Shown: piece by piece, positions 1 through 64,000 of the stretch | Position numbering within the stretch: the first letter of the stretch is position 1 | How the letters are laid out: each line of letters opens with the position of its first letter | DNA from: Tsukamurella tyrosinosolvens | Lineage (GTDB): Bacteria > Actinomycetota > Actinomycetes > Mycobacteriales > Mycobacteriaceae | DNA: 64,000 bases | NCBI RefSeq assembly: GCF_900104775.1 | Contig: NZ_FNSA01000001.1 | Span: forward strand, 1-64,000 | Direction of reading: 5' to 3' | Program-made: the position numbers and the translations under genes | Notes under the pieces: generated by a model | Databases searched by the model: none | What the model was told of the DNA's origin: nothing | What the model saw: the letters and a program-made list of their open reading frames with translations, nothing else

Positions 1-17
1 GTCGGTGGTGACGTCCA
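1..17 (-). CDS. 5' end of a gene running off the left edge
   Basis: On the minus strand an ATG at 17-15 is preceded by a GGGAG-like ribosome-binding site about 10 bases upstream and reads M-D-V-T-T into the window edge. Only five codons are visible, so no product can be named. It is listed because start and ribosome-binding site fit together and nothing competes with them. Confidence 0.3.
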
Positions 18-499
18 TACTCCGCTCCCTCGCATCCCGGCTGCACGGCCCGCGCACCGTCGGACATCAGCATATCTGAACAGCTCTTCATATAACACTC
101 GCCCGGTAGACTGCCAGGTCATGGGACACCGGATCACCGGCGACGGCGCCGCCCGCTCGACGCCGCGACCGCCGAGCGGGTCGCCACCACACTGCAGCGC
201 TCGCCACGCCGAGCGTCCTGATCTCTCGCAGCTGGCGGGCAGCGATGGCGTGGGCGACTCGCTGCCGCAGTGGCGATGGAACGTCGGCGGTCTCCCACCA
301 GCTCGCTCCTACGCAACCTCGGCCTGTCACCGGCGTCCGTGAGGGCGCAGCATCGTCTACAGCCTCTACGACAACCACGTGGCCCAGCTCCTCGACGAGG
401 CCGTGTACCACAGCGAACACCTGCGCATGGGCCTCGCCGACCGGCCCGCGGCCACAGAGCTCTCCGCCACCTGACGGCGCCCGTCGGCGGACCGTCGGG
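18..499. other. region without a convincing gene
   Basis: No reading frame here looks like a real protein: the frames that are open are arginine/serine/proline-rich artefacts of high GC. The first 100 bases are locally AT-richer and probably hold the promoter of the gene leaving the left edge. The rest lies downstream of the oxygenase pseudogene on its right and may contain further decayed sequence. Confidence 0.4.
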
Positions 500-1440
500 C
501 TAGCGGCGGTTCCGGCGGCGCTCGGCGGGGGTGCGCCCCTGCTCGCCCAGCGGCGCGTCGACGACCTTCTCGGCCCGAGGATCGAGCCGCGCACGCGCAG
601 CCGCAACCGGAGATCGAGGAGCATGAGCTGGGCGTACAGCCTGATCGCCTGCGGGTTCACGACGTCCGCCACGCGAACCAGACGCAGGAACCGCTCGAAC
701 CACAGCTGCTCCGCTCGGACCACTTCCATCCGAGCATGTCCGGAATTCCGACGGGAGGTTGCCGCGCGTGAGGAAGTGGTTGAGCGGGCCGAAGACCCTG
801 GCGAGGACCCAGCCCGGGGCACCGAGCGCCTCGTGGAGGAACATGAAGTCCGAGAGGGACTTCAGGTCGTCGCGGACTTCGGGAGCGATCGACAGCGAGG
901 CAGCATCGAATCCCAGTAGTCCTCGAACTCGTGCCAGCTCTGCGGCCACGCGGACTCCGGGACGTTGACCCCGGTGGCGAGCGGGGCGGCGGCGGGCGTG
1001 AGCACGTCGAGGGCGGCACGGTCGAGCGGACCGTAGAGCAGCTCGTACTGGTCGATGTAGAAGCGGAAGAGGCACGCCGCCACCCAGAGCTGCAGGTCGC
1101 GGGCGTTGCCGCTGTACCTGACGGGACTGCTCTCGGTGGAGTGCACGTGGGCGTGCACCGCGCGCATCTCCTCGCGGAAGGCGTCCCGGTCGGACTCGTT
1201 CCCGAGCACGGAGACCACCAGGTGCTGCGACGTGGTCCGGAGGCGCTTGAACGGCCGTCGGCGCGGGCTGCCGGACACGACGCGACTCTCGTGGACTCCG
1301 TGCCCGACCGCGGGCAGCGAGAGCTGCATGATGATGTTCGCGACGCCGCTCGTCAGGCCGACCATGGTCATGAGGTCGGCGAGCGTCTCGGGCCGCCGCG
1401 CACGGCGGGAGCGGATCAGAGCCTGATCGATGACGGCCAT
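500..1440 (-). pseudogene. MpaB-family (DUF2236) oxygenase pseudogene
   Basis: Three successive minus-strand frames carry consecutive parts of one MpaB/DUF2236-type protein. The N-terminal part (MAVIDQALIRSRRARRPETL, from about 1440) ends near EFEDYWDSML. The next frame continues SLSIAPEVRDDLKSL...NHFLTRGNLP. A third frame gives EVVRAEQLWFERFLRLVRVA and MLLDLRLRLR, and the reading returns to the second frame for LDPRAEKVVDAPLGEQ and the stop at 500. Shifts are needed near 905, 735 and 590. The family are haem-dependent oxygenases of the latex-clearing/MpaB type. An intact paralogue lies at 2529-3548. Three independent shifts argue for real decay rather than one sequencing error. The exact start is uncertain because a few upstream codons are also open. 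Confidence 0.75.
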
Positions 1441-1512
1441 ATCCCTATCATGCAACCGCAATCTCGAGCGTGTCCTCGAAATGAGAACATTCGATAACTT
1501 AGCATTCTTCGG

Positions 1513-2495
1513 TCACCGCTTGCCGTCGCCGAAGGGGCCGTCCCGCTCGGCAACCGCGGTCCGGAATCCGGCCGCAGCGGCACGCTGCTGGAACGCGTAC
1601 CCTCGCGCGTGTGCCGGGAGACACCGTCGAACACGGTGCTGATCATCGCGGAATTGCCCACGCCCTGCGCGAGGAGCGCGCTGTTCAGCGCGAGCTTGGT
1701 CATGATGAGCTGGTTGATGGGCAGCCGCGCGATGCGCGCCACGAGGTCTTCGGTGCGCTCGTCGAGCAGCTCGGGGGCTGGCGCCTCGACGGCGAGGCCC
1801 CATTCGGCAGCCTGAGCACCGGTGATGGTGTCGCCGGTGAGGAGGAGGCGCTTCGCCCGCTGGTCGCCGATGCGGTGCGCCCACATGCCGGCGGCGGGGA
1901 CGCCCCACACCCGGGTGGGTGGGTAGCCGATACGGGTGTCGGCGGCGCAGATGATCTGGTCGGCGTACAGGGCGATGTCGGTGCCACCGGCGACCGCGAA
2001 GCCGTGCAGCTTCGCCACGGTCGGCTTGTTCGCGTGCAGGAGGCTCGCGAAGCCACGGTTGAAACGGCTCATCATCTGGTAGTCGATCATCGGGTCCCAC
2101 GTGCCCGACGGGTCGTGGTTGCGCGCCTGCACCACGGGATCGAGGACGGATCCGGTCACCGCCGCGCGCTCCTCCGGATGCTCGCCGTTCTCGGCGAAGA
2201 TCGAGAGGTCGTAGCCGCCGCAGAAGCCCTTGCCGCGCCCCGCGACGAGGATGACGTGCACCCTCGGATCGAGATCCGCGCGCTCGACGGCGTCCGCGAG
2301 TTCGATGGGCGTGTCCGCGGTGATCGCGTTGCCGCGCTCGGGGCGGTCGAAGGTGATCCGCGCGACGCGCCCGGTCACCTCGTAGGTCAGCGTCCGGTAG
2401 CTCACCTCCCGGTCCTCGCGGTCTCGTCCCGCGTACTGCGGGGACTCGGTCTGCGGGTCCCGCCACGCGGCGGGCCGGTCTGCGGGGTCGGTCAT
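1513..2495 (-). pseudogene. enoyl-CoA hydratase/isomerase (crotonase) with a frameshift near the C-terminus
   Basis: The frame from 2495 encodes a crotonase-fold protein: an FDRPERGNAI-type N-terminal block, the GKGFCGGYDL oxyanion-hole region and an AVAGGTDIAL second oxyanion segment, followed by the usual C-terminal helices. At about 1600 the frame changes. The first frame continues as an implausible TRSSSVPLRP tail, while the +1 frame reads YAFQQRAAAAGFRTAVAERD and stops at 1513, which is the ending expected for this subfamily. One missing base after GAGGG explains the shift. It sits between two MpaB-family oxygenase genes, suggesting one catabolic cluster. With only the tail affected it may still be functional, or the shift may be a sequencing error. 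Confidence 0.7.
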
Positions 2496-2528
2496 CGACG
2501 TTCTCCTCGGTGGCGGTCAGGTGGTGGG

Positions 2529-3548
2529 TCAGTGCGCGGGGCCCGTTGCCGTGCGACGGATCTCGTCCGCCGCGTCCTTCTGCGCCGCGAGCTCGGCTCG
2601 CGAGTAGAAGGTGCGCCACCCGGGGGTGCCGAAGCGCCGGCGCAGGCCGAAGTAGGCGGGCCCGAAGAGCCCCGCGACGGGGCGCGGGAGGGTGCGCCAG
2701 AACAGCCCGTGGAGCTCGCGCTCGATGCGGTCGATCGCGGTGGCGCGCAGGCCCAATTCGTCGTGGAAGCGCTCCGGGACACCGGCGAGGATCCCCACCC
2801 GGATGGTCCGCACCAGCGGCAACGACAGCAGCTGCCACACCGGCAGGGGCACCGCGTCCCAGCCGCGCGGCCTGGGCAGGGTGAGTGCGTGGTCGACGAT
2901 GAACCGCACCTCCGGGCTCACGGCGAGGACGTCGTCGACGATCGGTTGCCAGTACTCGACGAAATCGGCGTAGGTGTCGGGGAGCCCGCGGACTCCGTAC
3001 CGTCGCCCGATCTCGGTGAGTGCGCGGTACGCCTCCTCGCGCTCGCCGTCCGTGCGGAAGAGACCGAACTCCTCGGCGATGTCGATGCCGCCCTTGAGGA
3101 TCGATCCCCAGGTCCAGTTCCAGACGTCCTTGTTCCAGGCGTGGTACGGCGTCCCGTCGGGCATGGAGCCGGCGATCGGGCGGTGCAGCTCGTAGAGCCC
3201 GTGCGCGACGTCGTCGGCCTCCGGCCCGGCGAAGACGATCCCCATGACCATCTCGTACGTGCTGATCAGGCGGCGCGCGGTGGCCTGCAGGTCGGGCAGG
3301 CCCTCGCTGCCGTTGAGGGCGCGGTCCTTCTCGCTCAGCACGTGGGCGATCTTGGGGTGCAGGGTCGGCATGATCAGCGCGGGGACGTTGGCGTACAGCA
3401 GGACCAGCGGATGGCCCGCGATCCAGCGACCGAAGCCGCCGGGCGCCAACGGATCCGCGGCGTTCGTTCCGCCGACCCGACCGTCGTCGGCGAGGGGCGG
3501 GGCGAGAGAGACGACGGTGCCGTCCACGGGCGTCTGGGGATCGGTCAT
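2529..3548 (-). CDS. MpaB-family (DUF2236) oxygenase, intact
   Basis: A 339-residue protein with the layout of the DUF2236/MpaB family: HPLVLLYANVPALIMPTLHP near the N-terminus, a GLYELHRPI-type histidine segment, YHAWNKDVWNWTWGS, and a C-terminal helical region ending GLRRRFGTPGWRTFYSRAEL. Family members bind haem b and oxidise organic substrates; the substrate here is unknown. It lies 33 bp upstream of the crotonase and 64 bp downstream of a second crotonase, all on the minus strand, so an operon starting at 4281 is likely. The broken paralogue at 500-1440 belongs to the same family. Confidence 0.75.
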   Translation of the reverse strand: MTDPQTPVDGTVVSLAPPLADDGRVGGTNAADPLAPGGFGRWIAGHPLVLLYANVPALIMPTLHPKIAHVLSEKDRALNGSEGLPDLQATARRLISTYEMVMGIVFAGPEADDVAHGLYELHRPIAGSMPDGTPYHAWNKDVWNWTWGSILKGGIDIAEEFGLFRTDGEREEAYRALTEIGRRYGVRGLPDTYADFVEYWQPIVDDVLAVSPEVRFIVDHALTLPRPRGWDAVPLPVWQLLSLPLVRTIRVGILAGVPERFHDELGLRATAIDRIERELHGLFWRTLPRPVAGLFGPAYFGLRRRFGTPGWRTFYSRAELAAQKDAADEIRRTATGPAH

Positions 3549-3612
3549 GACGGGTTCTCCTGGGAGGGGATGAGGGCTGGTTCGGGCCGCGCCGAGCGAC
3601 GTCGGCGGCGCG

Positions 3613-4281
3613 TCATCGGGCCGCAGAGGTGGGCGGCATCGCGGGTTCCGCGAGTCGGTGGAGGACGTGCTCGTACCGGGTCCGCTTGATCACGGCGAGG
3701 TTCTCGCCCCGCATCGGGGCGAGAGCGGCCGCGCGCACGATCGCCGACGCGAGAACACCGTCCTGCTCGACGATCTCATCGACGAGCCCGGCGTGCAGGG
3801 CGGCTTCGGCGTCGTACCGCTGGGCCGTCACCATCGCCGCATGTGCGACGGCGGGCGCGACCCGCGCGCCGACCAGCGCGCTCATCCCCGGGAGGAAGGG
3901 GAACCCGAGGCGCGCCTCCGGCAGGCACAGGTATCCGCGGTCGGCGCGCATGACCCGCTGGTCGTGCGCCAGGGCGAGGAGCAGCCCGCCCGCGTAGGTG
4001 TGTCCCTGGAGCGCGGCGACGGTGGGCGTGCCGGAGCCGAGCAGCCTGCCGAGCAGCCCCTGCACCGCGTCCAGGTAGCCGTCCTCGGCGAAGGCCCCCG
4101 GTTCGAGGCCGTTCGAGTAGAAGCGTCCGCTCCCGGTGGTGACGAGCGCAGCGGGCCCCGAGACCGCGTCCACGTCGTCCAGGACGGCGTGCAGAGCCGT
4201 GACCAGCGTCCCGTCGAGGCGATTCTCGCCGTCTCCGAGGTCGCAGATCAGCACTGCGCCGTCGCGTGTCAGATTCACCAT
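3613..4281 (-). CDS. enoyl-CoA hydratase/isomerase-like protein
   Basis: The start is taken at 4281 (M-V-N-L-T), which removes an implausible extension into the divergent regulator promoter. The 222-residue product shows the crotonase fold: an N-terminal strand (AVLICDLGDGENRL), the first oxyanion segment GRFYSNGLEPG, and VAALQGHTYAGGLLLALAHD as the second. It is shorter than typical hydratases (about 260) and lacks the usual C-terminal catalytic glutamate block that I could identify with certainty, so isomerase or thioesterase-like chemistry is possible. It is first in a probable operon with the MpaB-like oxygenase and divergent from the PaaX-like regulator at 4355, which probably controls it. 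Confidence 0.75.
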   Translation of the reverse strand: MVNLTRDGAVLICDLGDGENRLDGTLVTALHAVLDDVDAVSGPAALVTTGSGRFYSNGLEPGAFAEDGYLDAVQGLLGRLLGSGTPTVAALQGHTYAGGLLLALAHDQRVMRADRGYLCLPEARLGFPFLPGMSALVGARVAPAVAHAAMVTAQRYDAEAALHAGLVDEIVEQDGVLASAIVRAAALAPMRGENLAVIKRTRYEHVLHRLAEPAMPPTSAAR

Positions 4282-4354
4282 GCCCGAAGCATTACATATT
4301 TCAATCATCCGACGCAATGTTGTAATGATCGCGCCGGTGTAACCTGTTCCCCTG

Positions 4355-5080
4355 ATGGACAGCGCTCTCGTACCCCCGGTGACAGCGCGATCCGCTGTCT
4401 TGAGCCTGCTCCTCGGCGCGAATCCGCCTACGCTCAGCGGGCGCGAGATCATCGGCGCGATGGACCTTTTCGGTATCACGGAATCGACGACGCGGGTCGC
4501 CCTCACCCGGATGGTGGCGAACGGCGACCTCACTCGCGATCGCGGCGTGTACACGCTCTCCGAGCGGCTGGCGCAGCGCCAGCGCTACGCGCAGCCGCCG
4601 GAGCAACGGGACTGGACCGGGACCTGGGAGATGGCGGTCGTCACCGCGACCGGCCGCAGCGCCGCGGACCGGGTCGCACTGCGCGAGGAGATGCGCCGGC
4701 AGCGCGTCGCCGAGCTCCGGGAGGGTGTCTGGACCCGCCCCGCGAACCTCCGCCGCCGCTGGCCGCAGGCCCTCCTCGACGTCTCGGTCTGCTTCGAGTC
4801 CCGACCCACCTCCGACCCGGCGGCACTCGCCGCGCAGCTGTGGGACCTCCCCGCCTGGTCCGCGCGCGGCAACGAGTACCTGGCGCTGATCGCGGCCGTC
4901 GACGACGAGCCCGCCAGGTTCCGGACCATGGTCGCGGCGGTGCACCACCTGCAGACCGACCCGCTCCTCCCGGCGGAGTTCCTGCCCGTGGACTGGCCCG
5001 CCGCCCAGCTGACGTCGTTGTACGACGACTACCGCGCGTGGCTCGCCGAGCTCCGCGACAGCCTCGCGCCCGTCAGATAG
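4355..5080 (+). CDS. PaaX-family transcriptional regulator
   Basis: A 241-residue protein with a winged-helix N-terminus (LFGITESTTRVALTRMVANG, about residues 38-57) followed by a GVYTLSERLAQRQ wing and the PaaX central and C-terminal domains (TGTWEMAVV; LQTDPLLPAEFLPVDWPAAQ). PaaX proteins are repressors that respond to acyl-CoA thioesters such as phenylacetyl-CoA. It is divergent from the crotonase/oxygenase cluster across a 73-bp gap that is AT-rich by local standards, a natural operator position. Its 3' end overlaps the convergent MFS gene by 8 bp. Confidence 0.85.
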   Translation: MDSALVPPVTARSAVLSLLLGANPPTLSGREIIGAMDLFGITESTTRVALTRMVANGDLTRDRGVYTLSERLAQRQRYAQPPEQRDWTGTWEMAVVTATGRSAADRVALREEMRRQRVAELREGVWTRPANLRRRWPQALLDVSVCFESRPTSDPAALAAQLWDLPAWSARGNEYLALIAAVDDEPARFRTMVAAVHHLQTDPLLPAEFLPVDWPAAQLTSLYDDYRAWLAELRDSLAPVR

Positions 5081-6248
5081 CGCCCGAATCCCTCGTGGGG
5101 CGGCTGCCCGCGTCCGGCCCGGTGAGGACCGCAGCCAGACCGATCGCGACTATGCACGCTCCTGTGACCCATCCCCAGCCGACGGCGGCGGCTGCACTCG
5201 CGCCGAAGGCCGCGCCGGCGCTGCCCCCGACGAAATAGACGAGCATGTACACACCGTTGTAGCGGGCCGGCGCCGCCGGATCGATGTCCAGGACGGTGGA
5301 TTGGTTCGCCACCTGTGCGGCGAAGAGCCCGGCGTCGAAGGCGGCGAGCGCGATCAGAGTGACCACGGCGTCGTTCAGGCCGACGGCCAGGGCCACGCAA
5401 GCAGCCGCAGCGAGCACCAGGCCGGCGAGGATCACGGGACGGGCACCGACGCGGTCGGTCCAACGACCGGCGATGCGGGTCGCGACGATGCCGGCCAGTC
5501 CAGCCAGCGCGTAGAGCCCGATCCTTTCAGCGCTCAGGGAGCGCGGCGGCTGCGACAACGCCACGGCGAGTCCGGACCACACGGCGCAGAAGGCGAAGAA
5601 CCACAGCGCGCCCCGGAAGGCGGCGCCGCGCAGCGTGGCGGAGCGACGGAGCAGGCCCGGCATGGACCACAGCCCGGAGATGTAGGACTGGGTGACCAGG
5701 CCGCGCTCCGCGGGGAGAATCGCCGCCGAGACCACCGCGACGATCGCGCACGCGGCCGCGGCGGTGAGCAGCATCGCCCTCCAGCCGATCTCATCACTGA
5801 GCCATCCGCCGGCGATGCGACCGATGAGGATTCCCGCCGAGATTCCGGCGGTGACGATCCCGAGATCCGTCGAGCGCCTGCCGACCGGCGCGAGGCGGCC
5901 GACGAGGGAACTCAGACCCGCGCCGACCGACGAGCATGCGCCCGTGACCAGGAGGACCACTCCGAGCACCGCGGCAGAGGGGGCGACGACCGTCGCGGCG
6001 AGCGCGACCGCCAACGCCGCGAATTGCAGCGCGAGGACGGAGCGGGGCGGGAACCGGTCCACGAGCGGCACCAGGAGCGCCAACCCGAGCATGTAGCCGA
6101 CCGGTCCGCACGAGAGTGCGACGCCGACGGCGCCGATGCCGGTGCCGAATGACGCCGCGACATCGGCGATCGCCGGCTGAAGCGGGTAGATCGTCGCGGT
6201 CCCCAGCGCGGCCGCGACGGACATGAAAAGGACGGTCGCGCTGGTCAT
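5073..6248 (-). CDS. MFS transporter
   Basis: The start at 6248 (MTSATVLFMSVAAALG) follows a GGGAAG ribosome-binding site and gives 391 residues with about twelve hydrophobic segments. The signature loop between helices 2 and 3 reads LALLVPLVDRFPPRS, and PVGRRSTDLGIVTAGISAG sits near the middle of the N-terminal half. It resembles drug/metabolite efflux members (YgaY/AraJ-like), substrate unknown. It is convergent with the PaaX-like regulator, so it may or may not belong to that regulon. Confidence 0.8.
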   Translation of the reverse strand: MTSATVLFMSVAAALGTATIYPLQPAIADVAASFGTGIGAVGVALSCGPVGYMLGLALLVPLVDRFPPRSVLALQFAALAVALAATVVAPSAAVLGVVLLVTGACSSVGAGLSSLVGRLAPVGRRSTDLGIVTAGISAGILIGRIAGGWLSDEIGWRAMLLTAAAACAIVAVVSAAILPAERGLVTQSYISGLWSMPGLLRRSATLRGAAFRGALWFFAFCAVWSGLAVALSQPPRSLSAERIGLYALAGLAGIVATRIAGRWTDRVGARPVILAGLVLAAAACVALAVGLNDAVVTLIALAAFDAGLFAAQVANQSTVLDIDPAAPARYNGVYMLVYFVGGSAGAAFGASAAAAVGWGWVTGACIVAIGLAAVLTGPDAGSRPTRDSGAI

Positions 6249-6412
6249 TGCGGTTGCTTCCCTGGTTCTGGTCACGCCTTCGAAACTACGAAGCGTACGG
6301 CTCCCACGCTGGCGGGAACGAGACATCACCGATGCGCCCGCAACGCGACCACCTCCTGGCCGCGCAGCAGCGACCTTGACCCCAAGCGGAGTTGAGCTCC
6401 TACCGTCGGGTC

Positions 6413-6847
6413 ATGTCCACCGAACTCCACCGCCCCGCCCTCGATCACCGTGATCCCGACGCCGACGCCGCCGTGGAGCGGCTCGTCTCCGTGCTCCAAG
6501 CCGGATTCGACAGCGGCGACGCCGACCAGTACGACTCGACGTTCGCTGATGACATTCTGTGGGGAACACCGAAGGGCCAGTGGCTTGCGGGGTTCCCCGC
6601 ACTCAACTCCGCCCATCACCGCATGATGGGCGACACCCCCGTCGAACCCGCGTCGCGGTTCGAGGTCATCGGATCAACGCATCCCGCTCCCGATGTCGTT
6701 GTCGCGCAGGTCTGCCGCACAGCGCTCAACGGCGGTTTCAGCGAGGTCGCGATGTACGTCCTCGTCCGCCGGGCCGACCGGTGGTGGGTGGCCGCGGCCC
6801 AGAACACGCCCGTGTCCGCGGTCCTTCCTCCGATCGATCCCGTGTGA
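6413..6847 (+). CDS. SnoaL-like/DUF4440-type protein
   Basis: A 144-residue protein of NTF2-like fold type. It has an N-terminal helix (AAVERLVSVLQAGFDSGDA), then FADDILWGTPKGQWLAGFPALN and a strand-rich C-terminal half ending VRRADRWWVAAAQNTPV. This pattern matches the SgcJ/EcaC and DUF4440 group, small polyketide-cyclase-like proteins whose individual functions are usually unknown. Its last 110 bp overlap the convergent FkbM-like reading frame, which is unusual and suggests that the neighbour's annotated end is extended. Confidence 0.75.
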   Translation: MSTELHRPALDHRDPDADAAVERLVSVLQAGFDSGDADQYDSTFADDILWGTPKGQWLAGFPALNSAHHRMMGDTPVEPASRFEVIGSTHPAPDVVVAQVCRTALNGGFSEVAMYVLVRRADRWWVAAAQNTPVSAVLPPIDPV

Positions 6848-7640
6848 GGCAGTGATCCGCGACCGCCGTGCCCGTACGGTCCGGTGTGAAGAGGTAGTTC
6901 CGCACGCCCGGGACCGGGCCGACCGTGGGTTCCCATCGGCCGCGGGAGTACACCGAGCACGTGTACCCGCGGCGAAGAAGGGTCTCGAACACCTCCGCTG
7001 GGGAGCGTCCGAACTTGGACAGGTGCCTGTACTCGATCTCCAACAACCAGGTCGGCGAGAATCGGCGAAGAGTCTCACCCGCACCATCGAGCATGGCCGC
7101 CTCCATCCCCTCGATGTCGGCCTTGACGACGTCGACGCGATCCAGCCCGGCCGCAGCGACGATGGCGTCCAGTGTGACCACCTCGACGTCGAAGTGGTCG
7201 AATCGGGAGAACTCCTCGTGGTTCGGGCCTCGCCTCGTTGCGACCGAGCCGCGACCGACGACGGCACGGCCTCGCCGGCGAGGTACCTCGAAGGTGACGC
7301 GTCCCGCCTGAGAACCAACAGCGCGCCCGACCACGTCGAGTTGCGTCGCCCGCAGCAATCGACGCACCCATCGGAGCCAGCTGCACAGCACCGGGTTGGC
7401 TTCGATGACGAGGGTGCGGCCGAGCGGAGCTGCCGCGCTGAACTGTGTTGCGTAGAGACCATATTCACCGCCGATGTCCAGGCAGACGGCATCCACCGGG
7501 AGTAGTGCGGCGACCGCGGCCGATTCCGGCTCGACGCACCAGAGGGTCTTCGCGGCCATTCCGAGGCACGCGGCCGCGAAGCGATGGCCGGCAGCTGCGC
7601 GGGCGGGTGTCGGCCCGGCGGATGCGCGATCCCCCGTCAC
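6738..7640 (-). CDS. FkbM-family SAM-dependent methyltransferase
   Basis: The GTG at 7640 overlaps the upstream stop (GTGA), so translation is coupled. The protein (300 residues if the first stop is used) shows AVCLDIGGEYGLYATQFS as SAM-binding motif I, LVIEANPVLCSWL as motif II, and VDVVKADIEGMEAAMLDG, the diagnostic FkbM block. The family O-methylates sugars and polyketides. Homology fades after RNYLFTPD; the remaining 45 or so residues are arginine/proline-rich and lie antisense to the convergent gene, so a natural stop may have been lost by mutation or frameshift near 6890. It is paired with the membrane protein upstream. Confidence 0.75.
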   Translation of the reverse strand: MTGDRASAGPTPARAAAGHRFAAACLGMAAKTLWCVEPESAAVAALLPVDAVCLDIGGEYGLYATQFSAAAPLGRTLVIEANPVLCSWLRWVRRLLRATQLDVVGRAVGSQAGRVTFEVPRRRGRAVVGRGSVATRRGPNHEEFSRFDHFDVEVVTLDAIVAAAGLDRVDVVKADIEGMEAAMLDGAGETLRRFSPTWLLEIEYRHLSKFGRSPAEVFETLLRRGYTCSVYSRGRWEPTVGPVPGVRNYLFTPDRTGTAVADHCLTRDRSEEGPRTRACSGPRPPTTGRPGGRGRTSRPR

Positions 7641-8872
7641 GACCGGGTGCCCTTCTCCGCGAGCGATGCCCCATCCGGGTGCACGACCTCCGCGGCGCGG
7701 GAGCCGGCTACCTGCGCGACCACGCCGAGGACGCCGAGCACGAACGGCAGGACGAAGTAGCCTGCACGAGAAACCGGAGAGACCAGAAAGAGGATCGTGT
7801 AACCGGCGGCCGCGAGCAGCAGTATGTCCGTCAGGCCCAGGTGCCTCTTCGCCAGCGCGATCCAGGTGATCGCCACCGCGGAAGCCAGCAGGGACGTCAC
7901 GATGCCGGCGTACCCGAGGAATCCCTTCTCGGCGAGAGCGCCACCGAGTGCGCTTGCGCCGGCGGGCGACTCGATCGCAGAGAGACCCAGCGGGAACTCG
8001 ATAGCGCTCCGCGCGAAACCTCGCGGATCGACCAGCACGGCGGGGAGGACGGCTGCCCCGACGATGGCGGCGACCACCGCCGCCCACCGACGAATCTCCG
8101 CACGACGGCCCCGTCGGACCTGGACGACGATCATCATCGCTGCGAGCGGCCAGAACGTGAACTTGATCGCACACCCCACACCGACCACGATCGCGTTCAG
8201 GCGGTACTCGCCCGTCCAGAGGGTTATCACCGCGAGCCCCGCCAGCGCTGCGACGGGCAGGTCCACTCCGCCGGTCGCGATCGGGATCGCCACCAACGGG
8301 CAAGCGATCATCAGCATCTCTGCGCGTACAGCGATCTTCGTGTCCACCAACCGGCGCAGGCTCACCCACGTGACGACGGCGAAGAAGAGCGTGAAGGAGA
8401 TTCGCGGATCCCCGAGTGGGTTCTCTCCGAACGCGGCGCCAGGAATCCCGAACACGCTCATGAGCGGGAAGTACGGAAAGACGTCGTCGACAACAGCGGG
8501 GTCGGTCACGTACGGGCTCGCGGACGCGAGGGCTCTGATCGCGCCGTCGCGAACGATGCCGACCTCATGCTGGGAGAGGCCGCGGACGATCAGCGCCACG
8601 CCCGGAAGCACCGCGCAGAAGCCGGCCGACACCGCGGCGATCGCACCGATGGACCACCGTCGCCGGAGAAGCATGCCGGCGCACCCGCAGTAGCCGACGA
8701 AGGCGAACATGGCCCAGACCGCGTGGGGTTCCATGCGGGTGGAGGTCCCTAGGACGAACGCATAGACAGCGAGGCCCACGGCACTCAGCGTGGCGATGGC
8801 ACGGACTCGATGACCTTCGCGCAGGCACGGAATCATTCTGCGCGACTTGATGTCCCCGTCGATGTCATTCAT
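7637..8872 (-). CDS. GT-C-type/DUF2029-like polytopic membrane protein
   Basis: A protein of about 411 residues (start at 8872, MNDIDGDIKS; 8911 is also possible) with ten or so hydrophobic helices. A periplasmic-side loop after the first helices contains SPYVTDPAVVDDVFPYFPLM, a pattern seen in GT-C polyprenyl-phosphate sugar transferases of the DUF2029 type, where acidic residues follow transmembrane helix 1 or 2. Mannosyl- or arabinosyltransferase activity is plausible but not shown. It is coupled by a 4-base overlap to the FkbM methyltransferase, suggesting glycolipid or polysaccharide modification. Confidence 0.6.
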   Translation of the reverse strand: MNDIDGDIKSRRMIPCLREGHRVRAIATLSAVGLAVYAFVLGTSTRMEPHAVWAMFAFVGYCGCAGMLLRRRWSIGAIAAVSAGFCAVLPGVALIVRGLSQHEVGIVRDGAIRALASASPYVTDPAVVDDVFPYFPLMSVFGIPGAAFGENPLGDPRISFTLFFAVVTWVSLRRLVDTKIAVRAEMLMIACPLVAIPIATGGVDLPVAALAGLAVITLWTGEYRLNAIVVGVGCAIKFTFWPLAAMMIVVQVRRGRRAEIRRWAAVVAAIVGAAVLPAVLVDPRGFARSAIEFPLGLSAIESPAGASALGGALAEKGFLGYAGIVTSLLASAVAITWIALAKRHLGLTDILLLAAAGYTILFLVSPVSRAGYFVLPFVLGVLGVVAQVAGSRAAEVVHPDGASLAEKGTRS

Positions 8873-8978
8873 GCTCTTCACCCTGACCTCCACCTGCGAG
8901 AACGGCGTCACTCGAAAGAGCCAACTTTCTCGGCGAGAGCTGCTCGGGGCCGGCTGCCCGGGCTACGGTGGCACCACG

Positions 8979-10127
8979 ATGGATGCCATGAACAGCACGC
9001 ACGACAGACGCCGAACACCTGGTACCCGGCGCCGATCGCTGGCGCTGGACATCACAGCGTGGATCGCCGCCGGCGCAATGACGCTGCTCGCTCTGGTGCC
9101 GAACGCCACGCTCTTCGCCACCTACGCCACCGGCGTGGCGGTCTCGGTGATCCAGGCGCTTCCGCTCGTCGTCGTCCGGCGGTGGCCGATCGCGGCGATG
9201 GCGGTCCAGTGCGCCGCAATCGTCACGGCATCGGTGCTCGCGGCCGGTGTCGCTTTCCCCTGGTCTGCCACGACGATTCTCGTCGGGATCGTCGTGATCG
9301 GGATCGTCGCGGCCAGGGGCTCGGATCGAACTGTCGCCGTCTGCCTCGCGGCGATCGTCGCGACGGCTGCGGTCGCCCCGATCCGGCACCACATGCCACT
9401 GGGCTACTTCACCGCAGGCGCTCTGGCCGGCGCTGTGTTCGTACTCGTGATCCGGCTGATCGTGCATCTGCGCGAGACATCGGCGCGCCTGCAGGCGGAG
9501 CGACGTTTACGCGCCGTCGACGAGGTCCGAAAGGAGGCCGCAGCGCAGCGCTCCGCCCTGTCCGCTCAGGTCCACGACATCGTGGGTCATCACCTCGCCG
9601 CCATCTCGCTGACCGCGTCGTCCGAAGCCGGGCGCGCGAGCTCCGGCGCCGAGAAGAACCACGCGCTGTCCGATATCGCGACCTCCGCCGCCCTCGCCCT
9701 GTCCGAGATCCGCTCCGTTCTCGACGAAACATCGCTACATCCCGGCCCCGCGACCGAGGCCGACCCCGCCTCGCTCGCCCAGTTCCTCGCGGGGTGGGAG
9801 GACGTCGGAGTGCATATCAACCACAGTGGCGTGAGCATCATCGACGCGGCGGACCCGGCCCTGCGCCACGAGGCGTACCTGGTGACCCGACAGGCGATCA
9901 CGAACGCCGTCCAGCACGGCCGGACGAAGTCGGTCCGCCTCATCGTCGCCGACGAAGGCGCGGTTCTCCGACTCACGATCGCCAACGACGCGGACCAGGG
10001 GGACGTCGTCCTCGGCCGGGGGTTGACGAGCATGCGGACCCGCTTGGCGAAGCACGGCCACGACCTCGCGATCCGCACCGGGGATGGTGTCTTCGAGCTC
10101 GATGTCACCCTCGTCAAGGAGACTTGA
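8979..10127 (+). CDS. NarL-family sensor histidine kinase
   Basis: Start at 8979 (MDAMNSTHDRRRTPG); 382 residues. Four or five transmembrane helices occupy roughly residues 25-155. A HisKA_3 dimerisation/phosphoacceptor helix follows, with SAQVHDIVGHHLAAISL (the H of VHD is the predicted phosphorylated histidine). The HATPase domain carries the N-box VTRQAITNAVQHG and the G-box GRGLTSMRTRL. The short membrane-embedded sensor is typical of kinases that detect envelope stress or antibiotics. The partner regulator begins 4 bp downstream. Confidence 0.9.
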   Translation: MDAMNSTHDRRRTPGTRRRSLALDITAWIAAGAMTLLALVPNATLFATYATGVAVSVIQALPLVVVRRWPIAAMAVQCAAIVTASVLAAGVAFPWSATTILVGIVVIGIVAARGSDRTVAVCLAAIVATAAVAPIRHHMPLGYFTAGALAGAVFVLVIRLIVHLRETSARLQAERRLRAVDEVRKEAAAQRSALSAQVHDIVGHHLAAISLTASSEAGRASSGAEKNHALSDIATSAALALSEIRSVLDETSLHPGPATEADPASLAQFLAGWEDVGVHINHSGVSIIDAADPALRHEAYLVTRQAITNAVQHGRTKSVRLIVADEGAVLRLTIANDADQGDVVLGRGLTSMRTRLAKHGHDLAIRTGDGVFELDVTLVKET

Positions 10128-10130
10128 GCG

Positions 10131-10772
10131 GTGGTGTCCGTACTCCTGGCCGACGACGATCCGACCGTCCGTGCGGCGATTCGGAAAATCCTCGACGGCC
10201 ACTCTTCGATCACCGTCGCCGGCGAAGCCGTCAACGGGGGTGACGCGTTGATCCAGTCGCGCGGCCTCGACGTCGACGTCATGCTTCTCGACATTCGGAT
10301 GCCGCTCCTCACCGGCCTCGAGGTCGCCCGCGAGGTGCTCGGTGACCGGACGAGGGCCACGAAAGTCGTGCTCCTCACGACGTTCGACCTCGACGAATAC
10401 GTCTATGAGGCCCTTCGTCTCGGCGTGAGCGGCTTCCTGGTCAAGTCCTCGACACCCGACATGATCACGTCGGCGATCCTCGAGGCCGTCAACGGGAACG
10501 TACTGCTCTCCCCGTCCGTCACGGTACGGCTGGTGAAGAAGTACTCGCGCGCGTACCGGCACGTCGACACACAGCTCCTCGCCCGCCTCACCGGGCGAGA
10601 ACGCGAGGTGCTCAAAGCGATAGCAACAGGGCTGTCCAACAGGGAGATCGCCGCCGACCTCGTCATCGCCGAGGAGACCGTCAAGACCCACATCGGGCGG
10701 ATCCTGCACAAGCTGCAGCTCCGCGACCGCACACAGCTCGTGGTGTTCTGGTACGAGAACGACCTCGGCTGA
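10131..10772 (+). CDS. NarL/LuxR-family response regulator
   Basis: A 213-residue protein with a GTG start 4 bp after the kinase stop. The receiver domain shows LLADDDPTVR (acidic pocket), VDVMLLDIRMPLLTG (phosphoacceptor D in LLDIRM), VLLTTF and the conserved lysine in GFLVKSS. The C-terminal LuxR helix-turn-helix reads LTGREREVLKAIATGLSNRE and EETVKTHIGRILHKLQ. It acts with the kinase at 8979; targets are unknown, though the pair may regulate the adjacent divergent membrane protein/FkbM genes. Confidence 0.93.
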   Translation: MVSVLLADDDPTVRAAIRKILDGHSSITVAGEAVNGGDALIQSRGLDVDVMLLDIRMPLLTGLEVAREVLGDRTRATKVVLLTTFDLDEYVYEALRLGVSGFLVKSSTPDMITSAILEAVNGNVLLSPSVTVRLVKKYSRAYRHVDTQLLARLTGREREVLKAIATGLSNREIAADLVIAEETVKTHIGRILHKLQLRDRTQLVVFWYENDLG

Positions 10773-10893
10773 CGATCGTCCAGCGCTTCCCGTGAAAACC
10801 GCTACCGTTACCGATGTGCCAGCCACCTGTGCCTGCTCCACCGAGGGGCCGATGACGTGACATCCCCAGCGACGTTGCGGGAGAACTGAGCCC

Positions 10894-11787
10894 ATGCCCG
10901 AGATCGGAGATGCCGTCGCCGGGTACGCGCTCCTCCGGCGGCTCGGACACGGTGGCACTGCGGACGTGTTCCTCGCGCAGCGGCCCGGCGAGCAGGCCGT
11001 CGCGCTGAAACTGGCTCGTCGGGCCGCCGAAGACACGAGGATCAACCAGCGCTTCCAGCGGGAGTTCGATACCGCCGGACGAGTCCACAGTCCGCACGCC
11101 GTCGCGGCCATCGACCACGGCGAGGCGCCCGTCGTGCGTGCGGGCCGCGCGGTTGACGTCGCTCGCCCGTGGATCGCCCTGCAGTACGTGGACGGACGCC
11201 CGGCATCCGCCCTCGTTCCGCACGGCACCGTCGAGCCGGACCTCACGGTCATTCTTCCCGTACTGGTCGATACCGGCCGCGCCCTCGACGCCTGTCACCG
11301 AGTCGGGGTCCTGCACCGGGATGTCAAGCCCGGCAACATCCTCGTCGGGGACTGGGACCAGCACAGCGCCCGCGGATACCTGTCGGACTTCGGAACGGCA
11401 CAACCGCTCGTGCCGCCGGCGACGGTCCTCTACGACGGTGACCTGCTCCTCTCGGTCCCGTACGCCGCGCCTGAGCTGCTGCGAGCGCAGGATCTGTGCC
11501 CGCAGACCGACGGATATGCCTTCGCGGCCACCGCGTTCCAGCTTCTCACCGGCCAGCCGCCGTTCCGGCGCAGCACCGACCTCGCCATCAGGTACGCGCA
11601 GCTCCACGACCCAGTGCCGCCGCCGGACTCCGTCCGACGGTGGCTCCCCTCCGGCCTCACGGCCGTGTTCCGCAAGGCGCTGGCCAAGCAACCCGAGGAC
11701 CGCTACGACTCCTGCTCGCGACTCGCGGAGATCCTTCGCCGCGCACTCCGTGATGTGCAGCCGCCACCGCCGCGCGGCGGTAAGTAG
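10894..11787 (+). CDS. soluble Ser/Thr protein kinase (Hanks type)
   Basis: A 297-residue kinase domain with essentially no extra domains. It has the glycine loop LGHGGTADVF, VALKLA with the ATP-anchoring lysine, catalytic loop HRDVKPGNIL, metal-binding DFGTA, and YAAPELL as the APE equivalent. No transmembrane helix or PASTA repeats follow, unlike mycobacterial PknB, so it is probably cytosolic. It ends PPPPRGGK. Its neighbours are the NarL-type regulator upstream and an amino-acid permease downstream; a functional link is not evident. Confidence 0.9.
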   Translation: MPEIGDAVAGYALLRRLGHGGTADVFLAQRPGEQAVALKLARRAAEDTRINQRFQREFDTAGRVHSPHAVAAIDHGEAPVVRAGRAVDVARPWIALQYVDGRPASALVPHGTVEPDLTVILPVLVDTGRALDACHRVGVLHRDVKPGNILVGDWDQHSARGYLSDFGTAQPLVPPATVLYDGDLLLSVPYAAPELLRAQDLCPQTDGYAFAATAFQLLTGQPPFRRSTDLAIRYAQLHDPVPPPDSVRRWLPSGLTAVFRKALAKQPEDRYDSCSRLAEILRRALRDVQPPPPRGGK

Positions 11788-11846
11788 CGCGGCCGTAACA
11801 GAAACGGCACCGCTCTCGTCACGAGCCGCACCTACCGTTCCCGGGC

Positions 11847-13328
11847 ATGACGTCACAAACGGATTACGACAACTCCGTCCTCGCACACGAGGAGGAGGGG
11901 TATCACAAGACCCTGAAACCGCGGCAGATCCAGATGATCGCGATCGGCGGCGCGATCGGAACGGGGCTGTTCATGGGCGCCGGCAGCCGACTGCACGATG
12001 CCGGCCCCGGCCTGTTCCTCGTCTACGCGGTGTGCGGCCTCGTGGTCTTCTTCATCCTCCGCGCCCTCGGCGAGCTGGTGCTGCATCGTCCGTCCTCGGG
12101 ATCGTTCGTCTCGTACGCGCGTGAATTCTTCGGGGAGAAGACGGCGTTCGTCACCGGGTGGCTGTACTTCTTCAACTGGGCGGCGACGGCGATCGTGGAC
12201 GTGACCGCGATCGCCCTGTACGTCCACTACTGGGGCGCGTTCGAGGCGATACCCCAGTGGACGATCGCCCTGATCGCGTTGGCGATCGTCATGGCCATGA
12301 ACATCATCTCCGTCAAGCTCTTCGGCGAGATGGAGTTCTGGGCGGCGATCATCAAGGTCGTCGCACTGGTCGGATTCCTCGTCGTCGGCATCGTCATCCT
12401 CGCCTCGCGCATGAAGGTCGACGGACACACGACCGGCCCCTCGCTCATCGCCGACAACGGAGGCCTGCTCCCGGTCGGCGCCCTGCCGCTGATCATCGTC
12501 GTCTCGGGCGTCGTCTTCGCCTACGCCGCAGTCGAGCTCGTCGGCATCGCGGCGGGCGAGACCGCCGAGCCCGCCAAGGTGATGCCGCGCGCCATCAACT
12601 CCGTGATCGTGCGCATCGCCGTCTTCTACGTGGGCTCGCTCATCCTGCTCGCACTGCTCGTGCCGTACACCGAATTCGCCAAGGGCACCAGCCCGTTCGT
12701 CACCTTCTTCTCCAAGATCGGCGTACCGTACGCCGGCGACGTCATGAACCTCGTCGTTCTCACCGCAGCTCTGTCCAGCCTCAACGCAGGCCTGTACTCC
12801 ACGGGTCGAATCCTGCGATCGATGGCACTCAACGGCAGCGGCCCGGCGTTCACCGGCAAGATGAACCGCAACGGCGTTCCCTTCGGCGGCATCGCCCTCA
12901 CCGGTGCGCTCACCCTGCTCGGCGTGGTGCTGAACATGTTCGTCCCGGAGGAGGCCTTCAACATCGCGCTCGACCTCTCCGCGCTGGGCATCATCTCGAC
13001 GTGGGCGATGATCCTGCTGTGCCAGATCCAGCTGCACCGATGGGCCGACAAGGGCATCGTCACTCGGCCGGCGTTCCGACAGCTCCTGTCTCCGTGGAGC
13101 AGCTACGCATCCCTCGTCTTCCTCGCGGCTGTCATCGTCCTCATGTGTTACGAGAACATCTGGAACCTGTACGCGATCATCGCCCTGGTGCCGATGCTCA
13201 TCGGTGGCTGGTACGCGGTGCGCGGCAAGGTGATGGCCGTAGCGGCCGAGCGCGTGGGCTACACCGGCCGATACCCCGTACTCCCCGAGCCGCCCATCCC
13301 GACCGACCACGGTCGCGACGCCGAGTGA
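11847..13328 (+). CDS. ansP: amino-acid permease, AnsP-like (APC family)
   Basis: 493 residues, twelve predicted helices. The N-terminus [18 protein letters not shown] followed by [11 protein letters not shown] is the APC signature and closely resembles the L-asparagine permeases AnsP1/AnsP2 of mycobacteria. The segment [15 protein letters not shown] (here [20 protein letters not shown]) lies in the first third. Other D-Ser/D-Ala/Gly or GABA permeases share this pattern, so the asparagine assignment rests on the N-terminal resemblance. Confidence 0.75.
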
Positions 13329-13444
13329 GCTTGCGGAGTTCCGCCGCCCGGCCCCCGCGCTCGAAGTTCACGATATCGATGAACGCATGTGTCGATTAGA
13401 TAACAACCGTTAGCCGGACTTCCCAAAAGTCTCCACCTCTGCTT

Positions 13445-13462
13445 GAGTGTTACGAGTGTTAC
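13445..13462. repeat. tandem 9-bp repeat upstream of the porin gene
   Basis: GAGTGTTAC occurs twice head to tail, 54 bp ahead of the porin start, in an AT-richer intergenic segment. This is a plausible binding site or promoter element for the MspA-like gene. No conserved regulator could be assigned. Confidence 0.45.
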
Positions 13463-13515
13463 GTATGTGACTATCGTAAATCTTGTAGAGATGGGGAAAC
13501 ATGAGGAGTGCTGGC

Positions 13516-14643
13516 ATGAAGAGTGCCGGGCGGCGGGGGAGCCTCGAGCAGCGGCGCCGGGATCGCGCGATCCGGAAGCAGTTGTGGCGGACGGGCGCGG
13601 TCGGCGTCGTCGGGGCGACGGTGCTCGCGGGTGGCGTCGTCGCGGCGGCACCGCCGGCTGCGGACAAGGCGCCGCGGCCCGGTGCCATCCGGACGGGCTT
13701 GTTCGCCGACACCTCCCGTGCGCTGGAGACGCGCGAGGGCTACGTGATCCGGGCGTGGAAGTACGGCGAGGAGCTGCGGTCGATCATCCCGCTCGGACGG
13801 GCACTCAACACGTACGAGGCGATCGTCTCGATCGCCGGTGAGGGACTGATCGAGTACAAAGATCCGAAGAACAAGCCGAAGGTGCCGATCCGCAGCGCGT
13901 CGATCACGGTGGGCCTGACCTTGGCGTGCGCGGCCACCCCGCAGAACCTGCAGATCGGCGGCACCCTGTCGAACGCGGTGAACGCCTCGGTGACGCCGTC
14001 ACTGTCCGGCACTGTCGGTGCCACCGCGGGGGGCCAGGGCGGTTCGAGCGGCGGGCAGGGCAGCGGCTCGGTGAACGGGTCCATCACGCCCGGCATCTCG
14101 GGAACACTCGGCGACACGATCACCACGTCGGGCACCATGACCGGCACCATCGCTCCGGGAACGTCGAAGGACTTCCCGATCGCCAAGAAGAGCCTCGCCG
14201 GGCAGTCCGGGTACGTGGTGACCAAGGAGACGCGGATCGCGATGGACTCGTGCCTCGGCGGAGCGCAGATCCGCGCGTACGCCACCGCGACGCTGTCGAC
14301 CGATCAGGGCGACTCCGCGATCACCACGTACGGCAAGCCGCTGTTCATCGAGCGCGACAACCCCGGTCCGGCGAAGAACCCGCCGAAGATCACCGAGGAC
14401 CCGAAGCCGGCACCGGTGCCCGCCGTCGCGGGAACCACGATCGCAGCCGCGAGGAAGGCCGAGCCGGTCGAGCCCGCCACGAAGCCGGCTGCCCCGGCCG
14501 CGAAGCCCGCGGGTGTGGTGCCGAAGCCGGTCGCCGTGTCCCCGTCGAAGCCCGCACCGGCGCCGTCGTCGGCCGCCGCACCGCCGGCGAAGCCCGCCCC
14601 GGTGAAGGCGGTCGGGTCTGAGCGACTGGTGCAGGTCCGGTGA
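13516..14643 (+). CDS. MspA-family porin-like protein with Pro/Ala/Lys C-terminal tail
   Basis: The ATG at 13516 is chosen over 13501 because GAGGAG lies 7 bases before it. The 375-residue protein has a basic N-terminus, a signal/anchor helix (GAVGVVGATVLAGGVVAAA) and an MspA-like region with ASITVGLTLACAATPQNLQI and a C-terminal block STDQGDSAITTYGKPLFIE, matching the STGDS-TTYGEPW ending of MspA porins. MspA proteins form octameric channels in the mycolate outer membrane. Unusually, about 90 residues rich in P, A and K follow (residues about 285-375), perhaps a periplasmic or peptidoglycan-contacting tail. A two-gene operon of membrane proteins follows. Confidence 0.75.
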   Translation: MKSAGRRGSLEQRRRDRAIRKQLWRTGAVGVVGATVLAGGVVAAAPPAADKAPRPGAIRTGLFADTSRALETREGYVIRAWKYGEELRSIIPLGRALNTYEAIVSIAGEGLIEYKDPKNKPKVPIRSASITVGLTLACAATPQNLQIGGTLSNAVNASVTPSLSGTVGATAGGQGGSSGGQGSGSVNGSITPGISGTLGDTITTSGTMTGTIAPGTSKDFPIAKKSLAGQSGYVVTKETRIAMDSCLGGAQIRAYATATLSTDQGDSAITTYGKPLFIERDNPGPAKNPPKITEDPKPAPVPAVAGTTIAAARKAEPVEPATKPAAPAAKPAGVVPKPVAVSPSKPAPAPSSAAAPPAKPAPVKAVGSERLVQVR

Positions 14644-14673
14644 CCGCGCGCCGTCGAGCAGGAGAGCGGGCGC

Positions 14674-14895
14674 ATGGCTGAACAGGGACGCGGGAGCGTG
14701 CTCAAGGATGCGCTGGGTTTTGCCGCCGGCGCCGTGTTGATCGTGTGCTGCGCGGTGACGCTGCCGCAGCTCCCGAAGGCCGCCGAGGCGATCGGCCCCT
14801 GGCCCGTGTGGGGCGGGTTCTTCGTCCTCACGATGGTGGCGGGCTGGCTGTTCTGGTCGAACATTCAGAACCTCTACGACCACCTGAAGCGATGA
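14674..14895 (+). CDS. small two-helix membrane protein
   Basis: 73 residues with two hydrophobic helices (DALGFAAGAVLIVCCAVTL and WGGFFVLTMVAGWLFW). It starts 30 bp after the porin-like gene and its stop overlaps the next start (ATGA), so it is translated with it. Function unknown; position suggests an accessory to the porin-like protein or to the membrane-anchored HTH protein downstream. Confidence 0.65.
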   Translation: MAEQGRGSVLKDALGFAAGAVLIVCCAVTLPQLPKAAEAIGPWPVWGGFFVLTMVAGWLFWSNIQNLYDHLKR

Positions 14896-15338
14896 CCGGC
14901 CCCGGCGAACTGAACCTCGCCCAGGCCTTGCAGCGAGCGTTCATCGAGGCCGGCGAGCCGAGCATCAGCTCGGTCGCAGCCGGGTCGGGCGTCTCACGCC
15001 AGCGGCTCTCCGACTGGCGCTCCGGCAAGCACGTACCGAGCCGGTTCGATGACGTCGAACCCGTCATCGCCTACATCCGACTCGTCGCCGACGCGAGCGG
15101 ATCCGTCGCAGTGAACGGCGACCGAGTCACCGGATGGACCGACGAGAACTGGCGGCAGGCGTGGAAGCGCTCGACTTCGGTCGCGTCTTCCACTGCGTCC
15201 CGCGCGTTGCCGCAAGCGGTGGTGCCGACCGAGAAGGTGGATCGGCAGCCCGTCGCGATCGTCGTCGTCGGCCTGCTCGTTTTCCTCGTCGCAGCCCTCG
15301 CGGTAGCGGCCTTCCTCGCCAGCTGGGCGTACCGATAG
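14892..15338 (+). CDS. membrane-anchored HTH protein
   Basis: 148 residues. The N-terminal part has a Xre-like helix-turn-helix (ISSVAAGSGVSRQRLSDWRSGKHVPS, split over residues about 20-45), and one C-terminal transmembrane helix (PVAIVVVGLLVFLVAALAVA). A cytoplasmic DNA-binding head on a single helix is found in sporulation and cell-envelope regulators and in some sortase or T7SS loci. It is coupled to the gene upstream by a 4-base overlap. Confidence 0.65.
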   Translation: MTGPGELNLAQALQRAFIEAGEPSISSVAAGSGVSRQRLSDWRSGKHVPSRFDDVEPVIAYIRLVADASGSVAVNGDRVTGWTDENWRQAWKRSTSVASSTASRALPQAVVPTEKVDRQPVAIVVVGLLVFLVAALAVAAFLASWAYR

Positions 15339-15520
15339 GTGCGCCGGACCGCCGGTCCGGTGCGATCCGGCAGCCTTTCGGCACACCCGATGAACATCAC
15401 GATTCAGTAACGAGAATTCCTCTGACCAGCTCCGATTCGCTGCGCGATCCCGCCGGACATGGCCGGATCGTTGAACCGGCAGACGAGGCCGTGCTCCGGT
15501 GAATTCATCAACCGCCGATC

Positions 15521-17137
15521 GTGAATACACCGGCCGCGCGGCCCCACCCCTTCTCCTCACGAATCGAGGCACACGTGGCATCCCCCTCCGACCCACCCAC
15601 CGACCGCGCCGGCGACACGGCGCAGTTCCCTGTCACGCGCGTCAGTACCGCCGCGGCGACCGATACCGACGACGTGCCGTCGACCGGCGGGCCCGCGCAC
15701 GCCGTCACTGCAGGCACTCCGGGGATCAGCCGCGCCGGGTGGTGGGCCATCACGATCGCGGCCGCGGTCTTGTTGGTTCTCGGGTTCTTGCTGACCTTCG
15801 GCCCGGCCCGCTACTGGACTCCCGTGCCGGTGGTCTTCCTCGGCTACTTCCTCCTCTCCGGCGTCATCGGCCTGGTGTTCTGGAAGGGCGTCCGCGAACT
15901 CCGGGACTCGAACCCGACCTTGCACTCCGGTGACGGGCCCGCCACGCCTGGCGCCCGAGTCGCCGCTGCGATCGGTGCGGTCGGTGTCGCCTCCGCACTC
16001 GTGCTTCTCCCGGCAGGTCTGTCCGATGCGCCCGCGAACGCGGCGCCGTGCCCGGACGGGAGCAACACCTGCGGGCCGCAGCCGACCATGGGCCCGCAGC
16101 CCACCCAGGGCAACGGCGGCAACACCACCGCCCCGCAAGCACCGAACACCACCGTGCCCGGCTATACCCCGCCGGACACCCCGCCGCAGCAGGGCAACGG
16201 CAGCACCCCGACCGTGCAGGGGCAGGTCCCGACCATGCCCACCGGCGACAGCCCGTCGAACGGCTGCATCTTCAACTGCGGACCCACCCAGGCGCCGCAG
16301 GCACCGCAGACCGGGCAGGCCACCCCGCCGCAGACCGGCCAGAACCCAGCGACCACCGCGCCGAACACGCCCGCGACCACCCCGCAGGCACCGACCACCA
16401 CGCCGCGGTTGCGCACCCCGACGCCGGAGACGACTACGTCGACGACCTCGAGCAAGGCACGCGACCGCGACGACGAGCAGCAGCGCAGCAGCGACGAGGA
16501 CCGCGAGAAGAACTCCGGCATCCCATACCAGGCTGCCGAGATCGCCGCGCTCGCCGGAACGTACCGACGGAAGAAGCTCACCGAGACGGCGACTGCGGTC
16601 AACCGGGCAGAACGCGTCGTACTCAGGAGTGGTCCTGCGAAGACGTGGAGTCCAAGCGACATCATTCCCGACAGCAGCTACGGGTTCACGCTCGTCGCTG
16701 ATCCAGAGGATAAGGCTAGGGCAGCAAGCCTGGCGAAGGTATGGGACGCTATGCAGAACAATTTCAACTCGGTGTTCCCAATCGGCGGAGCGCCGAAGAA
16801 GATGCCGGCCGTAGGAGACGTCCTGAATCTGACGCGTGCGGGCGCACCGTTCCCGGTCAAGGTGAAGCAGATCGAATTCACGGGCAGCAACATCAACATC
16901 CTGTACGAGGCCATGCCAGGACACGTCGACGGCGCCGGCAGCACCATCCGGTTCAACATGTTCAAGGAAGCTGGCGATTCCGGACGGTTGATGCTCCGCG
17001 TGGACGCGCACGTGAAGGGCGGCGTCGGAGGAGCGGTGAACACGAACCCGGGAGGGTATGCCTCTACCTACCTAATCGCCCGTGACACGTGGCAGCAGTT
17101 CGTCGACCAGGCGGCCGCAGCCGCCGCGGGGGCGTGA
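15521..17137 (+). CDS. envelope protein with Pro/Thr/Gln-rich linker and C-terminal globular domain
   Basis: 538 residues from a GTG start (a GTG at 15575 is an alternative). Two transmembrane helices (residues about 75-120) and a third near 145-165 are followed by a low-complexity linker of about 170 residues rich in P, T, Q, N and G, then a charged KARDRDDEQQRSSDEDREK segment and a C-terminal domain beginning IPYQAAEIAALAGTYRR. I do not recognise that domain. Four cysteines in the linker region (CPDG..TCGPQ, NGCIFNCG) could form disulphides outside the cell. The third 500 bases have lower GC than the start. Confidence 0.6.
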   Translation: MNTPAARPHPFSSRIEAHVASPSDPPTDRAGDTAQFPVTRVSTAAATDTDDVPSTGGPAHAVTAGTPGISRAGWWAITIAAAVLLVLGFLLTFGPARYWTPVPVVFLGYFLLSGVIGLVFWKGVRELRDSNPTLHSGDGPATPGARVAAAIGAVGVASALVLLPAGLSDAPANAAPCPDGSNTCGPQPTMGPQPTQGNGGNTTAPQAPNTTVPGYTPPDTPPQQGNGSTPTVQGQVPTMPTGDSPSNGCIFNCGPTQAPQAPQTGQATPPQTGQNPATTAPNTPATTPQAPTTTPRLRTPTPETTTSTTSSKARDRDDEQQRSSDEDREKNSGIPYQAAEIAALAGTYRRKKLTETATAVNRAERVVLRSGPAKTWSPSDIIPDSSYGFTLVADPEDKARAASLAKVWDAMQNNFNSVFPIGGAPKKMPAVGDVLNLTRAGAPFPVKVKQIEFTGSNINILYEAMPGHVDGAGSTIRFNMFKEAGDSGRLMLRVDAHVKGGVGGAVNTNPGGYASTYLIARDTWQQFVDQAAAAAAGA

Positions 17138-17165
17138 CACGATGCGCGGTGGGAGGGAACGGAAA

Positions 17166-17468
17166 ATGCGTCAGCTTCCGAGTAACGCGGAACGAACCTG
17201 GTTCATCTTCGGTGCTGTCTCCATCTTTGTGCTGTACCCCGTGGTGACCATTGTCGCGGCGCCTTGGCTCGGGTTCGGGGCTTTGTACGGGCCGATCCTC
17301 TACGGCCCGCTAGGCGTCGGTGTCGTGCTCATCGTCGGATACGTAGCGGGCAAGGTGATCTACGGCGCCCAGTTCCGCGGCCGATGCACGATCGCGGCGG
17401 CACTGGGCTTTCTAGCCTCCTCTGGAGCCGTCGCAGCGGCGGCTTGGCTTCTCATTAGTTTCGGCTAG
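17166..17468 (+). CDS. small three-helix membrane protein
   Basis: About 100 residues. The ATG at 17166 has GGGAGGGAACGG upstream and is preferred over 17142. Three hydrophobic helices (FIFGAVSIFVLYPVVTIVAA; YGPLGVGVVLIVGYVAGKVI; GFLASSGAVAAAAWLLIS). Function unknown. It is the last chromosomal gene before the integrated element. Confidence 0.6.
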   Translation: MRQLPSNAERTWFIFGAVSIFVLYPVVTIVAAPWLGFGALYGPILYGPLGVGVVLIVGYVAGKVIYGAQFRGRCTIAAALGFLASSGAVAAAAWLLISFG

Positions 17469-17668
17469 CCGAAAGGCGGTACAACTCCAGGTGAGTGGTG
17501 CCGCCTACCAACCTGCGCAGCGCGGACGCGGTGGCGATTTCGCCGGCGGTAGTCAGGTCGTCTCGCCGTGGCTCGACACTTCACCTCACGAAGAAGGGAG
17601 AGCCAAACCGCTCGGGCCGCCAGGCCGATGGGTCATCACCCCGACGAATCGGTCAAATCCGGGTCGTC

Positions 17669-17710
17669 GGGCGGTTTCCGGGGCCCCTGCCGCGTTCCCG
17701 GAAACCGCCC
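17669..17710 (-). terminator. hairpin, original terminator of tRNA-Ser
   Basis: A perfect 13-bp inverted repeat (GGGCGGTTTCCGG at 17669-17681 and its complement at 17698-17710, 16-base loop) lies directly beyond the tRNA-Ser 3' fragment at 17717. In the uninterrupted chromosome this would be just downstream of the minus-strand tRNA, so it is probably the tRNA's own terminator, displaced 28 kb by the insertion. Confidence 0.6.
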
Positions 17711-17716
17711 CTGACC

Positions 17717-17774
17717 TGCGGAAGCGGAGGGATTTGAACCCCCGGTGGTTTTAACCACGCTCGCTTTCAAGGCG
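17717..17774. repeat. attL: 58-bp copy of the 3' half of tRNA-Ser
   Basis: Matches 45974-46031 at 55 or more of 58 positions: 35 identical bases, a short mismatch in the variable-arm region (TTAA against TCAC), then 20 identical bases. The right copy completes an intact tRNA-Ser; this one stops after the anticodon arm. That is the expected footprint of tyrosine-integrase insertion into a tRNA 3' end, with this as the far attachment site. Confidence 0.92.
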
Positions 17775-18059
17775 GGCGTGGATCGGATTATTCCTGTTCA
17801 GGGCTGAAATCTCAGCTCCCCACATCGCGTTCACCTGGTCTTTTCGCGAGGATCGGCTGTTCCGGTGTGGGGATTCGGTGGGGACAGCGACTTCCACATC
17901 GGTCCGAGCGGGCGAGGGCGCAGGACACAAGGGACAGAAGGGACAGAAGGTCGAGATCGCTGCATCTACCTGCAGTTGTCGATCGAGGTTGGCCGAGGAC
18001 AGAAGTGGGACAGAAGGAGGACAGAAGGGCTTCGCGCAATCGACTGGCATGCGCAGTGA
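17775..18059. other. non-coding left end of the element
   Basis: Together with 17469-17716 this is a stretch of about 590 bases without a convincing gene. It holds the displaced tRNA terminator, attL and the left GGGACAGAAG array. Open frames across the array encode only repeats of G-Q-K and are not credible proteins. Confidence 0.6.
17922..18027 (+). repeat. left bipartite GGGACAGAAG repeat array
   Basis: Six units: a variant AGGACACAAG at 17922, GGGACAGAAG at 17931 and 17940 (9-bp spacing), a 46-bp gap, then RGGACAGAAG at 17996, 18007 and 18018 (11-bp spacing). The whole 3 x 9 / gap / 3 x 11 layout recurs in inverted orientation at 42161-42265. It lies about 150 bp inside attL in non-coding DNA. 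Candidate functions are iterons of a replication origin or arm-type sites for integrase/Xis. Confidence 0.8.
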
Positions 18060-18410
18060 CTACTCACTATCACTTGGCTCCGCACCCACACGCCCCGAAC
18101 CGAGTCCTTGAATCCGCTCGTGCAAGCTCGATACGTCGGGAGCCAGCTTGAGCTGGAGGCGCTGGTTGAACCCGCGGAGCACATGGCGTCGAGACTGTTG
18201 TCTAGTCCTGCGCAAACCTCGTAACGAACTCGCCACGATCACGCCGCTGGCCGCCGCGCTCAGCGCAACCGCCCATCCTGGCAGCTGCGTGCCATAAAAG
18301 GCCAGATACACAGTGTATCCCGCCATCGCGACTCCTGTAGTAAGCCTTCCGAATTCGAGCCAGATGATGGTCTTGTCGACCCAGGTTCGCCCCTCTCCTG
18401 TTTCTGACAA
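18060..18410 (-). CDS. putative small membrane protein
   Basis: About 116 residues if a TTG at 18410 is the start; this choice is weak because no strong ribosome-binding site is visible. Two hydrophobic stretches (TTGVAMAGYTVYLAFYGTQL and GWAVALSAAASGVIVASSL) are followed by a basic C-terminal region (RGLRRTRQQSRRHVLRGFNQ). Function unknown. It is the first element gene after attL and is transcribed toward attL. Confidence 0.5.
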   Translation of the reverse strand: MSETGEGRTWVDKTIIWLEFGRLTTGVAMAGYTVYLAFYGTQLPGWAVALSAAASGVIVASSLRGLRRTRQQSRRHVLRGFNQRLQLKLAPDVSSLHERIQGLGSGRVGAEPSDSE

Positions 18411-18454
18411 GCCGACCGCCTGGATCCGAAGTCGCGAGTAGTCACGAAGCCCCC

Positions 18455-18655
18455 ATGAGCGACCAGCAACAAGCCGACCTCGACCTCGTTCTCGCCCGCG
18501 CAGCGGAGATCTGGGCACCAGCAGTGATCCAGGACTGGCTCACCGGCTCCAACAGCTACCTCGGCGGCGCGAGGCCCATCGACGTACTCCGTCTCCGTGG
18601 GCCCGAGGAGGTGCTTGCGGCGCTGGAGGCAGCCCGCGCCGGGGTCATCGGGTAA
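18455..18655 (+). CDS. DUF2384/MbcA-ParS-type antitoxin-like protein
   Basis: 66 residues. The segment GSNSYLGGARPIDVLRLRG followed by PEEVLAALEAARAGVIG matches the C-terminal toxin-binding domain of the MbcA/ParS/Xre antitoxins (DUF2384), whose partners are RES-domain NAD-consuming toxins. The upstream DNA-binding domain is absent, and no RES toxin is visible beside it, so it is either an orphan antitoxin-like protein or interacts with something encoded elsewhere. Confidence 0.65.
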   Translation: MSDQQQADLDLVLARAAEIWAPAVIQDWLTGSNSYLGGARPIDVLRLRGPEEVLAALEAARAGVIG

Positions 18656-18656
18656 C

Positions 18657-18848
18657 TCAGTCGACGACGCCGTACCGCGGCCTTGCGCTCGCGTCGTCGT
18701 CCCGTGCCCGTGCTGCGTCCATGTGCGGCGTGCGGGCGGGGCGTCCCACCCGCGAGGGACCTCCGGTCCTGTTGGATTCGATCTGCCGCAGGAGGTCCGG
18801 GCGGGCCGTGAGCGCCGCCTCGATGCGCTGGGGCGCCTTCTCGCTCAT
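18657..18848 (-). CDS. hypothetical small protein
   Basis: 63 residues, MSEKAPQRIEAALTARPDLL with a helical N-terminus and an Arg/Asp-rich disordered tail. Its stop is 1 base from the stop of the convergent antitoxin-like gene. There is no obvious ribosome-binding site, so it could be leaderless. Unknown function. Confidence 0.4.
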   Translation of the reverse strand: MSEKAPQRIEAALTARPDLLRQIESNRTGGPSRVGRPARTPHMDAARARDDDASARPRYGVVD

Positions 18849-19068
18849 GATTCCGATTGTGCCAGATCAAGACGTATGAGGGCCCCTCTGCCACCACGGC
18901 AGAGGGGGCCAGTTGGCCGGGCACACACTTCCCGATCCTTGGCGGGGTACCGCCGCGAGGAAGTCCCTAACTCCTCGCCCAGGAGCGTGACCCACCAGCC
19001 CGCTCCGTGATCAATCCTTGCGCGTCGCGTACCTGCTTGGGGCGACACGGCGGGAGATTCGCGCGGGG

Positions 19069-19551
19069 TCAGGCTGCGTCGCGGGGACCGACAGTCGACT
19101 GGATTCCCGGCTTGGGCGGTGGCTGCTTCCGGCGCGTGAGGCCCGGTACGTGTACCTGCTGGTCGGCGCGCTTCGAGTGGGCGTACATGACCCGCCGCCG
19201 CTGGATCCCGGCAGCATCCCCGATGTCCCGCAAGGACCACCCGGCGGCCTGGCAGGCGGCGACCGCGGAGCCCAGCGCCTTGAGATCGTCGGTCTCGTTG
19301 AGGCTGGCCAGAGCCTCGACGGCCTCCTCGGACAGCACGTCGCGGCTGAGGCGAGCTGCCTCCGCGTCAGTGACGCCGAGCAGGGAGGCCACGGTGCTAG
19401 CTGGGAACACGGTGCGGATGCACCGGATGTTCCGTGCCAGCTCCCGACGGGCCTCGCGGACCTCGGGACGAGCGAGCGGACCTGCTGGTACTGCGTCGTA
19501 TGCGGCCTGGAGCTGGGCGACGGTCGGGCGTGTGAACTGGGGGTTTGTCAT
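19069..19551 (-). CDS. helix-turn-helix protein, possible element regulator
   Basis: 160 residues with two HTH-like segments: ASTVASLLGVTDAEAARLSR (about residues 51-70) and AGWSLRDIGDAAGIQRRRVM (about 102-121). The C-terminus is basic and ends STVGPRDAA, where a GGGGACCGACA motif lies antisense. A 27-bp operator-like site at 19629-19655 is 78 bp upstream of its start. It is the best candidate in the element for a repressor acting at one of the dispersed motifs, which is inference from domain content only. Confidence 0.65.
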   Translation of the reverse strand: MTNPQFTRPTVAQLQAAYDAVPAGPLARPEVREARRELARNIRCIRTVFPASTVASLLGVTDAEAARLSRDVLSEEAVEALASLNETDDLKALGSAVAACQAAGWSLRDIGDAAGIQRRRVMYAHSKRADQQVHVPGLTRRKQPPPKPGIQSTVGPRDAA

Positions 19552-19628
19552 GGTTCACGACGCTATGGGCGCGGCGAGCCCCGTGGGGCGACACGCCGAA
19601 GAACTGAGGGGACCGACATTCGCCGGCA

Positions 19629-19655
19629 CTACACCACCACTCGGAAACGAGAAAC
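19629..19655 (+). promoter_or_regulatory. 27-bp operator-like site, copy 1
   Basis: CTACACCA at 19629-19636, an 8-base spacer, then AAACGAGAAAC to 19655. It is upstream of the HTH gene at 19551 and sits 10 bases from the GGGGACCGACA at 19608-19618, with CGCCGGC between them, the same heptamer seen beside copies at 38930 and 41219. Confidence 0.6.
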
Positions 19656-19673
19656 GTTCCGGCATTCCGGCGC

Positions 19674-19961
19674 TCAGGACCAGAGGTACCGCATGACCCC
19701 GACGAAGTCCCGGCGCGCCTCGTCGATCCGCGCCTCCCACGCCGCCTCCCTTTCTCGCCAAACCGCGTGCGCCGCCTGCTCAGCGGGCGTGAACTGGCGC
19801 ATCGTGACCTTCTCTCCCACCTCAGCCTCCGGGAACCGTGGGCCAGCAGCGTCGAACACGGCCTGCTCGTCGGTGTACTCCGGCATCGGCTCAGACAGAC
19901 GCTCAATGAGCTGCTGGAACTCGGCGCGACGTTGGCCCTCGATGTCGCTCTCAGTGGACAT
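19674..19961 (-). CDS. hypothetical charged protein
   Basis: 95 residues from the ATG at 19961, MSTESDIEGQRRAEFQQLIE. Strongly helical and charged, with FTPAEQAAHAVWREREAAWEA near the C-terminus; probably a coiled-coil-forming cytoplasmic protein. No family recognised. It is transcribed toward the HTH gene but the operator-like site and a GGGGACCGACA copy separate them. Confidence 0.55.
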   Translation of the reverse strand: MSTESDIEGQRRAEFQQLIERLSEPMPEYTDEQAVFDAAGPRFPEAEVGEKVTMRQFTPAEQAAHAVWREREAAWEARIDEARRDFVGVMRYLWS

Positions 19962-20042
19962 GGGGGCGTGGTATCTGTGGGCACCGCTGACGTACCGATC
20001 CACCGTCGATGTGGGCTAACCCAACCCCTGTAGATTTGCGTC

Positions 20043-21143
20043 ATGCCAGAGAGTCCGGTTCCGAGCAATGCCGCTGAACAGCGAGTACATGACTTCATCA
20101 CTGACTACGCCGCTCAATGGCAGATCGCGGCTCCGCACTTCGACAGGGACCGCCGCGAGAAACGCGACGACGGGTTCCAAATCTGGCGCGAACTCATGGC
20201 GCCCACCACCGCGAACCATTTCCTCGACACAGCCCGCCCCGGACTTGCTGGCTCTTTCAGCACACCAGCGAGCCACGGGCCAGAGGTTGAGGAGATCGAG
20301 CGGTCCGAGATTCATAACAGAGTCGCCTACGTCCTGACGCGCGGAACAGGGTCATATCCCAGGTTCCACGAATACGAGCTACGACCGCAGCGCACCGAGT
20401 GGCGAATCGCAACCATCAACACCCACTTCGACGACCCGACAGAGCGCACGGTGCCGCGCGAGAAGGTCGACGAGCAGCTGCTCGGATGCACCGCAGACGC
20501 ACCGCTGCTGGACATGCCGCCCGGAGAGGCGCAACTCGACGAGAACTTCAACTTCACGCCCCGCACCGTGGTCAAGGAGGACACGAACTCTCTCGCCGAA
20601 GTGTCGACCATCGGCAACCTCGTCACCACCACGGGCGCCATCACGGTCGCGGACTTCGGCTACGAGAACACTATGGCGCGGCCCCTCGCACGCCTGGTCC
20701 CACCCGGCACCTACCCCGTTGACCGCGTAACTGCATTCGGCCGTAACGCCGCAATCCGCGTCCGCTTCACGGGCGAGCTACCCGTGTCCTGGCACCCGGC
20801 AGGACTTCCCGACAACGAGGGCCATGTCATCGGCATCGACGGCGGCCTCGTGTGCATCGTCGACTACGCCGACTACGGCGCCATGACCGGACGCCAGAAA
20901 GCCGCCGCGCTCAACGGTCCCGACGACGACACGCAACCGACGGGATACACCTTCCCCGCTGGCGGAACCAGCGTCGGCGTAGCCGCTGCGACCGGCTGGG
21001 GCGACGGAACCTATCCCGTCTACTGGGGTATCGACGCACACGGCAACGCCGCCCAGCTCGTCGTCGACTTCATGGTCCTCGTGAGCGACGGAGCCGAAGA
21101 CGACGATGAGCAAGACGACGGCTTCATCTACGTGCACATATAG
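20043..21143 (+). CDS. NTF2-fold plus DUF4241 immunity-like protein
   Basis: 366 residues. The N-terminal 130 residues (RVHDFITDYAAQWQIAAPHF...ELRPQRTEWRIATI) look like an NTF2-fold immunity domain. The C-terminal half carries DUF4241 features: a GAITVADFGYE strand, VPPGTYPVDRVTAFG, AAIRVRF and HVIGIDGGLVCIVDYADYG, with an acidic tail. Both domain types occur in immunity proteins of polymorphic toxin systems. No cognate toxin is visible, so this is probably orphan protective cargo. Transcribed alone. Confidence 0.65.
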   Translation: MPESPVPSNAAEQRVHDFITDYAAQWQIAAPHFDRDRREKRDDGFQIWRELMAPTTANHFLDTARPGLAGSFSTPASHGPEVEEIERSEIHNRVAYVLTRGTGSYPRFHEYELRPQRTEWRIATINTHFDDPTERTVPREKVDEQLLGCTADAPLLDMPPGEAQLDENFNFTPRTVVKEDTNSLAEVSTIGNLVTTTGAITVADFGYENTMARPLARLVPPGTYPVDRVTAFGRNAAIRVRFTGELPVSWHPAGLPDNEGHVIGIDGGLVCIVDYADYGAMTGRQKAAALNGPDDDTQPTGYTFPAGGTSVGVAAATGWGDGTYPVYWGIDAHGNAAQLVVDFMVLVSDGAEDDDEQDDGFIYVHI

Positions 21144-21337
21144 GCGCTCAACGCGACACTGAACTGAAGCTCGGGGATATCGCACACCAGAGCAAGATCA
21201 TCCACGCAGGGGCGCAGGCGCGGCGGCGGAATCGACGAGGGTGGCACGATCGAGCTGAACGCGGCTGTGTGGAACGCTGAACTGTCGAGCCGACACGCGC
21301 CCTGTTCGTCGAACCCGATGTCCTGAAGGGTACCGCC

Positions 21338-21829
21338 ATGGACGAGATCGAAGCCCACACCTTGTTCGTCCAGTGGAGCGAGGCTCACTACAAACGTGGC
21401 GTGTTCTTCGATGCGGACTTCGCACCTGATGACGAGGCTAACGACTGGGTAGAAGCGCTCGTCGTCGGAGCTGTAGCAGCGATGACGAACGCGGGTACGT
21501 GTTTAACATTCGCTGGGACCAAGGTTTGGGGCGGCAAGGTATACGCGGTCTTGAATGGCGATGAGGTGATGATCCGAGACGTCGAAAGCGCCGCTGCTGA
21601 CGAAGCCATCCCAGAACTGTTCGGCCACTTGGACCAGATCGCCGCCGCACAGGGGCAGCCAGAGCGGTGGAACATCTTCTACGACGGGGACCCTGCCGGG
21701 ATGGCCTACTTCGTCGCTCCGGCGGAACTGGTGGCATCGGCAGAATTGGATGTCAGGGATTTGGATGTCGGCGCCACGTGGTTTCGGGTGACGAAGACAC
21801 CCGACGGCTACACGCTCTCGCCAAAGTAG
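21338..21829 (+). CDS. hypothetical acidic protein
   Basis: 163 residues, start ATG at 21338. A soluble, acidic alpha/beta protein with no signal peptide or membrane helix. It contains WVEALVVGAVAAMTNAGTCL and a C-terminal strand-rich segment ATWFRVTKTPDGYTLSPK. I do not recognise the family. It follows the immunity-like gene by 194 bp and could be a second immunity-type cargo protein. Confidence 0.5.
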   Translation: MDEIEAHTLFVQWSEAHYKRGVFFDADFAPDDEANDWVEALVVGAVAAMTNAGTCLTFAGTKVWGGKVYAVLNGDEVMIRDVESAAADEAIPELFGHLDQIAAAQGQPERWNIFYDGDPAGMAYFVAPAELVASAELDVRDLDVGATWFRVTKTPDGYTLSPK

Positions 21830-21953
21830 CCGGCGGGCCCGTGGCGGGCTCAGTGGGCGTCGCCCCACGAACGGGCGGTTTTGGGCCCCGCCCGCCGCGC
21901 GGCCCATGTTGAACACGCGGACCGGCCTCGTCTCGCGCACGTCGGGCGCCGTT

Positions 21954-22559
21954 TCACTTGCCGTCCATCTTGCACTGGTCCACTACTGCCGCAGCCAGAT
22001 CCCGTAGGTGCGGTTTGAGCGCGTTGGTCCTGGTGAAGCCCTCACTATTTCGCGCCGCAAGGTCGCTCCGGATCGACGTCGCCCAGTCCCCCAGCCCATC
22101 GGCGTAATCCCGAGCCACGCTAGTGATGACGCTCGGTGCATTGCTGCGCCGGACGGTGTCGAGCAGTGCGGACGACTCCGAATCGAGCGCCGTAGCCGCA
22201 GCGGAGGCGTGCGGCTTCACCGAAGTCCATGTCCACCCGTCAGTGCCGTGCAGATGGTCGTAGAGCTGGTCGGTTACCGGGATCCGACGGTCGTCCGCGG
22301 TACCGATCTCGTTGCAGAGTTCCTTGGTCTCGGCCTTGCCCTCGGCTGCGGTGCTCGATGCCGCTGAGCTGGTCGACGTGGGCGTGATGGTGCTGGTCGT
22401 GGTCGTGGTCGTCGGCATGGCGCTCGTGGTCCAGGCCGGCGTCGTCGTGGGGACCGACACTGCCGCCCGGGGTGCGGGCTCGGAATCGTCTCTGAACAGC
22501 GCGATTCCGCCGACCAGGAGGACCACGACGACCGCGCCGATGAGAACGTTCTTGTTCAA
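21954..22559 (-). CDS. secreted or membrane-anchored hypothetical protein
   Basis: 201 residues from a TTG at 22559 that overlaps the upstream stop (TTGA) and lies one base after a GGGGACCGACA motif. An N-terminal hydrophobic helix (VLIGAVVVVLLVGGIALF) is followed by a Thr/Ser-rich linker (about residues 40-70) and an extracellular helical domain ending AAAVVDQCKMDGK. Last gene of a six-gene overlapping operon starting with the resolvase. Confidence 0.6.
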   Translation of the reverse strand: MNKNVLIGAVVVVLLVGGIALFRDDSEPAPRAAVSVPTTTPAWTTSAMPTTTTTTSTITPTSTSSAASSTAAEGKAETKELCNEIGTADDRRIPVTDQLYDHLHGTDGWTWTSVKPHASAAATALDSESSALLDTVRRSNAPSVITSVARDYADGLGDWATSIRSDLAARNSEGFTRTNALKPHLRDLAAAVVDQCKMDGK

Positions 22560-23230
22560 TGTCGGTCCCCACTCTCGAGCTTCTTGACGTACCTGGCCGC
22601 GCCGAACACCGAGCTGTGGGCGTCGGCCAGCCCCTGCGCCACGCGCTCCACGTTGCGACGTGCCTCCGTCAGCAGCTCGGGGACCGACATCGACGAAGCG
22701 GTGGTGAGCGTGCCCCCGTCGCCGCCGAGGTGATGGAGGACGATCCGGGCCTTGCGGTGAGCCTCCTCGACTGCCGCACCGAGGACCGCCACCGCGGCAT
22801 CCAGCTCCAACGGATCGATCACCGCCGCCGGAACCTCCGCGACCCTGGTGCGCACGATAGGTTCAGCTGGCCCGGCATGGTCAGACATGTACTCCACCGC
22901 CGCGGCCACAGCTGCCTCAGGGCCACCGGGCACTCCGATGTGTCGCGGCGGTTCCGGCGGCGGTGATCCAGCGGGACGCAGGTGGACCACCGCCGCGCCC
23001 ATGCGCGCGATCTTGTGAGCCTGATCGATGCCGGAGATTCCGGTGTCATCTCCGAGGATGATGATTTCCTGGCCGAGACGCACGCAGAGCCTGATCTCCT
23101 GCACGAGGGCCTCCTCTGCCGCTGCCGCAGCCTCGTCGGGGTTGGTGAAGTATCCAGCGCCACGTGCGATTTCCCACTCCCCGCGTGAGTCGATGGCGAG
23201 TCCTTCGATGATCCAGATGTCCTGGTTCAC
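22556..23230 (-). CDS. hypothetical protein, operon member
   Basis: 224 residues from a GTG at 23230, which overlaps the upstream stop (GTGA) and directly follows GGGGACCGACA. The N-terminal half (QDIWIIEGLAIDSRGEWEIA; LVQEIRLCVRLGQEIIILGD) has a strand-helix pattern resembling the first part of the gene upstream; the C-terminal half is a helical bundle (AVAVLGAAVEEAHRKARIVL; MSVPELLTEARRNVERVAQG). Possibly a DprA-like or nucleotide-binding fold, but no motif proves it. Confidence 0.6.
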   Translation of the reverse strand: MNQDIWIIEGLAIDSRGEWEIARGAGYFTNPDEAAAAAEEALVQEIRLCVRLGQEIIILGDDTGISGIDQAHKIARMGAAVVHLRPAGSPPPEPPRHIGVPGGPEAAVAAAVEYMSDHAGPAEPIVRTRVAEVPAAVIDPLELDAAVAVLGAAVEEAHRKARIVLHHLGGDGGTLTTASSMSVPELLTEARRNVERVAQGLADAHSSVFGAARYVKKLESGDRH

Positions 23231-24006
23231 TGTCGGTCCCCCTTCCGAGCCAGCCTGACCGACCATGGCTTCGACGGAAGCCCCGGCTCGTACCCGTTGG
23301 GACTCACCGGGATCACCGCCGCGCCCGACACCGCGAAGTTGTGTTGGTGCTCGACGGGCGCGTGCTCCACCTGGAACTGGAGGCGCTTTCGGGCCTCGGT
23401 TGCCGCTTCGTGCGGGTCGAGAAAGTAGCCGATCTCCCGCTCGATCCGCACGTCGTAGTCGGGGTTCAGGTGGACCGGGAGAGCCACGAGGTACACGGTC
23501 GAGGTGCCAACGTAGAAGTTGTCGGAGCGCTCGAAGTCGACCGCCGCGTCCGTGGGCACCGTCCGATGGATGTCAGTGTCGGTCCCCGTCTGGTCCCGGT
23601 ACGGCTCTCGATCCGGACGCACGTACAGCCTGGGATCCTGACGCGGAATCGCGTCCCGAGCCAACCGCTCTGGCGCAATGTCACGCAACCACTTCACGAG
23701 GACATCCGGATTCGCGCGCAGGTAGGCGACGCTGATCATCGCGCTGCCCGGCACTACCTCGAAGTCACCGTCCTCGAATCGCGTCGCCAGATCCTCGGCG
23801 TTTTCCAAGATCTCGTTGCGGGTCGGCAATTGTTGCCGCCGTGAGTTGGCCCGCGCTCGCCAACGCTCGATGAGCACGTAGACGCCTTCGTGGTTCCCGC
23901 GCTCCACCTCTGCGCGTAGCCCGGCCAGGAACCTCGGCACCAGGTCCGCTCGAAGAAACAGCCAGGGGGCCCCTTCGTCCAGCTGTTCCAGGTCGTCGTC
24001 GCTCAT
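23227..24006 (-). CDS. hypothetical protein, operon member
   Basis: 259 residues, ATG at 24006 overlapping the upstream stop by 4 bases. N-terminal helical region (APWLFLRADLVPRFLAGLRA) and a C-terminal part with IEREIGYFLDPHEAATEARK, which parallels REWEIARGAGYFTNPDEAAA in the next protein, so these two share a domain. A GGGGACCGACA copy lies inside its coding region as codons for G-T-D-T. Unknown function. Confidence 0.6.
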   Translation of the reverse strand: MSDDDLEQLDEGAPWLFLRADLVPRFLAGLRAEVERGNHEGVYVLIERWRARANSRRQQLPTRNEILENAEDLATRFEDGDFEVVPGSAMISVAYLRANPDVLVKWLRDIAPERLARDAIPRQDPRLYVRPDREPYRDQTGTDTDIHRTVPTDAAVDFERSDNFYVGTSTVYLVALPVHLNPDYDVRIEREIGYFLDPHEAATEARKRLQFQVEHAPVEHQHNFAVSGAAVIPVSPNGYEPGLPSKPWSVRLARKGDRQ

Positions 24007-24236
24007 CGGTGGCTCTTCTCGCCGCGGGGACCGACGGTCCGCCAGCAGAAGACGGCGAGCTGCTGCTCCCACTGGTCCACGATGTCGTCCAGCCCGACGG
24101 CGCGAGCCTCCTCGGGCGCGACGGCGGCAAGGTGGTGCGCCGCGTTCACTGCCTCCCCGAGCTTCATCATCAGCGTGTGCTCGGCTTCGTACGCGTCTCC
24201 GGTCGGGTAGGGAGTTCGCGGTCCCAGCTCGCTCAC
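24003..24236 (-). CDS. hypothetical small protein, operon member
   Basis: 77 residues from a GTG at 24236 that overlaps the upstream stop; its own stop overlaps the next start. Helical, with HTLMMKLGEAVNAAHHLAAV and VGLDDIVDQWEQQLAVFCW. The end TVGPRGEKSHR is encoded across an antisense GGGGACCGACG copy, like the C-terminus of the HTH protein at 19069. Confidence 0.55.
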   Translation of the reverse strand: MSELGPRTPYPTGDAYEAEHTLMMKLGEAVNAAHHLAAVAPEEARAVGLDDIVDQWEQQLAVFCWRTVGPRGEKSHR

Positions 24237-25057
24237 GCCGCCACCTCCGTCGCCAGGTCCTCGATCTTCTTCGCGGTCCCCTGAGATACCCCGGCGGCGA
24301 CCCCCGCGGCCTTCTGGCCCTTCCCCGCCGCGCGCGCAGCGAGCACCGCGGTGATCACGTTGATCGGCTGGATGGTGCGCCCGGTCGCTGCGATCAGCTC
24401 AGCCAGCTCCCGGTGATCATCGAGGGGATCAGCGTGATCATCCGGCTGATCACCGGCGGGCTCGACGAGGTGCATCGGCACCTCCGCCGAAGTCTCACTG
24501 ATCACCGGGTGCAGTTCGCCGGCCGACTGCTGATCACCCACCTGACCTGCACCGATCAGCGGCAGATCGATGGTCTGATCAAGGGTGATCGGCTCGATGA
24601 TCGGGTGATCAGGCGCGGTGATCACCTGTTGATCGGTGGGGATCACCGGCCGATCAACAGAGTGATCAGCGACCCCAGTCCCGCGGTCCTCCCGGACCAG
24701 CTCCCAGCCCGCGCCAGCGATGGTCACGTCAACCACGAGCGGCAAGATCACCGCGATAGCGGGAGCGAACCCGAAGGTGATCAGCAACTCGCGCAGCCCC
24801 ATGAACGAGACCGCGAACGCGCCGAGCGCGATCATCGAGATCACCGCCGCACCCACCCAATCACCACGGCGCGAGCCCACCGGCGCAGTGATCAGGTTGT
24901 GCGTGTGCCAGAACAGGAACACCGGCGCGATGCTCGCCGCGACCGCCGCGCCCCACCCGTACACCGTCGGCGCGACGAGCACCGCGTGCATCACGTTGCC
25001 GGTGATTGAGGTGAGCACCGCGAGGGCCAGCAGGCCCTTCCAACGAGTCCAGCTCAT
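24233..25057 (-). CDS. DUF2637/Spd-like membrane protein
   Basis: 274 residues from the ATG at 25057 (4-base overlap with the resolvase stop). Four transmembrane helices in the first 130 residues (LLALAVLTSITGNVMHAVLV; AAVAASIAPVFLFWHTHNLI; AVISMIALGAFAVSFMGL; FGFAPAIAVILPLVVDVTIA) match DUF2637, the spread-protein-like membrane family found with TraB in actinomycete plasmids and AICEs. A long hydrophilic region follows, then a C-terminal HTH-like segment (GKGQKAAGVAAGVSQGTAKK). The hydrophilic region is coded by DNA packed with TGATCA palindromes (24352-24668). It probably helps intramycelial or intercellular spread of the element. Confidence 0.75.
   Translation of the reverse strand: MSWTRWKGLLALAVLTSITGNVMHAVLVAPTVYGWGAAVAASIAPVFLFWHTHNLITAPVGSRRGDWVGAAVISMIALGAFAVSFMGLRELLITFGFAPAIAVILPLVVDVTIAGAGWELVREDRGTGVADHSVDRPVIPTDQQVITAPDHPIIEPITLDQTIDLPLIGAGQVGDQQSAGELHPVISETSAEVPMHLVEPAGDQPDDHADPLDDHRELAELIAATGRTIQPINVITAVLAARAAGKGQKAAGVAAGVSQGTAKKIEDLATEVAA
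24352..24668. repeat. cluster of TGATCA palindromes
   Basis: TGATCA occurs at 24352, 24414, 24435, 24447, 24499, 24531, 24576, 24606, 24619 and 24663, ten times in 317 bp, and GATC about twenty times. By composition well under one TGATCA would be expected. The sites lie in the linker-coding part of the Spd-like gene. Candidate roles: transfer locus (clt-like), origin, or methylation-sensitive site. Codon repetition (Asp-His, Asp-Gln, Val-Ile) is the trivial alternative. Confidence 0.7.
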
Positions 25058-25623
25058 GCTGCCGTCTCCTTCGCCGCCCGGTAGATCGTGTAGCGCGAGC
25101 ACCCGTACTCGCGTGCGAGATCCGAGGCAGACTCACCGTCCTCGTACCGTCGCTTCACCTCGGACTCCTGCTCTCGCGTGAGGCAGGGCTTGCGGCCCTT
25201 GTAGACGCCCTTCTTCTTGGCCAGCGCGATGCCCTCCCGCTGGCGCTCGCGGATCAGGGCACGCTCGAACTCCGCGACCGCGCCCAGCATCGACAGGAGC
25301 AGGTTGCTCATCGGGGAGTCGTCGCCGGTGAAGGTCTGCCCCTCCTTCCGGAACTCGACCCGGACGCCCTTGCCTGTGAGCTGCCGGACGATACGACGAA
25401 GGTCCTCGACGTTGCGGGCGAGCCGGTCCATGGAGTGGACGACGAGGGTGTCGCCGTCACGGACGTACTTGAGCGCCTCGGTGAGCTGCGGGCGCTCCAG
25501 GGTCGCGCCGCTCGCCTTGTCGATGAAGGTGCGGTCCAACTCGATGCCGTCGAGTTGCCGGTCGGTGTGCTGATCGACGGTCGAGACTCGGATGTAGCCA
25601 ACTCGTTGGCCCGGTCCGGCCAT
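25054..25623 (-). CDS. serine recombinase (resolvase/invertase)
   Basis: 189 residues; ATG at 25623 chosen because AAGGGGTGAG precedes it. The catalytic domain has RVGYIRVSTVDQHTDRQLDG with the nucleophilic serine in RVSTVDQ, the SMDRLARN block and EFERALIRERQREGIALAK. A C-terminal HTH (ESASDLAREYGCSRYTIYRA) completes a classic small resolvase. It could resolve multimers of the excised element or act on the palindrome at 25672-25703 upstream. First gene of the overlapping operon running to 21954. Confidence 0.92.
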   Translation of the reverse strand: MAGPGQRVGYIRVSTVDQHTDRQLDGIELDRTFIDKASGATLERPQLTEALKYVRDGDTLVVHSMDRLARNVEDLRRIVRQLTGKGVRVEFRKEGQTFTGDDSPMSNLLLSMLGAVAEFERALIRERQREGIALAKKKGVYKGRKPCLTREQESEVKRRYEDGESASDLAREYGCSRYTIYRAAKETAA

Positions 25624-25671
25624 TCTCACCCCTTTATTTTGCGTTGAGATCTTAGAGTTCACGGCCCAAGT

Positions 25672-25703
25672 GTTGCTCTATTCAAGCACGACTCTAGAGC
25701 AAC
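25672..25703. promoter_or_regulatory. candidate res/operator palindrome
   Basis: GTTGCTCTA at 25672-25680 and its exact complement TAGAGCAAC at 25695-25703, separated by 14 bases, in the AT-richer region upstream of the resolvase. Size and position match a resolvase subsite or an autoregulatory operator. Confidence 0.5.
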
Positions 25704-25772
25704 AGACTGACAGATTTCGTCATTGTTTCAATGGGGCGGACCCCAGAACCACACCTTGTCTGAACTGCATCG

Positions 25773-25799
25773 CTACACCACAAGAATAGAAATAGAAAC
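25773..25799 (+). promoter_or_regulatory. 27-bp operator-like site, copy 2
   Basis: CTACACCA, 8-base spacer, GAAATAGAAAC. It lies between the divergent resolvase operon (start 25623) and the membrane protein/TraB operon (start 25843), so it could control both. Confidence 0.65.
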
Positions 25800-25823
25800 A
25801 ATGGCAACCCTTGCTAGCTAATA

Positions 25824-25836
25824 ACCGCTCAGCGGT
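25824..25836. promoter_or_regulatory. palindrome ahead of the transfer operon
   Basis: ACCGCTCAGCGGT, a 6-1-6 palindrome ending 7 bases before the ATG at 25843. The same core AACCGCTCAGC recurs as one arm of the long hairpin at 29481-29518, so the two may be bound by the same protein. Confidence 0.5.
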
Positions 25837-25842
25837 GTACTA

Positions 25843-26460
25843 ATGGGTGCCATGTGGAGGATCGCAGTCGGGATCGCGGCGGGCGCATTCGGCGCGAGTG
25901 TTGCCGGAATCTGGGGGTTCTTCATTCCGCTCGCGGCGAGCATCTTGTGGTATTTCACCAGCGAGCCGGACACCTCCGGCGTGGTTCCCGACGGCGCGGC
26001 CGCGCCCCTCACCGACCGGCGCGGTGGCCTCGGCCCCGCGCAGGCCGCGTGGAATAGGGCCGCGGCGGGCGCGAACTGGGGAAACTGGCACGCGCGGCCT
26101 GGCGTGTTCGACCGCATCACCATCGGCGGGGTGAGGTTCAGCGCGGCTAAGAAGCACCGGGAGTGGCAGATTTCCCCAGGTAGGACCGTGTTTGTTCCGC
26201 ACTTCTGCATCGTGGGCGGGCAGTTCCGCGAGGACGGCGACACGGTGCTCGTCATGGAGCCCACGCACGACGGGTTGCACGAAGCACCGTTGCAGGGCTT
26301 CGTCCCCATCGGCCTCGCAGAGTTCGGGACCATGCGCATCGAGGGCGAGGTTCATCGGCATCACACTGTGGGGCAACGCTATTCGATCCATGTGACCAAC
26401 ACGCACCGTCCGCTCGACGACGCACCGCTGCTGAAGACCGACCTGGACGAGTGGATGTAA
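25843..26460 (+). CDS. membrane protein ahead of the TraB-like translocase
   Basis: 205 residues. A single hydrophobic hairpin (WRIAVGIAAGAFGASVAGIWGF split, then FFIPLAASILWYF) near the N-terminus, then a soluble domain with GRTVFVPHFCIVGGQF and VLVMEPTHDGLHEA. Stop and the next ATG are separated by one base, so it is coupled to the translocase. By position it resembles spd genes, whose small membrane products assist plasmid spreading; sequence alone does not prove this. Confidence 0.6.
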   Translation: MGAMWRIAVGIAAGAFGASVAGIWGFFIPLAASILWYFTSEPDTSGVVPDGAAAPLTDRRGGLGPAQAAWNRAAAGANWGNWHARPGVFDRITIGGVRFSAAKKHREWQISPGRTVFVPHFCIVGGQFREDGDTVLVMEPTHDGLHEAPLQGFVPIGLAEFGTMRIEGEVHRHHTVGQRYSIHVTNTHRPLDDAPLLKTDLDEWM

Positions 26461-26461
26461 C

Positions 26462-28777
26462 ATGCGTCGCCTCAACGATCCTCAGCCTCAGCGGGACAAC
26501 CCGTTCATCACGCGCAAGACCACCGAGCCCACCCGAACCCCTGAACCGGACCTGCCAGAAGCCGATAGGGCCGGCGAGTCGGTCCCCGCGGAACCCGGGC
26601 AGCCCCAGAAGACGCCGACCTTCGACAAGGTCGCCTCTGAACAGGGCGAACAGGTCAGTGGCGGGCACGGCAAGGTGATCAAGCCGGACGGGTTCGACGC
26701 CGACGAAGCTCCGCCGAAGGCGAAGGGGCGCGGTAAGAGCAAGAAGGTCACCCCCGAACCCGACGCCGCGAGCGACGCCGAGCTGCTCAAGAAGATGCGC
26801 GCACGGTCTACTCAGATCCTCCGAGACCTGCCGAAGGCCAAGGTGCACAAGCGTGTCCGCGCGGGTGAGAGTCTCCGCCGCGACCTGCCGCCGGAGCAGA
26901 ACGCGCAGCTCACGCGGCAATTCCTGCGGCAGACCTACGTCGGCAACCCGGCGCTGTGGCGCGAACACACCGCCGCGCTGGGCTTGCATGCCCGAGTCGC
27001 GATGGGAGGCAAGTCGCGGACCATGCGCGATGCACTTCCGAACCTGGTCGACGTGCTGCTCGTCCCCACTTGGGACACGGTGATTCTCCGGTGCACCTTC
27101 CCCGGATCCGTTCAGTCCGTACAGAACCCCTGGGGGACCGACATGACGACAAGCCCGTCGACCGTCGAGACGCCCGATCCCCGCGACGGCGCAGGTGAGA
27201 CGTGGAACGTGAAGGTTCGCCTCGCTGCCGCGATGAAGTCGTGGAACCTCGACTTCCGCCCACCGCCTCCGGAGCCGCCGGATCCGTTGGACGTGATCGC
27301 AGCAGAGGTGCCGGTGCTCGCCGCGGCCATCGCGGACCGCGAGTCGCCGGGCCCCAACCGGTGGCGGCACACGGCATTGGTGGCAGGAATCAGCAGGACA
27401 GAGAGTCGCCAGAAGGTCATCGGCGGCAAGGCCGTGACCTACGACTCTCACGCGGCCCCGCGGTTCGTCGGAGCCGGTATCGGTCTGCGCGGACCGTGGA
27501 TCGACATCGAACCCATCCATCAGCGAGGACAGACAGTGGACGACATCAAGCGCCAGATCAAGCAGTTGGCTTCCGTTCTGCGAACACCCAACCTCAAGGT
27601 CGTGCCCTCGGGCGACGGTCTCTTCGCACGCCTCAACCTCAACACCAAGCCGCTCCAGTTCCCCTCGTTCGTGAGCATGGAACCGGAAGACTTCACCCGC
27701 CCCATCAGAGGAAACACCGAGGCGAGCGTGGTGAAGGCATACCGGGATCTCGCCTGGCCGCTGGGTGTGACCGCGGAAGGGCGTCGACTGGAGAACCACC
27801 TCGCGACGGTGCCTCACACGTTGGTCTGTGGCACCACCGGCTGCGGCAAGACGAGGACCATGATGAGCGGCGTCACCGCCCTGTGCGTCCAGGGGGCGCA
27901 GGTCGTCATCTGCGCGGCGAAGGCTGACACCTGGCTGGAGCTGATGAAGCCGGGGCGGTCGCCCGGCGTCCTGCATGTCGCCACCTCCCGCGGCGGCATG
28001 CTGCGCGCAGTTGCGTACGTGCTCCATGAGACTCAGCGCAGGAACAACCTGGTCGAACAGGGCGTGGATCCGAGCACGTTTCCGCCGCTCATTCTCCTGT
28101 TCGAGGAGCAGGCGTTCTTCACTAAGGCGATGGCCAACGACCCGGCGCTCAAGGACTACCTCCGCGCGCTGGAGAAGATCACGCTGGTCGGCCGATCACT
28201 CGGCGTCCATTTCATCGGCGCATCGCAGCGAGTCGAGGACAAGAGCTTCTCCAACGCCCTGTTGGCACAGGTCAGCAGCCGTATCGCGCTCGGCGAGAAG
28301 GAAGACATGGCGCTGTCGAAGCTGTTCGACGGATCCGAGGCCGCAGCCGAGGCGATGGCATCGATCACCAAGTCGATGAAGGGCCGCGGAGTCGTCCTCG
28401 ATACGGACACCGGCGAGGTCGAGCTGATCCAGATGCCCTACATCTACAGTCCCGGCGCGAAGCCGGTTGAGTACGACACGGCAACCCCCGAGATGCTCGC
28501 CAACTGGCAGCGATGGAAGACCGCGCTGGAGTCCACGCCCCGGACCCAGTCGCGGATCGGGTGGGCCTTCGAGACTGGTGTCGCCGGTGCAGAGAATCCC
28601 TGGCAGGAGATGGACTGGGGTGACCTCGAAATGATCCGCCCGATCAACCTGGACCGTCAGGACGAGAACGGAAATTGGGTTCCCATTCCGGAACGGGCAA
28701 TCTACGACCCCAGCGCTGGCGACGCCTACGCGGGCGGGATCAGCAAGGCCAGCGGCAACCACGCATCGATCGAGTAG
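26462..28777 (+). CDS. FtsK/SpoIIIE-type DNA translocase, TraB-like
   Basis: 771 residues. A charged, proline-rich N-terminus (about 110 residues) precedes a middle region and the motor domain: Walker A LVCGTTGCGKTRTMMSG (about residue 455), Walker B PLILLFEEQAFF (about 540) and the arginine-finger region VGRSLGVHFIGASQRVEDKS. This is the organisation of TraB translocases, which pump double-stranded DNA between actinomycete cells after binding clt repeats, and no relaxase is needed. The N-terminal extension lacks clear transmembrane helices, so a membrane partner (25843 product) may anchor it. Two dispersed GGGGACCGAC copies lie within it (26577, 27133); the second ends in an in-frame ATG. 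Confidence 0.85.
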   Translation: MRRLNDPQPQRDNPFITRKTTEPTRTPEPDLPEADRAGESVPAEPGQPQKTPTFDKVASEQGEQVSGGHGKVIKPDGFDADEAPPKAKGRGKSKKVTPEPDAASDAELLKKMRARSTQILRDLPKAKVHKRVRAGESLRRDLPPEQNAQLTRQFLRQTYVGNPALWREHTAALGLHARVAMGGKSRTMRDALPNLVDVLLVPTWDTVILRCTFPGSVQSVQNPWGTDMTTSPSTVETPDPRDGAGETWNVKVRLAAAMKSWNLDFRPPPPEPPDPLDVIAAEVPVLAAAIADRESPGPNRWRHTALVAGISRTESRQKVIGGKAVTYDSHAAPRFVGAGIGLRGPWIDIEPIHQRGQTVDDIKRQIKQLASVLRTPNLKVVPSGDGLFARLNLNTKPLQFPSFVSMEPEDFTRPIRGNTEASVVKAYRDLAWPLGVTAEGRRLENHLATVPHTLVCGTTGCGKTRTMMSGVTALCVQGAQVVICAAKADTWLELMKPGRSPGVLHVATSRGGMLRAVAYVLHETQRRNNLVEQGVDPSTFPPLILLFEEQAFFTKAMANDPALKDYLRALEKITLVGRSLGVHFIGASQRVEDKSFSNALLAQVSSRIALGEKEDMALSKLFDGSEAAAEAMASITKSMKGRGVVLDTDTGEVELIQMPYIYSPGAKPVEYDTATPEMLANWQRWKTALESTPRTQSRIGWAFETGVAGAENPWQEMDWGDLEMIRPINLDRQDENGNWVPIPERAIYDPSAGDAYAGGISKASGNHASIE

Positions 28778-28791
28778 TAAGGAACAGAACA

Positions 28792-29280
28792 TTGCCTCGT
28801 AAGGATCCGGTCGCGAATCGCGCCGCCCGCGATTTCATGACCCATTTGGTACCCGAGTTCGGCGAGACGGTTGATGCCGCAATCGGCCCCCTCTATGACC
28901 TCACGCAGAAGTGCCGTGAGGGGTATGCACCCACGATCAACGATGTTCTCGGTGTGATCGATAAGCTCCACCAGGGTCTGGTTGCCGCCGAGGACGCGAA
29001 GTGGGAACTCCTCGCCGCGACTCGCCCCGCAGGTGCCACGATTGATGCGATTGCGCGCGCCGCCCATTTGCATCACACGAATGTGAAGCCTCGCCTGGAT
29101 GCCTACCCGATCAGTCGGGCCAGGGGCGAGAACTTCGTCAGGGTGGACCCCCATAGGGCACATACGGGGGGTGGAGATTCTGAAAATTCAAATTTTGAAA
29201 ATTTCCAAAATTCAAATTTTTCAAATTCTGTTTCCTGGGAACTCTGGTTCCCGAACGATTCTGATATGGATACCGCCTGA
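28792..29280 (+). CDS. hypothetical DNA-binding-like protein with Asn/Phe-rich tail
   Basis: 162 residues from a TTG preceded by AAGGAACAG, 14 bp after the translocase stop. The central region is helical with an HTH-like segment (ATIDAIARAAHLHHTNVKPR). After residue 135 the tail reads SENSNFENFQNSNFSNSV, encoded by a remarkably AT-rich 55-bp stretch. The protein may bind near the AT-rich/GT-rich region at its own 3' end, as some replication and partition proteins do. Confidence 0.6.
   Translation: MPRKDPVANRAARDFMTHLVPEFGETVDAAIGPLYDLTQKCREGYAPTINDVLGVIDKLHQGLVAAEDAKWELLAATRPAGATIDAIARAAHLHHTNVKPRLDAYPISRARGENFVRVDPHRAHTGGGDSENSNFENFQNSNFSNSVSWELWFPNDSDMDTA
29178..29232. other. AT-rich segment, possible DNA unwinding element
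   Basis: About 55 bases of mostly A and T with repeated AAATTTT/AAAATTC units in a genome of very high GC. It is part of the 3' coding sequence of the gene ending at 29280 and is followed by alternating purine-pyrimidine DNA. Such a patch is the usual signature of an unwinding element at an origin. Confidence 0.5.
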
Positions 29281-29783
29281 TGTGCGTGTGCACGTGCACC
29301 TGTGTGGGTGCGTGTGCGCCTGCGGGGGCACGTGCGCACACGTCTGCGGGGACGCGCCGCGTGTCGCGTGGATCAATGATCCTCGGGATGATTCTTGGGG
29401 CAGGCCGATCCGGGGGCCGGTCCGGTTGCATGTGGGCACCGCGGGGGTTCAGGAGCATGAATCTGGCTGGCCACTCACCCGCTGAGCGGTTGGTTTCGGC
29501 GCGAAACAACCGCTCAGCCGGAACCGAATCTGGCCCTGTTCGGGCCCGCCGCGGCACCCGGCCCGACCACACAGAAGCCCTGTGTCGAGCGGTCCTGGGC
29601 TGCACCCCTCGGTCTGGTTTGAGAAATGGCTGTGGAGTACGAATTATGACCTCCGGATGCCCGCAGAATCCCATTCAGCTATTAGGAACCGATAGGCGCC
29701 GGCCAGGGCCTCACCGCTCGAAAACTCGTCGGCCCAGGCCCTCCGCGATCACTAAAATCAGAGGGAACCAGGAAAGGAGAACT
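29281..29783. other. non-coding region with alternating GT/CA tract and long hairpin
   Basis: No credible gene. Bases 29281-29350 are rich in alternating purine-pyrimidine runs (TGTGCGTGTGCACGTGCAC and GCACGTGCGCACACGT), which can form Z-DNA and small palindromes. At 29481-29518 a 16-bp stem with a single bulge and a 5-base loop forms a near-perfect hairpin. The next gene's ribosome-binding site AAAGGAGA is at 29773. With the adjacent AT-rich segment this is the most origin-like region of the element. Confidence 0.5.
29481..29518. promoter_or_regulatory. long hairpin
   Basis: GCTGAGCGGTT, a bulged G, GTTTC, loop GGCGC, then GAAAC and AACCGCTCAGC. The right arm contains the palindrome core found at 25824-25836. 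There is no U-run, so a pure terminator is less likely than a protein-binding or single-strand origin structure. Confidence 0.5.
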
Positions 29784-30317
29784 GTGAACCAGAAGAAGGT
29801 CGCCTCAACCATTGCCACCGTTGGTGTACTCGTTTCATCGGTGGTCGGGTGCGGCGGGAATACCACACCACTCACCGAGCGCGTATTCACCGATGTCATC
29901 TGCATGAAGGTGTATACCTCGGGCGGCTCGGGAGCCAATTGCAGCGACGTGCTCAAATCCAGCACCAGCGAGCTGGAGTCGTGCGTCCCACAGAAGCCGT
30001 CGAGCCCGATCAGCAGCCTGTCGGAACTCGCGCGGTACTGCCCTTCGGTGGCAGTCCGGATCACCGCGAGCACCGCGTCCACGGCACCCAGTTCGACGCA
30101 GGGGACCGACACCGAGAACGGCGCAGGCAATGCCACCGAGGCGGCTCCTGCGACCGAAAACATGTCAGGGTTCGGCGATACCGTGAACGCGATGGTCTTC
30201 GGAATCCTCGGATTGCTCGCCGTCACTGCATTCGGATTCTGGTACCGCGCCCGGCGAGACCGACAGAACCGCACGGCCCAGAGGGCGCACGCCGCCGAAC
30301 ACGGCTGGCACAACTAA
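29784..30317 (+). CDS. lipoprotein with C-terminal transmembrane helix
   Basis: 177 residues from a GTG with AAGGAGA 6 bases upstream; earlier in-frame codons are repeat-derived and rejected. The signal ends VLVSSVVGCGG, a lipobox with cysteine at about residue 23. Four more cysteines follow in the outer domain, then a Thr/Ala-rich linker containing a GGGGACCGACA copy (codons G-T-D-T), then a helix VNAMVFGILGLLAVTAFGFW and a basic tail. Anchoring at both ends is unusual. Unknown function. Confidence 0.6.
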   Translation: MNQKKVASTIATVGVLVSSVVGCGGNTTPLTERVFTDVICMKVYTSGGSGANCSDVLKSSTSELESCVPQKPSSPISSLSELARYCPSVAVRITASTASTAPSSTQGTDTENGAGNATEAAPATENMSGFGDTVNAMVFGILGLLAVTAFGFWYRARRDRQNRTAQRAHAAEHGWHN

Positions 30318-30338
30318 TACGCAAACTGTCGAAATGAA

Positions 30339-30845
30339 ATGGATAAATACATGAACGACACCGATCTCACACGCTGGCTCGACGTGGAACTGCGGCGCAT
30401 CGCGGATCCCGGAGCACCCGACCGGGATGCCCGGCGCGACCGGATCGAACGGATCGCGCTCCGTACCGAAGACGGCTGGGAGCCCGCCTCTATCTGGTCG
30501 ACCATCATCAACCTCACTGCGTTCTGGCTCGGTGAGGCTGCGAGCGAGCGGGCCTCGGAGATCTGCGGAGTCCACCTGGACCTCACCGAGTCAGTTGAGG
30601 CGCACACCGCCGCCGAGCGGATCGTGCGGAGCGAGCACGGCCCCCTGGTGGACGCCGCCGCCGCTGCCCACCGGATCCCCCGTGACAACGTAAGGGAGTA
30701 CGTCCGGGGGCTCTGGTTCGCCAACGATTCCGCGTTCGTCACCGAGCAGATCCTGCGGTTGGGGATGTTCGAGGTCGGGCGGCACTACCGGGCCACGGTA
30801 GGCGTGATGCGGGATCAGGCTGCGGCGCAGGGTGCGCTGGTCTGA
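30339..30845 (+). CDS. hypothetical helical protein
   Basis: 168 residues (start 30339; ATG 30351 is an alternative). All-helical and acidic, with an HTH-like stretch (LVDAAAAAHRIPRDNVREYV) near the middle-to-end. Its stop overlaps the next ATG by one base (TGATG). First gene of a tightly packed operon to 33488. No family recognised. Confidence 0.55.
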   Translation: MDKYMNDTDLTRWLDVELRRIADPGAPDRDARRDRIERIALRTEDGWEPASIWSTIINLTAFWLGEAASERASEICGVHLDLTESVEAHTAAERIVRSEHGPLVDAAAAAHRIPRDNVREYVRGLWFANDSAFVTEQILRLGMFEVGRHYRATVGVMRDQAAAQGALV

Positions 30846-31276
30846 TGGAAGACATCGGCATCATCATCGGCGTCGCGCTGCTCGTAGCCCTGTTCATCTT
30901 CGGTGGCTGGTGGGGAGACCGGGACTCGAAGCGCCGCGCGGCCCTCAAGCCTCCAGTCCCGACGATGACAGATCGGATCGTCGAGCGGGCGCGCGCAATC
31001 ACCTACGAGGTCTTCATGCCCGCGGTGTGGCCCAGGATCGAGGAGATCCACGCGCGCCCGGATGTGGCGAGCATGAGCGACGCGCAGCGGACGGCCATCA
31101 CAGACAGCCTGATAGAGCAGTTCTACATGCCGCTACTGGACGAGACCGTCACTTACAGGCACTGGCTGTGGGACGCAGGGCGGCGGGATGAGGCCACAGC
31201 ACCCGCACCCCTGGCTCCCCCGCCGCCGCCCGAGGTCCTGGCCCTGGCCATCGCCGCTGGAAGGAGCGCCGCATGA
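30845..31276 (+). CDS. single-pass membrane protein
   Basis: 143 residues with an N-terminal helix (IGIIIGVALLVALFIFGGWW) and a cytoplasmic helical region (IVERARAITYEVFMPAVWPR), ending in an Ala/Pro tail. Overlaps both neighbours by 1 and 4 bases. Unknown function. Confidence 0.55.
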   Translation: MEDIGIIIGVALLVALFIFGGWWGDRDSKRRAALKPPVPTMTDRIVERARAITYEVFMPAVWPRIEEIHARPDVASMSDAQRTAITDSLIEQFYMPLLDETVTYRHWLWDAGRRDEATAPAPLAPPPPPEVLALAIAAGRSAA

Positions 31277-31596
31277 ACATCGTCGACTTGTTGAAGTGGG
31301 TGCCGCTGGTCTTCGTCGTGCTCGTCGTGTTGCTGTATCTGGCGGTCTCGTGGGACTCCAAGCGCCAGGACACCCCCGGCCCTCCGCCTCCGCCGCCGCG
31401 CCCGTACAGCGACTTCGGTCAGCCAACCACGCCGCCCGCTGCACCCACGCCTCCGACCGCGCCCACGGCACCGGGGACCGACAGCGCCCAGGCGGGGCAG
31501 TTTGACCCGAAGGACCGCTCGCCCAATGAGGACCAGTTCGCGGCGAAGACCTTCGACCCGAAGGATCTCTCCCCGGACGCCGACGGGTTCCTTTGA
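31273..31596 (+). CDS. single-pass membrane protein with Pro-rich tail
   Basis: 107 residues: N-terminal helix (VPLVFVVLVVLLYLAVSW), a proline/threonine-rich stretch with a GGGGACCGACA copy (codons G-T-D-S), and a short repeat FDPKDRSPNEDQ / FDPKDLSPDADG at the C-terminus. Start overlaps the upstream stop (ATGA). Unknown function. Confidence 0.55.
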   Translation: MNIVDLLKWVPLVFVVLVVLLYLAVSWDSKRQDTPGPPPPPPRPYSDFGQPTTPPAAPTPPTAPTAPGTDSAQAGQFDPKDRSPNEDQFAAKTFDPKDLSPDADGFL

Positions 31597-32324
31597 TGCC
31601 CGGCGACCTCACCGACGAGCTTCAGGCCGCGGCGGAGCGGATGGGCCTCCCGCCCCTCAAGTTCCACACTCCTCTGGCCCAGCGGATCCAACGCGGTGAC
31701 GTGGAGGAGGTGATCAGCGGGTACATGGCCGTGTTCACGGACTACCAGTCCGGGGACCGACGATGCACGGTCGGCAGACTCTTGCAGCTCAGCTACCTGA
31801 GCAGCCCGTTCGCCTGGACCTGCGAGCAGGAGTTCGGACCACAGGTCGGCTCAACGTTCGCCAACAACGAGGACGCCTTCCTCGGTCTAAGGGTGGCCGG
31901 TGAGGTCCTCCTGCCGCAGGAGATCGTCGACGTGATCTGTGAGTTCCTCGCGTGCTCGGTGTACGTGGCCGACCTCGCCTCCCAGCCCTCCGCGGATGAA
32001 CCGGATCCGTGGGAGTGGGCCTGGAGCGGGTGGCCACCGATCCACTCGCTGCGGCTGGAAACGATGCGCGCCATCGGAGTCTCGGGTGCACCCGCCACCC
32101 GGATCTGGTTCCTCGACATGCTCGATGAGGCGTTCGCGGCAGGCTGGACCATTCGGCGGAGGGGCGGTCTCCTCTTTGACCCACCGGAGGGGACCGACAG
32201 TCCGTGGATCAAGCTCGCGGCCATCGATCCTGGCAATCTCGCGTCGGTGAAGCGGTTCGCCTCGAAGCTGCGCCGCGCCGGGGTCACTGTGCCCGAGCGC
32301 CCAACGGTCCGGGGCGCAGCATGA
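31596..32324 (+). CDS. hypothetical protein with C-terminal HicA-like domain
   Basis: 242 residues from the ATG at 31596. After a helical N-terminal domain of about 170 residues, the C-terminus reads AAGWTIRRRGGLLFDPPEGTDSPWIKLAAIDPG then a final helix. This resembles the small double-stranded-RNA-binding-like fold of HicA toxins (GW...G.H....P.G....vP) and parallels the ORF at 32475. A GGGGACCGACA copy lies exactly in the shared EGTDSPW/PGTDARW turn. It lacks the HicA catalytic histidine that I can identify, so toxin activity is doubtful. Confidence 0.5.
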   Translation: MPGDLTDELQAAAERMGLPPLKFHTPLAQRIQRGDVEEVISGYMAVFTDYQSGDRRCTVGRLLQLSYLSSPFAWTCEQEFGPQVGSTFANNEDAFLGLRVAGEVLLPQEIVDVICEFLACSVYVADLASQPSADEPDPWEWAWSGWPPIHSLRLETMRAIGVSGAPATRIWFLDMLDEAFAAGWTIRRRGGLLFDPPEGTDSPWIKLAAIDPGNLASVKRFASKLRRAGVTVPERPTVRGAA

Positions 32325-32473
32325 CCATCGACTGGCCCTTCTTGGTCTGGAACAACTTCATGCTCCTACTGATCTGGCTCGCTCCCCGCTGGCCGCGGCT
32401 CCGCCTGGTCCTCGGCGGCACGCGAACCAGGCAGAGGCCGGCGAGTCGGTCCCCTATGGATCAGGGGCGCTGA
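32321..32473 (+). CDS. small membrane peptide
   Basis: 50 residues, start overlapping the upstream stop (ATGA). One hydrophobic helix (FLVWNNFMLLLIWLAPRWPR) and a basic tail. The antisense GGGGACCGACT copy near its 3' end shares 19 bases with the one at 26573-26587. Too short for family assignment. Confidence 0.5.
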   Translation: MTIDWPFLVWNNFMLLLIWLAPRWPRLRLVLGGTRTRQRPASRSPMDQGR

Positions 32474-32474
32474 C

Positions 32475-32698
32475 GTGGACCGGGACAGGATGATCGCTGC
32501 TGCTGAGCGCGCCGGATGGACCCTGGTGAAGGGCCGCAAGCACTACAAGCTCATGTCGCCGCCAGGGACCGACGCCAGATGGATCAACCTGGCTGCGACG
32601 CCGCGCGTTCCATCGGCAACAACACCGGCCTGGTCATCATCGCGCCGAGCAGGCCGCGTTCGACTGCGGCACCCCGCCGCTCCCGGCAGGCGGCGTAG
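32475..32698 (+). pseudogene. HicA-like small protein, probably frameshifted
   Basis: GTG start 2 bases after the previous stop. MIAAAERAGWTLVKGRKHYK then LMSPPGTDARWINLAATP is HicA-like (GW, K-H-Y-K near the place of the catalytic histidine, P-P-G turn). In this frame there is no stop before the next gene: it runs on in frame. One base later the alternative frame reads RSIGNNTGLVIIAPSRP and stops at 32698, eleven bases before the next ATG, as a normal gene end would. I infer a shift around 32600. Read-through fusion to the next gene is the alternative. Confidence 0.5.
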
Positions 32699-32708
32699 GA
32701 TCGCCGCT

Positions 32709-33488
32709 ATGGGGACGTTCGACGTCAATTGCGCGATCACCAGTGTGTGCCTCGGGTATTCGGAGGCGGTGTGGGTACCGCTACGGTGGTTGGGACCGCA
32801 AGGCTGTCGACCGCTGGGGCTTGCAATGAAGGGCCGCTACGACGGGTACGGCGGCATCAACAGCATGGTGGACTCGGCGAACACGGCTCCGCTAGTGGCG
32901 TTTTTCAATGGGCTCGATAACGAGCGGCTGTCCCTGGAGGATCAGTTTTACCGGTATCGGCAAGATACGATTGCGGAGGTCTGCGCCCCGATCGCGGAGA
33001 ACACCGCCCTCTGGCTCGCGTGGCGAGCCGAGAATGGCGATAGTGACGACAGTGGGTCGATGGCTTCACTTGATGGTGTGCCGTTGGTGCACGCTCTGAT
33101 CGCACGAGACATCTGGGACGCGATAGTTGCTGCAGACGTCGACGGGGTCTCGTCGATCCCGGCTGCGACGTTGCTAGCCGAGCTCGCAGACCCTGTGCTT
33201 GATGAAATCTATTCTGTGCACGTATCTGACGTTGAGCAGGACCTGCGCGAGCTCGTGGCAGTTGACCACTTCTTACGCGGACGCGGCCTTCCATGGAAGA
33301 CGCACACCGAAGGAGACGTTGACTATGCAAATCAGCAGTCGGCGTCAGATTTGGAGCACTGGCTAAACTGGGCTTACGAGCGCTACGGCGACGATCCGGT
33401 ACTGCGGTCTGGTCTCGATGCGCATGCGGTCGATGTGCGGCGGGTGCGTGACGAGGAAGGCGATATGCTCGCAAAGTGGGGGCTGTAA
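32709..33488 (+). CDS. hypothetical soluble protein, possible immunity-type cargo
   Basis: 259 residues, ATG at 32709. The opening MGTFDVNCAITSVCLGYSEA, followed by VPLRWLGPQGCRPLGLAMKGRYDGYGG, recalls a family of proteins that begin MG-F-D-V-C-A-ISGVSL and occur near toxin/immunity loci; this memory is not precise enough to name a family. GC is lower than in neighbouring genes, suggesting separate origin. It is in frame with the upstream broken HicA-like ORF. Confidence 0.5.
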   Translation: MGTFDVNCAITSVCLGYSEAVWVPLRWLGPQGCRPLGLAMKGRYDGYGGINSMVDSANTAPLVAFFNGLDNERLSLEDQFYRYRQDTIAEVCAPIAENTALWLAWRAENGDSDDSGSMASLDGVPLVHALIARDIWDAIVAADVDGVSSIPAATLLAELADPVLDEIYSVHVSDVEQDLRELVAVDHFLRGRGLPWKTHTEGDVDYANQQSASDLEHWLNWAYERYGDDPVLRSGLDAHAVDVRRVRDEEGDMLAKWGL

Positions 33489-33621
33489 CCCGGCACTGTC
33501 AACGTGTCGACCCAGCTACCGGCGGCCGCTCCAGGCACAGGGCGAAGGGCAGAACTCGGTAGCATCGCGCACTGGCCTCAACGTCCTGCAGAACACCATG
33601 ATCAGCGCCGCACCGAGGAGG

Positions 33622-33828
33622 TCACCGGTGACGGCGCGGTGGCCTCGGTTGCAGGCCCTCGCGGGGGACCGACAGGCCACGCTCGATGACCTCTTGAAGT
33701 TCCGGCGGCAGATCACTGTGCCGCAGGTACGTATGGCGAACCGTCGGGGATTCCGCGGCGCGGCGGAGGGTCTCGCGCAGCTCAGGGTTCTCGTCGTACT
33801 CACCTTGGGCGTCATGGTCGCTCATCAT
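33622..33828 (-). CDS. hypothetical small protein
   Basis: 68 residues (ATG at 33828 or 33825). Acidic N-terminus (SDHDAQGEYDENPELRETLR) and basic C-terminus; a GGGGACCGACA copy lies antisense in its 3' part. It is divergent from the lipoprotein at 33927 with a 27-bp operator-like site between, which supports it being expressed. Confidence 0.4.
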   Translation of the reverse strand: MMSDHDAQGEYDENPELRETLRRAAESPTVRHTYLRHSDLPPELQEVIERGLSVPREGLQPRPPRRHR

Positions 33829-33831
33829 GAG

Positions 33832-33858
33832 GTTCCCATTTCTTGAGATATGGTGTAG
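33832..33858 (-). promoter_or_regulatory. 27-bp operator-like site, copy 3
   Basis: On the minus strand CTACACCA, 8 bases, GAAATGGGAAC, in the divergent region between the small gene at 33828 (minus) and the lipoprotein at 33927 (plus). Confidence 0.65.
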
Positions 33859-33926
33859 CACTGGATAATCCGTGCCGCGTCAACTACAGTTGACGGCAGT
33901 CGATCTTTGGATCTCGGAGGATCCCC

Positions 33927-34442
33927 ATGAAGCATCTCACCCGCCTGGCCTGCGGCGCGGCCCTGTTCAGCGTCGTCGCGGTCACCAGTTGCTCGCTGCC
34001 GCCCGAGCGCCCCGCCGCAGTAGGGGTACCGACCAGCAGCACAAGCACTCGAACGATCTACTGCCCCTCTCCCGGCGAGGGGAACCCGTCGGACCTGTGC
34101 CAGGCCCACGCTGCGGGCGTGGGCCTCGATACGCCCCACGAAACGATCCGCGTGGTCGTGTGCCCGCCTTCGGGTAGCCTCAGCGCACCCGCTGGATGCC
34201 TGGCTCACGAGTCCGGCGTGCCGGTCCCCGCCTCTGCAGGGACCGACCGGCTCAGCGAGCCCGCCGCCGACGGATGCAGGCATTCGATCCACGTCGAGCC
34301 CGACGGCACTGAGCTGCAACACCTGAATGCCATCTGCCCCGTCGTGCACCCGCTCGAAGGTGAGCGAGTGATCGAGGTCGGTCCCCCGGCGGAGCCCATC
34401 ACGCCCGCGGCCCTGGTGGAGCCCGGCGACATCCCGATCTAG
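33927..34442 (+). CDS. lipoprotein
   Basis: 171 residues, ATG preceded by GGAGGATCC. Signal peptide with lipobox VAVTSC (cysteine at about residue 23). Six further cysteines in the mature part and short repeats of a V-C-P motif (IYCPSPGEG; VVVCPPSGS; AICPVVHP) suggest a disulphide-bonded surface protein. Two motif copies (34238 and 34376) fall in it. Followed by a strong terminator. Unknown function. Confidence 0.6.
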   Translation: MKHLTRLACGAALFSVVAVTSCSLPPERPAAVGVPTSSTSTRTIYCPSPGEGNPSDLCQAHAAGVGLDTPHETIRVVVCPPSGSLSAPAGCLAHESGVPVPASAGTDRLSEPAADGCRHSIHVEPDGTELQHLNAICPVVHPLEGERVIEVGPPAEPITPAALVEPGDIPI

Positions 34443-34464
34443 AACCGGGGTCCCCAAGCACACG

Positions 34465-34500
34465 AAAGAGGCCGTCAGCGTTGATGCTGACGGCCTCTTT
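34465..34500 (+). terminator. intrinsic terminator
   Basis: Perfect 15-bp stem (AAAGAGGCCGTCAGC and complement) with a 6-base loop and a T-rich right edge, 22 bases after the lipoprotein stop. Confidence 0.85.
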
Positions 34501-34528
34501 CCATACCCACCGCCCCTGGGGCGGAAAC

Positions 34529-34563
34529 GCATCAGCCCGGGGCACACACCCCCGGGCTGATGC
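34529..34563. terminator. second hairpin
   Basis: GCATCAGCCCGGGG at 34529-34542 and its complement at 34550-34563, 7-base loop, no T-run. It backs up the terminator 30 bases upstream and lies 39 bases before the IS21-type insertion. Confidence 0.6.
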
Positions 34564-34594
34564 AACGCGCACACTGATACTGAAATGAGTGGGT

Positions 34595-34601
34595 CCCTAA
34601 C
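34595..34601. repeat. target-site duplication, left copy
   Basis: CCCTAAC directly before the left IS end; the same seven bases follow the right end at 37667-37673. Confidence 0.85.
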
Positions 34602-34747
34602 TGGCTATGACAGCTTGAAGAGGCCCCGGCTCGACGGCTAGACCTGGCCCCGTTTGCGACTCGCCGGTGGTGTTGCGACGGTTTGATCTGGCCCCACCTG
34701 ATGGTTGCTCGTGAACATCGTTTCCGAGCCGAAGCAGGTGGTGGCCA

Positions 34748-36508
34748 ATGATGGGATCGAAGGTGGAGCTGTTCGCGCAGATCCGGCGGGACGCCCGGGT
34801 CGAGGGCATGAGTATCCGGGCGTTGGCTCGCAAGCATGGCGTGCACCGGAGGACGGTGCGGCAGGCGTTGTCATCGGCGGAGCCGCCGCCGCGGAAGACG
34901 CCGGAGCGGTCGTCGCCGCGGTTGGACCGGTTCAAGGCGGCGATTGATGAGATGTTGCGGTCGGATCTGGATGCTCCGCGTAAGCAGCGGCACACCGCGA
35001 CGCGGATCCGGGAACGCCTGGCGATCGAGCACGATGCGGTCGAGTTGTCGTATTCGACGGTGCGGGACTACGTGCGGGTCCGGCGGGCGCAGATCGAGGT
35101 GGAGGCCGGCCGCCGGACGGAGGTGTTCATCGCCCAGGACCACGCCCCGGGCGCGGAGGCGGAGGTCGACTTCGGCGAGGTCTGGGTGATCCTGGGCGGG
35201 GTGAAGACCAAGTGCCACATGTTCGTCTACCGGCTCTCGCACTCGGGCAAGGCCATTCACCGGGTCTATCCGACCGGCGGGCAGGAAGCGTTCCTCGAAG
35301 GGCACGTCGAGGCGTTCCGCGAGCTCGGCGGGGTCCCGACCCGGCATATCCGCTACGACAATCTCACCTCGGCGGTGGTCGCGGTCCTGCAGGGCGGAGA
35401 CCGGCGGCGACAGGAGAACCCGCGGTGGACGTTGTTTCACTCGCACTACGGATTCGATCCGTTCTACTGCCAGCCCGGCATCGCCGGGGCGCACGAGAAG
35501 GGCGGCGTTGAAGGCGAGGTCGGATGGTTCCGCCGCAACCGGCTGACCCCAATGCCGCAGGTCGAGTCCCTCGATGAGCTCAACGAGCAGATCAAAGCCT
35601 GGGAGGACCGCGACGAGGGCCGCCGGATCGACGGACGACTGCGCACCATCGGCCAGGACTACGAGCACGACCGAGCAGCGCTCGCGCCGCTGCCGGTGGA
35701 GGATTTCGACCCGGGCCTGATCCTCACACCACGGGTCGATCGGTCGGCGATGATCACCGTTCGGATGGTGAAGTATTCGGTGCCGGCGCACCTGATCGGC
35801 CGCCGAGTCCGCGTCTCACTACAAGCCTCCCAGCTGCTGGTCTACGACGGCCGGACCCTGGTCGCGCGGCATCCACGGGTCGCCGGCCGCGGCACCGCGA
35901 AGATCGACCTCGACCACTACCTCGAGGTGCTCAAGTTCAAACCCGGTGCCCTGCCGGGATCAACGGCGTTGGCGCAGGCCCGCGCTGCCGGGGTGTTCAC
36001 CGCCAGCCATGATGCGTTCTGGGCCGCCGCCCGACGAGTCAACGGCGACACCGACGGCACCAGCGAGCTGATCGACGTCCTGCTGCTGCACCGCAGCCTG
36101 CCCGCCGCGGCGGTGATCGCCGGCATCGATGCTGCATTGCGGGTCGGGGCGGTGAGCGCCGAGGTCGTCGCCGTTGAGGCTCGCCGCGCCGAAGCCCGCC
36201 TGCTCGCGCACGCCTCGGTCGCTGCCGACCAGACAGGTGGGGCCAACGCTGGCCGTCATCTCGATCGCCATGCCGAACGACGCGAGCAACGAGTTGTCAG
36301 CCTCACCCAACGACGGCTCGCAGACCCCGCGGCGGTGATCGCCGGCCTGCCACCCGACCGGCGACCGCTGCCCAGCGTTACGGCCTACGACCGCCTGCTC
36401 CCGCAGCACCGGCGACGCACTGCCTCCGACGCGCTACCTGCGTCGCTGGACCCACCACCGATTGAGTCGCTGGACCCACCACCGATTGAAAGGCCCACCC
36501 GGCTATGA
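34748..36508 (+). CDS. istA: IS21-family transposase IstA
   Basis: 586 residues. N-terminal HTH (MSIRALARKHGVHRRTVRQA), then the rve integrase core with the three acidic residues in EVDFGEVWV, RYDNLTSAVV and HEKGGVEGEVG, a spacing typical of IstA. Catalyses strand transfer with IstB. Length is slightly above the family's 500 or so. Its stop overlaps the istB start (ATGA). Confidence 0.95.
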   Translation: MMGSKVELFAQIRRDARVEGMSIRALARKHGVHRRTVRQALSSAEPPPRKTPERSSPRLDRFKAAIDEMLRSDLDAPRKQRHTATRIRERLAIEHDAVELSYSTVRDYVRVRRAQIEVEAGRRTEVFIAQDHAPGAEAEVDFGEVWVILGGVKTKCHMFVYRLSHSGKAIHRVYPTGGQEAFLEGHVEAFRELGGVPTRHIRYDNLTSAVVAVLQGGDRRRQENPRWTLFHSHYGFDPFYCQPGIAGAHEKGGVEGEVGWFRRNRLTPMPQVESLDELNEQIKAWEDRDEGRRIDGRLRTIGQDYEHDRAALAPLPVEDFDPGLILTPRVDRSAMITVRMVKYSVPAHLIGRRVRVSLQASQLLVYDGRTLVARHPRVAGRGTAKIDLDHYLEVLKFKPGALPGSTALAQARAAGVFTASHDAFWAAARRVNGDTDGTSELIDVLLLHRSLPAAAVIAGIDAALRVGAVSAEVVAVEARRAEARLLAHASVAADQTGGANAGRHLDRHAERREQRVVSLTQRRLADPAAVIAGLPPDRRPLPSVTAYDRLLPQHRRRTASDALPASLDPPPIESLDPPPIERPTRL

Positions 36509-37332
36509 CCGCAACCGCCAATAAGAACCAGACGAATGCGCTGGCCCCGTCGTTGCGCCGCCGGGGCGGCCTCACCGAAGAAGCCGCCCTCGCCGCCGTT
36601 GACCAGGCCTGCCGGCGCCTACGCCTGCCGACAGTGCGGTCGATGATCGACCAGCACCTCACCGCCGCCGCCAAGCAGCAATTGTCCTACCAGGGGTTCC
36701 TCGCCGAACTCCTGCTCGCCGAAGTCGACGACCGGGACCGCCGCTCCACTGTTCGCCGCGTCAAAGCCGCGGGGTTCCCGCGGGAGAAGTGGCTGGCGGA
36801 CTTCGACTTCGACGCCAACCCCGACATCGAACCCGCCACCATCCACCAGCTCGCCACCGGCGACTGGATCCGCCACGGACTGCCGCTCTGCCTCATCGGC
36901 GACTCCGGAACCGGCAAATCCCATCTGCTGATCGGATTGGGAACCGCTGCCGCCGAGCAAGGCTTTAGAGTCCGCTACACCCTCGCCACCAAACTAGTGA
37001 ACGAGCTGGTCGAGGCCGCTGACGAGAAGCAGCTCGCGAAGACCATCAACCGCTACGGCCGCGTTGACCTGCTCATCATCGACGAGCTCGGCTACATGGA
37101 ACTCGATCGCCGCGGCGCCGAACTGCTCTTCCAAGTCCTCACCGAACGCGAAGAGAAGAACAGCGTCGCGATCGCTTCCAACCAGTCCTTCTCCGGCTGG
37201 ACAGACACCTTCACCGACCCACGACTCTGCGCCGCGATCGTCGACCGGCTCACCTACCGCGGCACCATCATCGAAACCGGCACTCACAGCTACCGCCTGG
37301 CTCACACCGAAGCAGCAGCTACCGCGGGCTAA
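36505..37332 (+). CDS. istB: IS21-family helper ATPase IstB
   Basis: 275 residues, DnaC/IstB AAA+ type: Walker A LIGDSGTGKSHLLIGLG, Walker B VDLLIIDELGYMELD, sensor IASNQSFSGW. N-terminal helical domain RSMIDQHLTAAAKQQLSYQG. It assembles on target DNA and activates IstA. Coupled to istA by a 4-base overlap. Confidence 0.96.
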   Translation: MTATANKNQTNALAPSLRRRGGLTEEAALAAVDQACRRLRLPTVRSMIDQHLTAAAKQQLSYQGFLAELLLAEVDDRDRRSTVRRVKAAGFPREKWLADFDFDANPDIEPATIHQLATGDWIRHGLPLCLIGDSGTGKSHLLIGLGTAAAEQGFRVRYTLATKLVNELVEAADEKQLAKTINRYGRVDLLIIDELGYMELDRRGAELLFQVLTEREEKNSVAIASNQSFSGWTDTFTDPRLCAAIVDRLTYRGTIIETGTHSYRLAHTEAAATAG

Positions 37333-37580
37333 GCGCGGCGTTCGTCCTTGACTACCGACAGATGCCGGCGCAAGGCCCGGTTCTGGTGAGTGACATAAAC
37401 CACGGTCCACCGGGTCGTCAGGTTCGGCAGTGGCTCCCCGTCTTTAATCTTCACCCGGACCGATACCTGATCACCGAGCTGATCATCACGCGCGATCACG
37501 AACTCGGCATACGCACGCACCGACTCGCGATCCCAACCAGTCGGCGCAACCACACTGCGCACCCGCGGCCGCCCATCCAC
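37329..37580 (-). CDS. small convergent passenger ORF inside the IS
   Basis: 83 residues from a GTG, ending in a 4-base convergent overlap with istB. The protein reads like a genuine compact domain (GWDRESVRAYAEFVIARDDQ; VSVRVKIKDGEPLPNLTTRW), with balanced composition rather than the Arg/Pro bias of shadow frames. Not a standard IS21 gene; could be a regulatory or target-immunity accessory. Confidence 0.45.
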   Translation of the reverse strand: MDGRPRVRSVVAPTGWDRESVRAYAEFVIARDDQLGDQVSVRVKIKDGEPLPNLTTRWTVVYVTHQNRALRRHLSVVKDERRA

Positions 37581-37666
37581 ACCCCGGACTCTAGCGGCTC
37601 AGGGCCCCACTCAGGTGGGGCCGAATGAAACCGCCCTACCGGGGCCAGATCAACTTGACATAGCCA

Positions 37667-37673
37667 CCCTAAC
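37667..37673. repeat. target-site duplication, right copy
   Basis: CCCTAAC, matching 34595-34601. Confidence 0.85.
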
Positions 37674-37791
37674 CTCGCTCGGGGCCCACAGTACCAGCCC
37701 GACCCAACCGCGACAAGCACATTACGTTGTTGCCCAATAACTTTGACTACCCCATGCGAATCAGAACAGGAACAGGTCGGTCCCCTCCTGG

Positions 37792-38910
37792 CTACTTGTC
37801 CCCCGCGGCCTTGAGGATCAGATACGCCGCGGAGATCGCCTGCCGCGCTTGCACGTCTGTGGCCTGATTGACGAGGGTGAGGTGCCTGCCGACCTGCGCA
37901 ACACAAGCCATGAACCCGTCTCGCGGAACACATCTGGCGTTGTCGTCAGGTACGCCGGGAACCGATTGAGGGGTGCCTCCGAGCAGTACCGAATTGGCCG
38001 CCGCCGTGGCTGCTGCCTCGTCCTTGAAGCGCAGGACGCTCGTTAAGATCGTGCGCCCAACGAGCTGTAGACCGCCGAGCCTTCCGGTGGCCCCCATGCT
38101 CAGCTCGAAGGTATGCGGCGTCATCCAGCCGCCGAACATCCCTGTCTCGTCAGACAGGCCGAAGTAGCTGGGATCCGCTGTCTTGATGGTGCGCGAGACG
38201 ATCCCGTCGATGTCCATGTCGACCCTCGGGCGCGACGCGCCAGGCACGAGCTGCCCTGGGGCGTACACAACTCGGTTCTTGACCTGAGCCTCTATCGCCG
38301 CAGCAGTTAATCGCGTCTGCGTCGCTGTGTCCGGCTTCGTGGTGCCCTCGGTGAACGCCGCGGCGACGGCAACCATGCCCGCCCCTGCAAACGAGACCTC
38401 GACGCGAACAGCCTTGGTTCCGCAGTTGCCGGTTGCCACCGGTTCAAGCACTTGGACCGCACGGCGAGCCGCTGCGTCGTCCCGGAAGCGCAGCAAGCCG
38501 ATGGTCAGCCCCTTCTGCTTGTCGGCGCTAGTCGCTCGTGCCATGAAGCCCGTCAGGACCTGGCCTGGACCTAGGTCCGTGATGTTCTGCCTGGTCAGGA
38601 TGCACTGGCCGTTCTTCGTGGTGAAGTACCCGGTGTCGAAGACGGGCAGCGAGCCAGTGGCGGTCGTGGAGATCTCAGGGTCGATCTCCCGCGGGTTCAC
38701 CACGGCATCCGCGACTTTCCACCCCTCCTGCTGCCACGCGTCCGCATCTGTCTTGGCCACGACCGTGCGCGGCTTGGTCGGATAGTTCCCGGTGTCCAGC
38801 CTGGCAGCAGTGCTCGATGGACCGATAGGCGTACCGGCCACCGTCGTCGAGCATCCGGTCAGCAGTAGCGCGACCCCTACCGTGCTGGTGATTCCCCTCA
38901 GTCTCCCCAT
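37792..38910 (-). CDS. lipoprotein, DUF7373-like
   Basis: 372 residues. Lipobox ALLLTGCST (cysteine at about 20). ARLDTGNYPTKPRTVVAK near the N-terminus and paired repeats (TGYFTTKNGQCILTRQNITD; ELSMGATGRLGGLQLVGRTI) resemble a lipoprotein family common in Nocardia, Gordonia and Rhodococcus (DUF7373). Those proteins are exported and of unknown role. ATG at 38910, with a 27-bp operator-like site 20 bp upstream shared with the divergent TIR gene. A GGGGACCGACC copy lies just after its stop. Confidence 0.65.
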   Translation of the reverse strand: MGRLRGITSTVGVALLLTGCSTTVAGTPIGPSSTAARLDTGNYPTKPRTVVAKTDADAWQQEGWKVADAVVNPREIDPEISTTATGSLPVFDTGYFTTKNGQCILTRQNITDLGPGQVLTGFMARATSADKQKGLTIGLLRFRDDAAARRAVQVLEPVATGNCGTKAVRVEVSFAGAGMVAVAAAFTEGTTKPDTATQTRLTAAAIEAQVKNRVVYAPGQLVPGASRPRVDMDIDGIVSRTIKTADPSYFGLSDETGMFGGWMTPHTFELSMGATGRLGGLQLVGRTILTSVLRFKDEAAATAAANSVLLGGTPQSVPGVPDDNARCVPRDGFMACVAQVGRHLTLVNQATDVQARQAISAAYLILKAAGDK

Positions 38911-38929
38911 GTCCGGAGCATATCGGTTA

Positions 38930-38956
38930 CTACACCATCAGAATGGAAATAGGAAC
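38930..38956 (+). promoter_or_regulatory. 27-bp operator-like site, copy 4
   Basis: CTACACCA, 8 bases, GAAATAGGAAC, followed by GCCGGC and then the GGGGACCGACC copy at 38963. Divergent region between the lipoprotein (38910) and the TIR protein (38990). Copy 6 at 41219 has the same order of parts. Confidence 0.7.
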
Positions 38957-38989
38957 GCCGGCGGGGACCGACCAACCGATAGGAGAGCC

Positions 38990-39913
38990 ATGAGCGCAGA
39001 TCTGTTCATTTCGTATGCGTGGACCTCAGAGCAGCACCGTCAGTGGGTTCGGCTACTCGCGAGCCAGCTCAAGGCACTCGGGTTCGACGTGCTGATCGAC
39101 GCCGACCTTGACTACGGTGATCAGCTCACAGGATTCATGCGTCGGGTCGTCGAGTGCCGGCATGTGCTGCTCATCGCAGATGACAACTACGTTGATCGAG
39201 CTGACACTCTTCCGGACTCGGGCGTAGGGAAGGAGAACCACTCAATCTCAGAGGTCTACGCCGAGCGACCAGGCACCTGGGTTGCGGTGCTATTCAAGGA
39301 CAATCTCCACTACCGACTCCCTGCATGGCTCGCTGACACCCGGCCGAAGGGGATTTCCTTCAACTACGACCCGGCAGCGCCTGCGAACTTTCCCGGCTCC
39401 GAACAGATCGAGGACCTCTGGCGGTGGATCGAGGGGCTGCCTGCGAACCGTGACAGCGCCACCCCTGTGTCCACGTTGCGCGAGCGGGCTGCAAGGCTCG
39501 AACGCCAAGCACTGAAGACAGCGCCGTCCCAGTGGCGGAATCCGTCAGTGGAGGGCGAGGTGCGCTTCACATTCGCCGACGCGCCACGCAACGCGTACCG
39601 ATGGGGTCTTGGAGACTCCGAGTTCGCATTCGAAGCAACCTCCCACGGACCTGACTCGATCTTCGTGTACAAGGACCAGATCAAGGCGGTCGGGATCCTC
39701 CGCGCCGATGGCGTCGACGATCACGACCTGGCTGGACAACTGGTACCCGGACGCAACGTCATCGCGCGCGAAGGCAACACCGTGGTGCTCATGAACGAGC
39801 ACGGGCGGCTAGCCACCGTCGAGATCATCAAGGTTCAACACGAGAACATCTACGGCGGCCAGTACACCGCTCCGTACGTCGACATCCGATGGAAGGTCGT
39901 CGACACCTCCTGA
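38990..39913 (+). CDS. TIR/SEFIR-domain protein
   Basis: 307 residues; ATG preceded by AGGAGAG. N-terminal TIR-like domain: DLFISYAWTSEQHRQWVRLL as box 1, ALGFDVLIDADLDYGDQL, CRHVLLIADDNYVDRA, and GVGKENHSISEVYAERPG. The pattern is closest to the bacterial TIR_2/SEFIR group. The C-terminal 110 residues (RFTFADAPRNAYRWGLGDSE to VDIRWKVVDTS) are a strand-rich domain I do not recognise. Bacterial TIR proteins often act in antiphage defence as NADases or signal producers. Two membrane proteins are encoded convergently downstream. Defence function is inference. Confidence 0.75.
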   Translation: MSADLFISYAWTSEQHRQWVRLLASQLKALGFDVLIDADLDYGDQLTGFMRRVVECRHVLLIADDNYVDRADTLPDSGVGKENHSISEVYAERPGTWVAVLFKDNLHYRLPAWLADTRPKGISFNYDPAAPANFPGSEQIEDLWRWIEGLPANRDSATPVSTLRERAARLERQALKTAPSQWRNPSVEGEVRFTFADAPRNAYRWGLGDSEFAFEATSHGPDSIFVYKDQIKAVGILRADGVDDHDLAGQLVPGRNVIAREGNTVVLMNEHGRLATVEIIKVQHENIYGGQYTAPYVDIRWKVVDTS

Positions 39914-39932
39914 TCCACAAGTCCAGCGCAGC

Positions 39933-40421
39933 TCAGAACCCGCGATGCACCGGGAGGTCACGATCCTGCGCCTCCTTCAGGTCTAGGAACGGCTCCGCAG
40001 CCCAACGCATCTCCTCGCGCTGTTCCGGGCGCAGACGCTGCGTGAAGTACTCGTGCCACATGTCGACATCAAGGCGGCTCGCATCGTCCAGGTACTTCCG
40101 CACCGGCCGCAGCGCCCACCTCGGTCGAGTCAGCAGGCTCTTCCTGAGCGCCTGGAGCGAGGCGAAGTGCCAGATCACCTTGAATACATGATCCCTTGGG
40201 TACTCGACTTGCTTCTTCGTTCCATCGAAGGTCTTATCCCGGAAGAAGTACTTCCCGCACTCTGCCCGACTCTCGGCAAGGTCACCCGTTCGGAAGGCCG
40301 TCAGCATCTCGTCGACCCGCTTGAAGTTCGCGTCGAGCCGGACCGAGTAGTTCAGCCAGGCCGCTACCAGGCCAACGAATATCGTCGCAACCGCGGCTGC
40401 GATTGGTGTCCATGGGCTCAT
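39933..40421 (-). CDS. membrane-anchored hypothetical protein
   Basis: 162 residues: one N-terminal helix (PIAAAVATIFVGLVAAWLNY) and a cytoplasmic helical domain (DANFKRVDEMLTAFRTGDLA; HVFKVIWHFASLQALRKSLL; WAAEPFLDLKEAQDRDLPVH). Its start is directly adjacent to the upstream stop. Convergent with the TIR gene across 19 bp. Shape resembles small membrane effectors but no family is recognised. Confidence 0.55.
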   Translation of the reverse strand: MSPWTPIAAAVATIFVGLVAAWLNYSVRLDANFKRVDEMLTAFRTGDLAESRAECGKYFFRDKTFDGTKKQVEYPRDHVFKVIWHFASLQALRKSLLTRPRWALRPVRKYLDDASRLDVDMWHEYFTQRLRPEQREEMRWAAEPFLDLKEAQDRDLPVHRGF

Positions 40422-40778
40422 CTACTCTGCCCCGGGCTCACATTGGGCGTCCTGCCGTCTCCTGCCGTCACTCAGCTTGTGACCTAGCAGAAGTTCGGCA
40501 ACCGGAGCGACTCTCCATGTGAGAAATGCTGCACTGATGATGCTCACAACCGCGATGGTCGCGAGTGAAATCTGAGCGCCTGCTCGCCCTTCACCAATAC
40601 AGATGAGCGCGATCGTCGCCGTGATCGCAATCGCGACGGCACCCCCACCGACCACGAAGACCAGCCAGTTCCACTTGATCTTTCGGTCGATATCAAGCTT
40701 CTCTGCCGCGGCGTCCAACTGTTTCGCCGCGTACCTGACCCGATCGATCTGCACCGACAACTTGTCCTCTTCGCCCAT
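40422..40778 (-). CDS. two-helix membrane protein with coiled-coil head
   Basis: 118 residues. N-terminal helical/coiled segment (LSVQIDRVRYAAKQLDAAAE) then two transmembrane helices (WLVFVVGGGAVAIAITATIA; ATIAVVSIISAAFLTW). Head-to-tail with the gene downstream, so they form a two-gene operon. A GGGGACCGACATGG copy lies 52 bases upstream. Unknown; could be a membrane partner of the TIR cargo. Confidence 0.55.
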   Translation of the reverse strand: MGEEDKLSVQIDRVRYAAKQLDAAAEKLDIDRKIKWNWLVFVVGGGAVAIAITATIALICIGEGRAGAQISLATIAVVSIISAAFLTWRVAPVAELLLGHKLSDGRRRQDAQCEPGAE

Positions 40779-40857
40779 GCTGCGACCTTATGGGGCGCTG
40801 TCCGATCTCGCACGGAATGCCCGCCTCCATGTCGGTCCCCCTCCGTACTGTCTGCCC

Positions 40858-41028
40858 ATGCCATGGGTCGAGAAGCTCCCGCCGCGCTGCGAGGGCTGCG
40901 ACGCGCCCTACCGGCCGAACCATATGCTCCTCGGCTTCGACAACCTCCAGAGGATGCGGACCCTGTACTGCCGCGACTGTGGACACACCGCCGCAGTGGA
41001 CACGAAGTTGGTCTGGCGGGCCCGTTGA
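40858..41028 (+). CDS. zinc-ribbon mini-protein
   Basis: 56 residues with two CxxC knuckles, LPPRCEGCDAPYRPN and LYCRDCGHTAAVD. Such single zinc ribbons bind DNA or proteins; common in actinobacterial phages and ICEs. It ends head-on against the 51-residue gene at 41029. Confidence 0.6.
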   Translation: MPWVEKLPPRCEGCDAPYRPNHMLLGFDNLQRMRTLYCRDCGHTAAVDTKLVWRAR

Positions 41029-41184
41029 TCACCGCGGCTCGTCGCGCACCTGGTTCGCGGTCGCACCCAGCTCCTCCAGCTGCCACGCCAGATACACCGC
41101 GGCCTGTCGGTCCCTCTCGGCGCTGACTTTGTCCAGCAGGTCACGGACGGGTGCGAGTACGGCGTCGATCTCGTCGTCGGTCAT
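41029..41184 (-). CDS. 51-residue helical protein
   Basis: ATG at 41184, stop at 41029 immediately next to the convergent stop. MTDDEIDAVLAPVRDLLDKV then AERDRQAAVYLAWQLEELGA: one long amphipathic helix pair, dimer-like. The AERDRQA codons contain the AGGGACCGACA motif variant. Unknown function. Confidence 0.5.
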   Translation of the reverse strand: MTDDEIDAVLAPVRDLLDKVSAERDRQAAVYLAWQLEELGATANQVRDEPR

Positions 41185-41218
41185 GCTTCACATGTTGGGC
41201 CGAGCGGGCTCGCGTCCT

Positions 41219-41245
41219 CTACACCGGCGGAACAGGAATGCACAC
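41219..41245 (+). promoter_or_regulatory. 27-bp operator-like site, copy 6 (divergent variant)
   Basis: CTACACCG, 8 bases, GGAATGCACAC. Weaker match, but it is followed by GCCGGCC and GGGGACCGACA (41254), the same order of parts as copy 4. It is 35 bases upstream of the 51-residue gene on the minus strand. Confidence 0.5.
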
Positions 41246-41276
41246 GCCGGCCGGGGGACCGACAGGAACAAGAGCA

Positions 41277-41300
41277 GCCCCTGACCTGTAGGTCAGGGGC
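41277..41300. terminator. bidirectional hairpin
   Basis: Perfect 11-bp inverted repeat, GCCCCTGACCT and complement, two-base centre. It lies 48 bases after the stop of the gene at 41348 (minus strand), so it probably terminates that transcript. Confidence 0.7.
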
Positions 41301-41347
41301 AGTTCTGGTAGACGGCCGTCACCGACCGGCGGCTTCCGATGGATGTG

Positions 41348-41644
41348 TCACCAATACGCAACCGGCACGTCGATTTCGCTCGACGCCTGCAGCGCTTCGG
41401 CGATACGAATCGCGTCGAGGTCGCTCGCGATCACGACTTCACCCATTCCCAGACTCACCGGACCGGTGATCCCATCGCCACGGTTCATGAGACGGTCGAC
41501 GAACGCCTGCGCCGCTTCGTTGGGCATCCCGGGCGCTCCCGTCGTGGTCCGCGATGCCCCGTATTCGATCGACATCATCACGAACCCGACGGTGACAACG
41601 TTCACGTCGACATCACAACCGATCGTCATGTCATCCAGTTTCAT
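41348..41644 (-). CDS. hypothetical small acidic protein
   Basis: 98 residues, ATG at 41644 chosen because AAGGAG lies 8 bases upstream. MKLDDMTIGCDVDVNVVTVG then FVMMSIEYGASRTT and EVVIASDLDAIRIAEALQAS: a strand-rich small domain resembling phage-type proteins. The upstream palindrome CCTGAAC-TCAAG-GTTCAGG (41672-41690) is a likely operator. Unknown function. Confidence 0.6.
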   Translation of the reverse strand: MKLDDMTIGCDVDVNVVTVGFVMMSIEYGASRTTTGAPGMPNEAAQAFVDRLMNRGDGITGPVSLGMGEVVIASDLDAIRIAEALQASSEIDVPVAYW

Positions 41645-41671
41645 TTCCAACGCTCCTTAAGGCGATCCCGA

Positions 41672-41690
41672 CCTGAACTCAAGGTTCAGG
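41672..41690. promoter_or_regulatory. operator-like palindrome
   Basis: CCTGAAC, 5-base centre, GTTCAGG, 28 bases upstream of the start at 41644. The spacing differs by one from the mycobacterial SOS box. The remaining 250 bases up to 41945 show no gene. Confidence 0.45.
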
Positions 41691-41945
41691 ATAGCATCGA
41701 CGGGAAGTTTGTGCAACCGAAATCCGTTGTCGGTCAGCATTTTTCATTGTTTCTTGGCCTAGGCAACACGCGACGCCTCGCAAGTCGAGGTCAGGGGCTG
41801 TCTCAAGCTCCCCTGTCAGGCGGACTGAGCCTCAACAGGCTCGGCCACACCGTCTCCATGGACACCAGCCTGGTCTCGCAGGACCGATAGTGTCACCTCC
41901 CCAGGACTACCCGTCCTCGGCGCGGCGGACTAAGGGTGCCACCGG

Positions 41946-42128
41946 TCACGGGCAACGACCCCAGTCCGTCCAGGCGTGGCCGCATCGAGTGCATCGGTAG
42001 TCGAAAACCTCAGTGTTGTCGGCGAGCACCTCCGCTCGGACCGGTAGCTCCTTGCGTGCCCTCGCCCGCCTGCCCCGCGGCGAGCACTTCGGGCAGAACC
42101 TTCCGAGCGTCTGCCAATAGCTGGTCAT
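41946..42128 (-). CDS. zinc-ribbon protein
   Basis: 60 residues; ATG at 42128 with AGGAGG 8 bases upstream. CPKC near residue 14 (GRFCPKCSPRG) and CTRCGH near the end (DYRCTRCGHAW) form a zinc ribbon. It lies downstream of the right GGGACAGAAG array and the DUF3987 gene; perhaps a transcription or replication accessory. Confidence 0.65.
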   Translation of the reverse strand: MTSYWQTLGRFCPKCSPRGRRARARKELPVRAEVLADNTEVFDYRCTRCGHAWTDWGRCP

Positions 42129-42160
42129 CTGCAATACCTCCTTGGTTGGGCCGTCGGGAA

Positions 42161-42265
42161 CTTCTGTCCCACTTCTGTCCCGCTTGTGTCCCCGGGGTCG
42201 GCCAGCACATAAGTGCAGGTCAAGCGGCCACCTCGGACTTCTGTCCCTTCTGTCCCTTCTGTCCC
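42161..42265 (-). repeat. right bipartite GGGACAGAAG repeat array
   Basis: On the minus strand: units at 42265-42256, 42256-42247 and 42247-42238 (9-bp spacing), a 45-bp gap, then GGGACACAAG at 42192-42183 and GGGACAGAAG at 42181-42172 and 42170-42161 (11-bp spacing). The first block encodes the GQKGQKGQK tail of the DUF3987 protein. Same architecture as 17922-18027 in inverted orientation. Confidence 0.8.
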
Positions 42266-44049
42266 CGGGGACGGCGTGGGTTCAGCGCATACTCGGGGGA
42301 CGACGAGCGCCCCGCGGTCCGCTCACCACCACCGACCGCCGCAATGAACCCGTGATCCACGAGAAGCGTGATCGCGGCGTCGAGTTCCGCGGCGGTCTTC
42401 AACCGCGACTTCGCCCCTCGCTGGAGCTCCCGACGCTTGAAGGGGTGCGAGCCTTCGGAGTACAGCCGCTCAGCGACATCGAGCAAGTACTCCGCATCGG
42501 CGCGCGACGGATCCTGCCCCATACCCCCGAGGACCTCTCCCGCGCAGGCCCGGAAATACTCCCCGATCATGATCGCGCTGGTCATCGCCTCGACTCCGAC
42601 GGGCAGATGCTGACCAGCCGGGCCGTGTTCCACGAGGTGAAGGAGGCCAGCGATCCGCGCGACCGCACCCGGGTACTTGGAGCCCCAGTCCTGGATGGAA
42701 TCGAGATCCCCCTGCCCGAGAGAGGATTCAACCTCTACTCGCACCGCGCGGAACGCCGCCGCCGCGGCATCGTCGAGCGTGAGCACGAGCGGACCCGCGG
42801 ATCCATCGCGGGTTACAAAGGCGCACACGAGGTCCTTGATACGACGGACGTATCGAGCCTGCACAAACTCCGGAACAGGGGCGGAGTCGATGTCCCGCCG
42901 ACCGACCCGGGACACGGGAAGCGCGAACAGCATCCGCGCGATCAGCCCTCGCCCCCGGAAGGCGCGGTTCGCCGAGAGCGAGTCAATGACATCCGGCTGG
43001 ACCATGAGCAGCATCGAGAGGTAGGCGCGCTCGATGGACTCGGACCTTCCACGGCGGTCGACCCGAAGCGAGTCTCCGGCATGGCCTTTGAGGGCGAAGT
43101 CGATGTTCGGGACGCCTCGCGAGTAGCGACCGGAGAGGGTATCGAAGAACCCCCCTTCCGCGCTGAGGATCGCGAGGCGGCCTCCCTGCTCAACCATGAG
43201 CGACGCGGCCGCTTCCGGCGTCGTGTCATCCGCGACGAGCCGGAGAGCCGCGGGAACCTCGATAGCCGCTGCCGCCGTCGCCGCAGCCTCGGCCTCGGCC
43301 TCGGTCAGCGCGACTGTGTTCGTGCGGTCCTGGGCCGCGATGGTCGCGGCCTTCGATGCTGCCGCCTCCGCGATCCCCCTCTCCGTCTCGGCCCGCACGC
43401 GGTCACCGTCCCGAGCCTGGTTCAGGTCCCGCTCGGCCGCGCGCAGCGGCGAGCTGAATGCCGACAGCACCGCACTCTTCCGCTCGCCCGGACCGGCGAC
43501 GGGGATCGTGAAGAGCGTCATCGGCTCCCGCCAACCTCGGCGGATCTCGATGTCCGCGAACCCGGCGGCGACGGCAGCGAGCACACCGAGCGCGACCGAT
43601 CCGGCCATGGCCGGATCGGTCTGGGTATCTTCGGCGACCGCCGAGACCATCTCCGCCACCACCTGTGGCATCGCGTCCACCGGGAACTCGGGAATGGGGT
43701 TCGGGCGCCGGAAAGGCACGGGCGGTCCGTCGAAGACCTCACCGAACATGGCGACGTACCGAGCGGCCTCGGCTTCGGCGGCGTCATCCGCCCGAGCCTC
43801 GTCCATCTCTGCCGCCAGCTCGGTCCGGATCCGCGCGATCTCATTCGCCGTGATCACAGCTTCGACGGAGTGCCCGCGATCAAGCACGGCTCGCTTGCGG
43901 GCCTTCTCCACATCGTCGCGACGCCTCTTGACGTCCAACGCCTCGGATTCGGTCATCGTCCCCAAGGTTTCGGCGGCGTCACGCCGTCGGCGCTCCGCAA
44001 CCTCACGTCGACGCTGGTCAGCGTCCGGACGGTCGTTTACACTGGACAC
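42220..44049 (-). CDS. DUF3987 replication/primase-like protein
   Basis: 609 residues from a GTG at 44049, directly after a GGGGACCGACA motif. A charged helical N-terminus (about 120 residues) precedes the DUF3987 domain: DAMPQVVAEMVSAVAEDTQT, FTIPVAGPGERKSAVLSAFS (P-loop-like), ILSAEGGFFDTLSGRYSRGV and RRGRSESIERAYLSMLLMVQ. DUF3987 proteins accompany primase/helicase functions on plasmids, phages and AICEs and are taken as replication initiators. The gene's 3' end overlaps the right repeat array, which supports a Rep-iteron relation. Confidence 0.8.
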   Translation of the reverse strand: MSSVNDRPDADQRRREVAERRRRDAAETLGTMTESEALDVKRRRDDVEKARKRAVLDRGHSVEAVITANEIARIRTELAAEMDEARADDAAEAEAARYVAMFGEVFDGPPVPFRRPNPIPEFPVDAMPQVVAEMVSAVAEDTQTDPAMAGSVALGVLAAVAAGFADIEIRRGWREPMTLFTIPVAGPGERKSAVLSAFSSPLRAAERDLNQARDGDRVRAETERGIAEAAASKAATIAAQDRTNTVALTEAEAEAAATAAAAIEVPAALRLVADDTTPEAAASLMVEQGGRLAILSAEGGFFDTLSGRYSRGVPNIDFALKGHAGDSLRVDRRGRSESIERAYLSMLLMVQPDVIDSLSANRAFRGRGLIARMLFALPVSRVGRRDIDSAPVPEFVQARYVRRIKDLVCAFVTRDGSAGPLVLTLDDAAAAAFRAVRVEVESSLGQGDLDSIQDWGSKYPGAVARIAGLLHLVEHGPAGQHLPVGVEAMTSAIMIGEYFRACAGEVLGGMGQDPSRADAEYLLDVAERLYSEGSHPFKRRELQRGAKSRLKTAAELDAAITLLVDHGFIAAVGGGERTAGRSSSPEYALNPRRPRGQKGQKGQKSEVAA

Positions 44050-44139
44050 TGTCGGTCCCCTTCTTGACGGTAGGCAGATCGAGTTGCGTTCGACCGAAGG
44101 CTCCTGTTCCTAGGCAGGAGCCTTCGGTGTTTCCGGGGT

Positions 44140-44379
44140 CTAGCTGGCGACGGCGTGGGAATCGAACCAGGCGTCGACATCGCCGCGGCGGTAGAGGAAC
44201 GAGCGCCCCACCTGTCGCGGGCTCGGCGCTTCCCCCCGCTTTCGGAGTTCCCGAAGGGTCAGGACGTTGATGCGCAAGGCGTCGGCCGTCTCCTGTTCGG
44301 TGAGGATGTCGTCGGGGTGTCGGACACCGTCGAGCGCGTCCGCGACGGCCTTGGCGACGATGGCGGCGAGGTCGGTCAT
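44140..44379 (-). CDS. xis: AlpA/Xis-like excisionase
   Basis: 79 residues with a MerR-like winged HTH: ILTEQETADALRINVLTLRE and SPRQVGRSFLYRRGDVDAWF. This is the standard excisionase/AlpA domain and sits divergently beside the integrase, its usual position. It would bend attachment-site DNA to drive excision. Confidence 0.85.
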   Translation of the reverse strand: MTDLAAIVAKAVADALDGVRHPDDILTEQETADALRINVLTLRELRKRGEAPSPRQVGRSFLYRRGDVDAWFDSHAVAS

Positions 44380-44469
44380 GATGCCTCCGAGTTCGATGTG
44401 CTTGACACCTCAAGCAGATCGCAACCAACGTGGCCGTGCAACCATCGCACCCGTCCTGACCTGCGATTA

Positions 44470-44496
44470 CTACACCACAACTCCGAAAATGTGCAC
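44470..44496 (+). promoter_or_regulatory. 27-bp operator-like site, copy 5
   Basis: CTACACCA, 8 bases, AAAATGTGCAC, in the divergent xis-int region. Confidence 0.6.
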
Positions 44497-44554
44497 CATC
44501 GCCACCTGGGCGTTCGTCACCGGATCTGATCCTCCACGACCCCAGAATCAGTAA

Positions 44555-44572
44555 GTGTGAAGTACGTCACAC
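44555..44572. promoter_or_regulatory. short palindrome upstream of int
   Basis: GTGTGA, AGTACG, TCACAC: a perfect 6-6-6 inverted repeat between the operator-like site and the integrase start. Confidence 0.45.
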
Positions 44573-44590
44573 CAGTGCGAAACCGAACCT

Positions 44591-44630
44591 GTTCGCTCTG
44601 TTTCGCTCGGTTTCGCTACGTTTCACGCAT
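44591..44630 (+). repeat. four tandem 10-bp repeats at the integrase start
   Basis: GTTCGCTCTG / TTTCGCTCGG / TTTCGCTACG / TTTCACGCAT in exact 10-bp register, the last overlapping the integrase ATG. An inverted copy GCGAAACCGA at 44577 pairs with TCGGTTTCGC at 44607. Helical phasing suggests cooperative binding, perhaps integrase autoregulation. Confidence 0.6.
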
Positions 44631-45885
44631 GGCACGGAAGCGTGGGGAACCGACTGACTACCCGGGGATCGAGAAAGTTGAAAGTCCTAGATTCAAACGT
44701 GGATTCGGGTACCGAGCCCGCGCGAACGCCCGCCACACCGGCGCGGGGCAACCCGAGCAGACCTTCGCCACGCTCGACGAGGCCAAGAAATGGAAGGCCT
44801 CCCTCGAAACCAAGGTGGCGGAGGGAACCTTCGTCGGCAAGAGCCCCTTGACCGTCGCCGAAGCTATCGAACAATGGCTCAAGGGCCAACGGGGTGAGCG
44901 AAACACGCGCGCCGCCAGGGAGGCTGCACTCGCGCCGGTGGTCAAGCAGTACGGCAAGCTTCGCGCCCAGGCAATCACCAAACACCACGTCGAGCAGCTC
45001 CTCGACGCCTTGGTCGGAGGCAGGATCGACGGCGTCCAGGACCGCTCCGCCAGGTACACAAACGTGACAAGGTCAAAATGGTCGTCGTGCTGGGAAGACC
45101 TTGTGGCACAGGGCGTCCTCCCGCGCAATGTCGTCGCGCTCGTGAAGCCACTCAAGGAAACGGAGCCGACTGACGAAACTACCGGCAGCGGTGACGCGAT
45201 TGATGAGTCACGACGGCTCACCGACGAGCAGATCACGGCGCTCGTCAAGGCTCACGCGCCCTATACGACCACCTCTGAACTAAGTGGACACGCGGTGCGC
45301 TCCGAGCGGTCACGCCTCCGGCGAGGAGTGTTCGTGGAGCTAGCCCTCCTGGGACTCCGTCGTGCTGAACTTGCGGGGCTTAGGTGGTCAGCGATCAGCG
45401 GGCTTCACGGGAAGGCCGCGACCCTCAGCATCGTCCGCACCAGGGTCGCTGCCAGCGGCCTGATCGAGGAGAAGAGGAAGGGCAAGACGGGGGCAGCGCG
45501 ACGCACGCTCCTACTGCCCCCGTCCGCCGCGGAGGCGCTCCGTCGACATCAGCTCGTCCAGATAGAGGACAAGAAGCGCTCCGGGGCGCGCTGGCGAGGG
45601 GACAAGGACCTGGCGATCCTCACGGTCGACAACGGAGCCGCAGTGTCCCCGCGCACCCTCGACGACTGGTGGCACGCCGCCATGGATGCAGCGGGGATCA
45701 ACGGCTACCGGCTCCACGACATGAGGCACACCTGCGCATCCCGGCTCTTGAGCGCGGGAGTCCCGCTGATGGACGTGGCAACCTGGCTGGGCCACGCCGA
45801 CGGTGGGGTGCTGGCTCTCCGCGTCTACGGGCACACCGACCCGAAGGACCTCGGTCGCGCCGCCGCAGCTCTTGCACACCCCTGA
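44629..45885 (+). CDS. int: tyrosine integrase
   Basis: 418 residues from the ATG at 44629 (an upstream GTG at 44557 would add 24 unlikely residues). N-terminal AP2-like/arm-binding region (GFGYRARANARHTGAGQPEQ), SAM-like core-binding domain (TVAEAIEQWLKGQRGERNTR), and the catalytic domain with arginine in LLGLRRAELAGLRW, H-x-x-R in YRLHDMRHTCASRL, WLGHAD and the nucleophile in LRVYGHTD. It ends 90 bases from the intact tRNA-Ser, whose 3' half is the attachment site. Confidence 0.95.
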   Translation: MARKRGEPTDYPGIEKVESPRFKRGFGYRARANARHTGAGQPEQTFATLDEAKKWKASLETKVAEGTFVGKSPLTVAEAIEQWLKGQRGERNTRAAREAALAPVVKQYGKLRAQAITKHHVEQLLDALVGGRIDGVQDRSARYTNVTRSKWSSCWEDLVAQGVLPRNVVALVKPLKETEPTDETTGSGDAIDESRRLTDEQITALVKAHAPYTTTSELSGHAVRSERSRLRRGVFVELALLGLRRAELAGLRWSAISGLHGKAATLSIVRTRVAASGLIEEKRKGKTGAARRTLLLPPSAAEALRRHQLVQIEDKKRSGARWRGDKDLAILTVDNGAAVSPRTLDDWWHAAMDAAGINGYRLHDMRHTCASRLLSAGVPLMDVATWLGHADGGVLALRVYGHTDPKDLGRAAAALAHP

Positions 45886-45930
45886 CCCTCTCCAGCGCTC
45901 CTGCTGTGGGGATTTGTGGGGATCAACGAG

Positions 45931-45969
45931 TCAGGGAAGGTTCCTCAGTTAGCGAGAAACCTTCCCTGA
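45931..45969. terminator. terminator of int and of tRNA-Ser
   Basis: TCAGGGAAGGTT and its complement (45931-45942 and 45958-45969) with a 15-base loop. It follows the integrase stop and lies 6 bases beyond the tRNA 3' end on the other strand, so the element brings a replacement terminator for the tRNA. Confidence 0.65.
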
Positions 45970-45973
45970 ACTG

Positions 45974-46031
45974 TGCGGAAGCGGAGGGATTTGAACCCCC
46001 GGTGGTTTCACCCACGCTCGCTTTCAAGGCG
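45974..46031. repeat. attR: 58-bp direct repeat within tRNA-Ser
   Basis: Right copy of the attachment-site repeat (see attL at 17717-17774); here embedded in the complete tRNA gene. The crossover probably falls in the anticodon-arm end, where the copies diverge after GGCG. Confidence 0.9.
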
Positions 46032-46060
46032 AGTGCATTCGGCCGCTCTGCCACGCTTCC
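45976..46060 (-). tRNA. tRNA-Ser (anticodon UGA)
   Basis: 85 bases reading GGAAGCGTGGC... to the acceptor complement CGCTTCC plus discriminator G. The anticodon stem CTCGC/GCGAG closes the loop C-T-T-G-A-A-A with anticodon TGA. A long variable arm identifies a serine tRNA. CCA is not encoded. The 3' half is duplicated at 17717-17774. Confidence 0.95.
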
Positions 46061-46100
46061 CTAGCGCCGTACGATACCGGACCCACCAGGGGCTCACCGC

Positions 46101-47276
46101 TCAGAGACGCTCGATGACGGTGCCGTTCGCCATGCCGTTGCCCTCGCACATCGTCTGCAGGCCGTAGCGGCCGCCGGTCTGCTCGAGGTGGTTGACCAGC
46201 GTCGCCAACAGGCGGGTGCCCGACGCACCGAGCGGGTGGCCCAGCGCGATGGCGCCGCCGCGCGGGTTCAGGCGGGCGGGGTCGACGTCGAACTCGGCGG
46301 CCCAGGCCATGGGCACCGAGGCGAAGGCCTCGTTGACCTCGAAGGCGTCGATGTCGTCGGCGCGCAGGCCGGCGCGGGCGAGCACCTTGTGCGTCGCGGG
46401 GATCGGGCCGCTGAGCATCACCTCGGGATCGGAGCCGACCACCGAGAAGGCGTGGAACCGCGCCCGCGGGGTCAGGCCCAGGGCCTCGGCCTTCTCGGCG
46501 CTCATGATCAGCGCGGCGGAGGCACCGTCGGTGAGCGGCGACGAGTTGCCCGGCGTGATCGACCAGTCGATCTCGGGGTACCGCTCCGCGAAGCGGGGAT
46601 CGGCGAACGCGGGCTTGAGACCGCCCAGCCCCTCCGCGGTCGTCGAGCCGCGCACGGTCTCGTCGACGGCATGCACTCCACCGTCCGGCAGCGCGACGGG
46701 CACGATCTCCCGGTCGAAGCCGCCGGCGGCCTGTGTCGCCGCGGCCCGACGGTGCGATTCGGCGGCGAACGCGTCGAGGGCCTCGCGGTCGAACTTGCCT
46801 CGCGCGGCGAGCAACTCGGCGCCGATGCCCTGGTGCGGCAGGCTCGGGAAGCGGGCGGCCAGCGGCGCGAAGGGCGCACCCCCGGTGGGGCTGGTGCCCA
46901 TGGGCACGCGGCTCATGGACTCGACGCCGCCGGCGATCACCACGTCGTACGCGCCGGCGATCACGCCCTGCGCCGCGAAATGCGCTGCCTGCTGCGAGGA
47001 TCCACACTGGCGGTCGATCGTGGTGCCGGGCACCTCGATCGGGAGCCCGGCGGTGAGCGCGGCGACCCGCGCGATGTTGAGCGCCTGATCCCCCACCTGC
47101 TGCACGCACCCGCCGATCACATCCTCGACGAGGGCGGGATCGAGGTCGTTGCGCTCGATGAGGGCGGAGATGACGCCCGCGAACAGATCGACGGGGTGCA
47201 CGGGGTGCAGGGCGCCGCCGGGCTTGCCCTTGCCGGACGGGGTGCGGACGATGTCGACGATGACGGCGTCGGTCAT
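46101..47276 (-). CDS. acetyl-CoA C-acyltransferase (thiolase)
   Basis: 391 residues. Active-site cysteine in DRQCGSSQQAAHFAAQ, GGVESMSRVPMG, the second-half histidine in NPRGGAIALGHPLGASG, and the C-terminal MCEGNGMANGTVIE carrying the conserved CxG (here CEG). This is the degradative FadA type. Next to an SDR dehydrogenase on the same strand, pointing to beta-oxidation of a fatty acid or steroid side chain. Confidence 0.9.
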   Translation of the reverse strand: MTDAVIVDIVRTPSGKGKPGGALHPVHPVDLFAGVISALIERNDLDPALVEDVIGGCVQQVGDQALNIARVAALTAGLPIEVPGTTIDRQCGSSQQAAHFAAQGVIAGAYDVVIAGGVESMSRVPMGTSPTGGAPFAPLAARFPSLPHQGIGAELLAARGKFDREALDAFAAESHRRAAATQAAGGFDREIVPVALPDGGVHAVDETVRGSTTAEGLGGLKPAFADPRFAERYPEIDWSITPGNSSPLTDGASAALIMSAEKAEALGLTPRARFHAFSVVGSDPEVMLSGPIPATHKVLARAGLRADDIDAFEVNEAFASVPMAWAAEFDVDPARLNPRGGAIALGHPLGASGTRLLATLVNHLEQTGGRYGLQTMCEGNGMANGTVIERL

Positions 47277-47312
47277 GGCAGTGTTTCCTTCGATCTCAGA
47301 TGACTAGGGGGT

Positions 47313-48071
47313 TCAGCGCGGGGCCATGCGGATGGCGCCGTCGAGGCGGATGGTCTCGCCGTTGAGCATCGGGTTGCCGACGATGGCGACGACGAGGTCG
47401 GCGTACTCCGACGGATCGCCGAGCCTGGCCGGGTGGGGCACCTGCGCGCCGAGGGAGGCGCGGGCCTCCTCGGGCAGCGTGCCGAGCAGCGGCGTGAGGA
47501 ACAGGCCGGGAGCGATGGTGACGACGCGGATCGCCAGCGAGGCGAGATCGCGGGCAATCGGCAACGTCATGCCCACGACGCCGCCCTTCGACGCCGAGTA
47601 CGCGGCCTGGCCGATCTGGCCGTCGAAGGCCGCGACGGACGCGGTGTTGACGATGACGCCGCGCTCCTCGCCGTCGAGCGCGTTCTCGGCGATCGCGGTG
47701 GCGGCCAACCGGATCACGTTGAACGTGCCGATCAGGTTCACGGAAATCACCTTCGAGAAGGCGTCGAGCGGGAACGCGCCCTTCTTGCCCGTGGTCTTGA
47801 TCGCGTTACCGATGCCGGCGCAGTTCACCACGATCGCGAGGGTGCCCTCGTCGTTGGCGAGGTCGACGGCCGCCTGCACCGCCGCCTCGTCGGTCACGTC
47901 CGCGGGGGCGAAGCGCACAGCGTCGCCGAGCGCGGCGAGGGCCGAGGTATCGGCACTCGGCAGGTCGAGCGCGACGACCCGGGCGCCGCCGGCGACGAGA
48001 CGGGTCACCGTCGCCAGGCCCAGGCCGGAGGCGCCGCCCGTGACGAGCGCGGTCTTGTTCTTCAGGTCCAT
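47313..48071 (-). CDS. SDR 3-hydroxyacyl-CoA dehydrogenase-like protein
   Basis: 252 residues, classical [14 protein letters not shown] cofactor loop, [16 protein letters not shown], catalytic S-Y-K in [20 protein letters not shown] with AYSASKGG. It ends [19 protein letters not shown] as in type II (HSD17B10-like) 3-hydroxyacyl-CoA dehydrogenases. 36 bp upstream of the thiolase, so it would supply the preceding step of beta-oxidation. The promoter region to 48222 contains GAATGTTCATTCACTT, a TetR-like imperfect palindrome. Confidence 0.85.
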
Positions 48072-48100
48072 CACGGTCTCCTCGCCGTCGCGCCACTCAT

Positions 48101-48127
48101 CGAAGTGACAGAATGTTCATTCACTTC
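48101..48127. promoter_or_regulatory. possible FadR/TetR-like operator
   Basis: An AT-richer stretch containing AGAATGTTCATTCA, with partly palindromic GAATG-TT-CATTC, 30 bases upstream of the SDR start. This TGAATGNACATTCA-like pattern is typical of TetR regulators of fatty-acid catabolism in actinobacteria; assignment is tentative. Confidence 0.4.
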
Positions 48128-48222
48128 TAACACACGGAAGCCCCCGCGACCGCATTCTCGCGAAGCCGGGACCCACACCACAGCCCGCGCGACGGCCGCG
48201 CCCGGTGTGCTACCCATGAACC

Positions 48223-49188
48223 ATGAGGGCGATCGGCGTCGACGAAACCACGCAGGACCTGCGGCTCATCGACCTCCCGGTTCCCGATCCCGGCCCGGGC
48301 GAGGTACGGATCGCGGTCGCGGCGACGGCGGTCAACCGCGCCGACCTCATGCAGCGCCGCGGGCTCTATCCGCCGCCGCCCGGCGCGAGCCCGATCCTGG
48401 GCCTCGAGGTCTCGGGCACCGTCGACGCCGCCGGACCGGAGGTCGAGGGGCTCGCCGTGGGCGACGAGGTGGGCGCGCTCCTGTCCGGCGGCGGCTACGC
48501 CGAGTACGCGATCGCGCCCGCCACCCAGTGCCTGCCCGTCCCCGTCGGGGTCGCCCTCGTCGACGCGGCGGCGCTCCCCGAGGTCGCCTGCACCGTCCAC
48601 TCCAACGTCGTCACCGAGGCCGGCCTGCGCGCCGGCGAGACGCTCCTGATCCACGGCGGCGGCAGCGGCATCGGCACCCACGCCATCCAGCTCGGCAAGG
48701 CCCTCGGCGCGACCGTGGCCGTCACCGTCGGCTCGGAGTACAAGGCGCAGCGCTGCCGCGAGCTGGGTGCCGACATCGTGATCGACTACCACGACGAGGA
48801 TTTCGCGGAGATCCTGCGGGACCGGGCCGACGTGATCCTCGACATCATGGGCGCGAAGTACCTGCCCCGCAACATCGATGCCCTCGCCCCGCACGGCCGG
48901 CTCGTGATCATCGGCATGCAGGGCGGCGTCGAGGGAACGCTGAACATCGGTGCGCTGCTGGCGAAGCGGGGCCGGGTCAGCGCCACGAACCTGCGGGGCC
49001 GCCCCGCGACCGGACCGCACAGCAAGGCCGAGGTGGTGGCCGCGGTCCGCGCGCAGGTCTGGCCCCTCCTCGCCGACGGTGCCGTGCGCCCCGTCGTCTC
49101 CGCGCGCCTCCCGCTCGCCGACGCGGCCGCCGCCCACGACCTCCTGAACTCCCCCGAGTCCGTCGGAAAGGTGCTCCTGACCCCATGA
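48223..49188 (+). CDS. NAD(P)H quinone oxidoreductase (MDR family)
   Basis: 321 residues, zinc-less medium-chain reductase: AVNRADLMQRRGLYPPPPGA, LGLEVSGTV, the nucleotide loop IHGGGSGIGTHAIQLGKALG, and GADIVIDYHDEDF. Matches quinone oxidoreductase/PIG3-like proteins. In M. tuberculosis the corresponding gene (Rv3777) starts the same gene order seen here. Overlaps the next gene by 4 bases. Confidence 0.88.
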   Translation: MRAIGVDETTQDLRLIDLPVPDPGPGEVRIAVAATAVNRADLMQRRGLYPPPPGASPILGLEVSGTVDAAGPEVEGLAVGDEVGALLSGGGYAEYAIAPATQCLPVPVGVALVDAAALPEVACTVHSNVVTEAGLRAGETLLIHGGGSGIGTHAIQLGKALGATVAVTVGSEYKAQRCRELGADIVIDYHDEDFAEILRDRADVILDIMGAKYLPRNIDALAPHGRLVIIGMQGGVEGTLNIGALLAKRGRVSATNLRGRPATGPHSKAEVVAAVRAQVWPLLADGAVRPVVSARLPLADAAAAHDLLNSPESVGKVLLTP

Positions 49189-50174
49189 TCGACGACCTCG
49201 CCTCCCGCCTCCTCGAGGCACAGATCGCCTTCGCGCGCAAGCAACTCCGGGACACGGCCTACCACTCGCTGGTCATCGACGAGGTGGACCATGCGCTCGC
49301 CGTCGCGTCCGAGCTGACCCTCGCGGAGGCGGTGACGCCCGACATGATCAAGGCCGTCGCCGCGAAGTACACCGTGCAGGTACCGGTCGAGGGCGCGATT
49401 CCCGAGCTCGTCGGGGAGATCGCCGGCCGCCTGTACCGGCACACCGTCAACGACACCACCCGCCTCGACGAGGTCATCGACAGCCGCAGCTTCGAGAAGC
49501 TGCTGAGCACCGTCACGGAGATGGACCTCACCGGGCGGGTCCTGCAGGCCCTCTCGGAGAGCCCCGTCACCGAGGACGCGGTGGCCTCGGTCCTGCACGC
49601 CGCGGCGTCCTCCGCGGCCTACGACGCGAACCGCGTCCTCGCCCGGAACGCGGTGACCCGCACCGTCGCCGGCGCCGCGGCCCGCGCCCTCCGGCCGGCG
49701 CTCCCGACGCTCGGCCAGCGCGCCGACGCCGCCGCCCGGCACGGCGTGCGTTTCGCCCTGCGCCGGGTCGCCGCCGAGGGCGACGAGACCCTCGCCGAGG
49801 CCGTCCGCGACTTCTGGCGCCAGCACCGCGAGAGCGCCGTCGCCGAGTACCGCGGGGTGCTCACGGACGGCGACGTCGAGGACGTGGTGGTGCTGATCTT
49901 CGAGTTCTGGCGCACCTTCCGCGACACCGACTACTTCCGCGCGCTCCTCGACGAGGGCATCGACCACGTCTTCGACAAGTACGGCGACACGTCGCTGTAC
50001 GAGCTGCTCGCCGAGCTGGGCGTGGGCCGCGAGGACATGATCGAGGAGGCGCTGCGCTTCGGCCCGCCCGTCATCGCGACGCTCGACGAGCGCGGCGTCA
50101 TCGAGGACCTGCTGCGCCGCCGCCTCACTCCGTTCTTCGAGTCCGAGGAGTACCGCGCGGCGATCGGCGGCTGA
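49185..50174 (+). CDS. conserved hypothetical protein
   Basis: 329 residues, almost entirely helical, soluble, acidic. No catalytic motif or membrane segment. Blocks such as FEFWRTFRDTDYFRALLDEG suggest HEAT-like helical packing. ATG overlaps the stop of the oxidoreductase gene (ATGA). Function unknown; conserved position in Mycobacteriales is possible but not verified. Confidence 0.65.
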   Translation: MIDDLASRLLEAQIAFARKQLRDTAYHSLVIDEVDHALAVASELTLAEAVTPDMIKAVAAKYTVQVPVEGAIPELVGEIAGRLYRHTVNDTTRLDEVIDSRSFEKLLSTVTEMDLTGRVLQALSESPVTEDAVASVLHAAASSAAYDANRVLARNAVTRTVAGAAARALRPALPTLGQRADAAARHGVRFALRRVAAEGDETLAEAVRDFWRQHRESAVAEYRGVLTDGDVEDVVVLIFEFWRTFRDTDYFRALLDEGIDHVFDKYGDTSLYELLAELGVGREDMIEEALRFGPPVIATLDERGVIEDLLRRRLTPFFESEEYRAAIGG

Positions 50175-50180
50175 CCGGAT

Positions 50181-50822
50181 CTACACGAACGCGGCCACCA
50201 GGATCACCACCGCGCACACCGCGACGATCGCCCCGCCCACGGCCGTGGCGATCCGCCGCATCCGCGCGGTCGACCGCGCCCGCAGCACCGCGCCCAGGCC
50301 GATGAGCACCAGATTCCAGCCGAGCGAAGCGATCCCGACGCCGATCGCGAACGCCGTCGCCACCGGCGGCCGGTGCAGCCCCTCCCCCAGGCCGACGGCG
50401 ATGGCGCCGAAGTACACGAGCGGGAAGGGATTGACCGCCGTCAGCCCGAAGAACATCGCGTACCGCGCCCACCCGGAACCCGCGCCGGCGGGTTCGGCAC
50501 CGTCGGACTCCTCGGCGACGGGCCGGAAGGCCGTGCGCACCATGAGCGCAGCGACCACGAGCAGGAGGACGCCGCCGACGGCGGCGGGCCACCGCCCCCA
50601 CTGCGCGACCAGCGGCGCCAGGACCGAGCCGGCGGCGAGCGCGAGCACGGCGAAGATCAAGTCGGCGGTACCGACACCCGCGGCGGCGGGGACGGCGCGC
50701 CGCCAGCCTCGGGACGCGCCCTCGTGGAGCAGCATCACACCGACGGCACCGAGCGGGAGGACCACCCCGAGGCCCGCGAGGATCCCCGCGCCGAAGGCAG
50801 CGGCCAGCGCCGCCGGTTCCAC
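50181..50822 (-). CDS. LysE-family exporter
   Basis: 213 residues, six helices: GILAGLGVVLPLGAVGVMLL with the proline-containing LPLGAV motif, AAGVGTADLIFAVLALAAGS, FFGLTAVNPFPLVYFGAIAV and two C-terminal helices. LysE proteins export basic amino acids or related metabolites. Convergent with the gene at 49185 (6 bp apart) and 3 bp downstream of the aminotransferase. Confidence 0.85.
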   Translation of the reverse strand: MEPAALAAAFGAGILAGLGVVLPLGAVGVMLLHEGASRGWRRAVPAAAGVGTADLIFAVLALAAGSVLAPLVAQWGRWPAAVGGVLLLVVAALMVRTAFRPVAEESDGAEPAGAGSGWARYAMFFGLTAVNPFPLVYFGAIAVGLGEGLHRPPVATAFAIGVGIASLGWNLVLIGLGAVLRARSTARMRRIATAVGGAIVAVCAVVILVAAFV

Positions 50823-50825
50823 CGG

Positions 50826-52082
50826 CTAACCCAGGGAGGCGAGGGCGCGGACCAGCTGATCCACGTCGTACGGGGTCGAATAGGGCGCGAGGCCGACGGT
50901 GACGGCACCCCCGTACTCGGGCACGCCCAGGCCGGCGAAGTACCGGCTGGGCACGTTCGACAGGGCGCACACGCCGTTGTCCGCGAGGCGCTTGGCGGCC
51001 TTGGCCGCCGGCACGCCCGGCATCGTGAAGGAGACGGTGGGCACCCGGCGCTCGGCGCGGCCGATGATCGCCACCTGCGGCGCGGAGGCCAGGGAGTTGA
51101 GCAAGTAGAACAGGAGCCGCTGCTGGTACTGGCGCAGGCCGAACATCGAGTGCTCCAGCCGATCGCGCCGGGTACCGACGGAGGACTCGTCGAGGCCCGC
51201 GAGGTGATCGATCGAGGCGATGAGCCCCGCGAGCATGGCGTACTGGTGCTCGCCCAGCTCGAACCGCTCCGGGCCGGTGAGGGTGCGGTCGGGGTTCACG
51301 GCGCGCAGCCGGCCGAACAGCGACGGATCACGGAAGGCCATCGCGGCCACCTGCGGGCCGCCCCAGCGGTTCGCGCTGACGAGCAGCACGTCGGCGCCGA
51401 GCCGTTCGATGTCGAGCAGCTCGTACGGCGCGGCGCTCGTCGCGTCCACCACGAGCAGCGCGCCCACCCGGTGCGCCGCCTGCGCGGCCGCGGCCACGTC
51501 GATGACGGTGCCGATGGTCGACGAGGCGTACGGGACCGCGATCACCGAGGTGCTGGGCCCGGCGAGCTCCTCGAACTGCCATGCCGGGACCTCGCCGGTC
51601 TCGATGTCGGCCTCGACCCAGCGCACCCGCCCGCCGCCACGGTCCGCGACGCGGAGCCAGGGCGACTGGTTCGCGTCGTCGTCCAGGCGGCACAGCACGA
51701 TCTCCGAGCCGAGCCCGAGGCGCGCGCTCAGCGATTCCGCGAGTGAGTTGAGCAACTGCTCCCGGCTGGGCCCGAGCACCACGCCCTCGGGCTTGCCGCC
51801 CACCAGGTCCGCCACGGCGACGCGGGCGGCCTGCACGATCGAGCGGGTGTGGGCGGCCGCGGCGTAGATGCCGTAGGGATTGCTCACGAATCCGCGGAAG
51901 GCGTTCGCGACCGCCGAGGAGACCGCTCCCGGGATCTGCGCACCGGCCTGGGGATCGAAGTGGATCCACCCATCTCCCAGGGCAGGGTAAAGCCCCCGGA
52001 CGCGGGCAACGTCGAATGCGGATACCGCAACCGCAGTCGATGCCCGGCCGGGTGCACCCTGGCCTTCTGAGAACGTGTTCAC
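50826..52082 (-). CDS. class V aminotransferase/cysteine-desulfurase-like protein
   Basis: 418 residues from a GTG at 52082; longer upstream frames are not credible. PLP-fold type I: IHFDPQAGAQIPGAVSSAVA, VVLGPSREQLLNSLAESL, VIAVPYASSTIGTVIDV, LLVVDATSAAPYELLDIE, and LLVSANRWGGPQVAAMAF, where the usual catalytic lysine is replaced: the motif reads S-A-N-R-W-G-G. The missing lysine means it may not be an active aminotransferase. Gene order matches Rv3778c. Confidence 0.8.
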   Translation of the reverse strand: MNTFSEGQGAPGRASTAVAVSAFDVARVRGLYPALGDGWIHFDPQAGAQIPGAVSSAVANAFRGFVSNPYGIYAAAAHTRSIVQAARVAVADLVGGKPEGVVLGPSREQLLNSLAESLSARLGLGSEIVLCRLDDDANQSPWLRVADRGGGRVRWVEADIETGEVPAWQFEELAGPSTSVIAVPYASSTIGTVIDVAAAAQAAHRVGALLVVDATSAAPYELLDIERLGADVLLVSANRWGGPQVAAMAFRDPSLFGRLRAVNPDRTLTGPERFELGEHQYAMLAGLIASIDHLAGLDESSVGTRRDRLEHSMFGLRQYQQRLLFYLLNSLASAPQVAIIGRAERRVPTVSFTMPGVPAAKAAKRLADNGVCALSNVPSRYFAGLGVPEYGGAVTVGLAPYSTPYDVDQLVRALASLG

Positions 52083-52152
52083 TGGGACGCAGGTTACACC
52101 GCCGCCCTGACTACACGGTGGTCCGCCCGCGGGGAGCTGCCAGAATGGTGGT

Positions 52153-52662
52153 ATGAGCGATCGCAACGAGGTGGAGATCATTCCTGCAGGAGCGGACACC
52201 GGCGCGGCCGGAGGTGCGGACGAACCGGACAACGCCGCGGAGGAGTTGCACGGCATGGTCGAGCAGCCCGCGAAGGTGATGCGCATCGGCACGATGATCA
52301 AGCAGCTCCTCGAGGAGGTGCGCGCCGCGCCGCTCGACGAGGCCAGCCGCGCCCGGCTCAAGGACATCCACCGGACGTCGATCAAGGAGCTGGAGGACGG
52401 GCTCTCCCCCGACCTGCAGGCCGAGCTCGAACGCCTCGCGCTGCCCTTCACCGACGACTCGACCCCGTCGGACGCGGAGCTGCGGATCGCCCAGGCGCAG
52501 CTCGTCGGCTGGCTGGAGGGCCTGTTCCACGGCATCCAGACCGCCCTCTTCGCCCAGCAGATGGCGGCACGGGCCCAGCTCGAGCAGATGCGACAGGGCG
52601 CCCTTCCCCCGGCCATGACCCCGGGCCCGGAGTCGCAGACGGGCCACGGGCAGTACCTGTGA
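52153..52662 (+). CDS. bpa: bacterial proteasome activator Bpa/PafE
   Basis: 169 residues. Helical core (MVEQPAKVMRIGTMIKQLLE; LVGWLEGLFHGIQTALFAQQ) and the C-terminal GQYL, the motif with which Bpa (Rv3780) docks into the alpha-ring pockets of the 20S proteasome and opens its gate without ATP. Its presence shows that the organism has a proteasome, as in mycobacteria and relatives. It precedes the galactan export genes, as in M. tuberculosis. Confidence 0.92.
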   Translation: MSDRNEVEIIPAGADTGAAGGADEPDNAAEELHGMVEQPAKVMRIGTMIKQLLEEVRAAPLDEASRARLKDIHRTSIKELEDGLSPDLQAELERLALPFTDDSTPSDAELRIAQAQLVGWLEGLFHGIQTALFAQQMAARAQLEQMRQGALPPAMTPGPESQTGHGQYL

Positions 52663-52761
52663 CGGCGCGGTCGGCGGACGCGGGCACCGTCGAGAGGCGC
52701 CCGCGGCGTCCCCGCTCGACGTGCGCCGGGCGGACCGTCGGGACGGGTACCCTGGCCTACC

Positions 52762-53619
52762 GTGCCCGTCGATAGCCCCCACGCCGCCCAACCGGCGCCC
52801 CTCGTCTCGGACTCGCGCACCTTCTCGCGCGCGATCCGCGACCTGGTCGACGGCGCCACCGTGCATCGCGAGCTCTGGCTCGAGCTGGGCTGGCAGGACA
52901 TCAAGCAGCGCTACCGCCGGTCGGTGATCGGCCCGTTCTGGATCACGATCGCCACCGGCGTCACCGCCAGCGCGCTCGCGCTGCTGTGGTCGGTCCTGCT
53001 CGGCGCCGACGTGAAGACGCTGCTGCCGCAGCTCACCGTCGGCTTCGTGCTGTGGGCCTTCATCCAGAGCTCGATCATCGACGGCGCCGAGGTCTTCATC
53101 GCCAACGAGGGCCTGATCAAACAGCTGCCCGCGCCGCTCTCGGTGCACGTCTACCGGCTGGTGTGGCGGCACATGCTCTTCCTGGCCCACAACATGATCA
53201 TCGTGGTGATCGTGCTGGCGATCTTCCCGCCGAAGCAGTGGTCGTGGACGCAGCTCAGCGTGATCCCCGCGTTCGCCATGCTGGCGATCACCGGTGTGTG
53301 GGTCTCGATGTTCTTCGGCATCCTCGCCACCCGGTTCCGCGACATCGCGCCGCTGCTCACCGCCCTGACGCAGCTGCTCTTCTACATCACCCCCGTCGTG
53401 TGGACCCTGGACACGGTGCCCGGCGGCAACAGCGAGCGCGCCCAGCTGGTGAAGCTGAACCCGCTGTACCACTACCTGGAGCTCGTCCGCGGGCCGCTCA
53501 CCGGCAAGCCCTTCGATCCCCAGCACTGGTACGTGGTGATCGGGTGCACGATCGTCGGCCTGGCGCTGACCCTCGTGCTGATGAAGCAGTTCCGTTCCCG
53601 AGTCGCGTATTGGGTGTGA
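52762..53619 (+). CDS. wzm: ABC transporter permease Wzm (galactan export)
   Basis: 285 residues from a GTG. ABC2-type permease with six helices; LGWQDIKQRYRRSVIGPFWI at the N-terminus is characteristic of O-antigen/galactan exporters. Ends MKQFRSRVAYWV. With the ATPase 1 bp downstream it moves lipid-linked galactan across the inner membrane for arabinogalactan synthesis. Confidence 0.92.
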   Translation: MPVDSPHAAQPAPLVSDSRTFSRAIRDLVDGATVHRELWLELGWQDIKQRYRRSVIGPFWITIATGVTASALALLWSVLLGADVKTLLPQLTVGFVLWAFIQSSIIDGAEVFIANEGLIKQLPAPLSVHVYRLVWRHMLFLAHNMIIVVIVLAIFPPKQWSWTQLSVIPAFAMLAITGVWVSMFFGILATRFRDIAPLLTALTQLLFYITPVVWTLDTVPGGNSERAQLVKLNPLYHYLELVRGPLTGKPFDPQHWYVVIGCTIVGLALTLVLMKQFRSRVAYWV

Positions 53620-53620
53620 G

Positions 53621-54415
53621 ATGAGCGTTTCCATTCGGACGCAGGACGCCTGCGTCGACTTCCCGGTGTTCGACGCGAAATCCCGCTCGCTCAAGCGCGC
53701 GGTCATGGGCTCGGCCGGCGGCAAGGTGATGGCCGACGACAACGTGGTCGTCGTCGAGGCGCTGCGCAACATCACCATGAGCCTCAACGAGGGCGATCGC
53801 GTGGGTCTGGTGGGCCACAACGGCGCCGGCAAGTCGACGCTGCTGCGCCTGCTCGCCGGGATCTACGAGCCCACCCGCGGCTCCGCGCTGGTCAAGGGGC
53901 GCGTGGCCCCCGTCTTCGACCTCGGCGTGGGCATGGACCCCGAGATCTCCGGCATGGAGAACATCATCATCCGCGGCCTCTTCCTGGGGCAGACCCGCAA
54001 GTCGATGCTGCGCAAGGCGGACGAGATCGCCGAGTTCACCGAGCTCGGCGACTACCTGTCGATGCCGCTGCGCACCTACTCCACCGGCATGCGCGTGCGC
54101 ATCGCCCTCGGCGTGGTCACGTCGATCGACCCCGAGATCCTGCTGCTCGACGAGGGCATCGGCGCCGTCGACGCCGAGTTCATGCGCAAGGCCCGCAAGC
54201 GGCTCTCCGCGCTGGTGGAACGCTCCGGCATCCTCGTCTTCGCCTCGCACTCCAACGAGTTCCTCGCCCAGCTCTGCGACCGGGCCATGTGGATCGACCA
54301 CGGCGAGATCCGGCAGGAGGGCGGCATCGAGGAGGTCGTCACCGCCTACGAGGGCCTCGACGCGGGCGCCCAGGTGCGCAAGGTGCTCGACATGCTCGAG
54401 GCCGAGGATGACTGA
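53621..54415 (+). CDS. wzt: ABC transporter ATPase Wzt (galactan export)
   Basis: 264 residues. Walker A GHNGAGKSTLLRLLAGIYEP, Q-loop region VFDLGVGMDPEISGMEN (typical of polysaccharide exporters), signature YSTGMRVRIALGV, Walker B EILLLDEGIGAVD, and switch histidine in FASHSNEF. No C-terminal carbohydrate-binding domain, as expected for the mycobacterial protein. Overlaps glfT1 by 8 bases. Confidence 0.93.
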   Translation: MSVSIRTQDACVDFPVFDAKSRSLKRAVMGSAGGKVMADDNVVVVEALRNITMSLNEGDRVGLVGHNGAGKSTLLRLLAGIYEPTRGSALVKGRVAPVFDLGVGMDPEISGMENIIIRGLFLGQTRKSMLRKADEIAEFTELGDYLSMPLRTYSTGMRVRIALGVVTSIDPEILLLDEGIGAVDAEFMRKARKRLSALVERSGILVFASHSNEFLAQLCDRAMWIDHGEIRQEGGIEEVVTAYEGLDAGAQVRKVLDMLEAEDD

Positions 54416-55355
54416 CGGGGCCGGGCAGGCGGGTCCCGACCGGGTGTCCGACGGTGCCGGCACCGTCGTCGCCGTCGTCGTGACCCACGACCGGGCGGGC
54501 CTGTTGGCGAAGTCCCTCGAGGTGCTCAGCTCGCAGGAGCGGCCCGTCGACCACCTGATCGTGGTCGACAACGCGGCCCAGGACGAGGTGCGTGCGCTGG
54601 TCGCGTCGCAGCCCGTCGCCACCACCTACCTTCCCTCGCAGTTCAACCTGGGCGGCGCCGGTGGTTTCGCCCTCGGCATGCTGCACGCGCTGGCTCTCGG
54701 CGCGGACTGGGTCTGGCTCGCCGACGACGACGGCCGGCCCGAGGGCCCGCAGGTGCTCGGCACTCTGTTGGAGTGCGCCGAGCGGCACGGCCTCGCCGAG
54801 GTCTCCCCCGTGGTCTCGACCATCGACGATCCCGAGACCCTCGCGTTCCCGCTGCGTCGCGGCCTCGTCTGGCGGCGCAAGCGCTCGGAGCTCGTCGACC
54901 CGGCGGCACCGTCGGACGACGTGCTGCTGGGGATCGCCTCCCTGTTCAACGGCGCGCTGTTCCGCAAGGACACGGTCGCGGCGGTCGGCGTGCCCGACCT
55001 GCGACTGTTCATCCGCGGCGACGAGGTGGAGGTGCACCGCCGCCTCGTCCGCTCCGGGCTGCCCTTCGGCACGTGCCTGACCACCGCGTACCTGCACCCG
55101 AACGGCGCCGACGAGTTCCGACCCATCCTCGGTGGGCGCATGCACACCCAGTACCCGGACAACGAGACCAAGCGCTTCTTCACCTACCGCAACCGCGGCT
55201 ACCTGCAGTCCCAGCCGGGGATGAGGAAGCTGATCCCGCAGGAGTGGGCGCGGTTCGGCTGGTTCTTCCTGGTGCAGCAGCGCGACGTGGCGGGCTTCCG
55301 CGAGTGGCTGCGACTGCGCAAACTGGGTCGCGACGAGCGGTTCACCCGGCCCTGA
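54408..55355 (+). CDS. glfT1: galactofuranosyltransferase GlfT1
   Basis: 315 residues, GT2 fold: VVAVVVTHDRAGLLAKSLEV, VDHLIVVDNAAQDEVR, NLGGAGGFALGMLHALALGA, and the metal-binding WVWLADDDGRPEGPQVL. GlfT1 adds the first galactofuranoses to the decaprenyl-linked disaccharide, priming galactan. Gene order wzm-wzt-glfT1 differs from some Mycobacterium arrangements but the trio is the conserved set. Confidence 0.92.
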   Translation: MTDGAGQAGPDRVSDGAGTVVAVVVTHDRAGLLAKSLEVLSSQERPVDHLIVVDNAAQDEVRALVASQPVATTYLPSQFNLGGAGGFALGMLHALALGADWVWLADDDGRPEGPQVLGTLLECAERHGLAEVSPVVSTIDDPETLAFPLRRGLVWRRKRSELVDPAAPSDDVLLGIASLFNGALFRKDTVAAVGVPDLRLFIRGDEVEVHRRLVRSGLPFGTCLTTAYLHPNGADEFRPILGGRMHTQYPDNETKRFFTYRNRGYLQSQPGMRKLIPQEWARFGWFFLVQQRDVAGFREWLRLRKLGRDERFTRP

Positions 55356-55425
55356 ACCCGGTGGCGCACACCTCTTATTGAAGGGGCCTCAACAGAGCGC
55401 CCGGTATGCCTCTATCATCGTCGTC

Positions 55426-57060
55426 ATGGGAACGAGCCTGGTCTCCGATCTTCTTCCGCAGGGCCACGCCCTGCTGCGCATGCTCCAGCGCCGGGTCGTC
55501 GACCCGGCACGCCCGGACGTCGCGCTGCGCGCGCTCGGCTACAACCGGCAGTACGGCCCGCAGGCCGCGCTGGTGATCAAGGGCGCCGCCGAGAACCCCG
55601 ACCGCATCGCGATCGTCGATGAGCGCGGCACGCTCACCTACGCGCAGTACGAGGCGCAGTCGAACGCCCTGGCCCGTGGGCTGCGGGCGTCGGGCCTGAA
55701 GTCCGGCGACGTGATCGCCGTGCTCGCCCGCGATCACCGCGGCCTGCTGCTCATCATCAGCGCCGCCGCCCGCGCCGGCATGCGCCTGGCCATGATGAAC
55801 ACCGGCTTCGCCAAGCCCCAGTTCGCCGAGGTCTGCGCCCGCGAGAAGGTGCAGGCCGTCTTCCACGACAGCGAGTTCACCTCGCTGCTCGACGCGCTGC
55901 CCGACGACATGCCGCAGTACCTGACCTGGGTCGACGATGCCGACGAGGTGCCCACGGGCGCGAAGACCATCGACCAGCTCATCCTGGGCCGCGACGCCAA
56001 GCGCGTCCCCCCGCCCGAGAAGCAGGGCGGCTTCATCATCCTGACCTCGGGCACCACCGGCCTGCCGAAGGGCGCGACCCGCAGCAAGGTGCCCTCGCTC
56101 GCGACCGCGATGCTCGTCGACCGTATCCCGTTCAAGCGCCGCGGCACCGTCGTCATCGCCTCGCCGATCTTCCACTCGACCGGCTTCGCGATGTGGTCGG
56201 CGGGCATGTCCGTCGGCTGCACCACCGTGACGATGCGCCGGTTCGATCCGGAGAACACCCTCAAGCTGATCGCGGACAACCGCGCCGACATGCTGGTCGC
56301 GGTGCCCACGATGCTCACCCGCATGCTGAGCCTGCCCGCGGAGACCCTCGCGAAGTACGACACCAGCTGCCTGAAGTCGGTCGTCGTCGCCGGATCGGCG
56401 GTCTCCCCCGAGCTGTCCGAGAAGTTCCAGGACGTCTTCGGCGACGTGCTCTACAACGTCTACGGCTCGACCGAGGTCGCGGTCGCGACCGTCGCGCAGC
56501 CGAAGGACCTGCGCACGGCGCCCGGCACGGTCGGCAAGCCCCCGGTCCTCACGACGGTCCGTCTGTACGACGAGAACGACGCGCTGGTCGAGGGCGTCGG
56601 CAAGCGGGGCCGCGTCTTCGTGCGGGCCGGCGCGCCCTTCGAGGGCTACAGCGACGGGCGCACGAAGCAGATCATCGACGGCCACCTCTCGTCGGGCGAC
56701 ATGGGCCACTGGGACGAGCACGGCCTGCTGCACATCGACGGTCGCGACGACGACATGATCGTCTCCGGCGGCGAGAACGTCTACCCGCTCGAGGTGGAGA
56801 ACCTCCTGGTCACCCGCGACGACGTGGTGGAGGCGGCCGTGATCGGCGTGCCCGATCCCGAGTTCGGCCAGCGCCTGCGCGCCTTCGTCGTGATCGACGG
56901 CGGCGCGCCCTCCGACGAGGAGGCGCTCGTGAAGGACCTCAAGGAGTTCGTCCGCGGCAACCTGGCCCGATTCAAGGTCCCGCGCGACGTCGTCTTCCTC
57001 GAGACGCTGCCCCGCAATCCCACGGGCAAGATCGTCCGCCGGGAGCTCCCCAAGGACTGA
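55426..57060 (+). CDS. long-chain fatty-acid CoA ligase (FadD type)
   Basis: 544 residues from ATG at 55426. AMP-binding motif IILTSGTTGLPKGATRSKVP, YNVYGSTEVAVATV, GHLSSGDMGHWDEHGLLHID, DDDMIVSGGENVYPLEVENL and the C-terminal lysine motif NPTGKIVRREL are all present. Resembles FadD12/FadD2-like ligases of mycobacteria; substrate unclear. It follows glfT1 by 70 bp and is closed by a terminator. Confidence 0.88.
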   Translation: MGTSLVSDLLPQGHALLRMLQRRVVDPARPDVALRALGYNRQYGPQAALVIKGAAENPDRIAIVDERGTLTYAQYEAQSNALARGLRASGLKSGDVIAVLARDHRGLLLIISAAARAGMRLAMMNTGFAKPQFAEVCAREKVQAVFHDSEFTSLLDALPDDMPQYLTWVDDADEVPTGAKTIDQLILGRDAKRVPPPEKQGGFIILTSGTTGLPKGATRSKVPSLATAMLVDRIPFKRRGTVVIASPIFHSTGFAMWSAGMSVGCTTVTMRRFDPENTLKLIADNRADMLVAVPTMLTRMLSLPAETLAKYDTSCLKSVVVAGSAVSPELSEKFQDVFGDVLYNVYGSTEVAVATVAQPKDLRTAPGTVGKPPVLTTVRLYDENDALVEGVGKRGRVFVRAGAPFEGYSDGRTKQIIDGHLSSGDMGHWDEHGLLHIDGRDDDMIVSGGENVYPLEVENLLVTRDDVVEAAVIGVPDPEFGQRLRAFVVIDGGAPSDEEALVKDLKEFVRGNLARFKVPRDVVFLETLPRNPTGKIVRRELPKD

Positions 57061-57072
57061 CCCACGACGCGT

Positions 57073-57109
57073 CCGGCCCCGGATCCGCACCATGCGGATC
57101 CGGGGCCGG
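57073..57109. terminator. intrinsic terminator, bidirectional
   Basis: Perfect 17-bp stem (CCGGCCCCGGATCCGCA and complement) with a CCA loop, between the convergent ligase and monooxygenase genes. Confidence 0.85.
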
Positions 57110-57135
57110 TCTCGTGTCAGGGCACAGCCGGCGTC

Positions 57136-58752
57136 CTACTTCTTCGCGAAGAACGAGACGTCGTCGTTGCCGATGAGGTCCGGCACCGTCCAGCCGTCGA
57201 GGTCGTACTCCGCGAGGCACTGCTCGGCGAGCCCCTTCATGGAGCTGACGCCGCCGCGGTTCTGCGCGGCGAACAGGAGCTCGGCCTTCACGTTCTCATG
57301 GTTGCCCGAGTAGTTCCGCTCGTACAGCTCGTGCCGGCCGCCGAACTCGGATCCGATCGAATCCCACAGGGCCTTCATGATCTTCACCCGCTCGACCGCG
57401 GGCATGCCGTCCGACCCGCGCACGTACTTGTCGAGGTACGGCCGCACATCGGGGCTCTTGAAGTCGAGGGAACTGGACGGCAGGTAGATCAGCCCGGACG
57501 CGACGTCCTGCTCGATGATCTCCTTGATCCGGGGGTACCCCTGGATCATGAACATGCGGTACGTGAGGCCGTACTCCAGCTTCGGGAGCACGGTGTCCCC
57601 GACCCACGGCTCGGGGTCGCGCGCCATCGATTCGGTCAGGGACCAGAACAGGTTCCGCCACCCGATGACCTCGCCGACGCGCGTCTGCACCCCGCGGAAC
57701 CCGCCGGCGCCCGTCGCGTCGAGCGCCTTCATCAGCAGGCCCGCGATGAAGTCCAGCTTGACCGCGAGCCTGGTGCAGCCCTGAAAGGTGAAGCGCGGCA
57801 GGAACCCCGACTGCGGGAAGAAGGCGTTGATCTTCTCCACGTCGCCGTACATGAAGACGTTCTCCCAGGGAACCAGCACCTTGTCGAAGACGAAGATGGT
57901 GTCGTTCTCGTCCATCCTGCTCGACAGCGGGTAGTCGAACGGGCTGCCCATGACGGCCGCGTTCTGGGTGAAGGACGACCGGCAGATCAGCTTCACCCCG
58001 GGTGCGTCCATCGGGACCGTGCAGATGAGCGCGAACTCCTTCTTCTTGATCGGCAGGCCGTAGTGCGCGATGAAGTTGTAGTTGGTGATCGCCGATCCGG
58101 TGGCCACCACCTTGGCGCCGGAGACGATGAGCCCGGCATCGGTCTCCTTCTCCACCTTCATGAACACGTCGCCGACCTCGTCGGGCGGGAGCTGCCGGTC
58201 GACGGGCGGATTGATGATCGCGTGGTTCCAGTACAGGACCTTCTCCTGCGACTCCTTGTACCACCGCTCCGCGTTCGCCTGGAACGGCGAGTACAGCTCC
58301 TTGTTCGCGTGCAGTGTGCCCAGGAAGCTCGCCTTGTAGTCGGGAGACCGGCCCATCCAGCCGTAGGTCATCCGCGCCCAGGTGGCGATGGCGTCGCGCT
58401 CCTTGAGCATGTCCTCCGCGGACGTCGGCGCCTTGAAGAACGGCATCGTGACGCCGCCGTTGCCGGTATCTGTGGGCGTGGTCACCGCGTCGACGTGCTC
58501 GCCGGTGTGCATCGAGTCGTAGAGCCGGGCGGTCATCCGGACCGGGTTGCGGAACGCCGGGTGCGTCGTGACGTCCTTCACCCGCTCGCCGTGCAGCCAG
58601 ATCTCGCGATCGTCCCTGAGCGATTCGATGTACTCGTCGCCCGTCATCGGGCGCGAGGCGAAGTTCCGGACGCTGTTCGCGGGGGCGTTCTCGGCGGGGT
58701 TGGTAGCGCTGGTGTCGATCCCGTTGCGGGGAGCGGATTCCGTCGTGGTCAT
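57136..58752 (-). CDS. 4-hydroxyphenylacetate 3-monooxygenase-like oxygenase (HpaB family)
   Basis: 538 residues, acyl-CoA-dehydrogenase-like class D flavin monooxygenase: [19 protein letters not shown] at the N-terminus, [39 protein letters not shown] and [20 protein letters not shown] are HpaB landmarks. It uses reduced FAD from the neighbouring reductase to hydroxylate an aromatic substrate. The reductase gene is directly upstream, and the AraC regulator is divergent. Confidence 0.88.
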
Positions 58753-58753
58753 G

Positions 58754-59329
58754 TCAGTTGCTTCCGATCGGTGTCGCGGGGAGGAGATGCAGGGGTGTGA
58801 ACGAGGTCTCGGCGTCGAACCAGCCGTTGAGCGGGTCGTCGCAGGAGCCGCTCCAGACGGCCGCGGAGGAAGGCGCTCCGAGGTCGTGAAAGGTGCTGCG
58901 GTAGAACAGCAGCGGCTGCTTGCCGGACGATTCGGCGGCGACGATCTCGCCGATGAAGATGACGTGATCGCCGCCGTCGTACTGGGCCCACGGGATGCAC
59001 GAGAACGTCGCCGCCGCACCGCAGATGATCGGCGCGGTCGGCCCCTCGGCCCAGACCGGTCCGGGCTCGCACGGGCGACCCGCGAAGTTCATCGCGATAT
59101 CGACCTGATCCGCGGCCAGAACGTTGACGGCGAACGGAGCATCGCTGAGGTAGGCGCAGGCCTTCGACTTCTTCGTCATCGTCACTTGGCAGAGCCGCGG
59201 CTCCATCGAGACCGCCGTGAACGCCGTCACCGTGGCGCCGTGCGCGGTGCCGTCCGAGTTCGTGCAGGTGATCACCGTGACGCCGCTGGCGAACTGCCCG
59301 AAGATGTTGCGGAGTTCGCGTTGCTCCAT
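58754..59329 (-). CDS. flavin reductase, HpaC-like partner
   Basis: 191 residues; ATG at 59329 chosen because AAAGGAGG lies 8 bases before it. The flavin_reduct domain shows [39 protein letters not shown] and [12 protein letters not shown]. It supplies reduced flavin to the oxygenase that starts 1 base after its stop. A C-terminal [14 protein letters not shown] extension is a little longer than in HpaC. Confidence 0.88.
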
Positions 59330-59390
59330 GGTGGACACCTCCTTTCTCGTCGAGAGTTGCTGAGGTGACTCGAAGCTAGGCGCGGGCGCG

Positions 59391-59436
59391 AGCGCGGTCG
59401 ATCCGCTGAGCGCGGTGCCGATCCGGTTAGCGCGGT
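59391..59436. promoter_or_regulatory. three direct repeats, candidate AraC sites
   Basis: AGCGCGGT at 59391, 59409 and 59429 (18- and 20-base spacing, each followed by CGAT or GCCGAT) in the divergent region between the reductase and the AraC-type regulator. AraC-family proteins bind such direct repeats about two helical turns apart. Confidence 0.6.
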
Positions 59437-59532
59437 CGATTGTGATCCGAGTCTCTGTTTGACATTCCCACGGCCGACATCACACTTGAATGAAGGCGTG
59501 CAGACGGCCGAACGGCCGCGCGGGAGCTACAG

Positions 59533-60489
59533 GTGGAAATGATGGAACGCGGATCACCGGAGACGGGCGCCGCCGGCCCGTCCGATTGGGACGAGGCACG
59601 CGACGTCGTCTCGGACGCGTACTTCCCGCACGATCTCGTTCCGTTGACGCGCGCGACGACCGACAACGTCTCGGTCGACAGCGTGACACTCGGGCCCGTC
59701 CGGATCGCGCACATCGGATGGGGTGCCGAGGTGTCGGTCTCGACCGATCACCCCGACGGATACGCGGTCAACGTGCCGCTGGACGGCTACCTCGAATCGG
59801 TCACCGGCAGTGAGAGCATCCGGGCCACGCCCCTGTCGGCCGCGATCTACCGGCCGGACACCCCGACCAGGATCACTCGATGGTCGCAGTCGTGCACCAT
59901 CCTCGGCATCCGCTTCGATCGGGACTACCTCCACAACGAACTGACCCGGACGCTGCCGGGGCCGGTGCCGCACCTGCCGACGAGTCTCGACATCGCGACC
60001 GAATCCGGCGCCGGCTGGGTGTCTCTCGTGCAGTCGCTGGCGGCGCAGCTCCGAGGGAACGCCTGGGTGCTGCAGAACGAACGCGTCGCCCACCAGCTCG
60101 CGAGCACGTTGACGACCGCATTCATCGTCGCGGCGGTTCCGGACGAGGAGCCCGGCGCACCTCTGGCGCGGCCACGGATCGTCAAGCGGGTGATCGACCG
60201 GATCCACGCCGACCCCGCGCGGGTATGGACGGCGTCCGACATGGCGGAGGCAGCGGGGGTGAGTGTGCGCAGGTTGCAGGAGGGGTTCCGGCTGTACGTC
60301 GGCGTGAGCCCGCGCGAGTACCTGCTCGGGGTCCGCCTCGAACGCGCCCACCACGACCTCGTCCACGCCTCCCCGATGGACACCGTGGCCGATGTCGCGA
60401 TGCGGTGGGGCTTCCACCACACCGGCCGCTTCGCCGCCGCGTACCGGCGCCGGTACGGGGTCCCGCCCTCGGTCACCCGACGCGGATAG
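59533..60489 (+). CDS. AraC-family transcriptional regulator
   Basis: 318 residues (GTG at 59533; ATG at 59539 possible). N-terminal AraC_binding_2-type cupin region (AVNVPLDGYLESVTGSESIR; TPTRITRWSQSCTILGIRFD) and two C-terminal HTHs (WTASDMAEAAGVSVRRLQEG; VADVAMRWGFHHTGRFAAAY). Divergent from the hpaBC-like pair and the likely activator of it through the AGCGCGGT repeats. Confidence 0.88.
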   Translation: MEMMERGSPETGAAGPSDWDEARDVVSDAYFPHDLVPLTRATTDNVSVDSVTLGPVRIAHIGWGAEVSVSTDHPDGYAVNVPLDGYLESVTGSESIRATPLSAAIYRPDTPTRITRWSQSCTILGIRFDRDYLHNELTRTLPGPVPHLPTSLDIATESGAGWVSLVQSLAAQLRGNAWVLQNERVAHQLASTLTTAFIVAAVPDEEPGAPLARPRIVKRVIDRIHADPARVWTASDMAEAAGVSVRRLQEGFRLYVGVSPREYLLGVRLERAHHDLVHASPMDTVADVAMRWGFHHTGRFAAAYRRRYGVPPSVTRRG

Positions 60490-60525
60490 GGCCGCCCGGG
60501 CCCCGAGCCGCGGATCCGGGAGACG

Positions 60526-60562
60526 GCTCGGCCCGGGCCATCATCGATGGCCCGGGCCGAGC
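60526..60562. terminator. intrinsic terminator, bidirectional
   Basis: Perfect 16-bp stem (GCTCGGCCCGGGCCAT and complement), 5-base loop, between the convergent AraC and DoxX genes. Confidence 0.85.
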
Positions 60563-60576
60563 GGTTCAGGGCTGAA

Positions 60577-60993
60577 TCACCAGGCCGGGAACAGCGGGCC
60601 GGTGAGGCCCAGCGGCACGGACTGGGTGACGTTGACGAAGTAGAACAGGATCAGCGCGCCGCCGATGAGGGCGAGGTTCTTGTTGAACGAGATCATCTCG
60701 GTCTGCTTGGCCTCCGGATCCACGGCCTTCCAGAAGTCGTGCATCATCACCGTGACGGGCAGCAGGAACAGCACGAGCAGCAGCGCGCCCAGGTCGATCC
60801 ACACGCCCAGGATCAGCGACAGGCCGCCGAGCAGCGCGATCACGCCGCTGCCGACCACCGCCAGCTTGGCCGCCGGCACCTTCTTGGCGGCGGCGTACTG
60901 CGCCATCCCCTCGGCGGCGGTGAAGTGGCCGACGGCCGACATCACGAACAGGACCGCGAGCAGGATGCGGCCGATCAGGAAAACGACGTCCAT
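60577..60993 (-). CDS. DoxX-family membrane protein
   Basis: 138 residues with four helices: VVFLIGRILLAVLFVMSAVG HFTA, then AKLAVVGSGVIALLGGLSLI, LGALLLVLFLLPVTVMMHDF and LALIGGALILFYFVNVTQS. DoxX proteins are small quinone-linked or detoxification membrane proteins. GAGGAG precedes the ATG at 60993. Confidence 0.85.
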   Translation of the reverse strand: MDVVFLIGRILLAVLFVMSAVGHFTAAEGMAQYAAAKKVPAAKLAVVGSGVIALLGGLSLILGVWIDLGALLLVLFLLPVTVMMHDFWKAVDPEAKQTEMISFNKNLALIGGALILFYFVNVTQSVPLGLTGPLFPAW

Positions 60994-61091
60994 GGTGGAG
61001 CTCCTCGTTCGAGGCGGCGCACCGTGCGCCGCGATACGGGAACTATAACCGGACCTCGGTCCGGATGATTCCCGATCCGTCGTGTTCCGCG

Positions 61092-62303
61092 TCACGACCT
61101 CGTGCGGGTGGTCCCCCAGACGACGGCGGCGAGGGCGAGCAGGGGCAGGCCGATCGCCACCGACGTGCTCACCGCCGACCGCAGGTGCAGCGCCTCGACG
61201 ACCACGGAGTACACCGCGCCGGCCCCCATCTGGAGGAAGAAGAACAGCCCGGCTCCGACCCCCTGCGCCTTCAGGTCCAGTTCCAGCAGCCCCGCCTGCG
61301 CGAAGGGGATCGCCGCGCCCACGCCGAGGAAGCCGACGGCGAGCGGGAGCACGACGGCGGCGGCCGTCGGGACCCCGGTCGCGGCCAGCGCGACCAGGGC
61401 GGCGCCGCCGAGCGCCGAGCCGATCGTGCACAGCCGCACGGCGGTCCGCGCGACGGCGGCCCGCCGGATCACGACGCTGCCTGCGATGTACCCGAGCGCA
61501 GGGACGATGAGTAGCAGTCCGTACTGGATCTCGGTCGCGCCGTGCAGCCCCTGCAGGATGAAGGCGGACTGCTCGATGAACAGGAAGTAGCCCATCCAGG
61601 CCAGCGAGATCACCACGGCGTGCCGATGGAAGCCCTTGCGCGCGAATGCCTCCGCGACGCCACGGCCGATGGCGCGCGGCGTCGGCGCGACGGGCGACGA
61701 CGGGGCGGCCGTCGGCACGAGGCGCAGGAACGCGAGGGCCAGCACCAGCCCGACCGCGGCGAGCCCGAGGAAGAGCGCGCGCCACGGGGCGACCTGCACG
61801 AGCGCCGAGCCGAAGAAGGGCGTGAGCGCGGGCGTCGCGGCGATCACGATCGACAGCGACGTGAGCAGGTGCATCCGCGCGTCCGTCGGATACCGGCGCT
61901 GGATCACCAAGCGGCACAGCACCGTCGCCGAGGTTCCGCCCACCGCCTGCACGAATCGGGCGACGCCGAGCACCGCCACTGTCGGGGCGGCGGCGGCGAG
62001 CACCCCGCCGAGCGCGAACAGCACGAGCCCCAGCGCCTGCAGCGCCCGGGCGTCGAACCGGTCCGCGAGCACGCCCGCGGCGAACATCGAGACCGCGTAG
62101 CCCGCCATGTAGCAGGACAGGGTGAGCTGGATGGCGGAGACCGACGTGTGCAGGTCGATCGCCATCTGCGGCGTCGACGGATTGAGCAGGCTCAGCCCCA
62201 GCTGCGGCGCGGTGACCGCGACCAGCAGCATGATCGTGGTCCACCGGCCGGGCGCGCTCACGACGGTCTCCTCCCGATCGGCGACCGCACTCGCCTCAGC
62301 CAC
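61092..62303 (-). CDS. MFS exporter, Bcr/CflA-like
   Basis: 403 residues, twelve helices. NPSTPQMAIDLHTSVSAIQL then LTLSCYMAGYAVSMFAAGVL and LADRFDARALQALG (motif A region), with RFVQAVGGTSATVLCRLVIQ, are Bcr/CflA-type features. GTG at 62303 overlaps the upstream gene by 8 bases, so the exporter is coupled to the FAD-dependent enzyme and may export its product. Confidence 0.85.
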   Translation of the reverse strand: MAEASAVADREETVVSAPGRWTTIMLLVAVTAPQLGLSLLNPSTPQMAIDLHTSVSAIQLTLSCYMAGYAVSMFAAGVLADRFDARALQALGLVLFALGGVLAAAAPTVAVLGVARFVQAVGGTSATVLCRLVIQRRYPTDARMHLLTSLSIVIAATPALTPFFGSALVQVAPWRALFLGLAAVGLVLALAFLRLVPTAAPSSPVAPTPRAIGRGVAEAFARKGFHRHAVVISLAWMGYFLFIEQSAFILQGLHGATEIQYGLLLIVPALGYIAGSVVIRRAAVARTAVRLCTIGSALGGAALVALAATGVPTAAAVVLPLAVGFLGVGAAIPFAQAGLLELDLKAQGVGAGLFFFLQMGAGAVYSVVVEALHLRSAVSTSVAIGLPLLALAAVVWGTTRTRS

Positions 62304-63798
62304 CGGTCACCGCCACCGGTTCCGGCTGCGCCACCGCCGGATTCACCCGCTCCGCGATGGACCGTGCCACCGCGCGGGCCCGGCGGCGGATCTTGGCGAT
62401 GCTGCTGATGTAGTACAGGTCGCCCGAAGCGATCTCGCCGAGCGCGTACAGCCCCGGCACCGATGCGCCGTCGCGGCCGACGATCGCGTTGTCGTCGACG
62501 TTCACCCGCAGACCGCCGTACGGATTGCGCCGGGCCGTGCCGCCGTAGACGAGCGAGGAGACCAGGCTCGCGGCTGCGCCCGAGGGCGCCCCCGCCGGGG
62601 TCCGCGTCGCGTTGACCACGTGCTGGACGGCCTCGTCACCGTCGGCGCTGCTCACCACCAGCCCCGAGGCCGACGGTGCCACGTCCCGGACGCCGTGCCG
62701 GACGGTCAGTGCACCGTCGACCACCATGTCCCCGAGGACCTGCGCGCTCCGTGCGGGCAGGGGGTTGGCGAGCGCCTGGAAGGGTGCGTGCACGGTGGCG
62801 ACCATGGCCGATCGCGCCGAGCGGGTCATCGCCGACCAGAGGTCGTTGGCGTAGTACTGGGCCACGCAGATCACCAGGCGCTGCACCTCGGGCGCGATCG
62901 AGACGGGGCGGCCGGCGAAACCCGCGAGGCGGGGCCCGGCGGGCTCGGCGATCGCGCGGAACGCGGCACGCACCTCGGATCGGCGCAGCCCCTCGCCCAC
63001 CGCGAGGTAGTCGACGATGTTCACGACGTCCTCCCACTCGAGGCCGCCGTGCCGCTGGCGCACGCGCCGAATGAGGGCGCCCACATCGGGATCGAAGTCG
63101 AGCGGCTCGAGGTCGCTGCGCACGTCCGGAAGGATGCCCTGCCGCGAGGCCATGAGCAGGTGGCCGCCCCAGCCGCGGGAGCCCACGGCCAGCGCGACGT
63201 CGATGGCGCTGAGGCCGGTGCCGATCACGGCGGCGGAGTCGCCGGCGAGGACCGTCGGCAGCCACTCGTCGACGGGATACGGGTCCTGCGTGTAGTTCTC
63301 GGTCCCCTCGAGCCGGTACGGATCCGCGGGCGGGCTGGAACCCAGCGCGAGCACGACGACGTCGTGCCGGTAGGTCTCCGGCGTGAAGCCGGGGCGGTGC
63401 ACGACGAGCCGCCAGAGATCGCCCTCGCGCGCCGCGTCGGTGACGCGGCCGGTGATCCGCGTGAGCGAGTCGCCGAAGTCGACCGCGCGGGCCTGGGTGC
63501 ACTGCCGCAGGTAGCGGCCGTACGCCCAGCGGGGGACGAAGCTGTGGCCGCCGTCGACGAGGAGCTCCGGCTCGTTCGCCCGGCACCAGTCGACGAACTC
63601 GTCGGGTTCCTCCGCGGAGATGGACATCGCGAACGCCTGCCGGTTCAGCAGGGCCGAATCGGACTCCTCCGCGTATGCCCGACCCGGGCCGATGACCCGG
63701 TCGGCGTAGACGGAGACGGACAGATCGTCGCTCACGGGGAGCTGCCGCAGCAGGCTCACGGCCGCGGCACCCCCTCCGACGATCCCGACTGACACCAC
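62296..63798 (-). CDS. FAD/NAD(P)-binding oxidoreductase (NAD_binding_9 type)
   Basis: 500 residues. N-terminal dinucleotide fold VGIVGGGAAAVSLLRQLP, ALLNRQAFAMSISAEEPDEF VDW, a second site GDSAAVIGTGLSAIDVALAV, and C-terminal VPGLYALGEIASGDLYYIS. This belongs to the FAD-NAD(P)-binding proteins related to N-hydroxylating and siderophore-tailoring enzymes. Coupling to an MFS exporter and the strong palindrome in its leader suggest a regulated metabolite or metallophore function, which is inference. Confidence 0.75.
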   Translation of the reverse strand: MVSVGIVGGGAAAVSLLRQLPVSDDLSVSVYADRVIGPGRAYAEESDSALLNRQAFAMSISAEEPDEFVDWCRANEPELLVDGGHSFVPRWAYGRYLRQCTQARAVDFGDSLTRITGRVTDAAREGDLWRLVVHRPGFTPETYRHDVVVLALGSSPPADPYRLEGTENYTQDPYPVDEWLPTVLAGDSAAVIGTGLSAIDVALAVGSRGWGGHLLMASRQGILPDVRSDLEPLDFDPDVGALIRRVRQRHGGLEWEDVVNIVDYLAVGEGLRRSEVRAAFRAIAEPAGPRLAGFAGRPVSIAPEVQRLVICVAQYYANDLWSAMTRSARSAMVATVHAPFQALANPLPARSAQVLGDMVVDGALTVRHGVRDVAPSASGLVVSSADGDEAVQHVVNATRTPAGAPSGAAASLVSSLVYGGTARRNPYGGLRVNVDDNAIVGRDGASVPGLYALGEIASGDLYYISSIAKIRRRARAVARSIAERVNPAVAQPEPVAVTGG

Positions 63799-63811
63799 GA
63801 CGCTCTCCCCT

Positions 63812-63837
63812 CGATCGTTACCTGTGCGTAACGATCG
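63812..63837. promoter_or_regulatory. strong operator-like palindrome
   Basis: CGATCGTTAC, six bases, GTAACGATCG: a perfect 10-bp inverted repeat 14 bases upstream of the start at 63798. The form is that of a TetR-type operator in the 5' leader of the two-gene unit. Confidence 0.75.
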
Positions 63838-64000
63838 TCGCGAAGGTCCGCGCCGCGGACAACCCCGGATATGTCACATCGGACAAGGGTGGACACGACG
63901 GACAAAGTCGTATATACGCCTAACGAATATCTGCGTGGTCACCAATAGGTGTGCCGCGTGTGCGGCAGCGGCTGCGGGTCCGGGCCCTCCGCGGGCGGGG
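63838..64000. other. promoter region, no gene
   Basis: AT-richer DNA with CGTATATACG at about 63908-63917, a likely promoter or operator for the minus-strand oxidoreductase/exporter unit. No gene starts before the right edge. Confidence 0.5.

Follow-up and report, generated by a model that had tools for sequence, protein, structure and literature searches.

A scattered asymmetric word and its class-specific versions in tRNA-integrated elements of Tsukamurella and a second genus: putative sites for an element-encoded protein

Extracts of the published work on cluster A mycobacteriophages (L5, Bxb1, TipsytheTRex) describe more than 20, and up to about 30, copies per genome of an asymmetric 13-bp site, the stoperator, with motifs that resemble one another but vary from one related genome or immunity group to the next (PMC9283540, PMC6550527). 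In such extracts stoperators follow the direction of transcription and sit in promoters and short gaps. The start-associated sequences of cluster K phages are, in the excerpted report, a repeated non-palindromic 13-bp site found typically 3-7 bp before start codons and in one orientation; they are peculiar to a single group of mobile genomes, seldom or never occur in the host, and have no known function (PMC3203893). Two plasmid systems are also relevant, each as given in a partial account: the TRS of Streptomyces TraB plasmids are 8-bp repeats at the clt locus (PMC4170104), and the plasmid-encoded KorB of RK2 acts over a long distance from 16-bp OB sites (PMC11790492).

The stretch of DNA analysed here (the window) is 64,000 nt from Tsukamurella tyrosinosolvens, and it contains a 28.3 kb element at tRNA-Ser, here called W, which holds all the window copies of the word GGGGACCGAC. 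Like the cluster A stoperators, this is one asymmetric site with many dispersed copies in a mobile genome, and its versions vary between related genomes, three of them being described below. Unlike the stoperators, it is free in orientation, 16 of its 25 copies lie wholly in genes, it is carried by tRNA-integrated elements, and none of the proteins compared could be named as its repressor. It resembles the start-associated sequences in being a repeated non-palindromic site particular to one group of mobile genomes, but few of the copies in W lie just before start codons and they do not keep to one orientation. As with the TRS, a short word marks a TraB-type element; here, however, 10-11-mers are scattered rather than grouped, and they also occur in elements in which no TraB was found. 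A likeness to the KorB operators would lie in an element-encoded protein that acts at long range from its sites, as the plasmid-encoded KorB does in the excerpt (PMC11790492); the word differs from KorB and ParB sites in not being palindromic, and from the OB sites in length. Unlike KOPS or Chi, it shows no clear enrichment on the host chromosome.

The word in element W

W is bounded by direct repeats with 91% identity over 76 bp and a 35-bp exact core. The left repeat, attL (17701..17774, unstranded), repeats the 3' part of tRNA-Ser and has the exact core at 17717-17751; the right one, attR (45956..46031, unstranded), is placed within tRNA-Ser(TGA) (45975-46060, minus strand). Between them, 22 exact copies of GGGGACCGAC were counted on both strands, from 19083 to 44060, as compared with a mean of 0.76 and a largest value of 4 in 100 dinucleotide shuffles of the window. 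The relaxed form GGGACCGAC is present 25 times, 22 times with GGGG and three times with AGGG (32564, 34238 and 41106), with 15 copies on the plus strand and 10 on the minus. It is absent from 1-17700, from 46040-64000 and from the IS21 copy inside the element (istA/istB, 34748..37332, plus strand). These counts agree with those of the original prediction, and its hand estimate of about 0.2 expected copies is matched by the 0.19 of a second-order Markov model of W. The same prediction spoke of an 11-base motif occurring 25 times; the full 11-mer GGGGACCGACA was in fact counted 15 times.

The claim that the word is absent outside the element is correct for the window and incorrect for the genome. 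The 5.28 Mb genome contains 46 copies of GGGGACCGAC, 22 in W and 24 elsewhere, four of the latter in a second element, X. The genome-wide count had been put forward as a possible refutation, and it found the motif not to be equally frequent on the chromosome: the excess of W over the rest of its genome has a Poisson probability of 5e-43. Codon-preserving (synonymous) shuffles did not reproduce the density either, giving a mean of 1.8 copies against the 16 observed in genes.

The copies in W are mixed in orientation with respect to genes, with nine on the same strand as the gene, seven on the opposite strand and nine not wholly inside a gene. This mixture supports selection on DNA rather than on RNA, and it rules out an RNA-level or start-codon role as a general explanation; together with the conservation of positions between elements, it supports the proposal that selection acts at the nucleic-acid level. 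Among copies in annotated genes, four of the six reading frames are represented, not every one as had been stated. The word itself is asymmetric, without a palindrome, and is spread about once per kilobase. The nine of 25 sites not wholly in genes look like a modest excess over the non-coding share of the sequence (17%), and the preference for gene boundaries is weak (median distance 102 vs 152 bp, p 0.09). A polar, KOPS-like arrangement along the element was not detected in W or in the related elements A and B (Mann-Whitney p 0.28, 0.08 and 0.44, respectively).

The same word and changed words in related elements

Two further Tsukamurella elements, A and B, sit at different tRNA genes and carry GGGGACCGAC 29 and 21 times. 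Here too the sites are bounded by att direct repeats at tRNA genes. The three elements are about 76% identical around the sites. Among aligned sites, 16 of 20 are kept between W and A, 9 of 15 between W and B, and 14 of 21 between A and B, where matched 9-mers would give 4.2, 1.8 and 3.0. The word is also sharp: W, A and B together contain 72 exact copies, seven with A in position 1, and 23 across all 29 other one-mismatch words. The flanks of 80 copies from these elements have almost no letters in common beyond the word.

Conservation of the individual sites of W was judged at aligned positions. Kept in both A and B are the intergenic sites 19608..19617 (+), 32445..32454 (-) and 33664..33673 (+), the gene-junction site 23232..23241 (-), the sites 23578..23587 (-) and 30101..30110 (+), and, as a 9-mer, the site 32564..32573 (+), which has the AGGGACCGAC form. 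At 22449..22458 (+), 24026..24035 (+), 27133..27142 (+, within the FtsK/TraB-like gene) and 40831..40840 (-, intergenic), the word is kept in A and differs by one base in B. Further sites kept in A are 22561..22570 (-, gene junction), 22679..22688 (+), 32189..32198 (+), and the intergenic 37776..37785 (-) and 41254..41263 (+); those at 26578..26587 (-, also within the FtsK/TraB-like gene) and 34377..34386 (-) are kept in B. Two sites, 31473..31482 (+) and 34238..34247 (+, AGGGACCGAC form), are not conserved in A or B, and two more, 38963..38972 (+), upstream of the TIR gene, and 41106..41115 (-, AGGGACCGAC form), are not conserved in A. The sites 31752..31761 (+) and 44051..44060 (-), the latter upstream of the DUF3987 helicase gene, fall in parts without A/B alignment. 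The remaining site, 19083..19092 (+), lies inside the 3' end of an HTH protein gene (19069-19551, minus strand); it is also present in A and stands outside the aligned-site set.

The original prediction had suggested looking for a co-varying motif in related elements, and such a motif exists. E, an element of another genome, carries GGGGACCGTC seven times; X carries it 11 times, in addition to its four copies of GGGGACCGAC; and F, an element in another genus, carries GGGGACGTGAC eight times. The prefix GGGGAC is common to all three versions, across two genera, and the suffix changes by element. The excess over the element's own genome is strong in each Poisson comparison (A, 29 copies, 2e-48; B, 21, 2e-36; X, 11, 5e-14; E, 7, 9e-9), and F has eight copies in 18.4 kb, against a single copy in about 100 kb taken from elsewhere in its genome. 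The element classes keep their own version of the word, and the classes are largely exclusive. Within the elements, the ratio of GAC to GTC copies is 22:0 in W, 29:0 in A, 21:0 in B and 0:7 in E. Mixing is seen in X (11 GTC and four GAC) and in F (one GAC), E and X have one GGGGACGTGA each, and one GTC copy lies outside the att repeats of E in the stretch examined. At one place the change can be seen directly: the counterpart in E of the GAC site shared by W, A and B (23578 in W) is GGGTACCGAC. Any two sites are 105 bp or more apart, where 7.1 spacings below 100 bp would be expected over the six elements (p 6e-4, a result weaker than this value suggests, given the lack of independence among W, A and B).

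Possible readers and uses of the word

An explanation has to account for a word that is confined between att repeats, exceeds its frequency in the genome, keeps its place from element to element, is sharply defined, is free in orientation and comes in class-specific versions. From this we infer a protein that reads the word, a reader encoded by the element, and an occupancy that silences or anchors. We give roughly even odds (about 0.5) to the reading that integrative elements of this kind encode a sequence-specific protein for which the word is the putative binding site, with occupancy silencing or coating the element, or anchoring it. With a word repeated about once per kilobase in W, such a protein could cover the element and hardly anything else in the cell, and its occupancy would silence or anchor the element DNA until excision. 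In each class's own version (GGGGACCGAC, GGGGACCGTC or GGGGACGTGAC) one half is shared and the other varies, an arrangement that would spare elements in the same cell from having to respond to one another's protein. Among these uses, we think silencing or coating the most likely, followed by membrane anchoring via the DUF2637 protein.

A wider proposal is more tentative and, in our judgement, somewhat less probable than its alternatives taken together. The scattered words, each with a GGGGAC half and a class-specific half, may be private identity tags of actinobacterial tRNA-integrated elements, read by a putative element-encoded protein that marks self and separates co-resident elements; this would be an orientation-free form of heteroimmunity or incompatibility outside the phages. 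If so, non-phage integrative elements have dispersed, class-specific address sites, and their class can be read from sequence alone. The proposal would also make it possible to test which elements can coexist in one cell and could lead to an asymmetric-site reader of a new kind, and the two versions present in one strain make the question of specificity directly testable.

None of the proteins compared was found to track the word versions cleanly across the six motif-bearing elements (W, A, B, E, X and F); DUF2637 and TraB fit partly as readers. The DUF2637 protein (24233..25102, minus strand) and a small serine recombinase (25054..25623, minus strand), both assigned by Pfam, are the only proteins found in all six, the recombinase being broken in F. 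The DUF2637 protein, a candidate reader, has by our own reading membrane segments and a C-terminal HTH. That of W (GAC) resembles that of E (GTC, 86%) more closely than those of A and B (GAC, 30-31%), and the HTH does not hold a disproportionate share of the differences between W and E (p 0.15). Several other proteins were rejected as readers. The serine recombinases of W and E have the same recognition helix although the words of the two elements differ, and the tyrosine integrase of W (44557..45885, plus strand; the NCBI-annotated copy starts at 44629) falls outside the cluster formed by the integrases of the other five elements. The HTH protein at 19069, which had earlier been suggested as a binder, turned up in two of the six elements and not in B, E, X or F; its HTH-like parts are likewise our own reading, with weak Pfam and PHROG matches. 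As for replication proteins, W has the DUF3987 helicase, and A and B have Toprim/DUF5906 (with D5_N too in B), yet all three share one word. A Pfam scan of 24 window proteins gave no ParB- or KorB-like match.

Stoperator-like control of transcription, by which a repressor bound within transcribed units would stop RNA polymerase, quiet the element and give class immunity, is an unlikely alternative that nonetheless has several points in common with the data. The number of sites (about 25), their asymmetry, their spread and the drift of the motif from group to group match the excerpted descriptions of cluster A (PMC9283540, PMC6550527), the analogy drawn in the original prediction, and some sites lie directly before annotated start codons (22561, 23232). 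The analogy breaks down at orientation, since stoperators are, in the extracts, oriented with transcription and inactive when reversed, and the copies in W face both ways.

Equally doubtful is the use of the word mainly as a membrane anchor, in which the DUF2637 protein would fasten the DNA of the element to many points on the membrane and so serve its retention or spread. The presence of this protein in all six elements speaks for it, as do E and X, in which the word is the same and the HTH tails are nearly identical though the rest of their DUF2637 proteins differs; W and A/B, on the other hand, share the word and not the tail. Of 29 DUF2637 places found, five were the known elements, and among the stretches examined around 16 of the other 24 (mostly 13-20 kb each), only F showed a dispersed word.

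A role as transfer tags seems to us less likely still. The FtsK/TraB-like translocase (26462..28777, plus strand) and its neighbour (28792..29280, plus strand; HTH-like by our reading) would load at the sites, and X and F would be riders moved by the TraB of a helper. It is in favour of this role that Streptomyces TraB recognises the TRS repeats, according to the excerpt (PMC4170104), and that both proteins are similar in W, A and B, which have the same word, and diverged in E, where the word is changed (TraB identity to W is 80 and 86% in A and B and about 31-34% in E; homologues of the neighbour occur in A, B and E only). The earlier analogy with TraB or FtsK recognition sequences keeps this much, but it is weakened because no homologue of TraB was found in X or F, two of the six elements; nor was one of the neighbour. 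Moreover, the TRS repeats known from the excerpt form one clt locus, as opposed to scattered sites never closer than 105 bp, and the other TraB-type locus in the genome of F has only one copy of F's word in the 60 kb examined.

A Chi-, KOPS- or restriction-like signal, read by the host and accumulated by the elements, is improbable. The GGGGAC prefix common to three versions in two genera would suit it, but there is no clear chromosomal excess: the rest of the genome, with 24 copies, comes near the 14 of a reversed-pattern control, a result that speaks against a host protein acting on the chromosome, and a single host reader would not give rise to different leading versions in two elements that share a cell. 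Chance, codon usage or an insertion-derived repeat has next to nothing to recommend it, as no point in its favour was found, chance and composition are ruled out by the shuffles, the synonymous shuffles and the genome count, and the conserved positions and unlike flanks are contrary as well.

Wider searches and controls

Distant TraB and DUF3987 loci (L021-L028) contained no GGGGACCGAC. In viral contigs no TraB was found, DUF2637 and integrase were found at two loci each, and no new word appeared. Two of five Mycolicibacterium plasmids with DUF2637 were examined. For plasmid G053, CGACGGTG was considered as a word and rejected, as it is also common in the Tsukamurella chromosome. A blind word screen of 41 control stretches gave a best score of 22.9. 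E scored 20.4, below three of these controls, and E alone would not stand out; the three were TTTGCCGACG at L028, which is partly clustered, a chromosomal word in the right flank of the window (21.7) and a tRNA word (20.9).

The 11-mer was also counted over 401 genomes, with 19 copies in the genome of W, 22 in G148, 14 each in G113 and G286, and 13 in G028; this family-wide count is no proof of uniqueness, the values of G286 and G028 being high as well. For one further genome (G188), two of 21 places are among the matches listed, and the others may include a cluster. The motif-free IS21 insertion of W has near-identical copies in A, E and X.

The dispersed word in W and its form

The count given in the original prediction was reproduced in W, the element delimited by a tRNA-Ser gene and the direct repeats 17701-17774 and 45956-46031: there are 22 exact 10-mers and 25 exact 9-mers, 15 on the plus and 10 on the minus strand, and within the window every copy does lie between these repeats. 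The whole genome holds 46 copies. The claim that the word is selected at the DNA or RNA level also stood up to codon-preserving shuffling, in which a mean of 1.8 copies was left over 400 synonymous rounds, against the 16 lying wholly in genes. Genes of the window are NCBI genes transferred from the record of Tsukamurella tyrosinosolvens NCTC13231 (32 of 32 in frame), 42.3 kb of which matches the window at 99.9% identity; one of that strain's proteins is identical to the FtsK/TraB-like protein of W.

Two small GGGACAGAAG-like repeat arrays run in opposite orientations, one (17931-18027, plus strand) close to attL, the other (42161-42265, minus strand) at the DUF3987 gene's 3' end. They look like iterons, and have the letters GGGAC in common with the motif.

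Conservation in A and B

Among 201 genomes of the family, the window's own included, the TraB-like protein of W has two near relatives, in the genomes of element A (G148:C2:3813001-3893000), flanked by att repeats at tRNA-Ala, and of element B (Tsukamurella sp. TY48, G113:C1:2145001-2220000), flanked by such repeats at tRNA-Pro. These elements carry 32 and 23 copies of the 9-mer. Once IS sequence and any alignment more than 95% identical had been set aside, 20 of the 25 W sites could be aligned to A and 15 to B, and 16 and 9 of them, respectively, were kept; matched 9-mers predict 4.2 and 1.8, and the observed counts were reached in none of 20,000 simulations. The lost sites often differ by a single base. 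Since 23 of the 25 W sites lie within the 13.6 kb alignable to A or B, and only 2 within the unalignable 11.7 kb (IS excluded), the word is part of a shared backbone, and the cargo is without it or slow to gain it.

Taken together, the 80 9-mer sites found in W, A and B best support the word RGGGACCGACA. GGGACCGAC is preceded by G at 72 of these sites, by A at 7 and by C at 1, and is followed by A at 48; no position further out in the flanks is clearly conserved. One-mismatch words are rare in the three elements: leaving out the A form, the other 29 add up to 23 occurrences, whereas the exact word has 72. Much of the cargo differs between W, A and B, but all three retain a TIR-domain gene (window 38990-39913), with about 82-89% identity.

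Altered versions in E, X and F

Beyond A and B, the comparison took in elements E, X and F, which brings the total to six elements in five genomes; three of these elements are of common ancestry. For all of them but W, gene calls came from a simple script. Inside its att repeats, E (G086:C1:3493001-3553000) has no copy of the GAC version, GGGGACCGAC, and 7 of the GTC version, GGGGACCGTC, where 0.25 are expected; its genome has 44 GTC copies in total. X (G000:C3:3105001-3175000), co-resident with W, has 11 GTC and 4 GAC copies. Two of these four lie inside a gene that has a homologue in A and B, which points to an imported piece. The integrases of E and X are 87% identical, and two GTC sites are kept at matching places. 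F (G008:C1:21001-81000), from another genus of the same family, is flanked by 75-bp exact repeats at tRNA-Leu and carries 8 copies of GGGGACGTGAC, of which about 100 kb of other sequence in its genome holds 1. Minority words also occur (one GAC in F, one GGGGACGTGA each in E and X), and the prefix GGGGAC is shared across all three versions.

In a blind word screen with 41 control stretches, among them flanking sequence from the genomes compared and loci of further DUF2637 or TraB elements, E taken by itself was not singled out. The Mycolicibacterium poriferae plasmid pJCM12603 (L107), which has ParA/ParB genes, carries TTAACCGCGG 7 times over 4 kilobase bins, as part of a palindrome-like site. 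At G106:C1:634001-654000 (L028), TTTGCCGACG occurs 7 times, 4 of them within 400 bp adjoining a DUF3987-like gene.

IS21 copies are present in the window (34602-37669), A (51482-54549), X (36423-39487) and E (39589-42173), with 99.97-100% DNA identity for A and X and 99.7-100% protein identity for E; such near-identity in elements of three genomes is a sign of recent movement. Adjoining X is an island (L106 1-9801, NZ_LR134447.1) whose genes include an integrase, HTH, terminase, portal, capsid and head-tail adaptor but, in this stretch, no annotated tail genes; it resembles a capsid-encoding phage satellite.

Proposed mechanism and candidate readers

We propose that the word is recognised by a protein which the element encodes. 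This protein would occupy W at its sites, which number about one per kilobase, and its occupancy would hold the element silent or fixed. The suffix would define the class, so that W and X, which do co-reside, could share a cell. According to two papers (PMC9283540, PMC6550527), stoperator motifs, the dispersed repressor sites of cluster A mycobacteriophages, are similar to one another, varying at several positions between immunity groups, and repressors prefer their own; the main difference is the free orientation of the word, tested for W only. Comparison systems were also drawn from PMC3203893, PMC4170104 and PMC11790492. No report of a dispersed word in such elements was among the matches listed from the open-access part of PubMed Central for the word (8 of 9, judged by title), Tsukamurella ICEs (2), DUF2637 (1), actinomycete ICEs with repeats (10 of 69) or stoperators with ICEs (8 of 89, none of these 8 using the term stoperator).

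When open frames of at least 50 aa inside the six att-bounded elements were compared with phmmer, the recombinase was the sole family found in all six. As the reader of specificity it was rejected, its recognition helix being the same in W and E while their words differ. TraB and 28792, the HTH-like protein encoded after it, were found only in W, A, B and E, and are diverged between E and W (31% and 32% identity), against 94% for the recombinase and 86% for the DUF2637 protein. The phmmer cut detected the latter in five elements; tblastn and an alignment search both added F. Its tails, GVSQGTAKKIEDL in W, GVAQGTVRTIEKL in E and X, IAARGTVTKIRDAL in A and VAARGTVTKIRDAL in B, agree with the word versions for the pair E and X and for the pair A and B, but set W apart from A and B, and in the six elements no protein fully tracks the word version. 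Either the DUF2637 cassette of W came from an E-like element and then changed its specificity, or each element has a different, perhaps non-homologous, reader.

GGTGATC(A) words are dense inside the DUF2637 genes of W (window 24349-24839) and E, and not in the A or B copies. The window's own genome has a third DUF2637 locus, next to which an FtsK gene stands in the NCTC13231 copy; an array of 26 tRNA genes (L084 11869 to L085 1646; G000:C3, about 2701869-2711646) lies about 9 kb away from it.
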